From assembly GCF_036373705.1 (NCBI RefSeq), contig NC_089851.1:56314997-56378996 (forward strand): a stretch of 64,000 nt of DNA, written 5' to 3'. The position numbers were made by a program, and so were the translations under genes. Source of the DNA: Amia ocellicauda (lineage: Eukaryota; Chordata; Actinopteri; Amiiformes; Amiidae). Shown here piece by piece: positions 1 through 64,000 of the stretch (position 1 is its first letter; every line of letters begins with the position of its first letter). The notes under the pieces are model-generated. The model saw only the letters and a list, made by a program, of their open reading frames with translations, made no database searches and was not told where the DNA came from.

Positions 1-3000
1 TTGATATCTAACTCTCTTGCTTGCTATCGCTCCCCCAATGGTCAGTAGCATAGTAGCATAACAGCAGATCACGGACCACTGTCACTCAGATGCTTGCCTT
101 GCCGTCCATCCATCCATCCATCTATCTATCTATCTATCAATGACTCTCGATATCTAACTCTCTTGCTTGCTATCGCTCCCCCAATGGTCAGTAGCATAGT
201 AGCATAACAGCAGATCACGGACCACTGTCAATCAGATGCTTGCCTTGCCGTCCATCCATCCATCTATCTATCTATCTATCTATGACTCTTGATATCTAAC
301 TCTCTTGCTTGCTATCGCTCCCCCAATGGTCAGTAGCATTGTAGCATAACAGCAGATCACGGACCAATGTCAATCAGATGCTTGCCTTGCCGTCCATCCA
401 TCCATCTATCTATCTATCTATCTATGACTCTCGATATCTAACTCTCTTGCTTGCTATCGCTCCCCCAATGGTCAGTAGCATAGTAGCATAACAGCAGATC
501 ACGGACCACTGTCAATCAGATGCTTGCCTTGCCGTCCATCCATCCATCCATCTATCTATCAATCTATCAATGACTCTCGATATCTAACTCTCTTACTTGC
601 TATCGCTCCCCCAATGGTCAGTAGCATAGTAGCATAACAGCAGATCACGGACCACTGTCAATCAGATGCTTGCCTTGCCGTCCATCCATCCATCCATCTA
701 TCTATCTATCTATCAATGACTCTCGATATCTAACTCTCTTACTTGCTATCGCTCCCCCAATGGTCAGTAGCATAGTAGCATAACAGCAGATCACGGACCA
801 CTGTCAATCAGATGCTTGCCTTGCCGTCCATCCATCCATCTATCTATCTATCTATCTATGACTCTTGATATCTAACTCTCTTGCTTGCTATCGCTCCCCC
901 AATGGTCAGTAGCATAGTAGCATAACAGCAGATCACGGACCACTGTCACTCAGATGCTTGCCTTGCCGTCCATCCATCCATCCATCTATCTATCTATCTA
1001 TCAATGACTCTCGATATCTAACTCTCTTGCTTGCTATCGCTCCCCCAATGGTCAGTAGCATAGTAGCATAACAGCAGATCACGGACCACTGTCAATCAGA
1101 TGCTTGCTTTGCCGTCCATCCATCCATCTATCTATCTATCTATCTATGACTCTTGATATCTAACTCTCTTGCTTGCTATCGCCCCCCCAATGGTCAGTAG
1201 CATAGTAGCATAACAGCAGATCACGGACCACTGTCAATCAGATGCTTGCCTTGCCGTCCATCCATCCATCTATCTATCTATCTATCTATCTATGACTCTC
1301 GATATCTAACTCTCTTGCTTGCTATCGCTCCCCCAATGGTCAGTAGCATAGTAGCATAACAGCAGATCACGGACCACTGTCAATCAGATGCTTGCCTTGC
1401 CGTCCATCCATCCATCTATCTATCTATCAATCTATGACTCTCGATATCTAACTCTCTTGCTTGCTATCGCTCCCCCAATGGTCAGTAGCATAGTAGCATA
1501 ACAGCAGATCACGGACCACTGTCAATCAGATGCTTGCCTTGCCGTCCATCCATCCATCTATCTATCAATCTATCAATCTATCAATGACTCTCGATATCTA
1601 ACTCTCTTACTTGCTATCGCTCCCCCAATGGTCAGTAGCATAGTAGCATAACAGCAGATCACGGACCACTGTCAATCAGATGCTTGCCTTGCCGTCCATC
1701 CATCCATCCATCTATCTATCTATCTATCAATGACTCTCGATATCTAACTCTCTTACTTGCTATCGCTCCCCCAATGGTCAGTAGCATAGTAGCATAACAG
1801 CAGATCACGGACCACTGTCAATCAGATGCTTGCCTTGCCGTCCATCCATCCATCTATCTATCTATCTATCTATGACTCTTGATATCTAACTCTCTTGCTT
1901 GCTATCGCTCCCCCAATGGTCAGTAGCATAGTAGCATAACAGCAGATCACGGACCACTGTCACTCAGATGCTTGCCTTGCCGTCCATCCATCCATCCATC
2001 TATCTATCTATCTATCAATGACTCTCGATATCTAACTCTCTTGCTTGCTATCGCTCCCCCAATGGTCAGTAGCATAGTAGCATAACAGCAGATCACGGAC
2101 CACTGTCAATCAGATGCTTGCCTTGCCGTCCATCCATCCATCTATCTATCTATCTATCTATGACTCTTGATATCTAACTCTCTTGCTTGCTATCGCTCCC
2201 CCAATGGTCAGTAGCATTGTAGCATAACAGCAGATCACGGACCAATGTCAATCAGATGCTTGCCTTGCCGTCCATCCATCCATCTATCTATCTATCTATC
2301 TATGACTCTCGATATCTAACTCTCTTGCTTGCTATCGCTCCCCCAATGGTCAGTAGCATAGTAGCATAACAGCAGATCACGGACCACTGTCAATCAGATG
2401 CTTGCCTTGCCGTCCATCCATCCATCCATCTATCTATCAATCTATCAATGACTCTCGATATCTAACTCTCTTACTTGCTATCGCTCCCCCAATGGTCAGT
2501 AGCATAGTAGCATAACAGCAGATCACGGACCACTGTCAATCAGATGCTTGCCTTGCCGTCCATCCATCCATCCATCTATCTATCTATCTATCAATGACTC
2601 TCGATATCTAACTCTCTTGCTTGCTATCGCTCCCCCAATGGTCAGTAGCATAGTAGCATAACAGCAGATCACGGACCACTGTCAATCAGATGCTTGCTTT
2701 GCCGTCCATCCATCCATCTATCTATCTATCTATCTATGACTCTTGATATCTAACTCTCTTGCTTGCTATCGCCCCCCCAATGGTCAGTAGCATAGTAGCA
2801 TAACAGCAGATCACGGACCACTGTCAATCAGATGCTTGCCTTGCCGTCCATCCATCCATCTATCTATCTATCTATCTATCTATGACTCTCGATATCTAAC
2901 TCTCTTGCTTGCTATCGCTCCCCCAATGGTCAGTAGCATAGTAGCATAACAGCAGATCACGGACCACTGTCAATCAGATGCTTGCCTTGCCGTCCATCCA

Positions 3001-4948
3001 TCCATCTATCTATCTATCAATCTATGACTCTCGATATCTAACTCTCTTGCTTGCTATCGCTCCCCCAATGGTCAGTAGCATAGTAGCATAACAGCAGATC
3101 ACGGACCACTGTCAATCAGATGCTTGCCTTGCCGTCCATCCATCCATCCATCTATCTATCAATCTATCAATGACTCTCGATATCTAACTCTCTTACTTGC
3201 TATCGCTCCCCCAATGGTCAGTAGCATAGAAGCATAACAGCAGATCACGGACCACTGTCAATCAGATGCTTGCCTTGCCGTCCATCCATCCATCCATCTA
3301 TCTATCTATCTATCAATGACTCTCGATATCTAACTCTCTTACTTGCTATCGCTCCCCCAATGGTCAGTAGCATAGTAGCATAACAGCAGATCACGGACCA
3401 CTGTCAATCAGATGCTTGCCTTGCCGTCCATCCATCCATCTATCTATCTATCTATCTATGACTCTTGATATCTAACTCTCTTGCTTGCTATCGCTCCCCC
3501 AATGGTCAGTAGCATAGTAGCATAACAGCAGATCACGGACCACTGTCACTCAGATGCTTGCCTTGCCGTCCATCCATCCATCCATCTATCTATCTATCTA
3601 TCAATGACTCTCGATATCTAACTCTCTTGCTTGCTATCGCTCCCCCAATGGTCAGTAGCATAGTAGCATAACAGCAGATCACGGACCACTGTCAATCAGA
3701 TGCTTGCCTTGCCGTCCATCCATCCATCTATCTATCTATCTATCTATGACTCTTGATATCTAACTCTCTTGCTTGCTATCGCTCCCCCAATGGTCAGTAG
3801 CATTGTAGCATAACAGCAGATCACGGACCAATGTCAATCAGATGCTTGCCTTGCCGTCCATCCATCCATCTATCTATCTATCTATCTATGACTCTCGATA
3901 TCTAACTCTCTTGCTTGCTATCGCTCCCCCAATGGTCAGTAGCATAGTAGCATAACAGCAGATCACGGACCACTGTCAATCAGATGCTTGCCTTGCCGTC
4001 CATCCATCCATCCATCTATCTATCAATCTATCAATGACTCTCGATATCTAACTCTCTTACTTGCTATCGCTCCCCCAATGGTCAGTAGCATAGTAGCATA
4101 ACAGCAGATCACGGACCACTGTCAATCAGATGCTTGCCTTGCCGTCCATCCATCCATCCATCTATCTATCTATCTATCAATGACTCTCGATATCTAACTC
4201 TCTTACTTGCTATCGCTCCCCCAATGGTCAGTAGCATAGTAGCATAACAGCAGATCACGGACCACTGTCAATCAGATGCTTGCCTTGCCGTCCATCCATC
4301 CATCTATCTATCTATCTATCTATGACTCTCGATATCTAACTCTCTTGCTTGCTATCGCTCCCCCAATGGTCAGTAGCATAGTAGCATAACAGCAGATCAC
4401 GGACCACTGTCAATCAGATGCTTGCCTTGCCGTCCATCCATCCATCCATCTATCTATCAATCTATCAATGACTCTCGATATCTAACTCTCTTACTTGCTA
4501 TCGCTCCCCCAATGGTCAGTAGCATAGTAGCATAACAGCAGATCACGGACCACTGTCAATCAGATGCTTGCCTTGCCGTCCATCCATCCATCCATCTATC
4601 TATCTATCTATCAATGACTCTCGATATCTAACTCTCTTACTTGCTATCGCTCCCCCAATGGTCAGTAGCATAGTAGCATAACAGCAGATCACGGACCACT
4701 GTCAATCAGATGCTTGCCTTGCCGTCCATCCATCCATCTATCTATCTATCTATCTATGACTCTCGATATCTAACTCTCTTGCTTGCTATCGCTCCCCCAA
4801 TGGTCAGTAGCATAGTAGCATAACAGCAGATCACGGACCACTGTCAATCAGATGCTTGCCTTGCCGTCCATCCATCCATCTATCTATCTATCTATCTATG
4901 ACTCTCGATATCTAACTCTCTTGCTTGCTATCGCTCCCCCAATGGTCA
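1..4948. repeat. Satellite array segment A (distal-type monomers)
   Basis: Head-to-tail monomers of about 142-150 bp with no gene between them. Each unit starts GACTCTYGATATC, passes through a core with an internal 8-bp direct repeat (GTAGCATA twice) and ends with (CCAT)2-4(CTAT)2-6, often with CAAT interruptions. The array is cut by the window start. Marker variants recur at fixed distance: GCTTGCTTTGCC at 1103 and 2693, and a C7 run at 1182 and 2772, which shows an 11-monomer block of about 1,590 bp. No frame stays open because monomer lengths are not constant multiples of three. Non-coding satellite DNA; any function is unknown. Confidence 0.97.
1101..3030. repeat. 11-monomer higher-order repeat, about 1,590 bp
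   Basis: Three independent marker variants in this stretch repeat at the same offset: the CTTGCTTTGCC change (1101 and 2691), the run of seven C (about 1182 and 2772) and the tail CTATCAATCTATGACTC (1421 and 3011). The offset, 1,590 bp, equals 11 monomers. Another marker, GGACCAATGTC, lies at 361, 2239 and 3825, so neighbouring blocks have gained or lost monomers. This is the expected trace of unequal exchange between blocks rather than single monomers. Confidence 0.75.
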
Positions 4949-5048
4949 CGTATGTTGCATTCAACAACAAAGAAAATCGTGTGCTGGAAATGATTTTTGG
5001 CAACTGTGAAGGAACTGCACGACTGCAGCAACCACAACACCTCTGTCT

Positions 5049-5122
5049 GTCTCTGTGGCGCAATCGGTCAGCGTGTTTGGCTGTTAACCAAAAGGATGGT
5101 GGTTTGAATCCACCCAGGGACG
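5049..5122 (+). tRNA. tRNA-Asn-GTT: tRNA-Asn (anticodon GTT), probably decayed: C56 lost
   Basis: Would decode Asn AAC/AAU codons. The cloverleaf folds well: acceptor GTCTCTG with CAGGGAC (one U-G), anticodon stem TTTGG/CCAAA around CTGTTAA, anticodon GTT at 5083-5085, T stem GGTGG/CCACC, discriminator G. No intron and no encoded CCA. The A box TGGCGCAATCGG is good. The T loop reads TTTGAAT instead of TTCGAAT, so the nearly invariant C56 (position 5105) is T. This damages both the G19-C56 elbow pair and the core of the B box that TFIIIC binds. A second change makes D-stem pair 10-25 G-U. Both are CpG to TpG changes. Convergent with tRNA-Thr(TGT). Likely a pseudogene or very weak gene; the identity of the family is certain. 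Confidence 0.93.
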
Positions 5123-5128
5123 GCCCAC

Positions 5129-5132
5129 TTTT
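5129..5132 (+). terminator. Pol III T4 terminator of island-1 tRNA-Asn
   Basis: TTTT begins 7 nt after the discriminator base, a normal position for RNA polymerase III termination. It is followed by a C-rich run. Confidence 0.75.
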
Positions 5133-5286
5133 CCCCCCGCCCCTTGTTATTGTTTCTACTTCTGGCGGACAGCTTGCCAGACTGTGGCTACAGTAACCTT
5201 AAGCTGCTTGCTGTGGATGGCCATCTTGCAAAAATGTATTGAGCGTTTAGAAACTTCCTTTCCATTGCCTAGGCCAACATAAACCA

Positions 5287-5360
5287 AGGCACTGCTGGGA
5301 GTCAAACCCAGGGTTTCCTGTTTACAAGACAGGCGCTTTGACCAACTAAGCCACGGTGCC
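5287..5360 (-). tRNA. tRNA-Thr-TGT: tRNA-Thr (anticodon TGT), probably decayed: C56 lost and acceptor mismatch
   Basis: Would read Thr ACA (and ACG) codons. Read on -: acceptor GGCACCG with CAGTGCC, D stem GCTT/AAGC, anticodon stem CCTGT/ACAGG around CTTGTAA, anticodon TGT (complement of 5324-5326), discriminator T. Two defects are visible: a C6-A67 mismatch in the acceptor stem, shared by all six copies in the window, and C56 changed to T at 5304 (GGTTTGAC), seen only in this island and again a CpG change. The nearest T run downstream on - lies about 52 nt away (complement of 5230-5234), so the 3' trailer would be long. It shares strand with tRNA-Thr(AGT) upstream, separated by the (AAAAC)n tract. 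Confidence 0.92.
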
Positions 5361-5402
5361 AGGACTCTCCCATTCCCCAGTGCCTACACTCAGGCGTAAG
5401 GC

Positions 5403-5433
<31 letters not shown>

Positions 5434-5498
5434 CAAAACAAAACAAAACAAAACAAAACAAAACAAAACAAAACAAAACAAAACAAAACAAAACAAAA
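5403..5498. repeat. (AAAAC)n microsatellite, about 19 units
   Basis: A nearly perfect 96-bp run of AAAAC units. On the - strand, on which both Thr tRNAs are transcribed, it reads (GTTTT)n: a dense series of T4 runs between the two genes, which could act as a back-up Pol III terminator for tRNA-Thr(AGT) read-through. Unit number differs between islands: about 19, 4, 19, 20, 23 and 17 for islands 1-6. The lysine/asparagine- or phenylalanine-rich open frames across it are translations of the repeat, not genes. Confidence 0.97.
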
Positions 5499-5784
5499 TC
5501 TGGATGCAGACTGCAACAAAGGAAGCACACAGAGGTGAAAACGTAAGGTTGACGGGAGCAACAAGCTCCCTGTTGCGACTGTCCAGGGGCGGCAATGGGA
5601 ATTGGACGTTGGCCGTAGCGCGTGTCCTTTGGGCTCTGGTTCTTCTTTACAAACCGGCGTCTGTCCAGTTGGCTTTCCGGTTCATTACGTCCTCTGATGG
5701 CTTTACGATAAGCCTATCTTGCTAAAACTGATGGTCGACAAAGCGGAAGCACAAGCTTCGCAAGGAGCACAGAAAGCCCGCCTA
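5499..5784. other. Unique island spacer with two overlapping hairpins
   Basis: This 286-bp single-copy-like sequence lies between the microsatellite and tRNA-Thr(AGT) and is conserved in all six islands. It holds a perfect 6-bp inverted repeat, GGGAGC-AACAA-GCTCCC (5554-5570), overlapped by a second one, GCAACA/TGTTGC (5558-5576); the two cannot form together. Near the tRNA is GAAGC-ACAA-GCTTC. A T4 on the - strand (complement of 5724-5727) is the first terminator-like run after tRNA-Thr(AGT), 57 nt away. A 73-codon frame at 5504-5725 is open in each copy but has no recognisable domain. I recognise no gene or transposon here. Confidence 0.6.
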
Positions 5785-5858
5785 AGGCACCGCTGGGATT
5801 TGAACCCAGGACCTCCTGTTTACTAGACAGGCGCTTTAACCAGCTAAGCCACGGCGCC
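5785..5858 (-). tRNA. tRNA-Thr-AGT: tRNA-Thr (anticodon AGT), intact
   Basis: Reads Thr ACU/ACC/ACA codons once A34 is deaminated to inosine, a eukaryotic decoding trait. On -: acceptor GGCGCCG/CGGTGCC (one G-U), A box TGGCTTAGCTGG with both G18 and G19, D stem GCTT/AAGC, anticodon stem CCTGT/ACAGG around CTAGTAA, anticodon AGT (complement of 5822-5824), T stem CTGGG/CCCAG, T loop TTCAAAT. R57 is A rather than G, which the B-box consensus allows. Discriminator T, no intron, no encoded CCA. All stems pair, so of the three genes in this island it is the one most likely to work. Confidence 0.96.
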
Positions 5859-5880
5859 AAATCTGCCGCTGCTGCTGCTG

Positions 5881-8800
5881 ATAGTAGAATAACAGCAGAT
5901 CACGGACCGCTGTCAATCAGGTTCTTGCCTTGCCATCCATCCATCCATCCATCTATCTATGACTCTCAATATCTAACTCTCTTGCTTGCTATCGCTCCCC
6001 CAATGGTCAGTAGCATAGTAGCATAACAGCAGATCACGGACCACTGTCAATCAGGTGCTTGCCTTGCCATCCATCCATCCATCTGTCTATCTATCTATCT
6101 ATGACTCTTGACATCTAACTCTCTTGCTTGCTATCGCTCCCCCAATGGTCAGAAGCAAAGTAGCATAACAGCAGATCACGGACCACTGTCAATCAGATGC
6201 TTGCCTTGCCGTCCATCCATCCATCCATCCATCTATCTATCTATGACTCTTGATATCTAACTCTCTTGCTTGCTATCGCTCCCCCAATGGTCAGAAGCAT
6301 AGTATCATAACAGCAGATCACAGACCACTGTCAATCAGATTCTTGCCTTGCCGTCCATCCATCCATCTATCTATCTATCTATCTATGACTCTTGATATCT
6401 AACTCTCTTGCTTGCTATCGCTCCCCCAATGGTCAGTAGCATTGTAGCATAACAGCAGATCACGGACCACTGTCAATCAGATGCTTGCCTTGCCGTCCAT
6501 CCATCCATCTATCTATCTATCTATCTATGACTCTTGATATCTAACTCTCTTGCTTGCTATCGCTCCCCCAATGGTCAGTAGCATTGTAGCATAACAGCAG
6601 ATCACGGACCACTGTCAATCAGATGCTTGCCTTGCCGTCCATCCATCCATCTATCTATCTATCTATCTATGACTCTTGATATCTAACTCTCTTGCTTGCT
6701 ATCGCTCCCCCAATGGTCAGTAGCATTGTAGCATAACAGCAGATCACGGACCACTGTCAATCAGATGCTTGCCTTGCCGTCCATCCATCCATCCATCCAT
6801 CTATCTATCTATGACTCTTGATATCTAACTCTCTTGCTTGCTATCGCTCCCCCAATGGTCAGAAGCAAAGTAGCATAACAGCAGATCACGGACCACTGTC
6901 AATCAGATGCTTGCCTTGCCGTCCATCCATCCATCCATCCATCTATCTATCTATGACTCTTGATATCTAACTCTCTTGCTTGCTATCGCTCCCCCAATGG
7001 TCAGTAGCATAGTAGCATAACAGCAGATCACGGACCACTGTCAATCAGATGCTTGCCTTGCCGTCCATCCATCCATCTATCTATCTATCTATCTATGACT
7101 CTTGATATCTAACTCTCTTGCTTGCTATCGCTCCCCCAATGGTCAGTAGCATAGTAGCATAACAGCAGATCACGGACCACTGTCACTCAGATGCTTGCCT
7201 TGCCGTCCATCCATCCATCCATCTATCTATCTATCTATCAATGACTCTCGATATCTAACTCTCTTGCTTGCTATCGCTCCCCCAATGGTCAGTAGCATAG
7301 TAGCATAACAGCAGATCACGGACCACTGTCAATCAGATGCTTGCCTTGCCGTCCATCCATCCATCTATCTATCTATCTATCTATGACTCTCGATATCTAA
7401 CTCTCTTGCTTGCTATCGCTCCCCCAATGGTCAGTAGCATAGTAGCATAACAGCAGATCACGGACCACTGTCAATCAGATGCTTGCCTTGCCGTCCATCC
7501 ATCCATCCATCTATCTATCAATCTATCAATGACTCTCGATATCTAACTCTCTTACTTGCTATCGCTCCCCCAATGGTCAGTAGCATAGTAGCATAACAGC
7601 AGATCACGGACCACTGTCAATCAGATGCTTGCCTTGCCGTCCATCCATCCATCTATCTATCTATCTATCTATGACTCTTGATATCTAACTCTCTTGCTTG
7701 CTATCGCTCCCCCAATGGTCAGTAGCATTGTAGCATAACAGCAGATCACGGACCACTGTCAATCAGATGCTTGCCTTGCCGTCCATCCATCCATCTATCT
7801 ATCTATCTATCTATGACTCTTGATATCTAACTCTCTTGCTTGCTATCGCTCCCCCAATGGTCAGTAGCATTGTAGCATAACAGCAGATCACGGACCACTG
7901 TCAATCAGATGCTTGCCTTGCCGTCCAAACATCCATCTATCTATCTATCTATCTATGACTCTTGATATCTAACTCTCTTGCTTGCTATCGCTCCCCCAAT
8001 GGTCAGTAGCATTGTAGCATAACAGCAGATCACGGACCACTGTCAATCAGATGCTTGCCTTGCCGTCCATCCATCCATCTATCTATGACTCTTGATATCT
8101 AACTCTCTTGCTTGCTATCGCTCCCCCAATGGTCAGTAGCATTGTAGCATAACAGCAGATCACGGACCACTGTCAATCAGATGCTTGCCTTGCCGTCCAT
8201 CCATCCATCTATCTATCTATCAATGACTCTCGATATCTAACTCTCTTGCTTGCTATCGCTCCCCCGATGGTCAGTAGCATAGTAGCATAACAGCAGATCA
8301 CGGACCACTGTCAATCAGGTGCTTGCCTTGCCGTCCATACATCCATCTGTCTATCTATCTATCTATGACTCTTGACATCTAACTCTCTTGCTTGCTATCG
8401 CTCCCCCAATGCTCAGAAGCAAAGTAGCATAACAGCAGATCACGGACCACTGTCAATCAGATGCTTGCCTTGCCGTCCATCCATCCATCTATCTATCTAT
8501 CTATCTATGACTCTTGATATCTAACTCTCTTGCTTGCTATCGCTCCCCCAATGGTCAGTAGCATTGTAGCATAACAGCAGATCACGGACCACTGTCAATC
8601 AGATGCTTGCCTTGCCGTCCATCCATACATCTATCTATCTATCTATCTATGACTCTTGATATCTAACTCTCTTGCTTGCTATCGCTCCCCCAATGGTCAG
8701 TAGCATTGTAGCATAACAGCAGATCACGGACCACTGTCAATCAGATGCTTGCCTTGCCGTCCATCCATCCATCTATCTATCTATCTATCAATGACTCTCG

Positions 8801-9121
8801 ATATCTAACTCTCTTACTTGCTATCGCTCCCCCAATGGTCAGTAGCATAGTAGCATAACAGCAGATCACGGACCACTGTCAATCAGATGCTTGCCTTGCC
8901 GTCCATCCATCCATCCATCTATCTATCTATGACTCTTGTTATCTAACTCTCTTGCTTGCTATCGCTCCCCCAATGGTCAGTAGCATAGTAGCATAACAGC
9001 AGATCACGGAACACTGTCAATCAGATGCTTGCCTTGCCGTCCATCCATCCATCTATCTATCTATCTATCTATGACTCTCGATATCTAACTCTCTTGCTTG
9101 CTATCGCTCCCCCAATGGTCA
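5881..9121. repeat. Satellite array segment B (island-proximal monomers)
   Basis: 3,241 bp of monomers between islands 1 and 2, with the same 3,241-bp length as segment E in the second copy. It contains monomer types rare elsewhere: CAGGTGCTTG with tail CTGTCTATC, then GACATC plus GAAGCAAAG. The first unit after the island is the most diverged. One private change, CCGTCCAAACATCC at about 7921-7934, distinguishes it from segment E. No genes. Confidence 0.96.
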
Positions 9122-9221
9122 CGTATGTTGCATTCAACGACAAAGAAAATCGTGTGCTGGAAATGATTTTTGGCAACTGTGAAGGAACTGCATGACTGCA
9201 GCAACCAACACTCCTCTGTCT

Positions 9222-9295
9222 GTCTCTGTGGCGCAATCGGTCAGCGCGTTTGGCTGTTAACCAAAAGGATGGTGGTTCGAATCCACCCAGGGACG
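9222..9295 (+). tRNA. tRNA-Asn-GTT: tRNA-Asn (anticodon GTT), intact
   Basis: Canonical version of the gene: acceptor GTCTCTG/CAGGGAC, A box TGGCGCAATCGG, D stem GCGC/GCGC, anticodon loop CTGTTAA, T arm GGTGG-TTCGAAT-CCACC with C56 present, and B box GGTTCGAATCC. All stems pair, with one U-G in the acceptor. Together with its sister in island 5 it is the only tRNA-Asn in the window without a visible defect, so these two are the likely functional asparagine genes. Confidence 0.97.
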
Positions 9296-9301
9296 GCCCA
9301 C

Positions 9302-9305
9302 TTTT
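9302..9305 (+). terminator. Pol III T4 terminator of island-2 tRNA-Asn
   Basis: TTTT starting 7 nt past the tRNA 3' end, followed by a C run. Confidence 0.75.
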
Positions 9306-9459
9306 CCCCCCGCCCCTTGTTATTGTTTCTAATTCTGGCGGACAGCTTGCCAGACTGTGGCTACAGTAACCTTAAGCTGCTTGCTGTGGATGGCCATCTT
9401 GCAAAAATGTATTGAGCGTTTAGAAACTTCCTTTCCATTGCCTAGGCCAACATAAACCA

Positions 9460-9533
9460 AGGCACTGCTGGGAGTCGAACCCAGGGTTTCCTGTTTACAA
9501 GACAGGTGCTTTGACCAACTAAGCCACGGTGCC
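9460..9533 (-). tRNA. tRNA-Thr-TGT: tRNA-Thr (anticodon TGT), acceptor mismatch C6-A67
   Basis: Fold as in island 1 but with C56 kept (T loop TTCGACT). The acceptor stem has the shared C6-A67 mismatch. Position 26 is A instead of G (complement of 9507), also a CpG change; G26 is usually the m2,2G site but A is tolerated. It may still be transcribed because A and B boxes are intact. Whether the mismatch is tolerated in the mature tRNA cannot be judged from sequence. Confidence 0.93.
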
Positions 9534-9575
9534 AGGACTCTCCCATTCCCCAGTGCCTACACTCAGGCGTAAGGC

Positions 9576-9596
9576 AAAAAACAAAACAAAACAAAA
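9576..9596. repeat. (AAAAC)n microsatellite, contracted to about 4 units
   Basis: Only 21 bp, against 86-116 bp in the other five islands. The sister copy in island 5 is the longest of all (116 bp). Confidence 0.95.
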
Positions 9597-9882
9597 TCTG
9601 GATGCAGGCTGCAACAAAGGAAGCACACAGAGGTGAAAACCTAAGGTTGACGGGAGCAACAAGCTCCCTGTTGCGACTGTCCAGGGGCGGCAATGGGAAT
9701 TGGACGTTGGCCGTAGCGCGTGTCCTTTGGGTTCTGGTTCTTCTTTACAAACCGGCGTCTGTCCAGTTGGCTTTCCGGTTCATTACGTCCTCTGATGGCT
9801 TTACGATAAGCCTATCTTGCTAAAACTGATGGTCGACAAAGCGGAAGCACAAGCTTCGCAAGGAGCACAGAAAGCCCGCCTA

Positions 9883-9956
9883 AGGCACCGCTGGGATTTG
9901 AACCCAGGACCTCCTGTTTACTAGACAGGCGCTTTAAACAACTAAGCCACGGTGCC
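9883..9956 (-). tRNA. tRNA-Thr-AGT: tRNA-Thr (anticodon AGT), probably decayed: G19 lost
   Basis: Stems are all paired, and the acceptor is better than in island 1 (A4-U69 in place of G-U). The D loop, however, reads AGTTGTTTA instead of AGTTGGTTA: G19 is T (complement of 9938). G19 pairs with C56 in the tRNA elbow and belongs to the GG of the A box, so both folding and promoter strength should suffer. The same change is present in island 5, so it predates the 11.7-kb duplication. Confidence 0.92.
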
Positions 9957-9978
9957 AAATCTGCCGCTGCTGCTGCTG

Positions 9979-11310
9979 ATAGTAGAATAACAGCAGATCA
10001 CGGACCGCTGTCAATCAGGTTCTTGCCTTGCCGTCCATCCATCCATCCATCTATCTATGACTCTCAATATCTAACTCTCTTGCTTGCTATCGCTCCCCCA
10101 ATGGTCAGTAGCATAGTAGCATAACAGCAGATCACGGACCACTGTCAATCAGGTGCTTGCCTTGCCATCCATCCATCCATCTGTCTATCTATCTATCTAT
10201 GACTCTTGACATCTAACTCTCTTGCTTGCTATCGCTCCCCCAATGGTCAGAAGCAAAGTAGCATAACAGCAGATCACGGACCACTGTCAATCAGATGCTT
10301 GCCTTGCCGTCCATCCATCCATCCATCCATCTATCTATCTATGACTCTTGATATCTAACTCTCTTGCTTGCTATCGCTCCCCCAATGGTCAGTAGCATAG
10401 TATCATAACAGCAGATCACGGACCACTGTCAATCAGATGCTTGCCTTGCCGTCCATCCATCCATCTATCTATCTATCTATGACTCTTGATATCTAACTCT
10501 CTTGCTTGCTATCGCTCCCCCAATGGTCAGTAGCATTGTAGCATAACAGCAGATCACGGACCACTGTCAATCAGATGCTTGCCTTGCCGTCCATCCATCC
10601 ATCTATCTATCTATCTATCTATGACTCTCGATATCTAACTCTCTTGCTTGCTATCGCTCCCCCAATGGTCAGTAGCATTGTAGCATAACAGCAGATCACG
10701 GACCACTGTCAATCAGATGCTTGCCTTGCCGTCCATCCATCCATCCATCTATCTATCTATCTATCTATGACTCTTGATATCTAACTCTCTTGCTTGCTAT
10801 CGCTCCCCCAATGGTCAGTAGCATTGTAGCATAACAGCAGATCACGGACCACTGTCAATCAGATGCTTGCCTTGCCGTCCATCCATCCATCTATCTATCT
10901 ATCTATCAATGACTCTCGATATCTAACTCTCTTGCTTGCTATCGCTCCCCCAATGGTCAGTAGCATAGTAGCATAACAGCAGATCACGGACCACTGTCAA
11001 TCAGGTGCTTGCCTTGCCGTCCATCCATCCATCTGTCTATCTATCTATCTATGACTCTTGACATCTAACTCTCTTGCTTGCTATCGCTCCCCCAATGGTC
11101 AGAAGCAAAGTAGCATAACAGCAGATCACGGACAACTGTCAATCAGATGCTTGCCTTGCCGTCCATCCATCCATCCATCCATCTATCTATCTATGACTCT
11201 TGATATCTAACTCTCTTGCTTGCTATCGCTCCCCCAATGGTCAGTAGCATAGTATCATAACAGCAGATCACGGACCACTGTCAATCAGATGCTTGCCTTG
11301 CCGTCCATCC

Positions 11311-11372
<62 letters not shown>

Positions 11373-11421
11373 GACTCTCGATATCTAACTCTCTTGCTTG
11401 CTATCGCTCCCCCAATGGTCA
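9979..11421. repeat. Satellite array segment C
   Basis: 1,443 bp of monomers (about ten) between islands 2 and 3. It opens with the same diverged unit found after islands 1, 4 and 5 (GGACCGCTGTC) and closes with a monomer carrying a greatly lengthened CTAT tail. No genes. Confidence 0.96.
11313..11372. repeat. Expanded (CTAT)15 tail next to island 3
   Basis: 15 uninterrupted CTAT units, against two to six in nearly all other monomers. The sister site before island 6 has 14. On the - strand it is (GATA)n-type, with overlapping GATA motifs. The serine/isoleucine/tyrosine frame here is a repeat translation. Confidence 0.95.
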
Positions 11422-11521
11422 CGTATGTTGCATTCAACGACAAAGAAAATCGTGTGCTGGAAATGATTTTTGGCAACTGTGAAGGAACTGCACGACTGCA
11501 GCAACCAAAACACCTCTGTCT

Positions 11522-11595
11522 GTCACTGTGGCGCAATCGGTCAGCGCGTTTGGCTGTTAACCAAAAGGATGGTGGTTCGAATCCACCCAGGGACG
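11522..11595 (+). tRNA. tRNA-Asn-GTT: tRNA-Asn (anticodon GTT), acceptor mismatch at 4-69
   Basis: Same gene as in island 2 with one change: GTCACTG for GTCTCTG, so base 4 is A (11,525) opposite G69. This replaces a tolerated U-G wobble with an A-G mismatch in the middle of the acceptor stem. A box, B box (C56 present), anticodon arm and T arm are intact, so transcription should be normal but processing or stability could suffer. Confidence 0.95.
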
Positions 11596-11601
11596 GCCCA
11601 C

Positions 11602-11605
11602 TTTT
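11602..11605 (+). terminator. Pol III T4 terminator of island-3 tRNA-Asn
   Basis: TTTT 7 nt past the tRNA 3' end. Confidence 0.75.
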
Positions 11606-11759
11606 CCCCCCGCCCCTTGTTATTGTTTCTACTTCTGGCGGACAGCTTGCCAGACTGTGGCTACAGTAACCTTAAGCTGCTTGCTGTGGACGGCCATCTT
11701 GCAAAAATGTATTGAGCGTTTAGAAACTTCCTTTCCATTGCCTAGGCCAACATAAACCA

Positions 11760-11833
11760 AGGCACTGCTGGGAGTCGAACCCAGTGTTTCCTGTTTACAA
11801 GACAGGCGCTTTGACCAACTAAGCCACGGTGCC
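11760..11833 (-). tRNA. tRNA-Thr-TGT: tRNA-Thr (anticodon TGT), C6-A67 mismatch and C48A
   Basis: B box and C56 intact and position 26 is G. Besides the shared acceptor mismatch, base 48 is A instead of C (complement of 11,785). C48 normally forms the Levitt pair with G15, which is present here, so this tertiary contact is broken. The change is shared with island 6. Confidence 0.92.
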
Positions 11834-11875
11834 AGGACTCTCCCATTCCCCAGTGCCTACACTCAGGCATAAGGC

Positions 11876-11906
<31 letters not shown>

Positions 11907-11971
11907 CAAAACAAAACAAAACAAAACAAAACAAAACAAAACAAAACAAAACAAAACAAAACAAAACAAAA
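11876..11971. repeat. (AAAAC)n microsatellite, about 19 units
   Basis: 96 bp, the same length as in island 1. Its left flank reads GGCATAAGG where islands 1, 2, 4 and 5 have GGCGTAAGG, a CpG change. Confidence 0.96.
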
Positions 11972-12257
11972 TCTGGATGCAGGCTGCAACAAAGGAAGCA
12001 CACAGAGGTGAAAACGTAAGGTTTACGGGAGCAACAAGCTCCCTGTTGCGACTGTCCAGGGGCGGCAATGGGAATTGGACGTTGGCCGTAGCGCGTGTCC
12101 TTTGGGTTCTGGTTCTTCTTTACAAACCGGCGTCTGTCCAGTTGGCTTTCCGGTTCATTACGTCCTCTGATGGCTTTACGATAAGCCTATCTTGCTAAAA
12201 CTGATGGTCGACAAAGCGGAAGCACAAGCTTCGCAAGGAGCACAGAAAGCCCGCCTA

Positions 12258-12331
12258 AGGCACCGCTGGGATTTGAACCCAGGACCTCCTGTTTACTAGA
12301 CAGGCGCTTTAACCAACTAAGCCACGGCGCC
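12258..12331 (-). tRNA. tRNA-Thr-AGT: tRNA-Thr (anticodon AGT), intact
   Basis: As in island 1 but with D loop AGTTGGTTA (G18 and G19 present). Acceptor GGCGCCG/CGGTGCC, T loop TTCAAAT, discriminator T. No defect visible, so a likely functional threonine gene. Confidence 0.96.
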
Positions 12332-12353
12332 AAATCTGCCGCTGCTGCTGCTG

Positions 12354-15300
12354 ATAGTAGCATAACAGCAGATCACGGACCACTGTCAATCAGGTGCTTG
12401 CCTTGCCGTCCATCCATCCATCCATCTATCTATCTATCTATCTATGACTCTTGACATCTAACTCTCTTGCTTGCTATCGCTCCCCCAATGGTCAGAAGCA
12501 AAGTAGCATAACAGCAGATCACGGACCACTGTCAATCAGATGCTTGCCTTGCCGTCCATCCATCCATCCATCCATCTATCTATCTATGACTCTTGATATC
12601 TAACTCTCTTGCTTGCTATCGCTCCCCCAATGGTCAGTAGCATAGTATCATAACAGCAGATCACGGACCACTGTCAATCAGATGCTTGCCTTGCCGTCCA
12701 TCCATCCATCTATCTATCTATCTATGACTCTTGATATCTAACTCTCTTGCTTGCTATCGCTCCCCCAATGGTCAGTAGCATTGTAGCATAACAGCAGATC
12801 ACGGACCACTGTCAATCAGATGCTTGCCTTGCCGTCCATCCATCCATCTATCTATCTATCTATCTATGACTCTCGATATCTAACTCTCTTGCTTGCTATC
12901 GCTCCCCCAATGGTCAGTAGCATTGTAGCATAACAGCAGATCACGGACCACTGTCAATCAGATGCTTGCCTTGCCGTCCATCCATCCATCTATCTATCTA
13001 TCTATCTATGACTCTTGATATCTAACTCTCTTGCTTGCTATCGCTCCCCCAATGGTCAGTAGCATAGTATCATAACAGCAGATCACGGACCACTGTCAAT
13101 CAGATGCTTGCCTTGCCGTCCATCCATCCATCTATCTATCAATCTATGACTCTCGATATCTAACTCTCTTGCTTGCTATCGCTCCCCCAATGGTCAGTAG
13201 CATAGTAGCATAACAGCAGATCACGGACCACTGTCAATCAGATGCTTGCCTTGCCGTCCATCCATCCATCTATCTATCAATCTATCAATCTATCAATGAC
13301 TCTCGATATCTAACTCTCTTACTTGCTATCGCTCCCCCAATGGTCAGTAGCATAGTAGCATAACAGCAGATCACGAACCACTGTCAATCAGATGCTTGCC
13401 TTGCCGTCCATCCATCCATCCATCTATCTATCTATCTATCAATGACTCTCGATATCTAACTCTCTTACTTGCTATCGCTCCCCCAATGGTCAGTAGCATA
13501 GTAGCATAACAGCAGATCACGGACCACTGTCAATCAGATGCTTGCCTTGCCGTCCATCCATCCATCTATCTATCTATCTATCTATGACTCTTGATATCTA
13601 ACTCTCTTGCTTGCTATCGCTCCCCCAATGGTCAGTAGCATAGTAGCATAACAGCAGATCACGGACCACTGTCACTCAGATGCTTGCCTTGCCGTCCATC
13701 CATCCATCCATCTATCTATCTATCTATCAATGACTCTCGATATCTAACTCTCTTGCTTGCTATCGCTCCCCCAATGGTCAGTAGCATAGTAGCATAACAG
13801 CAGATCACGGACCACTGTCAATCAGATGCTTGCCTTGCCGTCCATCCATCCATCTATCTATCTATCTATCTATGACTCTTGATATCTAACTCTCTTGCTT
13901 GCTATCGCTCCCCCAATGGTCAGTAGCATTGTAGCATAACAGCAGATCACGGACCAATGTCAATCAGATGCTTGCCTTGCCGTCCATCCATCCATCTATC
14001 TATCTATCTATCTATGACTCTCGATATCTAACTCTCTTGCTTGCTATCGCTCCCCCAATGGTCAGTAGCATAGTAGCATAACAGCAGATCACGGACCACT
14101 GTCAATCAGATGCTTGCCTTGCCGTCCATCCATCCATCCATCTATCTATCAATCTATCAATGACTCTCGATATCTAACTCTCTTACTTGCTATCGCTCCC
14201 CCAATGGTCAGTAGCATAGTAGCATAACAGCAGATCACGGACCACTGTCAATCAGATGCTTGCCTTGCCGTCCATCCATCCATCCATCTATCTATCTATC
14301 TATCAATGACTCTCGATATCTAACTCTCTTGCTTGCTATCGCTCCCCCAATGGTCAGTAGCATAGTAGCATAACAGCAGATCACGGACCACTGTCAATCA
14401 GATGCTTGCTTTGCCGTCCATCCATCCATCTATCTATCTATCTATCTATGACTCTTGATATCTAACTCTCTTGCTTGCTATCGCCCCCCCAATGGTCAGT
14501 AGCATAGTAGCATAACAGCAGATCACGGACCACTGTCAATCAGATGCTTGCCTTGCCGTCCATCCATCCATCTATCTATCTATCTATCTATCTATGACTC
14601 TCGATATCTAACTCTCTTGCTTGCTATCGCTCCCCCAATGGTCAGTAGCATAGTAGCATAACAGCAGATCACGGACCACTGTCAATCAGATGCTTGCCTT
14701 GCCGTCCATCCATCCATCTATCTATCTATCAATCTATGACTCTCGATATCTAACTCTCTTGCTTGCTATCGCTCCCCCAATGGTCAGTAGCATAGTAGCA
14801 TAACAGCAGATCACGGACCACTGTCAATCAGATGCTTGCCTTGCCGTCCATCCATCCATCCATCTATCTATCAATCTATCAATGACTCTCGATATCTAAC
14901 TCTCTTACTTGCTATCGCTCCCCCAATGGTCAGTAGCATAGTAGCATAACAGCAGATCACGGACCACTGTCAATCAGATGCTTGCCTTGCCGTCCATCCA
15001 TCCATCCATCTATCTATCTATCTATCAATGACTCTCGATATCTAACTCTCTTACTTGCTATCGCTCCCCCAATGGTCAGTAGCATAGTAGCATAACAGCA
15101 GATCACGGACCACTGTCAATCAGATGCTTGCCTTGCCGTCCATCCATCCATCTATCTATCTATCTATCTATGACTCTTGATATCTAACTCTCTTGCTTGC
15201 TATCGCTCCCCCAATGGTCAGTAGCATAGTAGCATAACAGCAGATCACGGACCACTGTCACTCAGATGCTTGCCTTGCCGTCCATCCATCCATCCATCTA

Positions 15301-16674
15301 TCTATCTATCTATCAATGACTCTCGATATCTAACTCTCTTGCTTGCTATCGCTCCCCCAATGGTCAGTAGCATAGTAGCATAACAGCAGATCACGGACCA
15401 CTGTCAATCAGATGCTTGCCTTGCCGTCCATCCATCCATCTATCTATCTATCTATCTATGACTCTTGATATCTAACTCTCTTGCTTGCTATCGCTCCCCC
15501 AATGGTCAGTAGCATTGTAGCATAACAGCAGATCACGGACCAATGTCAATCAGATGCTTGCCTTGCCGTCCATCCATCCATCTATCTATCTATCTATCTA
15601 TGACTCTCGATATCTAACTCTCTTGCTTGCTATCGCTCCCCCAATGGTCAGTAGCATAGTAGCATAACAGCAGATCACGGACCACTGTCAATCAGATGCT
15701 TGCCTTGCCGTCCATCCATCCATCCATCTATCTATCAATCTATCAATGACTCTCGATATCTAACTCTCTTACTTGCTATCGCTCCCCCAATGGTCAGTAG
15801 CATAGTAGCATAACAGCAGATCACGGACCACTGTCAATCAGATGCTTGCCTTGCCGTCCATCCATCCATCCATCTATCTATCTATCTATCAATGACTCTC
15901 GATATCTAACTCTCTTACTTGCTATCGCTCCCCCAATGGTCAGTAGCATAGTAGCATAACAGCAGATCACGGACCACTGTCAATCAGATGCTTGCCTTGC
16001 CGTCCATCCATCCATCTATCTATCTATCTATCTATGACTCTCGATATCTAACTCTCTTGCTTGCTATCGCTCCCCCAATGGTCAGTAGCATAGTAGCATA
16101 ACAGCAGATCACGGACCACTGTCAATCAGATGCTTGCCTTGCCGTCCATCCATCCATCCATCTATCTATCAATCTATCAATGACTCTCGATATCTAACTC
16201 TCTTACTTGCTATCGCTCCCCCAATGGTCAGTAGCATAGTAGCATAACAGCAGATCACGGACCACTGTCAATCAGATGCTTGCCTTGCCGTCCATCCATC
16301 CATCCATCTATCTATCTATCTATCAATGACTCTCGATATCTAACTCTCTTACTTGCTATCGCTCCCCCAATGGTCAGTAGCATAGTAGCATAACAGCAGA
16401 TCACGGACCACTGTCAATCAGATGCTTGCCTTGCCGTCCATCCATCCATCTATCTATCTATCTATCTATGACTCTCGATATCTAACTCTCGATATCTAAC
16501 TCTCTTGCTTGCTATCGCTCCCCCAATGGTCAGTAGCATAGTAGCATAACAGCAGATCACGGACCACTGTCAATCAGATGCTTGCCTTGCCGTCCATCCA
16601 TCCATCTATCTATCTATCTATCTATGACTCTCGATATCTAACTCTCTTGCTTGCTATCGCTCCCCCAATGGTCA
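12354..16674. repeat. Satellite array segment D (proximal then distal monomers)
   Basis: 4,321 bp between islands 3 and 4. The first 785 bp carry island-proximal variants (CAGGTGCTTG, GACATC, GAAGCAAAG, GTATCATAAC). From about 13,140 the sequence repeats segment A from about 1,429 almost base for base, so the duplication junction lies here. No genes. Confidence 0.96.
16473..16500. repeat. 14-bp direct duplication inside a monomer
   Basis: TCTCGATATCTAAC occurs twice in a row. The sister monomer in copy 1 (about 4,760) has it once. This insertion alone explains the jump in copy offset from 11,712 to 11,726 bp. Confidence 0.95.
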
Positions 16675-16774
16675 CGTATGTTGCATTCAACAACAAAGAA
16701 AATCGTGTGCTGGAAATGATTTTTGGCAACTGTGAAGGAACTGCACGACTGCAGCAACCACAACACCTCTGTCT

Positions 16775-16848
16775 GTCTCTGTGGCGCAATCGGTCAGCGT
16801 GTTTGGCTGTTAACCAAAAGGATGGTGGTTTGAATCCACCCAGGGACG
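16775..16848 (+). tRNA. tRNA-Asn-GTT: tRNA-Asn (anticodon GTT), probably decayed: C56 lost
   Basis: Identical to the island-1 gene: T loop TTTGAAT with T at position 56 (16,831), and D stem GCGC/GCGT with a G-U pair. Both changes therefore predate the 11.7-kb duplication. Confidence 0.93.
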
Positions 16849-16854
16849 GCCCAC

Positions 16855-16858
16855 TTTT
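16855..16858 (+). terminator. Pol III T4 terminator of island-4 tRNA-Asn
   Basis: TTTT 7 nt past the tRNA 3' end. Confidence 0.75.
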
Positions 16859-17012
16859 CCCCCCGCCCCTTGTTATTGTTTCTACTTCTGGCGGACAGCT
16901 TGCCAGACTGTGGCTACAGTAACCTTAAGCTGCTTGCTGTGGATGGCCATCTTGCAAAAATGTATTGAGCGTTTAGAAACTTCCTTTCCATTGCCTAGGC
17001 CAACATAAACCA

Positions 17013-17086
17013 AGGCACTGCTGGGAGTCGAACCCAGGGTTTCCTGTTTACAAGACAGGCGCTTTGACCAACTAAGCCACGGTGCC
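17013..17086 (-). tRNA. tRNA-Thr-TGT: tRNA-Thr (anticodon TGT), acceptor mismatch only
   Basis: C56, C48 and G26 are all present, so this copy has only the shared C6-A67 mismatch. It is the best preserved TGT gene in the window. The comparison shows that the C56 loss in island 1 happened after the duplication. Confidence 0.94.
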
Positions 17087-17128
17087 AGGACTCTCCCATT
17101 CCCCAGTGCCTACACTCAGGCGTAAGGC

Positions 17129-17230
17129 AACAAAACAAAACAAAACAAAACAAAACAAAACAAAACAAAACAAAACAAAACAAAACAAAACAAAACAAAA
17201 CAAAACAAAACAAAACAAAACAAAACAAAA
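17129..17230. repeat. (AAAAC)n microsatellite, about 20 units
   Basis: 102 bp. The left edge AACAAAAC lacks the six-A run seen at the start of the tract in the other islands. Confidence 0.96.
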
Positions 17231-17516
17231 TCTGGATGCAGACTGCAACAAAGGAAGCACACAGAGGTGAAAACGTAAGGTTGACGGGAGCAACAAGCTC
17301 CCTGTTGCGACTGTCCAGGGGCGGCAATGGGAATTGGACGTTGGCCGTAGCGCGTGTCCTTTGGGCTCTGGTTCTTCTTTACAAACCGGCGTCTGTCCAG
17401 TTGGCTTTCCGGTTCATTACGTCCTCTGATGGCTTTACGATAAGCCTATCTTGCTAAAACTGATGGTCGACAAAGCGGAAGCACAAGCTTCGCAAGGAGC
17501 ACAGAAAGCCCGCCTA

Positions 17517-17590
17517 AGGCACCGCTGGGATTTGAACCCAGGACCTCCTGTTTACTAGACAGGCGCTTTAACCAGCTAAGCCACGGCGCC
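17517..17590 (-). tRNA. tRNA-Thr-AGT: tRNA-Thr (anticodon AGT), intact
   Basis: Same sequence as the island-1 gene (D loop AGCTGGTTA, T loop TTCAAAT). No defect visible. Confidence 0.96.
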
Positions 17591-17612
17591 AAATCTGCCG
17601 CTGCTGCTGCTG

Positions 17613-20600
17613 ATAGTAGAATAACAGCAGATCACGGACCGCTGTCAATCAGGTTCTTGCCTTGCCATCCATCCATCCATCCATCTATCTATGACTCTCA
17701 ATATCTAACTCTCTTGCTTGCTATCGCTCCCCCAATGGTCAGTAGCATAGTAGCATAACAGCAGATCACGGACCACTGTCAATCAGGTGCTTGCCTTGCC
17801 ATCCATCCATCCATCTGTCTATCTATCTATCTATGACTCTTGACATCTAACTCTCTTGCTTGCTATCGCTCCCCCAATGGTCAGAAGCAAAGTAGCATAA
17901 CAGCAGATCACGGACCACTGTCAATCAGATGCTTGCCTTGCCGTCCATCCATCCATCCATCCATCTATCTATCTATGACTCTTGATATCTAACTCTCTTG
18001 CTTGCTATCGCTCCCCCAATGGTCAGAAGCATAGTATCATAACAGCAGATCACAGACCACTGTCAATCAGATTCTTGCCTTGCCGTCCATCCATCCATCT
18101 ATCTATCTATCTATCTATGACTCTTGATATCTAACTCTCTTGCTTGCTATCGCTCCCCCAATGGTCAGTAGCATTGTAGCATAACAGCAGATCACGGACC
18201 ACTGTCAATCAGATGCTTGCCTTGCCGTCCATCCATCCATCTATCTATCTATCTATCTATGACTCTTGATATCTAACTCTCTTGCTTGCTATCGCTCCCC
18301 CAATGGTCAGTAGCATTGTAGCATAACAGCAGATCACGGACCACTGTCAATCAGATGCTTGCCTTGCCGTCCATCCATCCATCTATCTATCTATCTATCT
18401 ATGACTCTTGATATCTAACTCTCTTGCTTGCTATCGCTCCCCCAATGGTCAGTAGCATTGTAGCATAACAGCAGATCACGGACCACTGTCAATCAGATGC
18501 TTGCCTTGCCGTCCATCCATCCATCCATCCATCTATCTATCTATGACTCTTGATATCTAACTCTCTTGCTTGCTATCGCTCCCCCAATGGTCAGAAGCAA
18601 AGTAGCATAACAGCAGATCACGGACCACTGTCAATCAGATGCTTGCCTTGCCGTCCATCCATCCATCCATCCATCTATCTATCTATGACTCTTGATATCT
18701 AACTCTCTTGCTTGCTATCGCTCCCCCAATGGTCAGTAGCATAGTAGCATAACAGCAGATCACGGACCACTGTCAATCAGATGCTTGCCTTGCCGTCCAT
18801 CCATCCATCTATCTATCTATCTATCTATGACTCTTGATATCTAACTCTCTTGCTTGCTATCGCTCCCCCAATGGTCAGTAGCATAGTAGCATAACAGCAG
18901 ATCACGGACCACTGTCACTCAGATGCTTGCCTTGCCGTCCATCCATCCATCCATCTATCTATCTATCTATCAATGACTCTCGATATCTAACTCTCTTGCT
19001 TGCTATCGCTCCCCCAATGGTCAGTAGCATAGTAGCATAACAGCAGATCACGGACCACTGTCAATCAGATGCTTGCCTTGCCGTCCATCCATCCATCTAT
19101 CTATCTATCTATCTATGACTCTCGATATCTAACTCTCTTGCTTGCTATCGCTCCCCCAATGGTCAGTAGCATAGTAGCATAACAGCAGATCACGGACCAC
19201 TGTCAATCAGATGCTTGCCTTGCCGTCCATCCATCCATCCATCTATCTATCAATCTATCAATGACTCTCGATATCTAACTCTCTTACTTGCTATCGCTCC
19301 CCCAATGGTCAGTAGCATAGTAGCATAACAGCAGATCACGGACCACTGTCAATCAGATGCTTGCCTTGCCGTCCATCCATCCATCTATCTATCTATCTAT
19401 CTATGACTCTTGATATCTAACTCTCTTGCTTGCTATCGCTCCCCCAATGGTCAGTAGCATTGTAGCATAACAGCAGATCACGGACCACTGTCAATCAGAT
19501 GCTTGCCTTGCCGTCCATCCATCCATCTATCTATCTATCTATCTATGACTCTTGATATCTAACTCTCTTGCTTGCTATCGCTCCCCCAATGGTCAGTAGC
19601 ATTGTAGCATAACAGCAGATCACGGACCACTGTCAATCAGATGCTTGCCTTGCCGTCCATCCATCCATCTATCTATCTATCTATCTATGACTCTTGATAT
19701 CTAACTCTCTTGCTTGCTATCGCTCCCCCAATGGTCAGTAGCATTGTAGCATAACAGCAGATCACGGACCACTGTCAATCAGATGCTTGCCTTGCCGTCC
19801 ATCCATCCATCTATCTATGACTCTTGATATCTAACTCTCTTGCTTGCTATCGCTCCCCCAATGGTCAGTAGCATTGTAGCATAACAGCAGATCACGGACC
19901 ACTGTCAATCAGATGCTTGCCTTGCCGTCCATCCATCCATCTATCTATCTATCAATGACTCTCGATATCTAACTCTCTTGCTTGCTATCGCTCCCCCGAT
20001 GGTCAGTAGCATAGTAGCATAACAGCAGATCACGGACCACTGTCAATCAGGTGCTTGCCTTGCCGTCCATACATCCATCTGTCTATCTATCTATCTATGA
20101 CTCTTGACATCTAACTCTCTTGCTTGCTATCGCTCCCCCAATGCTCAGAAGCAAAGTAGCATAACAGCAGATCACGGACCACTGTCAATCAGATGCTTGC
20201 CTTGCCGTCCATCCATCCATCTATCTATCTATCTATCTATGACTCTTGATATCTAACTCTCTTGCTTGCTATCGCTCCCCCAATGGTCAGTAGCATTGTA
20301 GCATAACAGCAGATCACGGACCACTGTCAATCAGATGCTTGCCTTGCCGTCCATCCATACATCTATCTATCTATCTATCTATGACTCTTGATATCTAACT
20401 CTCTTGCTTGCTATCGCTCCCCCAATGGTCAGTAGCATTGTAGCATAACAGCAGATCACGGACCACTGTCAATCAGATGCTTGCCTTGCCGTCCATCCAT
20501 CCATCTATCTATCTATCTATCAATGACTCTCGATATCTAACTCTCTTACTTGCTATCGCTCCCCCAATGGTCAGTAGCATAGTAGCATAACAGCAGATCA

Positions 20601-20853
20601 CGGACCACTGTCAATCAGATGCTTGCCTTGCCGTCCATCCATCCATCCATCTATCTATCTATGACTCTTGTTATCTAACTCTCTTGCTTGCTATCGCTCC
20701 CCCAATGGTCAGTAGCATAGTAGCATAACAGCAGATCACGGAACACTGTCAATCAGATGCTTGCCTTGCCGTCCATCCATCCATCTATCTATCTATCTAT
20801 CTATGACTCTCGATATCTAACTCTCTTGCTTGCTATCGCTCCCCCAATGGTCA
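17613..20853. repeat. Satellite array segment E (sister of segment B)
   Basis: 3,241 bp, the same length as segment B, with the same order of variants, including CAGATTCTTGCC with CACAGACC and the GTTATC monomer before island 5. No genes. Confidence 0.96.
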
Positions 20854-20953
20854 CGTATGTTGCATTCAACGACAAAGAAAATCGTGTGCTGGAAATGATT
20901 TTTGGCAACTGTGAAGGAACTGCATGACTGCAGCAACCAACACTCCTCTGTCT

Positions 20954-21027
20954 GTCTCTGTGGCGCAATCGGTCAGCGCGTTTGGCTGTTAACCAAAAGG
21001 ATGGTGGTTCGAATCCACCCAGGGACG
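20954..21027 (+). tRNA. tRNA-Asn-GTT: tRNA-Asn (anticodon GTT), intact
   Basis: Identical to the island-2 gene, with C56, the D stem and the acceptor U4-G69 wobble all intact. Likely functional. Confidence 0.97.
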
Positions 21028-21033
21028 GCCCAC

Positions 21034-21037
21034 TTTT
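21034..21037 (+). terminator. Pol III T4 terminator of island-5 tRNA-Asn
   Basis: TTTT 7 nt past the tRNA 3' end. Confidence 0.75.
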
Positions 21038-21191
21038 CCCCCCGCCCCTTGTTATTGTTTCTACTTCTGGCGGACAGCTTGCCAGACTGTGGCTACAGTA
21101 ACCTTAAGCTGCTTGCTGTGGATGGCCATCTTGCAAAAATGTATTGAGCGTTTAGAAACTTCCTTTCCATTGCCTAGGCCAACATAAACCA

Positions 21192-21265
21192 AGGCACTGC
21201 TGGGAGTCGAACCCAGGGTTTCCTGTTTACAAGACAGGTGCTTTGACCAACTAAGCCACGGTGCC
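21192..21265 (-). tRNA. tRNA-Thr-TGT: tRNA-Thr (anticodon TGT), acceptor mismatch, A26
   Basis: Same as the island-2 gene: C6-A67 mismatch and A at position 26, with C56 and C48 intact. Confidence 0.93.
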
Positions 21266-21307
21266 AGGACTCTCCCATTCCCCAGTGCCTACACTCAGGC
21301 GTAAGGC

Positions 21308-21338
<31 letters not shown>

Positions 21339-21423
21339 CAAAACAAAACAAAACAAAACAAAACAAAACAAAACAAAACAAAACAAAACAAAACAAAACA
21401 AAACAAAACAAAACAAAACAAAA
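21308..21423. repeat. (AAAAC)n microsatellite, longest copy, about 23 units
   Basis: 116 bp, against 21 bp at the sister site in island 2. Either island 2 contracted or island 5 acquired a long tract by conversion from an island-1/4 type. Confidence 0.96.
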
Positions 21424-21709
21424 TCTGGATGCAGACTGCAACAAAGGAAGCACACAGAGGTGAAAACGTAAGGTTGACGGGAGCAACAAGCTCCCTGTTG
21501 CGACTGTCCAGGGGCGGCAATGGGAATTGGACGTTGGCCGTAGCGCGTGTCCTTTGGGTTCTGGTTCTTCTTTACAAACCGGCGTCTGTCCAGTTGGCTT
21601 TCCGGTTCATTACGTCCTCTGATGGCTTTACGATAAGCCTATCTTGCTAAAACTGATGGTCGACAAAGCGGAAGCACAAGCTTCGCAAGGAGCACAGAAA
21701 GCCCGCCTA

Positions 21710-21783
21710 AGGCACCGCTGGGATTTGAACCCAGGACCTCCTGTTTACTAGACAGGCGCTTTAAACAACTAAGCCACGGTGCC
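21710..21783 (-). tRNA. tRNA-Thr-AGT: tRNA-Thr (anticodon AGT), probably decayed: G19 lost
   Basis: As in island 2: D loop AGTTGTTTA, G19 to T at the complement of 21,765. All stems still pair. Confidence 0.92.
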
Positions 21784-21805
21784 AAATCTGCCGCTGCTGC
21801 TGCTG

Positions 21806-23137
21806 ATAGTAGAATAACAGCAGATCACGGACCGCTGTCAATCAGGTTCTTGCCTTGCCGTCCATCCATCCATCCATCTATCTATGACTCTCAATATCTA
21901 ACTCTCTTGCTTGCTATCGCTCCCCCAATGGTCAGTAGCATAGTAGCATAACAGCAGATCACGGACCACTGTCAATCAGGTGCTTGCCTTGCCATCCATC
22001 CATCCATCTGTCTATCTATCTATCTATGACTCTTGACATCTAACTCTCTTGCTTGCTATCGCTCCCCCAATGGTCAGAAGCAAAGTAGCATAACAGCAGA
22101 TCACGGACCACTGTCAATCAGATGCTTGCCTTGCCGTCCATCCATCCATCCATCCATCTATCTATCTATGACTCTTGATATCTAACTCTCTTGCTTGCTA
22201 TCGCTCCCCCAATGGTCAGTAGCATAGTATCATAACAGCAGATCACGGACCACTGTCAATCAGATGCTTGCCTTGCCGTCCATCCATCCATCTATCTATC
22301 TATCTATGACTCTTGATATCTAACTCTCTTGCTTGCTATCGCTCCCCCAATGGTCAGTAGCATTGTAGCATAACAGCAGATCACGGACCACTGTCAATCA
22401 GATGCTTGCCTTGCCGTCCATCCATCCATCTATCTATCTATCTATCTATGACTCTCGATATCTAACTCTCTTGCTTGCTATCGCTCCCCCAATGGTCAGT
22501 AGCATTGTAGCATAACAGCAGATCACGGACCACTGTCAATCAGATGCTTGCCTTGCCGTCCATCCATCCATCCATCTATCTATCTATCTATCTATGACTC
22601 TTGATATCTAACTCTCTTGCTTGCTATCGCTCCCCCAATGGTCAGTAGCATTGTAGCATAACAGCAGATCACGGACCACTGTCAATCAGATGCTTGCCTT
22701 GCCGTCCATCCATCCATCTATCTATCTATCTATCAATGACTCTCGATATCTAACTCTCTTGCTTGCTATCGCTCCCCCAATGGTCAGTAGCATAGTAGCA
22801 TAACAGCAGATCACGGACCACTGTCAATCAGGTGCTTGCCTTGCCGTCCATCCATCCATCTGTCTATCTATCTATCTATGACTCTTGACATCTAACTCTC
22901 TTGCTTGCTATCGCTCCCCCAATGGTCAGAAGCAAAGTAGCATAACAGCAGATCACGGACAACTGTCAATCAGATGCTTGCCTTGCCGTCCATCCATCCA
23001 TCCATCCATCTATCTATCTATGACTCTTGATATCTAACTCTCTTGCTTGCTATCGCTCCCCCAATGGTCAGTAGCATAGTATCATAACAGCAGATCACGG
23101 ACCACTGTCAATCAGATGCTTGCCTTGCCGTCCATCC

Positions 23138-23195
<58 letters not shown>

Positions 23196-23244
23196 GACTC
23201 TCGATATCTAACTCTCTTGCTTGCTATCGCTCCCCCAATGGTCA
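21806..23244. repeat. Satellite array segment F (sister of segment C)
   Basis: 1,439 bp, 4 bp (one CTAT) shorter than segment C. Same monomer order. No genes. Confidence 0.96.
23140..23195. repeat. Expanded (CTAT)14 tail next to island 6
   Basis: 14 uninterrupted CTAT units; the sister tract before island 3 has 15. Confidence 0.95.
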
Positions 23245-23344
23245 CGTATGTTGCATTCAACGACAAAGAAAATCGTGTGCTGGAAATGATTTTTGGCAAC
23301 TGTGAAGGAACTGCACGACTGCAGCAACCAAAACACCTCTGTCT

Positions 23345-23418
23345 GTCACTGTGGCGCAATCGGTCAGCGCGTTTGGCTGTTAACCAAAAGGATGGTGGTT
23401 CGAATCCACCCAGGGACG
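23345..23418 (+). tRNA. tRNA-Asn-GTT: tRNA-Asn (anticodon GTT), acceptor mismatch at 4-69
   Basis: Same as island 3: A at position 4 (23,348) opposite G69, everything else canonical. Confidence 0.95.
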
Positions 23419-23424
23419 GCCCAC

Positions 23425-23428
23425 TTTT
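23425..23428 (+). terminator. Pol III T4 terminator of island-6 tRNA-Asn
   Basis: TTTT 7 nt past the tRNA 3' end. Confidence 0.75.
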
Positions 23429-23582
23429 CCCCCCGCCCCTTGTTATTGTTTCTACTTCTGGCGGACAGCTTGCCAGACTGTGGCTACAGTAACCTTAAGC
23501 TGCTTGCTGTGGACGGCCATCTTGCAAAAATGTATTGAGCGTTTAGAAACTTCCTTTCCATTGCCTAGGCCAACATAAACCA

Positions 23583-23656
23583 AGGCACTGCTGGGAGTCG
23601 AACCCAGTGTTTCCTGTTTACAAGACAGGTGCTTTGACCAACTAAGCCACGGTGCC
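23583..23656 (-). tRNA. tRNA-Thr-TGT: tRNA-Thr (anticodon TGT), C6-A67, C48A and A26
   Basis: Combines the C48A change of island 3 (complement of 23,608) with the A26 of islands 2/5, on top of the shared acceptor mismatch. A26 here is either an independent CpG transition or a conversion patch from island 5. Together with the island-1 copy, among the more altered TGT genes. Confidence 0.92.
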
Positions 23657-23698
23657 AGGACTCTCCCATTCCCCAGTGCCTACACTCAGGCATAAGGC

Positions 23699-23729
<31 letters not shown>

Positions 23730-23784
23730 CAAAACAAAACAAAACAAAACAAAACAAAACAAAACAAAACAAAACAAAACAAAA
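23699..23784. repeat. (AAAAC)n microsatellite, about 17 units
   Basis: 86 bp, two units shorter than at sister island 3. Confidence 0.96.
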
Positions 23785-24070
23785 TCTGGATGCAGGCTGC
23801 AACAAAGGAAGCACACAGAGGTGAAAACGTAAGGTTGACGGGAGCAACAAGCTCCCTGTTGCGACTGTCCAGGGGCGGCAATGGGAATTGGACGTTGGCC
23901 GTAGCGCGTGTCCTTTGGGTTCTGGTTCTTCTTTACAAACCGGCGTCTGTCCAGTTGGCTTTCCGGTTCATTACGTCCTCTGATGGCTTTACGATAAGCC
24001 TATCTTGCTAAAACTGATGGTCGACAAAGCGGAAGCACAAGCTTCGCAAGGAGCACAGAAAGCCCGCCTA

Positions 24071-24144
24071 AGGCACCGCTGGGATTTGAACCCAGGACCT
24101 CCTGTTTACTAGACAGGCGCTTTAACCAACTAAGCCACGGCGCC
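24071..24144 (-). tRNA. tRNA-Thr-AGT: tRNA-Thr (anticodon AGT), intact
   Basis: Same as the island-3 gene: D loop AGTTGGTTA, T loop TTCAAAT, paired stems, discriminator T. Confidence 0.96.
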
Positions 24145-24166
24145 AAATCTGCCGCTGCTGCTGCTG

Positions 24167-26300
24167 ATAGTAGCATAACAGCAGATCACGGACCACTGTC
24201 AATCAGGTGCTTGCCTTGCCGTCCATCCATCCATCCATCTATCTATCTATCTATCTATGACTCTTGACATCTAACTCTCTTGCTTGCTATCGCTCCCCCA
24301 ATGGTCAGAAGCAAAGTAGCATAACAGCAGATCACGGACCACTGTCAATCAGATGCTTGCCTTGCCGTCCATCCATCCATCCATCCATCTATCTATCTAT
24401 GACTCTTGATATCTAACTCTCTTGCTTGCTATCGCTCCCCCAATGGTCAGTAGCATAGTATCATAACAGCAGATCACGGACCACTGTCAATCAGATGCTT
24501 GCCTTGCCGTCCATCCATCCATCTATCTATCTATCTATGACTCTTGATATCTAACTCTCTTGCTTGCTATCGCTCCCCCAATGGTCAGTAGCATTGTAGC
24601 ATAACAGCAGATCACGGACCACTGTCAATCAGATGCTTGCCTTGCCGTCCATCCATCCATCTATCTATCTATCTATCTATGACTCTCGATATCTAACTCT
24701 CTTGCTTGCTATCGCTCCCCCAATGGTCAGTAGCATTGTAGCATAACAGCAGATCACGGACCACTGTCAATCAGATGCTTGCCTTGCCGTCCATCCATCC
24801 ATCTATCTATCTATCTATCTATGACTCTTGATATCTAACTCTCTTGCTTGCTATCGCTCCCCCAATGGTCAGTAGCATAGTATCATAACAGCAGATCACG
24901 GACCACTGTCAATCAGATGCTTGCCTTGCCGTCCATCCATCCATCTATCTATCTATCTATGACTCTTGATATCTAACTCTCTTGCTTGCTATCGCTCCCC
25001 CAATGGTCAGTAGCATTGTAGCATAACAGCAGATCACGGACCACTGTCAATCAGATGCTTGCCTTGCCGTCCATCCATCCATCTATCTATCTATCTATCT
25101 ATGACTCTCGATATCTAACTCTCTTGCTTGCTATCGCTCCCCCAATGGTCAGTAGCATTGTAGCATAACAGCAGATCACGGACCACTGTCAATCAGATGC
25201 TTGCCTTGCCGTCCATCCATCCATCTATCTATCTATCTATCTATGACTCTTGATATCTAACTCTCTTGCATGCTATCGCTCCCCCAATGGTCAGTAGCAT
25301 TGTAGCATAACAGCAGATCACGGACCACTGTCAATCAGATGCTTGCCTTGCCGTCCATCCATCCATCTATCTATCTATCTATCAATGACTCTCGATATCT
25401 AACTCTCTTGCTTGCTATCGCTCCCCCAATGGTCAGTAGCATAGTAGCATAACAGCAGATCACGGACCACTGTCAATCAGGTGCTTGCCTTGCCGTCCAT
25501 CCATCCATCTGTCTATCTATCTATCTATGACTCTTGACATCTAACTCTCTTGCTTGCTATCGCTCCCCCAATGGTCAGAAGCAAAGTAGCATAACAGCAG
25601 ATCACGGACCACTGTCAATCAGATGCTTGCCTTGCCGTCCATCCATCCATCCATCCAATTATCTATCTATGACTCTTGATATCTAACTCTCTTGCTTGCT
25701 ATCGCACCCCCAATGGTCAGTAGCATAGTATCATAACAGCAGATCACGGACCACTGTCAATCAGATGCTTGCCTTGCCGTCCATCCATCAATCTATCTAC
25801 CTATCTATCTATCTATGACTCTTGATATCTAACTCTCTTGCTTGCTATCGCTCCCCCAATGGTCAGTAGCATAGTAGCATAACAGCAGATCACGGACCAC
25901 TGTCAATCAGGTGCTTGCCTTGCCATCCATCCATCCATCTGTCTATCTATCTATCTATGACTCTTGACATCTAACTCTCTTGCTTGCTATCGCTCCCCCA
26001 ATGGTCAGAAGCAAAGTAGCATAACAGCAGATCACGGACCACTGTCAATCAGATGCTTGCCTTGCCGTCCATCCATCCATCCATCCATCTATCTATCTAT
26101 GACTCTTGATATCTAACTCTCTTGCTTGCTATCGCTCCCCCAATGGTCAGTAGCATAGTATCATAACAGCAGATCACGGACCACTGTCAATCAGATGCTT
26201 GCCTTGCCGTCCATCCATCCATCTATCTATCTATCTATCTATGACTCTTGATATCTAACTCTCTTGCTTGCTATCGCTCCCCCAATGGTCAGTAGCATTG
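24167..26300. repeat. Satellite array segment G1 (island-proximal monomers)
   Basis: Continues from island 6 with variants otherwise seen next to islands: CAGGTGCTTG (24,206; 25,480; 25,910), CTGTCTATC tails, GACATC with GAAGCAAAG, GTATCATAAC. Includes degenerate units with CCAATTATC (25,655) and ATCGCACCCCC (25,702). The motif CAGGTGCTTG is not seen again after about 25.9 kb. Right edge approximate. No genes. Confidence 0.85.
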
Positions 26301-29300
26301 TAGCATAACAGCAGATCACGGACCACTGTCAATCAGATGCTTGCCTTGCCGTCCATCCATCCATCTATCTATCTATCTATCTATGACTCTTGATATCTAA
26401 CTCTCTTGCTTGCTATCGCTCCCCCAATGGTCAGTAGCATTGTAGCATAACAGCAGATCACGGACCACTGTCAATCAGATGCTTGCCTTGCCGTCCATCC
26501 ATCCATCTATCTATCTATCTATCTATGACTCTCGATATCTAACTCTCTTGCTTGCTATCGCTCCCCCAATGGTCAGTAGCATTGTAGCATAACAGCAGAT
26601 CACGGACCACTGTCAATCAGATGCTTGCCTTGCCGTCCATCCATCCATCTATCTATCTATCTATCTATGACTCTTGATATCTAACTCTCTTGCTTGCTAT
26701 CGCTCCCCCAATGGTCAGTAGCATTGTAGCATAACAGCAGATCACGGACCACTGTCAATCAGATGCTTGCCTTGCCGTCCATCCATCCACCCATCCATCT
26801 ACCTATCTATGACTCTTGATATCTAACTCTCTTGCTTGCTATTGCTCCCCCAATGGTCAGTAGCATTGTAGCATAACAGCAGATCACGGACCAATGTCAA
26901 TCAGATGCTTGCCTTGCCGTCCATCCATCCATCTATCTATCTATCTATCTATGACTCTCGATATCTAACTCTCTTGCTTGCTATCGCTCCCCCAATGGTC
27001 AGTAGCATAGTAGCATAACAGCAGATCACGGACCACTGTCAATCAGATGCTTGCCTTGCCGTCCATCCATCCATCCATCTATCTATCAATCTATCAATGA
27101 CTCTCGATATCTAACTCTCTTACTTGCTATCGCTCCCCCAATGGTCAGTAGCATAGTAGCATAACAGCAGATCACGGACCACTGTCAATCAGATGCTTGC
27201 CTTGCCGTCCATCCATCCATCCATCTATCTATCTATCTATCAATGACTCTCGATATCTAACTCTCTTACTTGCTATCGCTCCCCCAATGGTCAGTAGCAT
27301 AGTAGCATAACAGCAGATCACGGACCACTGTCAATCAGATGCTTGCCTTGCCGTCCATCCATCCATCTATCTATCTATCTATCTATGACTCTTGATATCT
27401 AACTCTCTTGCTTGCTATCGCTCCCCCAATGGTCAGTAGCATAGTAGCATAACAGCAGATCACGGACCACTGTCACTCAGATGCTTGCCTTGCCGTCCAT
27501 CCATCCATCCATCTATCTATCTATCTATCAATGACTCTCGATATCTAACTCTCTTGCTTGCTATCGCTCCCCCAATGGTCAGTAGCATAGTAGCATAACA
27601 GCAGATCACGGACCACTGTCAATCAGATGCTTGCCTTGCCGTCCATCCATCCACCCATCCATCTACCTATCTATGACTCTTGATATCTTACTCTCTTGCT
27701 TGCTATCGCTCCCCCAATGGTCAGTAGCATAGTAGCATAACAGCAGATCACGGACCACTGTCAATCAGATGCTTGCCTTGCCGTCCATCCATCCATCCAT
27801 CTATCTATCTATCTATGACTCTTGATATCTAACTCTCTTGCTTGATATCGCTCCCCCAATGGTCAGTAGCATAGTAGCATAACAGCAGATCTCGGACCAC
27901 TGTCAATCAGATGCTTGCCTTGCCGTCCATCCATCCATCTATCTATCTATCTATCTATGACTCTTGATATCTAACTCTCTTGCTTGCTATTGCTCCCCCA
28001 ATGGTCAGTAGCATTGTAGCATAACAGCAGATCACGGACCAATGTCAATCAGATGCTTGCCTTGCCGTCCATCCATCCATCTATCTATCTATCTATCTAT
28101 GACTCTCGATATCTAACTCTCTTGCTTGCTATCGCTCCCCCAATGGTCAGTAGCATAGTAGCATAACAGCAGATCACGGACCACTGTCAATCAGATGCTT
28201 GCCTTGCCGTCCATCCATCCATCCATCTATCTATCAATCTATCAATGACTCTCGATATCTAACTCTCTTACTTGCTATCGCTCCCCCAATGGTCAGTAGC
28301 ATAGTAGCATAACAGCAGATCACGGACCACTGTCAATCAGATGCTTGCCTTGCCGTCCATCCATCCATCCATCTATCTATCTATCTATCAATGACTCTCG
28401 ATATCTAACTCTCTTACTTGCTATCGCTCCCCCAATGGTCAGTAGCATAGTAGCATAACAGCAGATCACGGACCACTGTCAATCAGATGCTTGCCTTGCC
28501 GTCCATCCATCCATCTATCTATCTATCTATCTATCTATGACTCTTGATATCTAACTCTCTTGCTTGCTATCGCTCCCCCAATGGTCAGTAGCATAGTAGC
28601 ATAACAGCAGATCACGGACCACTGTCACTCAGATGCTTGCCTTGCCGTCCATCCATCCATCCATCTATCTATCTATCTATCAATGACTCTCGATATCTAA
28701 CTCTCTTGCTTGCTATCGCTCCCCCAATGGTCAGTAGCATAGTAGCATAACAGCAGATCACGGACCACTGTCAATCAGATGCTTGCCTTGCCGTCCATCC
28801 ATCCATCCATCTATCTATCAATCTATCAATGACTCTCGATATCTAACTCTCTTACTTGCTATCGCTCCCCCAATGGTCAGTAGCATAGTAGCATAACAGC
28901 AGATCACGGACCACTGTCAATCAGATGCTTGCCTTGCCGTCCATCCATCCATCCATCTATCTATCAATCTATCAATGACTCTCGATATCTAACTCTCTTA
29001 CTTGCTATCGCTCCCCCAATGGTCAGTAGCATAGTAGCATAACAGCAGATCACGGACCACTGTCAATCAGATGCTTGCCTTGCCGTCCATCCATCCATCC
29101 ATCTATCTATCTATCTATCAATGACTCTCGATATCTAACTCTCTTACTTGCTATCGCTCCCCCAATGGTCAGTAGCATAGTAGCATAACAGCAGATCACG
29201 GACCACTGTCAATCAGATGCTTGCCTTGCCGTCCATCCATCCATCTATCTATCTATCTATCTATCTATGACTCTTGATATCTAACTCTCTTGCTTGCTAT

Positions 29301-32300
29301 CGCTCCCCCAATGGTCAGTAGCATAGTAGCATAACAGCAGATCACGGACCACTGTCACTCAGATGCTTGCCTTGCCGTCCATCCATCCATCCATCTATCT
29401 ATCTATCTATCAATGACTCTCGATATCTAACTCTCTTGCTTGCTATCGCTCCCCCAATGGTCAGTAGCATAGTAGCATAACAGCAGATCACGGACCACTG
29501 TCAATCAGATGCTTGCCTTGCCGTCCATCCATCCATCTATCTATCTATCTATCTATCTATGACTCTTGATATCTAACTCTCTTGCTTGCTATCGCTCCCC
29601 CAATGGTCAGTAGCATAGTAGCATAACAGCAGATCACGGACCACTGTCACTCAGATGCTTGCCTTGCCGTCCATCCATCCATCCATCTATCTATCTATCT
29701 ATCAATGACTCTCGATATCTAACTCTCTTGCTTGCTATCGCTCCCCCAATGGTCAGTAGCATAGTAGCATAACAGCAGATCACGGACCACTGTCAATCAG
29801 ATGCTTGCCTTGCCGTCCATCCATCCATCCATCTATCTATCAATCTATCAATGACTCTCGATATCTAACTCTCTTGCTTGCTATCGCTCCCCCAATGGTC
29901 AGTAGCATAGTAGCATAACAGCAGATCACGGACCACTGTCAATCAGATGCTTGCCTTGCCGTCCATCCATCCATCCATCTATCTATCAATCTATCAATGA
30001 CTCTCGATATCTAACTCTCTTACTTGCTATCGCTCCCCCAATGGTCAGTAGCATAGTAGCATAACAGCAGATCACGGACCACTGTCAATCAGATGCTTGC
30101 CTTGCCGTCCATCCATCCATCCATCTATCTATCAATCTATCAATGACTCTCGATATCTAACTCTCTTACTTGCTATCGCTCCCCCAATGGTCAGTAGCAT
30201 AGTAGCATAACAGCAGATCACGGACCACTGTCAATCAGATGCTTGCCTTGCCGTCCATCCATCCATCCATCTATCTATCTATCTATCAATGACTCTCGAT
30301 ATCTAACTCTCTTACTTGCTATCGCTCCCCCAATGGTCAGTAGCATAGTAGCATAACAGCAGATCACGGACCACTGTCAATCAGATGCTTGCCTTGCCGT
30401 CCATCCATCCATCTATCTATCTATCTATCTATCTATGACTCTTGATATCTAACTCTCTTGCTTGCTATCGCTCCCCCAATGGTCAGTAGCATAGTAGCAT
30501 AACAGCAGATCACGGACCACTGTCACTCAGATGCTTGCCTTGCCGTCCATCCATCCATCCATCTATCTATCTATCTATCAATGACTCTCGATATCTAACT
30601 CTCTTGCTTGCTATCGCTCCCCCAATGGTCAGTAGCATAGTAGCATAACAGCAGATCACGGACCACTGTCAATCAGATGCTTGCCTTGCCGTCCATCCAT
30701 CCATCTATCTATCTATCTATCTATGACTCTTGATATCTAACTCTCTTGCTTGCTATCGCTCCCCCAATGGTCAGTAGCATTGTAGCATAACAGCAGATCA
30801 CGGACCACTGTCAATCAGATGCTTGCCTTGCCGTCCATCCATTCATCCATCCATCTATCTATCTATCTATGACTCTTGACATCTAACTCTCTTGCTTGCT
30901 ATCGCTCCCCCAATGGTCAGTAGCATAGTAGCATAACAGCAGATCACGGACCACTGTCAATCAGATGCTTGCCTTGCCGTCCATCCATCCATCCATCTAT
31001 CTATCAATCTATCAATGACTCTCGATATCTAACTCTCTTACTTGCTATCGCTCCCCCAATGGTCAGTAGCATAGTAGCATAACAGCAGATCACGGACCAC
31101 TGTCAATCAGATGCTTGCCTTGCCGTCCATCCATCCATCCATCTATCTATCTATCTATCAATGACTCTCGATATCTAACTCTCTTACTTGCTATCGCTCC
31201 CCCAATGGTCAGTAGCATAGTAGCATAACAGCAGATCACGGACCACTGTCAATCAGATGCTTGCCTTGCCGTCCATCCATCCATCCATCTATCTATCTAT
31301 CTATGACTCTTGATATCTAACTCTCTTGCTTGATATCGCTCCCCCAATGGTCAGTAGCATAGTAGCATAACAGCAGATCTCGGACCACTGTCAATCAGAT
31401 GCTTGCCTTGCCGTCCATCCATCCATCTATCTATCTATCTATCTATGACTCTTGATATCTAACTCTCTTGCTTGCTATTGCTCCCCCAATGGTCAGTAGC
31501 ATTGTAGCATAACAGCAGATCACGGACCAATGTCAATCAGATGCTTGCCTTGCCGTCCATCCATCCATCTATCTATCTATCTATCTATGACTCTCGATAT
31601 CTAACTCTCTTGCTTGCTATCGCTCCCCCAATGGTCAGTAGCATAGTAGCATAACAGCAGATCACGGACCACTGTCAATCAGATGCTTGCCTTGCCGTCC
31701 ATCCATCCATCCATCTATCTATCAATCTATCAATGACTCTCGATATCTAACTCTCTTACTTGCTATCGCTCCCCTAATGGTCAGTAGCATAGTAGCATAA
31801 CAGCAGATCACGGACCACTGTCAATCAGATGCTTGCCTTGCCGTCCATCCATCCATCCATCTATCTATCTATCTATCAATGACTCTCGATATCTAACTCT
31901 CTTACTTGCTATCGCTCCCCCAATGGTCAGTAGCATAGTAGCATAACAGCAGATCACGGACCACTGTCAATCAGATGCTTGCCTTGCCGTCCATCCATCC
32001 ATCTATCTATCTATCTATCTATGACTCTTGATATCTAACTCTCTTGCTTGCTATCGCTCCCCCAATGGTCAGTAGCATAGTAGCATAACAGCAGATCACG
32101 GACCACTGTCACTCAGATGCTTGCCTTGCCGTCCATCCATCCATCCATCTATCTATCTATCTATCAATGACTCTCGATATCTAACTCTCTTACTTGCTAT
32201 CGCTCCCCCAATGGTCAGTAGCATAGTAGCATAACAGCAGATCACGGACCACTGTCAATCAGATGCTTGCCTTGCCGTCCATCCATCCATCTATCTATCT

Positions 32301-33060
32301 ATCTATCTATGACTCTTGATATCTAACTCTCTTGCTTGCTATCGCTCCCCCAATGGTCAGTAGCATAGTAGCATAACAGCAGATCACGGACCACTGTCAC
32401 TCAGATGCTTGCCTTGCCGTCCATCCATCCATCCATCTATCTATCTATCTATCAATGACTCTCGATATCTAACTCTCTTGCTTGCTATCGCTCCCCCAAT
32501 GGTCAGTAGCATAGTAGCATAACAGCAGATCACGGACCACTGTCAATCAGATGCTTGCCTTGCCGTCCATCCATCCATCCATCTATCTATCTATCTATGA
32601 CTCTTGACATCTAACTCTCTTGCTTGCTATCGCTCCCCCAATGGTCAGTAGCAAAGTAGCATAACAGCAGATCACGGACCACTGTCAATCAGATGCTTGC
32701 CTTGCCGTCCATCCATCCACCCATCCATCTACCTATCTATGACTCTTGATATCTAACTCTCTTGCTTGCTATCGCTCCCCCAATGGTCAGTAGCATAGTA
32801 GCATAACAGCAGATCACGGACCACTGTCAATCAGATGCTTGCCTTGCCGTCCATCCATCCATCCATCTATCTATCAATCTATCAATGACTCTCGATATCT
32901 AACTCTCTTACTTGCTATCGCTCCCCCAATGGTCAGTAGCATAGTAGCATAACAGCAGATCACGGACCACTGTCAATCAGATGCTTGCCTTGCCGTCCAT
33001 CCATCCATCCATCTATCTATCTATCTATCAATGACTCTCGATATCTAACTCTCTTACTTG

Positions 33061-36000
33061 CTCTCGCTCCCCCAATGGTCAGTAGCATAGTAGCATAACA
33101 GCAGATCACGGACCACTGTCAATCAGATGCTTGCCTTGCCGTCCATCCATCCATCTATCTATCTATCTATCTATCTATGACTCTTGATATCTAACTCTCT
33201 TGCTTGCTATCGCTCCCCCAATGGTCAGTAGCATAGTAGCATAACAGCAGATCACGGACCACTGTCACTCAGATGCTTGCCTTGCCGTCCATCCATCCAT
33301 CCATCTATCTATCTATCTATCTATCAATGACTCTCGATATCTAACTCTCTTGCTTGCTATCGCTCCCCCAATGGTCAGTAGCATAGTAGCATAACAGCAG
33401 ATCACGGACCACTGTCAATCAGATGCTTGCCTTGCCGTCCATCCATCCATCTATCCATCTACCTATCTATGACTCTTGATATCTAACTCTCTTGCTTGCT
33501 ATCGCTCCCCCAATGGTCAGTAGCATAGTAGCATAACAGCAGATCACGGACCACTGTCAATCAGATGCTTGCCTTGCCGTCCATCCATCCATCCATCTAT
33601 CTATCTATCTATGACTCTTGATATCTAACTCTCTTGCTTGATATCGCTCCCCCAATGGTCAGTAGCATAGTAGCATAACAGCAGATCACGGACCACTGTC
33701 AATCAGATGCTTGCCTTGCCGTCCATCCATCCATCCATCTATCTATCTATCTATCAATGACTCTCGATATCTAACTCTCTTACTTGCTATCGCTCCCCCA
33801 ATGGTCAGTAGCATAGTAGCATAACAGCAGATCACGGACCACTGTCAATCAGATGCTTGCCTTGCCGTCCATCCATCCACCCATCCATCTACCTATCTAT
33901 GACTCTTGATATCTAACTCTCTTGCTTGCTATCGCTCCCCCAATGGTCAGTAGCATAGTAGCATAACAGCAGATCACGGACCACTGTCAATCAGATGCTT
34001 GCCTTGCCGTCCATCCATCCATCCATCTATCTATCTATCTATGACTCTTGATATCTAACTCTCTTGCTTGATATCGCTCCCCCAATGGTCAGTAGCATAG
34101 TAGCATAACAGCAGATCTCGGACCACTGTCAATCAGATGCTTGCCTTGCCGTCCATCCATCCATCTATCTATCTATCTATCTATGACTCTTGATATCTAA
34201 CTCTCTTGCTTGCTATTGCTCCCCCAATGGTCAGTAGCATTGTAGCATAACAGCAGATCACGGACCAATGTCAATCAGATGCTTGCCTTGCCGTCCATCC
34301 ATCCATCTATCTATCTATCTATCTATGACTCTCGATATCTAACTCTCTTGCTTGCTATCGCTCCCCCAATGGTCAGTAGCATAGTAGCATAACAGCAGAT
34401 CACGGACCACTGTCAATCAGATGCTTGCCTTGCCGTCCATCCATCCATCCATCTATCTATCTATCAATCTATCAATGACTCTCGATATCTAACTCTCTTA
34501 CTTGCTATCGCTCCCCCAATGGTCAGTAGCATAGTAGCATAACAGCAGATCACGGACCACTGTCAATCAGATGCTTGCCTTGCCGTCCATCCATCCATCC
34601 ATCTATCTATCTATCTATCAATGACTCTCGATATCTAACTCTCTTACTTGCTATCGCTCCCCCAATGGTCAGTAGCATAGTAGCATAACAGCAGATCACG
34701 GACCACTGTCAATCAGATGCTTGCCTTGCCGTCCATCCATCCACCCATCCATCTACCTATCTATGACTCTTGATATCTAACTCTCTTGCTTGCTATTGCT
34801 CCCCCAATGGTCAGTAGCATTGTAGCATAACAGCAGATCACGGACCAATGTCAATCAGATGCTTGCCTTGCCGTCCATCCATCCATCTATCTATCTATCT
34901 ATCTATGACTCTCGATATCTAACTCTCTTGCTTGCTATCGCTCCCCCAATGGTCAGTAGCATAGTAGCATAACAGCAGATCATGGACCACTGTCAATCAG
35001 ATGCTTGCCTTGCCGTCCATCCATCCATCCATCTATCTATCAATCTATCAATGACTCTCGATATCTAACTCTCTTACTTGCTATCGCTCCCCCAATGGTC
35101 AGTAGCATAGTAGCATAACAGCAGATCACGGACCACTGTCAATCAGATGCTTGCCTTGCCGTCCATCCATCCATCCATCTATCTATCTATCTATCAATGA
35201 CTATCGATATCTAACTCTCTTACTTGCTATCGCTCCCCCAATGGTCAGTAGCATAGTAGCATAACAGCAGATCACGGACCACTGTCAATCAGATGCTTGC
35301 CTTGCCGTCCATCCATCCATCTATCTATCTATCTATCTATGACTCTTGATATCTAACTCTCTTGCTTGCTATCGCTCCCCCAATGGTCAGTAGCATAGTA
35401 GCATAACAGCAGATCACGGACCACTGTCACTCAGATGCTTGCCTTGCCGTCCATCCATCCATCCATCTATCTATCTATCTATCAATGACTCTCGATATCT
35501 AACTCTCTTGCTTGCTATCGCTCCCCCAATGGTCAGTAGCATAGTAGCATAACAGCAGATCACGGACCACTGTCAATCAGATGCTTGCCTTGCCGTCCAT
35601 CCATCCATCCATCTATCTATCTATCTATGACTCTTGACATCTATCTCTCTTGCTTGCTATCGCTCCCCCAATGGTCAGTAGCAAAGTAGCATAACAGCAG
35701 ATCACGGACCACTGTCAATCAGATGCTTGCCTTGCCGTCCATCCATCCACCCATCCATCTACCTATCTATGACTCTTGATATCTAACTCTCTTGCTTGCT
35801 ATCGCTCCCCCAATGGTCAGTAGCATAGTAGCATAACAGCAGATCACGGACCACTGTCAATCAGATGCTTGCCTTGCCGTCCATCCATCCATCCATCTAT
35901 CTATCTATCTATGACTCTTGATATCTAACTCTCTTGCTTGATATCGCTCCCCCAATGGTCAGTAGCATAGTAGCATAACAGCAGATCTCGGACCACTGTC

Positions 36001-39000
36001 AATCAGATGCTTGCCTTGCCGTCCATCCATTCATCCATCCATCTATCTATCTATCTATGACTCTTGACATCTAACTCTCTTGCTTGCTATCGCTCCCCCA
36101 ATGGTCAGTAGCATAGTAGCATAACAGCAGATCACGGACCACTGTCAATCAGATGCTTGCCTTGCCGTCCATCCATCCATCTATCTATCTATCTATCTAT
36201 GACTCTCGATATCTAACTCTCTTGCTTGCTATCGCTCCCCCAATGGTCAGTAGCATAGTAGCATAACAGCAGATCACGGACCACTGTCAATCAGATGCTT
36301 GCCTTGCCGTCCATCCATCCATCCATCTATCTATCAATCTATCAATGACTCTCGATATCTAACTCTCTTACTTGCTATCGCTCCCCCAATGGTCAGTAGC
36401 ATAGTAGCATAACAGCAGATCACGGACCACTGTCAATCAGATGCTTGCCTTGCCGTCCATCCATCCATCCATCTATCTATCTATCTATCAATGACTCTCG
36501 ATATCTAACTCTCTTACTTGCTATCGCTCCCCCAATGGTCAGTAGCATAGTAGCATAACAGCAGATCACGGACCACTGTCAATCAGATGCTTGCCTTGCC
36601 GTCCATCCATCCATCTATCTATCTATCTATCTATCTATGACTCTTGATATCTAACTCTCTTGCTTGCTATCGCTCCCCCAATGGTCAGTAGCATAGTAGC
36701 ATAACAGCAGATCACGGACCACTGTCACTCAGATGCTTGCCTTGCCGTCCATCCATCCATCCATCTATCTATCTATCTATCAATGACTCTCGATATCTAA
36801 CTCTCTTGCTTGCTATCGCTCCCCCAATGGTCAGTAGCATAGTAGCATAACATCAGATCACGGACCACTGTCAATCAGATGCTTGCCTTGCCGTCCATCC
36901 ATCCATCCATCTATCTATCTATCTATCAATGACTCTCGATATCTAACTCTCTTACTTGCTATCGCTCCCCCAATGGTCAGTAGCATAGTAGCATAACAGC
37001 AGATCACGGACCAATGTCAATCAGATGCTTGCCTTGCCGTCCATCCATCCACCCATCCATCTACCTATCTATGACTCTTGATATCTAACTCTCTTGCTTG
37101 CTATCGCTCCCCCAATGGTCAGTAGCATTGTAGCATAACAGCAGATCACGGACCAATGTCAATCAGATGCTTGCCTTGCCGTCCATCCATCCATCTATCT
37201 ATCTATCTATCTATGACTCTCGATATCTAACTCTCTTGCTTGCTATCGCTCCCCCAATGGTCAGTAGCATAGTAGCATAACAGCAGATCACATACCACTG
37301 TCAATCAGATGCTTGCCTTGCCGTCCATCCATCCATCCATCTATCTATCTATCTATCAATGACTCTCGATATCTAACTCTCTTACTTGCTCTCGCTCCCC
37401 CAATGGTCAGTAGCATAGTAGCATAACAGCAGATCACGGACCACTGTCAATCAGATGCTTGCCTTGCCGTCCATCCATCCATCTATCTATCTATCTATCT
37501 ATCTATGACTCTTGATATCTAACTCTCTTGCTTGCTATCGCTCCCCCAATGGTCAGTAGCATAGTAGCATAACAGCAGATCACGGACCACTGTCACTCAG
37601 ATGCTTGCCTTGCCGTCCATCCATCCATCCATCTATCTATCTATCTATCTATCAATGACTCTCGATATCTAACTCTCTTGCTTGCTATCGCTCCCCCAAT
37701 GGTCAGTAGCATAGTAGCATAACAGCAGATCACGGACCACTGTCAATCAGATGCTTGCCTTGCCGTCCATCCATCCATCTATCCATCTACCTATCTATGA
37801 CTCTTGATATCTAACTCTCTTGCTTGCTATCGCTCCCCCAATGGTCAGTAGCATAGTAGCATAACAGCAGATCACGGACCACTGTCAATCAGATGCTTGC
37901 CTTGCCGTCCATCCATCCATCCATCTATCTATCTATCTATGACTCTTGATATCTAACTCTCTTGCTTGATATCGCTCCCCCAATGGTCAGTAGCATAGTA
38001 GCATAACAGCAGATCACGGACCACTGTCAATCAGATGCTTGCCTTGCCGTCCATCCATCCACCCATCCATCTACCTATCTATGACTCTTGATATCTAACT
38101 CTCTTGCTTGCTATCGCTCCCCCAATGGTCAGTAGCATAGTAGCATAACAGCAGATCACGGACCACTGTCAATCAGATGCTTGCCTTGCCGTCCATCCAT
38201 CCATCCATCTATCTATCTATCTATGACTCTTGATATCTAACTCTCTTGCTTGATATCGCTCCCCCAATGGTCAGTAGCATAGTAGCATAACAGCAGATCT
38301 CGGACCACTGTCAATCAGATGCTTGCCTTGCCGTCCATCCATCCATCTATCTATCTATCTATCTATGACTCTTGATATCTAACTCTCTTGCTTGCTATTG
38401 CTCCCCCAATGGTCAGTAGCATTGTAGCATAACAGCAGATCACGGACCAATGTCAATCAGATGCTTGCCTTGCCGTCCATCCATCCATCTATCTATCTAT
38501 CTATCTATGACTCTCGATATCTAACTCTCTTTCTTGCTATCGCTCCCCCAATGGTCAGTAGCATAGTAGCATAACAGCAGATCACGGACCACTGTCAATC
38601 AGATGCTTGCCTTGCCGTCCATCCATCCATCCATCTATCTATCTATCAATCTATCAATGACTCTCGATATCTAACTCTCTTACTTGCTATCGCTCCCCCA
38701 ATGGTCAGTAGCATAGTAGCATAACAGCAGATCACGGACCACTGTCAATCAGATGCTTGCCTTGCCGTCCATCCATCCATCCATCTATCTATCTATCTAT
38801 CAATGACTCTCGATATCTAACTCTCTTACTTGCTATCGCTCCCCCAATGGTCAGTAGCATAGTAGCATAACAGCAGATCACGGACCACTGTCAATCAGAT
38901 GCTTGCCTTGCCGTCCATCCATCCACCCATCCATCTACCTATCTATGACTCTTGATATCTAACTCTCTTGCTTGCTATTGCTCCCCCAATGGTCAGTAGC

Positions 39001-41400
39001 ATTGTAGCATAACAGCAGATCACGGACCAATGTCAATCAGATGCTTGCCTTGCCGTCCATCCATCCATCTATCTATCTATCTATCTATGACTCTCGATAT
39101 CTAACTCTCTTGCTTGCTATCGCTCCCCCAATGGTCAGTAGCATAGTAGCATAACAGCAGATCATGGACCACTGTCAATCAGATGCTTGCCTTGCCGTCC
39201 ATCCATCCATCCATCTATCTATCAATCTATCAATGACTCTCGATATCTTACTCTCTTACTTGCTATCGCTCCCCCAATGGTCAGTAGCATAGTAGCATAA
39301 CAGCAGATCACGGACCACTGTCAATCAGATGCTTGCCTTGCCGTCCATCCATCCATCCATCTATCTATCTATCTATCAATGACTCTCGATATCTAACTCT
39401 CTTACTTGCTATCGCTCCCCCAATGGTCAGTAGCATAGTAGCATAACAGCAGATCACGGACCACTGTCAATCAGATGCTTGCCTTGCCGTCCATCCATCC
39501 ATCTATCTATCTATCTATCTATGACTCTTGATATCTAACTCTCTTGCTTGCTATCGCTCCCCCAATGGTCAGTAGCATAGTAGCATAACAGCAGATCACG
39601 GACCACTGTCACTCAGATGCTTGCCTTGCCGTCCATCCATCCATCCATCTATCTATCTATCTATCAATGACTCTCGATATCTAACTCTCTTGCTTGCTAT
39701 CGCTCCCCCAATGGTCAGTAGCATAGTAGCATAACAGCAGATCACGGACCACTGTCAATCAGATGCTTGCCTTGCCGTCCATCCATCCATCCATCTATCT
39801 ATCTATCTATGACTCTTGACATCTAACTCTCTTGCTTGCTATCGCTCCCCCAATGGTCAGTAGCAAAGTAGCATAACAGCAGATCACGGACCACTGTCAA
39901 TCAGATGCTTGCCTTGCCGTCCATCCATCCACCCATCCATCTACCTATCTATGACTCTTGATATCTAACTCTCTTGCTTGCTATCGCTCCCCCAATGGTC
40001 AGTAGCATAGTAGCATAACAGCAGATCACGGACCACTGTCAATCAGATGCTTGCCTTGCCGTCCATCCATCCATCCATCTATCTATCTATCTATGACTCT
40101 TGATATCTAACTCTCTTGCTTGATATCGCTCCCCCAATGGTCAGTAGCATAGTAGCATAACAGCAGATCTCGGACCACTGTCAATCAGATGCTTGCCTTG
40201 CCGTCCATCCATTCATCCATCCATCTATCTATCTATCTATGACTCTTGACATCTAACTCTCTTGCTTGCTATCGCTCCCCCAATGGTCAGTAGCATAGTA
40301 GCATAACAGCAGATCACGGACCACTGTCAATCAGATGCTTGCCTTGCCGTCCATCCATCCATCTATCTATCTATCTATCTATGACTCTCGATATCTAACT
40401 CTCTTGCTTGCTATCGCTCCCCCAATGGTCAGTAGCATAGTAGCATAACAGCAGATCACGGACCACTGTCAATCAGATGCTTGCCTTGCCGTCCATCCAT
40501 CCATCCATCTATCTATCAATCTATCAATGACTCTCGATATCTAACTCTCTTACTTGCTATCGCTCCCCCAATGGTCAGTAGCATAGTAGCATAACAGCAG
40601 ATCACGGACCACTGTCAATCAGATGCTTGCCTTGCCGTCCATCCATCCATCTATCTATCTATCTATCTATCTATGACTCTTGATATCTAACTCTCTTGCT
40701 TGCTATCGCTCCCCCAATGGTCAGTAGCATAGTAGCATAACAGCAGATCACGGACCACTGTCACTCAGATGCTTGCCTTGCCGTCCATCCATCCATCCAT
40801 CTATCTATCTATCTATCAATGACTCTCGATATCTAACTCTCTTGCTTGCTATCGCTCCCCCAATGGTCAGTAGCATAGTAGCATAACAGCAGATCACGGA
40901 CCACTGTCAATCAGATGCTTGCCTTGCCGTCCATCCATCCATCCATCTATCTATCTATCTATCAATGACTCTCGATATCTAACTCTCTTACTTGCTATCG
41001 CTCCCCCAATGGTCAGTAGCATAGTAGCATAACAGCAGATCACGGACCAATGTCAATCAGATGCTTGCCTTGCCGTCCATCCATCCACCCATCCATCTAC
41101 CTATCTATGACTCTTGATATCTAACTCTCTTGCTTGCTATCGCTCCCCCAATGGTCAGTAGCATTGTAGCATAACAGCAGATCACGGACCAATGTCAATC
41201 AGATGCTTGCCTTGCCGTCCATCCATCCATCTATCTATCTATCTATCTATGACTCTCGATATCTAACTCTCTTGCTTGCTATCGCTCCCCCAATGGTCAG
41301 TAGCATAGTAGCATAACAGCAGATCACGGACCACTGTCAATCAGATGCTTGCCTTGCCGTCCATCCATCCATCCATCTATCTATCAATCTATCAATGACT
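33061..41400. repeat. Large higher-order repeat, about 4.0-4.3 kb, two adjacent copies
   Basis: CTTGCTCTCGCTCC recurs at 33,061 and 37,389 (offset 4,328), and CTATCCATCTACC follows each at the same distance. CATGGACC (34,981 and 39,163) gives an offset of 4,182 and GGACCAATGTC before CCACCC (37,008 and 41,044) gives 4,036. The steps of about 146 bp mean single monomers were lost in copy 2. CCATTCATCC markers (36,028 and 40,212, then 45,395 and 47,560) suggest further related blocks to about 48.8 kb. Confidence 0.75.
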
Positions 41401-42224
41401 CTCGATATCTAACTCTCTTACTTGCTATCGCTCCCCCAATGGTCAGTAGCATAGTAGCATAACAGCAGATCACGGACCACTGTCAATCAGATGCTTGCCT
41501 TGCCGTCCATCCATCCATCCATCTATCTATCTATCTATCAATGACTCTCGATATCTAACTCTCTTACTTGCTATCGCTCCCCCAATGGTCAGTAGCATAG
41601 TAGCATAACAGCAGATCACGGACCACTGTCAATCAGATGCTTGCCTTGCCGTCCATCCATCCATCTATCTATCTATCTATCTATGACTCTTGATATCTAA
41701 CTCTCTTGCTTGCTATCGCTCCCCCAATGGTCAGTAGCATAGTAGCATAACAGCAGATCACGGACCACTGTCACTCAGATGCTTGCCTTGCCGTCCATCC
41801 ATCCATCCATCTATCTATCTATCTATCAATGACTCTCGATATCTAACTCTCTTGCTTGCTATCGCTCCCCCAATGGTCAGTAGCATAGTAGCATAACAGC
41901 AGATCACGGACCACTGTCAATCAGATGCTTGCCTTGCCGTCCATCCATCCATCCATCTATCTATCTATCTATGACTCTTGACATCTAACTCTCTTGCTTG
42001 CTATCGCTCCCCCAATGGTCAGTAGCATAGTAGCATAACAGCAGATCACGGACCACTGTCAATCAGATGCTTGCCTTGCCGTCCATCCATCCATCCATCT
42101 ATCTATCTATCTATGACTCTTGATATCTAACTCTCTTGCTTGATATCGCTCCCCCAATGGTCAGTAGCATAGTAGCATAACAGCAGATCTCGGACCACTG
42201 TCAATCAGATGCTTGCCTTGCCGT

Positions 42225-44240
42225 CCATCCATCCATCCATCTATCTATCTATCTATGACTCTTGATATCTAACTCTCTTGCTTGATATCGCTCCCCCAAT
42301 GGTCAGTAGCATAGTAGCATAACAGCAGATCTCGGACCACTGTCAATCAGATGCTTGCCTTGCCGTCCATCCATCCATCTATCTATCTATCTATCTATGA
42401 CTCTTGATATCTAACTCTCTTGCTTGCTATTGCTCCCCCAATGGTCAGTAGCATTGTAGCATAACAGCAGATCACGGACCAATGTCAATCAGATGCTTGC
42501 CTTGCCGTCCATCCATCCATCTATCTATCTATCTATCTATGACTCTCGATATCTAACTCTCTTTCTTGCTATCGCTCCCCCAATGGTCAGTAGCATAGTA
42601 GCATAACAGCAGATCACGGACCACTGTCAATCAGATGCTTGCCTTGCCGTCCATCCATCCATCCATCTATCTATCTATCAATCTATCAATGACTCTCGAT
42701 ATCTAACTCTCTTACTTGCTATCGCTCCCCCAATGGTCAGTAGCATAGTAGCATAACAGCAGATCACGGACCACTATCAATCAGATGCTTGCCTTGCCGT
42801 CCATCCATCCATCCATCTATCTATCTATCTATCAATGACTCTCGATATCTAACTCTCTTACTTGCTATCGCTCCCCCAATGGTCAGTAGCATAGTAGCAT
42901 AACAGCAGATCACGGACCACTGTCAATCAGATGCTTGCCTTGCCGTCCATCCATCCACCCATCCATCTACCTATCTATGACTCTTGATATCTAACTCTCT
43001 TGCTTGCTATTGCTCCCCCAATGGTCAGTAGCATTGTAGCATAACAGCAGATCACGGACCACTGTCAATCAGATGCTTGCCTTGCCGTCCATCCATCCAT
43101 CCATCTATCTATCTATCTATGACTCTTGATATCTAACTCTCTTGCTTGATATCGCTCCCCCAATGGTCAGTAGCATAGTAGCATAACAGCAGATCTCGGA
43201 CCACTGTCAATCAGATGCTTGCCTTGCCGTCCATCCATCCATCCATCTATCTATCTATCTATGACTCTTGATATCTAACTCTCTTGCTTGATATCGCTCC
43301 CCCAATGGTCAGTAGCATAGTAGCATAACAGCAGATCTCGGACCACTGTCAATCAGATGCTTGCCTTGCCGTCCATCCATCCATCTATCTATCTATCTAT
43401 CTATGACTCTTGATATCTAACTCTCTTGCTTGCTATTGCTCCCCCAATGGTCAGTAGCATTGTAGCATAACAGCAGATCACGGACCAATGTCAATCAGAT
43501 GCTTGCCTTGCCGTCCATCCATCCATCTATCTATCTATCTATCTATGACTCTCGATATCTAACTCTCTTTCTTGCTATCGCTCCCCCAATGGTCAGTAGC
43601 ATAGTAGCATAACAGCAGATCACGGACCACTGTCAATCAGATGCTTGCCTTGCCGTCCATCCATCCATCCATCTATCTATCTATCAATCTATCAATGACT
43701 CTCGATATCTAACTCTCTTACTTGCTATCGCTCCCCCAATGGTCAGTAGCATAGTAGCATAACAGCAGATCACGGACCACTATCAATCAGATGCTTGCCT
43801 TGCCGTCCATCCATCCATCCATCTATCTATCTATCTATCAATGACTCTCGATATCTAACTCTCTTACTTGCTATCGCTCCCCCAATGGTCAGTAGCATAG
43901 TAGCATAACAGCAGATCACGGACCACTGTCAATCAGATGCTTGCCTTGCCGTCCATCCATCCACCCATCCATCTACCTATCTATGACTCTTGATATCTAA
44001 CTCTCTTGCTTGCTATTGCTCCCCCAATGGTCAGTAGCATTGTAGCATAACAGCAGATCACGGACCAATGTCAATCAGATGCTTGCCTTGCCGTCCATCC
44101 ATCCATCTATCTATCTATCTATCTATGACTCTCGATATCTAACTCTCTTGCTTGCTATCGCTCCCCCAATGGTCAGTAGCATAGTAGCATAACAGCAGAT
44201 CATGGACCACTGTCAATCAGATGCTTGCCTTGCCGTCCAT
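42225..44240. repeat. 7-monomer higher-order repeat, about 1,006 bp
   Basis: CTTTCTTGCT at 42,561 and 43,567 and CCACTATCAATC at 42,771 and 43,777 share an offset of 1,006 bp, seven monomers. Edges are approximate. Confidence 0.7.
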
Positions 44241-47200
44241 CCATCCATCCATCTATCTATCAATCTATCAATGACTCTCGATATCTAACTCTCTTACTTG
44301 CTATCGCTCCCCCAATGGTCAGTAGCATAGTAGCATAACAGCAGATCACGGACCACTGTCAATCAGATGCTTGCCTTGCCGTCCATCCATCCATCCATCT
44401 ATCTATCTATCTATCAATGACTCTCGATATCTAACTCTCTTACTTGCTATCGCTCCCCCAATGGTCAGTAGCATAGTAGCATAACAGCAGATCACGGACC
44501 ACTGTCAATCAGATGCTTGCCTTGCCGTCCATCCATCCATCTATCTATCTATCTATCTATGACTCTTGATATCTAACTCTCTTGCTTGCTATCGCTCCCC
44601 CAATGGTCAGTAGCATAGTAGCATAACAGCAGATCATGGACCACTGTCAATCAGATGCTTGCCTTGCCGTCCATCCATCCATCCATCTATCTATCAATCT
44701 ATCAATGACTCTCGATATCTAACTCTCTTACTTGCTATCGCTCCCCCAATGGTCAGTAGCATAGTAGCATAACAGCAGATCACGGACCACTGTCAATCAG
44801 ATGCTTGCCTTGCCGTCCATCCATCCATCTATCTATCTATCTATCTATCTATGACTCTTGATATCTAACTCTCTTGCTTGCTATCGCTCCCCCAATGGTC
44901 AGTAGCATAGTAGCATAACAGCAGATCACGGACCACTGTCAATCAGATGCTTGCCTTGCCGTCCATCCATCCATCCATCTATCTATCTATCTATGACTCT
45001 TGACATCTAACTCTCTTGCTTGCTATCGCTCCCCCAATGGTCAGTAGCAAAGTAGCATAACAGCAGATCACGGACCACTGTCAATCAGATGCTTGCCTTG
45101 CCGTCCATCCATCCACCCATCCATCTACCTATCTATGACTCTTGATATCTAACTCTCTTGCTTGCTATCGCTCCCCCAATGGTCAGTAGCATAGTAGCAT
45201 AACAGCAGATCACGGACCACTGTCAATCAGATGCTTGCCTTGCCGTCCATCCATCCATCCATCTATCTATCTATCTATGACTCTTGATATCTAACTCTCT
45301 TGCTTGATATCGCTCCCCCAATGGTCAGTAGCATAGTAGCATAACAGCAGATCTCGGACCACTGTCAATCAGATGCTTGCCTTGCCGTCCATCCATTCAT
45401 CCATCCATCTATCTATCTATCTATGACTCTTGACATCTAACTCTCTTGCTTGCTATCGCTCCCCCAATGGTCAGTAGCATAGTAGCATAACAGCAGATCA
45501 CGGACCACTGTCAATCAGATGCTTGCCTTGCCGTCCATCCATCCATCTATCTATCTATCTATCTATGACTCTCGATATCTAACTCTCTTGCTTGCTATCG
45601 CTCCCCCAATGGTCAGTAGCATAGTAGCATAACAGCAGATCACGGACCAATGTCAATCAGATGCTTGCCTTGCCGTCCATCCATCCATCTATCTATCTAT
45701 CTATCTATGACTCTCGATATCTAACTCTCTTTCTTGCTATCGCTCCCCCAATGGTCAGTAGCATAGTAGCATAACAGCAGATCACGGACCACTGTCAATC
45801 AGATGCTTGCCTTGCCGTCCATCCATCCATCCATCTATCTATCTATCAATCTATCAATGACTCTCGATATCTAACTCTCTTTCTTGCTATCGCTCCCCCA
45901 ATGGTCAGTAGCATAGTAGCATAACAGCAGATCACGGACCACTGTCAATCAGATGCTTGCCTTGCCGTCCATCCATCCATCCATCTATCTATCTATCAAT
46001 CTATCAATGACTCTCGATATCTAACTCTCTTACTTGCTATCGCTCCCCCAATGGTCAGTAGCATAGTAGCATAACAGCAGATCACGGACCACTATCAATC
46101 AGATGCTTGCCTTGCCGTCCATCCATCCATCCATCTATCTATCTATCTATCAATGACTCTCGATATCTAACTCTCTTACTTGCTATCGCTCCCCCAATGG
46201 TCAGTAGCATAGTAGCATAACAGCAGATCACGGACCACTGTCAATCAGATGCTTGCCTTGCCGTCCATCCATCCACCCATCCATCTACCTATCTATGACT
46301 CTTGATATCTAACTCTCTTGCTTGCTATTGCTCCCCCAATGGTCAGTAGCATTGTAGCATAACAGCAGATCACGGACCAATGTCAATCAGATGCTTGCCT
46401 TGCCGTCCATCCATCCATCTATCTATCTATCTATCTATGACTCTCGATATCTAACTCTCTTGCTTGCTATCGCTCCCCCAATGGTCAGTAGCATAGTAGC
46501 ATAACAGCAGATCATGGACCACTGTCAATCAGATGCTTGCCTTGCCGTCCATCCATCCATCCATCTATCTATCAATCTATCAATGACTCTCGATATCTAA
46601 CTCTCTTACTTGCTATCGCTCCCCCAATGGTCAGTAGCATAGTAGCATAACAGCAGATCACGGACCACTGTCAATCAGATGCTTGCCTTGCCGTCCATCC
46701 ATCCATCCATCTATCTATCTATCTATCAATGACTCTCGATATCTAACTCTCTTACTTGCTATCGCTCCCCCAATGGTCAGTAGCATAGTAGCATAACAGC
46801 AGATCACGGACCACTGTCAATCAGATGCTTGCCTTGCCGTCCATCCATCCATCTATCTATCTATCTATCTATGACTCTTGATATCTAACTCTCTTGCTTG
46901 CTATCGCTCCCCCAATGGTCAGTAGCATAGTAGCATAACAGCAGATCACGGACCACTGTCACTCAGATGCTTGCCTTGCCGTCCATCCATCCATCCATCT
47001 ATCTATCTATCTATCAATGACTCTCGATATCTAACTCTCTTGCTTGATATCGCTCCCCCAATGGTCAGTAGCATAGTAGCATAACAGCAGATCACGGACC
47101 ACTGTCAATCAGATGCTTGCCTTGCCGTCCATCCATCCATCCATCTATCTATCTATCTATGACTCTTGACATCTAACTCTCTTGCTTGCTATCGCTCCCC

Positions 47201-50200
47201 CAATGGTCAGTAGCAAAGTAGCATAACAGCAGATCACGGACCACTGTCAATCAGATGCTTGCCTTGCCGTCCATCCATCCACCCATCCATCTACCTATCT
47301 ATGACTCTTGATATCTAACTCTCTTGCTTGCTATCGCTCCCCCAATGGTCAGTAGCATAGTAGCATAACAGCAGATCACGGACCACTGTCAATCAGATGC
47401 TTGCCTTGCCGTCCATCCATCCATCCATCTATCTATCTATCTATGACTCTTGATATCTAACTCTCTTGCTTGATATCGCTCCCCCAATGGTCAGTAGCAT
47501 AGTAGCATAACAGCAGATCTCGGACCACTGTCAATCAGATGCTTGCCTTGCCGTCCATCCATTCATCCATCCATCTATCTATCTATCTATGACTCTTGAC
47601 ATCTAACTCTCTTGCTTGCTATCGCTCCCCCAATGGTCAGTAGCATAGTAGCATAACAGCAGATCACGGACCACTGTCAATCAGATGCTTGCCTTGCCGT
47701 CCATCCATCCATCTATCTATCTATCTATCTATGACTCTCGATATCTAACTCTCTTGCTTGCTATCGCTCCCCCAATGGTCAGTAGCATAGTAGCATAACA
47801 GCAGATCACGGACCACTGTCAATCAGATGCTTGCCTTGCCGTCCATCCATCCATCCATCTATCTATCAATCTATCAATGACTCTCGATATCTAACTCTCT
47901 TACTTGCTATCGCTCCCCCAATGGTCAGTAGCATAGTAGCATAACAGCAGATCACGGACCACTGTCAATCAGATGCTTGCCTTGCCGTCCATCCATCCAT
48001 CCATCTATCTATCTATCTATCAATGACTCTCGATATCTAACTCTCTTACTTGCTATCGCTCCCCCAATGGTCAGTAGCATAGTAGCATAACAGCAGATCA
48101 CGGACCACTGTCAATCAGATGCTTGCCTTGCCGTCCATCCATCCATCTATCTATCTATCTATCTATCTATGACTCTTGATATCTAACTCTCTTGCTTGCT
48201 ATCGCTCCCCCAATGGTCAGTAGCATAGTAGCATAACAGCAGATCACGGACCACTGTCACTCAGATGCTTGCCTTGCCGTCCATCCATCCATCCATCTAT
48301 CTATCTATCTATCAATGACTCTCGATATCTAACTCTCTTGCTTGCTATCGCTCCCCCAATGGTCAGTAGCATAGTAGCATAACAGCAGATCACGGACCAC
48401 TGTCAATCAGATGCTTGCCTTGCCGTCCATCCATCCATCCATCTATCTATCTATCTATCAATGACTCTCGATATCTAACTCTCTTACTTGCTATCGCTCC
48501 CCCAATGGTCAGTAGCATAGTAGCATAACAGCAGATCACGGACCAATGTCAATCAGATGCTTGCCTTGCCGTCCATCCATCCACCCATCCATCTACCTAT
48601 CTATGACTCTTGATATCTAACTCTCTTGCTTGCTATCGCTCCCCCAATGGTCAGTAGCATTGTAGCATAACAGCAGATCACGGACCAATGTCAATCAGAT
48701 GCTTGCCTTGCCGTCCATCCATCCATCTATCTATCTATCTATCTATGACTCTCGATATCTAACTCTCTTGCTTGCTATCGCTCCCCCAATGGTCAGTAGC
48801 ATAGTAGCATAACAGCAGATCACGGACCACTGTCAATCAGATGCTTGCCTTGCCGTCCATCCATCCATCCATCTATCTATCAATCTATCAATGACTCTCG
48901 ATATCTAACTCTCTTACTTGCTATCGCTCCCCCAATGGTCAGTAGCATAGTAGCATAACAGCAGATCACGGACCACTGTCAATCAGATGCTTGCCTTGCC
49001 GTCCATCCATCCATCCATCTATCTATCTATCTATCAATGACTCTCGATATCTAACTCTCTTACTTGCTATCGCTCCCCCAATGGTCAGTAGCATAGTAGC
49101 ATAACAGCAGATCACGGACCACTGTCAATCAGATGCTTGCCTTGCCGTCCATCCATCCATCTATCTATCTATCTATCTATGACTCTTGATATCTAACTCT
49201 CTTGCTTGCTATCGCTCCCCCAATGGTCAGTAGCATAGTAGCATAACAGCAGATCACGGACCACTGTCACTCAGATGCTTGCCTTGCCGTCCATCCATCC
49301 ATCCATCTATCTATCTATCTATCAATGACTCTCGATATCTAACTCTCTTGCTTGCTATCGCTCCCCCAATGGTCAGTAGCATAGTAGCATAACAGCAGAT
49401 CACGGACCACTGTCAATCAGATGCTTGCCTTGCCGTCCATCCATCCATCCATCTATCTATCTATCTATGACTCTTGACATCTAACTCTCTTGCTTGCTAT
49501 CGCTCCCCCAATGGTCAGTAGCATAGTAGCATAACAGCAGATCACGGACCACTGTCAATCAGATGCTTGCCTTGCCGTCCATCCATCCATCCATCTATCT
49601 ATCTATCTATGACTCTTGATATCTAACTCTCTTGCTTGATATCGCTCCCCCAATGGTCAGTAGCATAGTAGCATAACAGCAGATCTCGGACCACTGTCAA
49701 TCAGATGCTTGCCTTGCCGTCCATCCATCCATCTATCTATCTATCTATCTATGACTCTTGATATCTAACTCTCTTGCTTGCTATTGCTCCCCCAATGGTC
49801 AGTAGCATTGTAGCATAACAGCAGATCACGGACCAATGTCAATCAGATGCTTGCCTTGCCGTCCATCCATCCATCTATCTATCTATCTATCTATGACTCT
49901 CGATATCTAACTCTCTTGCTTGCTATCGCTCCCCCAATGGTCAGTAGCATAGTAGCATAACAGCAGATCACAGACCACTGTCAATCAGATGCTTGCCTTG
50001 CCGTCCATCCATCCATCCATCTATCTATCAATCTATCAATGACTCACGATATCTAACTCTCTTACTTGCTATCGCTCCCCCAATGGTCAGTAGCATAGTA
50101 GCATAACAGCAGATCACGGACCACTGTCAATCAGATGCTTGCCTTGCCGTCCATCCATCCATCCATCTATCTATCTATCTATCAATGACTCTCGATATCT

Positions 50201-51049
50201 AACTCTCTTACTTGCTCTCGCTCCCCCAATGGTCAGTAGCATAGTAGCATAACAGCAGATCACGGACCACTGTCAATCAGATGCTTGCCTTGCCGTCCAT
50301 CCATCCATCTATGACTCTTGATATCTAACTCTCTTGCTTGCTATCGCTCCCCCAATGGTCAGTAGCATAGTAGCATAACAGCAGATCACGGACCACTGTC
50401 ACTCAGATGCTTGCCTTGCCGTCCATCCATCCATCCATCTATCTATCTATCTATCAATGACTCTCGATATCTAACTCTCTTGCTTGCTATCGCTCCCCCA
50501 ATGGTCAGTAGCATAGTAGCATAACAGCAGATCACGGACCACTGTCAATCAGATGCTTGCCTTGCCGTCCATCCATCCATCCATCTATCTATCAATCTAT
50601 CAATGACTCTCGATATCTAACTCTCTTGCTTGATATCGCTCCCCCAATGGTCAGTAGCATAGTAGCATAACAGCAGATCTCGGACCACTGTCAATCAGAT
50701 GCTTGCCTTGCCGTCCATCCATCCATCTATCTATCTATCTATCTATGACTCTTGATATCTAACTCTCTTGCTTGCTATTGCTCCCCCAATGGTCAGTAGC
50801 ATTGTAGCATAACAGCAGATCACGGACCAATGTCAATCAGATGCTTGCCTTGCCGTCCATCCATCCATCTATCTATCTATCTATCTTTGACTCTCGATAT
50901 CTAACTCTCTTGCTTGCTATCGCTCCCCCAATGGTCAGTAGCATAGTAGCATAACAGCAGATCACGGACCACTGTCAATCAGATGCTTGCCTTGCCGTCC
51001 ATCCATCCATCCATCTATCTATCAATCTATCAATGACTCTCGATATCTA

Positions 51050-54000
51050 ACTCTCTTACTTGCTATCACTCCCCCAATGGTCAGTAGCATAGTAGCATAA
51101 CAGCAGATCACGGACCACTGTCAATCAGATGCTTGCCTTGCCGTCCATCCATCCATCCATCTATCTATCTATCTATCAATGACTCTCGATATCTAACTCT
51201 CTTACTTGCTATCGCTCCCCCAATGGTCAGTAGCATAGTAGCATAACAGCAGATCACGGACCACTGTCAATCAGATGCTTGCCTTGCCGTCCATCCATCC
51301 ATCTATCTATCTATCTATCTATCTATGACTCTTGATATCTAACTCTCTTGCTTGCTATCGCTCCCCCAATGGTCAGTAGCATAGTAGCATAACAGCAGAT
51401 CACGGACCACTGTCACTCAGATGCTTGCCTTGCCGTCCATCCATCCATCCATCTATCTATCTATCTATCAATGACTCTCGATATCTAACTCTCTTGCTTG
51501 CTATCGCTCCCCCAATGGTCAGTAGCATAGTAGCATAACAGCAGATCACGGACCACTGTCAATCAGATGCTTGCCTTGCCGTCCATCCATCCATCTATCC
51601 ATCTACCTATCTATGACTCTTGATATCTAACTCTCTTGCTTGCTATCGCTCCCCCAATGGTCAGTAGCATAGTAGCATAACAGCAGATCACGGACCACTG
51701 TCAATCAGATGCTTGCCTTGCCGTCCATCCATCCATCTATCTATCTATCTATCTATCTATGACTCTTGATATCTAACTCTCTTGCTTGCTATCGCTCCCC
51801 CAATGGTCAGTAGCATAGTAGCATAACAGCAGATCACGGACCACTGTCACTCAGATGCTTGCCTTGCCGTCCATCCATCCATCCATCTATCTATCTATCT
51901 ATCAATGACTCTCGATATCTAACTCTCTTGCTTGCTATCGCTCCCCCAATGGTCAGTAGCATAGTAGCATAACAGCAGATCACGGACCACTGTCAATCAG
52001 ATGCTTGCCTTGCCGTCCATCCATCCATCTATCCATCTACCTATCTATGACTCTTGATATCTAACTCTCTTGCTTACTATCGCTCCCCCAATGGTCAGTA
52101 GCATAGTAGCATAACAGCAGATCTCGGACCACTGTCAATCAGATGCTTGCCTTGCCGTCCATCCATCCATCTATCTATCTATCTATCTATGACTCTTGAT
52201 ATCTAACTCTCTTGCTTGCTATTGCTCCCCCAATGGTCAGTAGCATTGTAGCATAACAGCAGATCACGGACCAATGTCAATCAGATGCTTGCCTTGCCGT
52301 CCATCCATCCATCTATCTATCTATCTATCTATGACTCTCGATATCTAACTCTCTTGCTTGCTATCGCTCCCCCAATGGTCAGTAGCATAGTAGCATAACA
52401 GCAGATCACGGACCACTGTCAATCAGATGCTTGCCTTGCCGTCCATCCATCCATCCATCTATCTATCAATCTATCAATGACTCTCGATATCTAACTCTCT
52501 TACTTGCTATCACTCCCCCAATGGTCAGTAGCATAGTAGCATAACAGCAGATCACGGACCACTGTCAATCAGATGCTTGCCTTGCCGTCCATCCATCCAT
52601 CCATCTATCTATCTATCTATCAATGACTCTCGATATCTAACTCTCTTACTTGCTATCGCTCCCCCAATGGTCAGTAGCATAGTAGCATAACAGCAGATCA
52701 CGGACCACTGTCAATCAGATGCTTGCCTTGCCGTCCATCCATCCATCTATCTATCTATCTATCTATCTATGACTCTTGATATCTAACTCTCTTGCTTGCT
52801 ATCGCTCCCCCAATGGTCAGTAGCATAGTAGCATAACAGCAGATCACGGACCACTGTCACTCAGATGCTTGCCTTGCCGTCCATCCATCCATCCATCTAT
52901 CTATCTATCTATCAATGACTCTCGATATCTAACTCTCTTGCTTGCTATCGCTCCCCCAATGGTCAGTAGCATAGTAGCATAACAGCAGATCACGGACCAC
53001 TGTCAATCAGATGCTTGCCTTGCCGTCCATCCATCCATCTATCCATCTACCTATCTATGACTCTTGATATCTAACTCTCTTGCTTGCTATCGCTCCCCCA
53101 ATGGTCAGTAGCATAGTAGCATAACAGCAGATCACGGACCACTGTCAATCAGATGCTTGCCTTGCCGTCCATCCATCCATCTATCTATCTATCTATCTAT
53201 CTATGACTCTTGATATCTAACTCTCTTGCTTGCTATCGCTCCCCCAATGGTCAGTAGCATAGTAGCATAACAGCAGATCACGGACCACTGTCACTCAGAT
53301 GCTTGCCTTGCCGTCCATCCATCCATCCATCTATCTATCTATCTATCAATGACTCTCGATATCTAACTCTCTTGCTTGCTATCGCTCCCCCAATGGTCAG
53401 TAGCATAGTAGCATAACAGCAGATCACGGACCACTGTCAATCAGATGCTTGCCTTGCCGTCCATCCATCCATCTATCCATCTACCTATCTATGACTCTTG
53501 ATATCTAACTCTCTTGCTTACTATCGCTCCCCCAATGGTCAGTAGCATAGTAGCATAACAGCAGATCTCGGACCACTGTCAATCAGATGCTTGCCTTGCC
53601 GTCCATCCATCCATCTATCTATCTATCTATCTATGACTCTTGATATCTAACTCTCTTGCTTGCTATTGCTCCCCCAATGGTCAGTAGCATTGTAGCATAA
53701 CAGCAGATCACGGACCAATGTCAATCAGATGCTTGCCTTGCCGTCCATCCATCCATCTATCTATCTATCTATCTATGACTCTCGATATCTAACTCTCTTG
53801 CTTGCTATCGCTCCCCCAATGGTCAGTAGCATAGTAGCATAACAGCAGATCACGGACCACTGTCAATCAGATGCTTGCCTTGCCGTCCATCCATCCATCC
53901 ATCTATCTATCAATCTATCAATGACTCTCGATATCTAACTCTCTTATTTGCTATCGCTCCCCCAATGGTCAGTAGCATAGTAGCATAACAGCAGATCACG
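51050..54000. repeat. 10-monomer higher-order repeat, about 1,445 bp
   Basis: CTATCACTCCC at about 51,064 and 52,508 and GCTTACTATCG at about 52,073 and 53,517 recur at about 1,444-1,445 bp, ten monomers. The CTATCACTCCC variant appears again near 55,982 and 61,190, pointing to larger-scale copying; CCTATTTATGAC at about 56,521 and 61,437 gives a block of about 4.9 kb (34 monomers). Confidence 0.7.
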
Positions 54001-57000
54001 GACCACTGTCAATCAGATGCTTGCCTTGCCGTCCATCCATCCATCCATCTATCTATCTATCTATCAATGACTCTCGATATCTAACTCTCTTACTTGCTAT
54101 CGCTCCCCCAATGGTCAGTAGCATAGTAGCATAACAGCAGATCACGGACCACTGTCAATCAGATGCTTGCCTTGCCGTCCATCCATCCATCTATCTATCT
54201 ATCTATCTATCTATGACTCTTGATATCTAACTCTCTTGCTTGCTATCGCTCCCCCAATGGTCAGTAGCATAGTAGCATAACAGCAGATCACGGACCACTG
54301 TCACTCAGATGCTTGCCTTGCCGTCCATCCATCCATCCATCTATCTATCTATCTATCAATGACTCTCGATATCTAACTCTCTTGCTTGCTATCGCTCCCC
54401 CAATGGTCAGTAGCATAGTAGCATAACAGCAGATCACGGACCACTGTCAATCAGATGCTTGCCTTGCCGTCCATCCATCCATCTATCCATCTACCTATCT
54501 ATGACTCTTGATATCTAACTCTCTTGCTTGCTATCGCTCCCCCAATGGTCAGTAGCATAGTAGCATAACAGCAGATCACGGACCACTGTCACTCAGATGC
54601 TTGCCTTGCCGTCCATCCATCCATCCATCTATCTATCTATCTATCAATGACTCTCGATATCTAACTCTCTTGCTTGCTATCGCTCCCCCAATGGTCAGTA
54701 GCATAGTAGCATAACAGCAGATCACGGACCACTGTCAATCAGATGCTTGCCTTGCCGTCCATCCATCCATCTATCTATCTATCTATCTATGACTCTTGAT
54801 ATCTAACTCTCTTGCTTGCTATTGCTCCCCCAATGGTCAGTAGCATTGTAGCATAACAGCAGATCACGGACCAATGTCAATCAGATGCTTGCCTTGCCGT
54901 CCATCCATCCATCTATCTATCTATCTATCTATGACTCTCGATATCTAACTCTCTTGCTTGCTATCGCTCCCCCAATGGTCAGTAGCATAGTAGCATAACA
55001 GCAGATCACGGACCACTGTCAATCAGATGCTTGCCTTGCCGTCCATCCATCCATCCATCTATCTATCAATCTATCAATGACTCTCGATATCTAACTCTCT
55101 TACTTGCTATCGCTCCCCCAATGGTCAGTAGCATAGTAGCATAACAGCAGATCACGGACCACCGTCAATCAGATGCTTGCCTTGCCGTCCATCCATCCAT
55201 CCATCTATCTATCTATCTATCAATGACTCTCGATATCTAACTCTCTTACTTGCTATCGCTCCCCCAATGGTCAGTAGCATAGTAGCATAACAGCAGATCA
55301 CGGACCACTGTCAATCAGATGCTTGCCTTGCCGTCCATCCATCCATCCATCTATCTATCAATCTATCAATGACTCTCGATATCTAACTCTCTTACTTGCT
55401 ATCGCTCCCCCAATGGTCAGTAGCATAGTAGCATAACAGCAGATCACGGACCACTGTCAATCAGATGCTTGCCTTGCCGTCCATCCATCCATCCATCTAT
55501 CTATCTATCTATCAATGACTCTCGATATCTAACTCTCTTACTTGCTATCGCTCCCCCAATGGTCAGTAGCATAGTAGCATAACAGCAGATCACGGACCAC
55601 TGTCACTCAGATGCTTGCCTTGCCGTCCATCCATCCATCCATCTATCTATCTATCTATCAATGACTCTCGATATCTAACTCTCTTGCTTGCTATCGCTCC
55701 CCCAATGGTCAGTAGCATAGTAGCATAACAGCAGATCACGGACCACTGTCAATCAGATGCTTGCCTTGCCGTCCATCCATCCATCTATCTATCTATCTAT
55801 CTATGACTCTCGATATCTAACTCTCTTGCTTGCTATCGCTCCCCCAATGGTCAGTAGCATAGTAGCATAACAGCAGATCACGGACCACTGTCAATCAGAT
55901 GCTTGCCTTGCCGTCCATCCATCCATCCATCTATCTATCAATCTATCAATGACTCTCGATATCTAACTCTCTTACTTGCTATCACTCCCCCAATGGTCAG
56001 TAGCATAGTAGCATAACAGCAGATCACGGACCACTGTCAATCAGATGCTTGCCTTGCCGTCCATCCATCCATCCATCTATCTATCTATCTATCAATGACT
56101 CTCGATATCTAACTCTCTTACTTGCTATCGCTCCCCCAATGGTCAGTAGCATAGTAGCATAACAGCAGATCACGGACCACTGTCAATCAGATGCTTGCCT
56201 TGCCGTCCATCCATCCATCTATCTATCTATCTATCTATCTATGACTCTTGATATCTAACTCTCTTGCTTGCTATCGCTCCCCCAATGGTCAGTAGCATAG
56301 TAGCATAACAGCAGATCACGGACCACTGTCACTCAGATGCTTGCCTTGCCGTCCATCCATCCATCCATCTATCTATCTATCTATCAATGACTCTCGATAT
56401 CTAACTCTCTTGCTTGCTATCGCTCCCCCAATGGTCAGTAGCATAGTAGCATAACAGCAGATCACGGACCACTGTCAATCAGATGCTTGCCTTGCCATCC
56501 ATCCATCCATCTATCCATCTACCTATTTATGACTCTTGATATCTAACTCTCTTGCTTGCTATCGCTCCCCCAATGGTCAGTAGCATAGTAGCATAACAGC
56601 AGATCACGGACCACTGTCAATCAGATGCTTGCCTTGCCGTCCATCCATCCATCCATCTATCTATCTATCTATCAATGACTCTCGATATCTAACTCTCTTG
56701 CTTGCTATCGCTCCCCCAATGGTCAGTAGCATAGTAGCATAACAGCAGATCTCGGACCACTGTCAATCAGATGCTTGCCTTGCCGTCCATCCATCCATCT
56801 ATCTATCTATCTATCTATGACTCTTGATATCTAACTCTCTTGCTTGCTATTGCTCCCCCAATGGTCAGTAGCATTGTAGCATAACAGCAGATCACGGACC
56901 AATGTCAATCAGATGCTTGCCTTGCCGTCCATCCATCCATCTATCTATCTATCTATCTATGACTCTCGATATCTAACTCTCTTGCTTGCTATCGCTCCCC

Positions 57001-57609
57001 CAATGGTCAGTAGCATAGTAGCATAACAGCAGATCACGGACCACTGTCAATCAGATGCTTGCCTTGCCGTCCATCCATCCATCCATCTATCTATCAATCT
57101 ATCAATGACTCTCGATATCTAACTCTCTTACTTGCTATCGCTCCCCCAATGGTCAGTAGCATAGTAGCATAACAGCAGATCACGGACCACTGTCAATCAG
57201 ATGCTTGCCTTGCCGTCCATCCATCCATCCATCTATCTATCTATCTATCAATGACTCTCGATATCTAACTCTCTTACTTGCTATCGCTCCCCCAATGGTC
57301 AGTAGCATAGTAGCATAACAGCAGATCACGGACCACTGTCAATCAGATGCTTGCCTTGCCGTCCATCCATCCATCCATCTATCTATCTATCTATCAATGA
57401 CTCTCGATATCTAACTCTCTTACTTGCTATCGCTCCCCCAATGGTCAGTAGCATAGTAGCATAACAGCAGATCACGGACCACTGTCAATCAGATGCTTGC
57501 CTTGCCGTCCATCCATCCACCCATCCATCTACCTATCTATGACTCTTGATATCTAACTCTCTTGCTTGCTATTGCTCCCCCAATGGTCAGTAGCATTGTA
57601 GCATAACAG

Positions 57610-59940
57610 CAGATCACGGACCAATGTCAATCAGATGCTTGCCTTGCCGTCCATCCATCCATCTATCTATCTATCTATCTATCTATGACTCTTGATATCT
57701 AACTCTCTTGCTTGCTATCGCTCCCCCAATGGTCAGTAGCATAGTAGCATAACAGCAGATCTCGGACCACTGTCAATCAGATGCTTGCCTTGCCGTCCAT
57801 CCATCCATCTATCTATCTATCTATCTATGACTCTTGATATCTAACTCTCTTGCTTGCTATTGCTCCCCCAATGGTCAGTAGCATTGTAGCATAACAGCAG
57901 ATCACGGACCAATGTCAATCAGATGCTTGCCTTGCCGTCCATCCATCCATCTATCTATCTATCTATCTATGACTCTCGATATCTAACTCTCTTGCTTGCT
58001 ATCGCTCCCCCAATGGTCAGTAGCATAGTAGCATAACAGCAGATCACGGACCACTGTCAATCAGATGCTTGCCTTGCCGTCCATCCATCCATCCATCTAT
58101 CTATCAATCTATCAATGACTCTCGATATCTAACTCTCTTACTTGCTATCGCTCCCCCAATGGTCAGTAGCATAGTAGCATAACAGCAGATCACGGACCAC
58201 TGTCAATCAGATGCTTGCCTTGCCGTCCATCCATCCATCCATCTATCTATCTATCTATCAATGACTCTCGATATCTAACTCTCTTGCTTGCTATCGCTCC
58301 CCCAATGGTCAGTAGCATAGTAGCATAACAGCAGATCACGGACCACTGTCAATCAGATGCTTGCCTTGCCGTCCATCCATCCATCCATCTATCTATCTAT
58401 CTATCAATGACTCTCGATATCTAACTCTCTTACTTGCTATCGCTCCCCCAATGGTCAGTAGCATAGTAGCATAACAGCAGATCACGGACCACTGTCAATC
58501 AGATGCTTGCCTTGCCGTCCATCCATCCATCCATCTATCTATCTATCTATCAATGACTCTCGATATCTAACTCTCTTACTTGCTATCGCTCCCCCAATGG
58601 TCAGTAGCATAGTAGCATAACAGCAGATCACGGACCACTGTCAATCAGATGCTTGCCTTGCCGTCCATCCATCCACCCATCCATCTACCTATCTATGACT
58701 CTTGATATCTAACTCTCTTGCTTGCTATTGCTCCCCCAATGGTCAGTAGCATTGTAGCATAACAGCAGATCACGGACCAATGTCAATCAGATGCTTGCCT
58801 TGCCGTCCATCCATCCATCTATCTATCTATCTATCTATCTATGACTCTTGATATCTAACTCTCTTGCTTGCTATCGCTCCCCCAATGGTCAGTAGCATAG
58901 TAGCATAACAGCAGATCTCGGACCACTGTCAATCAGATGCTTGCCTTGCCGTCCATCCATCCATCTATCTATCTATCTATCTATGACTCTTGATATCTAA
59001 CTCTCTTGCTTGCTATTGCTCCCCCAATGGTCAGTAGCATTGTAGCATAACAGCAGATCACGGACCAATGTCAATCAGATGCTTGCCTTGCCGTCCATCC
59101 ATCCATCTATCTATCTATCTATCTATGACTCTCGATATCTAACTCTCTTGCTTGCTATCGCTCCCCCAATGGTCAGTAGCATAGTAGCATAACAGCAGAT
59201 CACGGACCACTGTCAATCAGATGCTTGCCTTGCCGTCCATCCATCCATCCATCTATCTATCAATCTATCAATGACTCTCGATATCTAACTCTCTTACTTG
59301 CTATCGCTCCCCCAATGGTCAGTAGCATAGTAGCATAACAGCAGATCACGGACCACTGTCAATCAGATGCTTGCCTTGCCGTCCATCCATCCATCCATCT
59401 ATCTATCTATCTATCAATGACTCTCGATATCTAACTCTCTTGCTTGCTATCGCTCCCCCAATGGTCAGTAGCATAGTAGCATAACAGCAGATCACGGACC
59501 ACTGTCAATCAGATGCTTGCCTTGCCGTCCATCCATCCATCCATCTATCTATCTATCTATCAATGACTCTCGATATCTAACTCTCTTACTTGCTATCGCT
59601 CCCCCAATGGTCAGTAGCATAGTAGCATAACAGCAGATCACGGACCACTGTCAATCAGATGCTTGCCTTGCCGTCCATCCATCCACCCATCCATCTACCT
59701 ATCTATGACTCTTGATATCTAACTCTCTTGCTTGCTATTGCTCCCCCAATGGTCAGTAGCATTGTAGCATAACAGCAGATCACGGACCAATGTCAATCAG
59801 ATGCTTGCCTTGCCGTCCATCCATCCATCCATCTATCTATCTATCTATGACTCTCGATATCTAACTCTCTTGCTTGCTATCGCTCCCCCAATGGTCAGTA
59901 GCATAGTAGCATAACAGCAGATCACGGACCACTGTCAATC
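57610..59940. repeat. 8-monomer higher-order repeat, about 1,156 bp
   Basis: GATCTCGGACC at 57,758 and 58,914, each preceded by a CCAATGTC monomer with a long CTAT tail and followed by an ATTGCTCCC monomer. The 1,156-bp offset corresponds to eight monomers. Confidence 0.7.
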
Positions 59941-62900
59941 AGATGCTTGCCTTGCCGTCCATCCATCCATCCATCTATCTATCAATCTATCAATGACTCT
60001 CGATATCTAACTCTCTTACTTGCTATCGCTCCCCCAATGGTCAGTAGCATAGTAGCATAACAGCAGATCACGGACCACTGTCAATCAGATGCTTGCCTTG
60101 CCGTCCATCCATCCATCCATCTATTTATCTATCTATCAATGACTCTCGATATCTAACTCTCTTACTTGCTATCGCTCCCCCAATGGTCAGTAGCATAGTA
60201 GCATAACAGCAGATCACGGACCACTGTCAATCAGATGCTTGCCTTGCCGTCCATCCATCCATCTATCTATCTATCTATCTATCTATGACTCTTGATATCT
60301 AACTCTCTTGCTTGCTATCGCTCCCCCAATGGTCAGTAGCATAGTAGCATAACAGCAGATCACGGACCACTGTCACTCAGATGCTTGCCTTGCCGTCCAT
60401 CCATCCATCCATCTATCTATCTATCTATCAATGACTCTCGATATCTAACTCTCTTACTTGCTATCGCTCCCCCAATGGTCAGTAGCATAGTAGCATAACA
60501 GCAGATCACGGACCACTGTCAATCAGATGCTTGCCTTGCCGTCCATCCATCCATCCATCTATCTATCAATCTATCAATGACTCTCGATATCTAACTCTCT
60601 TACTTGCTATCGCTCCCCCAATGGTCAGTAGCATAGTAGCATAACAGCAGATCACGGACCACTGTCAATCAGATGCTTGCCTTGCCGTCCATCCATCCAT
60701 CCATCTATCTATCTATCTATCAATGACTCTCGATATCTAACTCTCTTACTTGCTATCGCTCCCCCAATGGTCAGTAGCATAGTAGCATAACAGCAGATCA
60801 CGGACCACTGTCACTCAGATGCTTGCCTTGCCGTCCATCCATCCATCCATCTATCTATCTATCTATCAATGACTCTCGATATCTAACTCTCTTGCTTGCT
60901 ATCGCTCCCCCAATGGTCAGTAGCATAGTAGCATAACAGCAGATCACGGACCACTGTCAATCAGATGCTTGCCTTGCCGTCCATCCATCCATCTATCTAT
61001 CTATCTATCTATGACTCTCGATATCTAACTCTCTTGCTTGCTATCGCTCCCCCAATGGTCAGTAGCATAGTAGCATAACAGCAGATCACGGACCACTGTC
61101 AATCAGATGCTTGCCTTGCCGTCCATCCATCCATCCATCTATCTATCAATCTATCAATGACTCTCGATATCTAACTCTCTTACTTGCTATCACTCCCCCA
61201 ATGGTCAGTAGCATAGTAGCATAACAGCAGATCACGGACCACTGTCAATCAGATGCTTGCCTTGCCGTCCATCCATCCATCCATCTATCTATCTATCTAT
61301 CAATGACTCTCGATATCTAACTCTCTTGCTTGCTATCGCTCCCCCAATGGTCAGTAGCATAGTAGCATAACAGCAGATCACGGACCACTGTCAATCAGAT
61401 GCTTGCCTTGCCGTCCATCCATCCATCTATCCATCTACCTATTTATGACTCTTGATATCTAACTCTCTTGCTTGCTATCGCTCCCCCAATGGTCAGTAGC
61501 ATAGTAGCATAACAGCAGATCACGGACCACTGTCAATCAGATGCTTGCCTTGCCGTCCATCCATCCATCTATCCATCTACCTATCTATGACTCTTGATAT
61601 CTAACTCTCTTGCTTGCTATCGCTCCCCCAATGGTCAGTAGCATAGTAGCATAACAGCAGATCTCGGACCACTGTCAATCAGATGCTTGCCTTGCCGTCC
61701 ATCCATCCATCTATCTATCTATCTATCTATGACTCTTGATATCTAACTCTCTTGCTTGCTATTGCTCCCCCAATGGTCAGTAGCATTGTAGCATAACAGC
61801 AGATCACGGACCAATGTCAATCAGATGCTTGCCTTGCCGTCCATCCATCCATCTATCTATCTATCTATCTATGACTCTCGATATCTAACTCTCTTGCTTG
61901 CTATCGCTCCCCCAATGGTCAGTAGCATAGTAGCATAACAGCAGATCACGGACCACTGTCAATCAGATGCTTGCCTTGCCGTCCATCCATCCATCCATCT
62001 ATCTATCAATCTATCAATGACTCTCGATATCTAACTCTCTTACTTGCTATCGCTCCCCCAATGGTCAGTAGCATAGTAGCATAACAGCAGATCACGGACC
62101 ACTGTCAATCAGATGCTTGCCTTGCCGTCCATCCATCCATCCATCTATCTATCTATCTATCAATGACTCTCGATATCTAACTCTCTTACTTGCTATCGCT
62201 CCCCCAATGGTCAGTAGCATAGTAGCATAACAGCAGATCACGGACCACTGTCAATCAGATGCTTGCCTTGCCGTCCATCCATCCATCCATCTATCTATCT
62301 ATCTATCAATGACTCTCGATATCTAACTCTCTTACTTGCTATCGCTCCCCCAATGGTCAGTAGCATAGTAGCATAACAGCAGATCACGGACCACTGTCAC
62401 TCAGATGCTTGCCTTGCCGTCCATCCATCCATCCATCTATCTATCTATCTATCAATGACTCTCGATATCTAACTCTCTTGCTTGCTATCGCTCCCCCAAT
62501 GGTCAGTAGCATAGTAGCATAACAGCAGATCACGGACCACTGTCACTCAGATGCTTGCCTTGCCGTCCATCCATCCATCCATCTATCTATCTATCTATCA
62601 ATGACTCTCGATATCTAACTCTCTTGCTTGATATCGCTCCCCCAATGGTCAGTAGCATAGTAGCATAACAGCAGATCTCGGACCACTGTCAATCAGATGC
62701 TTGCCTTGCCGTCCATCCATCCATCTATCTATCTATCTATCTATGACTCTTGATATCTAACTCTCTTGCTTGCTATTGCTCCCCCAATGGTCAGTAGCAT
62801 TGTAGCATAACAGCAGATCACGGACCAATGTCAATCAGATGCTTGCCTTGCCGTCCATCCATCCATCTATCTATCTATCTATCTATGACTCTCGATATCT

Positions 62901-64000
62901 AACTCTCTTGCTTGCTATCGCTCCCCCAATGGTCAGTAGCATAGTAGCATAACAGCAGATCACGGACCACTGTCAATCAGATGCTTGCCTTGCCGTCCAT
63001 CCATCCATCCATCTATCTATCAATCTATCAATGACTCTCGATATCTAACTCTCTTACTTGCTATCGCTCCCCCAATGGTCAGTAGCATAGTAGCATAACA
63101 GCAGATCACGGACCACTGTCAATCAGATGCTTGCCTTGCCGTCCATCCATCCATCCATCTATCTATCTATCTATCAATGACTCTCGATATCTAACTCTCT
63201 TACTTGCTATCGCTCCCCCAATGGTCAGTAGCATAGTAGCATAACAGCAGATCACGGACCACTGTCAATCAGATGCTTGCCTTGCCGTCCATCCATCCAT
63301 CTATCTATCTATCTATCTATCTATGACTCTTGATATCTAACTCTCTTGCTTGCTATCGCTCCCCCAATGGTCAGTAGCATAGTAGCATAACAGCAGATCA
63401 CGGACCACTGTCACTCAGATGCTTGCCTTGCCGTCCATCCATCCATCCATCTATCTATCTATCTATCAATGACTCTCGATATCTAACTCTCTTACTTGCT
63501 ATCGCTCCCCCAATGGTCAGTAGCATAGTAGCATAACAGCAGATCACGGACCACTGTCAATCAGATGCTTGCCTTGCCGTCCATCCATCCATCCATCTAT
63601 CTATCAATCTATCAATGACTCTCGATATCTAACTCTCTTACTTGCTATCGCTCCCCCAATGGTCAGTAGCATAGTAGCATAACAGCAGATCACGGACCAC
63701 TGTCAATCAGATGCTTGCCTTGCCGTCCATCCATCCATCCATCTATCTATCTATCTATCAATGACTCTCGATATCTAACTCTCTTACTTGCTATCGCTCC
63801 CCCAATGGTCAGTAGCATAGTAGCATAACAGCAGATCACGGACCACTGTCAATCAGATGCTTGCCTTGCCGTCCATCCATCCATCTATCCATCTACCTAT
63901 CTATGACTCTTGATATCTAACTCTCTTGCTTGCTATCGCTCCCCCAATGGTCAGTAGCATAGTAGCATAACAGCAGATCACGGACCACTGTCAATCAGAT

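Follow-up and report, generated by a model that had tools for sequence, protein, structure and literature searches.

Tandem Pol III units that are used in oocytes and have repetitive spacers are known from the tandem tRNA units and the oocyte 5S DNA of Xenopus. There, one unit carries a short, subrepeated spacer, whereas in the locus described here the tRNA clusters are separated by a 145-bp satellite in varying copy number. Short tandem repeats are also contained in the spacers of the tRNA gene arrays of Entamoeba. The closest counterpart known is the heterochromatic arm of zebrafish chromosome 4. According to two reports, this satellite-rich arm holds thousands of repetitive tRNA genes, with 10,396 of 22,275 tRNAs in the long-arm Region-2, where tRNA genes, maternal 5S and satellite are concentrated together (PMC3392230; PMC11075544). 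In a third study, isodecoders of the zebrafish egg and early embryo come from repetitive regions, and the exemplar clusters that switch include Thr-AGT/TGT/CGT (PMC11417395). The locus analysed here resembles Region-2, so described, in being part of a megabase region of one chromosome in which repetitive tRNA genes and satellite occur together, and Thr genes are found in its arrays just as Thr clusters are among the egg-isodecoder exemplars of zebrafish. With the arrays of Entamoeba it shares tandem tRNA units with tandem repeats in between (PMC2888827), but it probably belongs to an animal genome, and the satellite that makes up its spacers is long and also runs without genes for tens of kb. 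The SYY cluster of Arabidopsis likewise consists of tandem tRNA genes and is heterochromatic, methylated, silent in most tissues and active in some cells; it is, unlike the present locus, a single cluster, and the abstract of the report mentions no satellite spacer (PMC12308677).

The window, by which we mean the whole stretch of 64,000 nt that was analysed, is part of a 63.6-Mb contig (C2) in a genome of 988 Mb. Its tandem repeat is a composite: tRNA clusters and a satellite travel together. Among the matches listed in the open full-text literature, which holds few subscription journals, there is no published description of such a satellite-tRNA composite.

Organization of the window

The window contains 400 complete monomers of about 145 bp, in 110 distinct sequences, all head-to-tail and none inverted, in agreement with the roughly 400 same-orientation monomers of the original prediction. 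An anchor scan found 408 monomer starts on the + strand and 0 on the − strand, and the 407 spacings between them are most often 146 bp (165) or 142 bp (159), with six of about 1 kb that correspond to tRNA islands. Such a long head-to-tail array of near-identical monomers is satellite DNA. The features of the window are as follows.

626..24166, + strand: head-to-tail tandem duplication, unit about 11.73 kb, three islands per copy
1..4946, + strand: satellite block 1, monomers of about 145 bp
4947..5880, + strand: island 1, with Asn(GTT) at 5048-5125 (+), Thr(TGT) at 5287-5360 (−), Thr(AGT) at 5785-5858 (−) and an (AAAAC)n run at 5405-5498
5881..9119, + strand: satellite block 2
9120..9978, + strand: island 2, with Asn at 9221-9298 (+), Thr(TGT) at 9460-9533 (−), Thr(AGT) at 9883-9956 (−) and only a short AAAAC run
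9979..11419, + strand: satellite block 3
11420..12353, + strand: island 3, with Asn at 11521-11598 (+), Thr(TGT) at 11760-11833 (−) and Thr(AGT) at 12258-12331 (−)
12354..16672, + strand: satellite block 4, a copy of most of block 1
16673..17612, + strand: island 4, duplicate of island 1 (99.9%)
17613..20851, + strand: satellite block 5, a copy of block 2
20852..21805, + strand: island 5, duplicate of island 2 (99.7%; longer AAAAC run)
21806..23242, + strand: satellite block 6, a copy of block 3
23243..24166, + strand: island 6, duplicate of island 3 (99.8%)
24167..64000, + strand: island-free satellite, 39.8 kb

ARAGORN identified 18 tRNA genes in the window, as six sets of Asn-GTT (+), Thr-TGT (−) and Thr-AGT (−), and the Rfam model RF00005 gave 18 matches of 66-73 bits at the same places in positions 1-26,000, which bears out the six blocks of 0.86-0.95 kb with three tRNA genes each that had been proposed. 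Delimited by their junctions, the interiors of islands 1-6 measure 934, 859, 934, 940, 954 and 924 bp. A T4 run lies close behind the gene for Asn only; by eye, the first run of at least four Ts comes roughly 55-60 nt downstream of the Thr genes. The 39.8 kb of pure satellite expected to follow the islands was recovered as well, since the anchor scan finds no island in 24,167-64,000.

The number of six blocks stands, but they are three islands doubled by the 11.73-kb tandem duplication. Positions 626-9,596 and 12,354-21,328 are 99.3% identical over 8,991 aligned columns at an offset of 11,728, the island pairs 1/4, 2/5 and 3/6 are 99.7-99.9% identical while other pairs reach 98.1-98.8% (gaps not counted), and the string of monomer variants recurs in nearly the same order in the second copy. 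The extent of the duplication is given by direct alignment for 626-9,596, by island identity for the third island and by the order of the monomers.

The higher-order structure of the satellite is local and changing, not regular. When the best period in monomer order was compared with the 99% point of shuffled orders in eight stretches of the window, it exceeded that point in seven, often by a narrow margin: the period is 11 monomers in 1-4,950 (exact repeats 39% against 38% at the 99% shuffle point) and in 12,400-16,650 (33% against 27%), and in successive 10-kb pieces of the island-free tail the periods are 8 and 13, 29, 10, and 34 monomers. No monomer period beyond that of shuffled orders was found in 5,900-9,100, and no single multimer period dominates along the array. 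The description of the satellite as highly ordered is an overstatement.

Two origins of the satellite were considered and rejected. Derivation from the tRNA island was ruled out, as the two have no common sequence beyond chance: monomer and island reach best local scores of 16 and 18 with a shuffle mean of 18.3, and monomer and tRNAs reach 10-15, which are not the scores of a tRNA-derived satellite. As to a viral origin, a 29-base monomer probe had 0 exact matches in IMG/VR.

A mosaic domain of about 8 Mb

Between 52.9 and 60.85 Mb, C2 is a mosaic of the 145-bp satellite, Asn/Thr islands, tRNA-Pro arrays, diverged 5S repeats and other DNA, interspersed with transposons and gaps. Tc1-type transposase reading frames, together with a CR1-like repeat at the end of the contig, would suit a ray-finned fish, perhaps a gar or bowfin. 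Several tRNA families are thus clustered in one region of megabase size. Satellite and tRNA cluster recur jointly, in blocks of both orientations, between Pro arrays that are free of satellite, and two island types are found, one with Asn, Thr(TGT) and Thr(AGT) (type I) and a second with Asn and Thr-CGT (type II). Of 40 scored matches to the island query, 38 fall beyond the window, at 53.52-59.59 Mb of C2. The composite nature of the repeat was rightly recognized; in view of zebrafish chromosome 4, it is not the only one of its kind. Among 85 probes of 52.85-60.85 Mb, placed away from known matches, 28 fell in satellite, 11 in Pro arrays, 5 in gaps and 41 in other DNA; satellite, island and Pro array were absent from all ten C2 probes outside the domain (50-52.75 and 61-63.57 Mb). 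Set beside zebrafish chromosome 4, the domain measures about 8 Mb and may differ in its 5S and snRNA genes: the best 47 of 47,274 5S candidates (those that were scored) lie on another contig, C8 (21), and on small contigs with none on C2, and in the few percent of the domain that was scanned no snRNA gene (U1, U6) exceeded the Rfam gathering score.

Within this mosaic, the tRNA-Asn/Thr cluster occupies one fixed place in the 145-bp monomer. For the Asn genes located by their own sequence (six in the window and 30 in seven 10-kb stretches of the domain), the distance to the left satellite-island junction, identical in 36 of 36 cases, is 115-123 bases. This uniformity suggests a single founding junction that would have been co-amplified later. 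Tens of places carry this junction, with varying island types, numbers of monomers and lengths of the AAAAC run, as would hardly be produced by false joins or retained haplotypes in the assembly, and the window shows no N. We consider such an artefact highly improbable, even though repeats of this kind assemble poorly, gaps occur in the domain (including parts of the stretches L016 and L021) and the 11.73-kb duplication could itself be a retained haplotype.

tRNA genes act as boundaries at fission-yeast centromeres, where tRNA clusters have been reported. It could accordingly be asked whether the 145-bp repeat is the centromeric or pericentromeric satellite of C2 with the tRNA islands as boundaries, in line with its nucleosome-sized monomer, its block lengths of tens of kb or more and its occurrence in one chromosomal region. 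This seems very unlikely, because the islands are dispersed within the arrays, at up to 8 per 10 kb, instead of lying at their edges, and because Pro arrays, transposons and 5S interrupt the satellite.

Integrity and variation of the tRNA genes

Five of the seven stretches had been chosen to cover known islands. All 70 whole tRNAs scored in the seven are well formed, with 52-73 bits where the gathering score is 29, and all 106 tRNA copies from 40 distinct islands (26 type I and 14 type II sequences) are 74 nt long. Selection on the tRNA bodies was sought and not found. In type I, 19 of 222 tRNA sites and 38 of 618 spacer sites are variable (p=0.22), and in type II the trend is the opposite, with the tRNAs more variable than the spacer (16/148 against 22/435, p=0.02). 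Variation is concentrated at CpG: variable sites make up 20 of 80 CpG and 37 of 760 non-CpG sites in type I, and 12 of 57 and 26 of 524 in type II, under a rule that favours variable sites, in which a single sequence with CG is enough for a position to count as CpG. The excess holds if only the majority base is used (type I, 18/76 against 39/764; type II, 10/52 against 28/529). In the Asn gene, the C of the B-box motif TTCGA is replaced by T in 6 of 26 sequences of type I and in 14 of 14 of type II. Between the types, the Asn anticodon stem (TTTGG/CCAAA in type I) shows a T-A/C-G double difference that resembles a compensatory change, but each of its two steps is a change at CpG and nothing is drawn from it. 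CpG decay is also an indirect sign, and only that, of heterochromatin in the domain.

In the Pro arrays, base 33 is G in 10 of 18 pattern-matched Pro copies. The tRNA-Leu(GAG) genes called there by ARAGORN were rejected: they are Pro-AGG bodies with G instead of T at base 33 that were misread, and the copies so called in stretches L016 and L043 score below the Rfam gathering score, as do two 79-base Pro calls in L016.

In a rival reading the cluster hitchhiked: it would have been trapped once in a monomer and amplified by unequal exchange, its products unselected, its arrays silent heterochromatin and its tRNAs intact only through recency. Such hitchhiking is nearly as likely as the egg-type reserve discussed below. 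It is favoured by tRNA bodies no better conserved than the spacer, or worse in type II, by CpG decay within the tRNA genes, B box included, by the G at base 33 and by the near identity of the 11.73-kb duplication; in zebrafish, moreover, one study names closed chr4 chromatin among the possible reasons for the failure of tRNA gene number to predict tRNA level (PMC11574265, EMBO J 2024). It accounts less readily for the gathering of Asn, Thr and Pro tRNA families and 5S repeats in one domain, for the sound form of every whole tRNA scored and for the scatter of scored copies across 6 Mb.

A possible egg-type tRNA reserve

Our leading, though tentative, reading is that the domain may be an egg-type reserve of Pol III genes that is CpG-methylated. 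A tRNA cluster would have entered the satellite once, with the break after CAATGGTCA, and the composite would then have been multiplied by unequal exchange, segmental duplication and inversion. Because mutations concentrate at CpG, the domain is probably CpG-methylated, and it would normally be silent, the satellite keeping the array homogeneous and packaged. As has been proposed for the zebrafish chromosome 4 arm, the tRNA genes of the arrays, which are well formed in the copies scored, could supply oogenesis from this reserve, here with tRNAs for Asn, Thr and Pro. The proposal of an egg reserve is weakened by the absence of greater conservation in the tRNA bodies than in the spacers, by the T for C in the Asn B box, by the restriction of a close T4 to Asn and by the location of the best-scoring 5S genes off C2, unlike the maternal 5S of zebrafish. 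An extended version appears rather unlikely: the satellite-tRNA composite would be the amplification unit of an egg-type tRNA domain of a non-zebrafish vertebrate's own, with the satellite as recombination and packaging spacer and with a Thr/Asn isodecoder set that expands, diversifies its anticodons (Thr TGT, CGT) and switches as a block in oocytes.

In all, with its one common junction and two island types, the locus is a clean system for the co-amplification of a gene cluster and a satellite. It may represent a second instance among animals of a chromosomal domain that combines megabase tRNA arrays, a satellite and 5S repeats, and the role in the egg proposed for the repetitive tRNA genes of zebrafish could then be tested by comparison.

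Satellite and tRNA islands in the window

The window contains 408 monomer starts on the + strand and none on the - strand, 400 monomers being complete, which bears out the roughly 400 same-orientation copies of the original prediction. The monomer is ~145 bp long, with spacings chiefly of 142 and 146 bp, and 110 distinct sequences occur among the 400 complete copies. The satellite had also been described as highly ordered. Its local higher-order structure is real, since the best period exceeds the 99% point of shuffled orders in seven of eight stretches (mostly by little), but this period shifts along the array and one of the eight stretches has none.

Six islands of 0.86-0.95 kb break up the array, and all six carry, as predicted, three tRNA genes; these are tRNA-Asn(GTT) on the + strand and tRNA-Thr(TGT) and tRNA-Thr(AGT) on the - strand. 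The monomer is broken by all of them at one shared place, after CAATGGTCA, and is re-entered near TAGTAG(A/C)ATAACAGC; comparison of monomer with island revealed no common sequence beyond chance. As predicted, long island-free satellite follows, a scan of the window finding no island from 24,167 to its end. Because 626-9,596 matches 12,354-21,328 at 99.3% identity (offset 11,728) and the identity of paired islands (99.7-99.9%) exceeds that of other island pairs (98.1-98.8%), the six islands are three islands plus their copies. Five otherwise near-identical islands contain 17 to 23 copies of AAAAC and island 2 only a few; the length of this run is a fast marker of exchange.

AAAAC runs of the window, differing in length between islands
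5405-5498, AAAAC run
11878-11971, AAAAC run
17129-17230, AAAAC run
21310-21423, AAAAC run
23701-23784, AAAAC run

A shared junction and a mosaic domain

To keep the choice of islands independent of their junction, the window and seven 10-kb stretches holding islands were searched for the Asn gene sequence itself, and the same left junction was found 115-123 bases from 36 of 36 genes. Two more left junctions lie at stretch ends, where the Asn gene would fall past the end. We strongly infer that satellite and islands were co-amplified from one founding junction. Extraction through this junction from all sampled DNA, in which some loci overlap the window, yielded 42 island copies with 40 distinct sequences. 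Type I, the window's own kind, accounts for 26 of these sequences and type II for 14. The type II islands all come from 57.5 and 58.0 Mb, carry Asn-GTT with Thr-CGT (13/14; TGT in one), and are without the third gene and the right part of the island, the monomer being re-entered, as judged by eye, a few bases from the type I position. Islands are much denser in that region, with eight left junctions per 10 kb versus six in the 64-kb window.

The window occupies 56,314,997-56,378,996 of contig C2, which comprises 63,569,230 bases of a 988-Mb genome. The best 40 of 640 first-look candidates for the island were scored; all 40 lie on C2, where they span 53.52-59.59 Mb and occur in either orientation, and 38 come from outside the window. 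C2 was sampled in stretches of three sizes: 10 kb (20 stretches), 2 kb (20) and 400 bases (60). Excluding the window and five stretches set on known matches, the 85 probes at 52.85-60.85 Mb fell in satellite in 28 cases, in a Pro array in 11, in a gap in 5 and in other DNA in 41, one of these last (59.55 Mb) being partly Pro array; satellite, island and Pro array were all absent from the ten C2 probes outside this interval. The last island among the sampled stretches starts at 60.85 Mb, and the window's satellite block, if unbroken, lies between two probes at 56.16 and 56.45 Mb that hold no satellite. The anatomy of the locus is secure as assembled; N runs within the domain (C2:53.48, 54.25, 55.42, 55.92, 56.507, 58.20 and 59.30 Mb) make its assembled order and length uncertain. 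Eleven 10-kb grid stretches inside it hold 37 ARAGORN tRNAs, and the extrapolated total of ~2,700 in 7.95 Mb (bootstrap 580-5,570) is rough and includes changed Pro copies.

The domain also carries tRNA-Pro(AGG), in tandem arrays with units of ~590 bp.

Pro arrays of the domain
C2:54.0-54.5, 55.25, 57.75 and 58.3 Mb, satellite-free Pro arrays (sampled stretches L016, L038, L039, L043, L044, L045)

ARAGORN called Leu(GAG) for 11 of 24 predictions in Pro-array pieces, an identity that was rejected, as the sequences look like a Pro body in which base 33 is G rather than T. An open reverse transcriptase frame of 592 aa (L043:223-1998, C2:55.25 Mb) interrupts a Pro unit, starting ~100 bases from a tRNA-Pro-like gene; in the PDB it is most similar to LINE-1-type ORF2 proteins, and the element is possibly a LINE targeting tRNA arrays.

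A ~330-bp 5S repeat at 53.60 Mb, with two partial copies in 400 bases, has relatives at 59.0 and 55.10 Mb. By eye, copies 4 Mb apart in stretches L026 (~2040, C2:59.0 Mb) and L067 (~290-330, C2:55.10 Mb) are cut at nearly one place and continue into a shared non-5S sequence, which is what a site-specific retrotransposon would leave. Among the best 47 of 47,274 first-look 5S candidates genome-wide, which were scored, none is on C2; 26 lie on small contigs and 21 on another contig, C8, where 7.38-9.81 Mb holds 20.

Integrity of the tRNA genes and possible roles of the domain

The domain may be an egg-type tRNA reserve, as suggested by zebrafish chromosome 4 and by zebrafish egg isodecoders encoded in repetitive regions (PMC11417395), or its tRNA clusters may simply have hitchhiked in the satellite. 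Seven 10-kb stretches yield 72 tRNA matches, 70 of them whole at 52-73 bits and two cut by stretch ends, which would count for functional tRNAs. No indels were seen in tRNA bodies, which is weak evidence because the spacers outside the AAAAC run show only four distinct ones. Variable sites number 19/222 in tRNA and 38/618 in spacer for type I (p=0.22), and 16/148 and 22/435 for type II, whose tRNAs are the more variable (p=0.02), these p values being rough, as sites were counted instead of events and island copies are related. Lower pi in tRNA than in spacer was found in neither island type. Variation not below that of the spacer would count against functional tRNAs, as would a C to T change in the Asn B-box motif, present in 6/26 type I and 14/14 type II sequences. 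Variation is some four- to fivefold more frequent at CpG sites (type I, 20/80 versus 37/760 other sites; type II, 12/57 versus 26/524), an excess that persists under a stricter CpG definition and fits DNA methylated in the germ line.

On zebrafish chromosome 4, a heterochromatic arm holds 10,396 of the 22,275 tRNA genes (PMC3392230), and Region-2 contains the satellite MOSAT-2 together with snRNA genes and maternal 5S, the authors proposing that its tRNAs are maternal (PMC11075544). A 2010 survey already gave 65% clustered tRNA genes and pseudogenes for zebrafish (PMC2888827). Another zebrafish study reports that tRNA level is not predicted by gene number and that most predicted tRNA genes are without accessible chromatin in early embryos (PMC11574265), observations that stand against a maternal or egg role of the repetitive zebrafish genes. 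The Thr isoacceptors are the one detail of the zebrafish case matching this domain, whereas the maternal 5S genes there lie in Region-2 and the best 47 scored here lie off C2. Type II variation concerns an argument that had already been weighed against the egg-type role and so leaves the odds of the two readings unchanged. By analogy, with one matching detail and one mismatch, an egg-type role of the domain would be only slightly more probable than plain hitchhiking of tRNA clusters in satellite.
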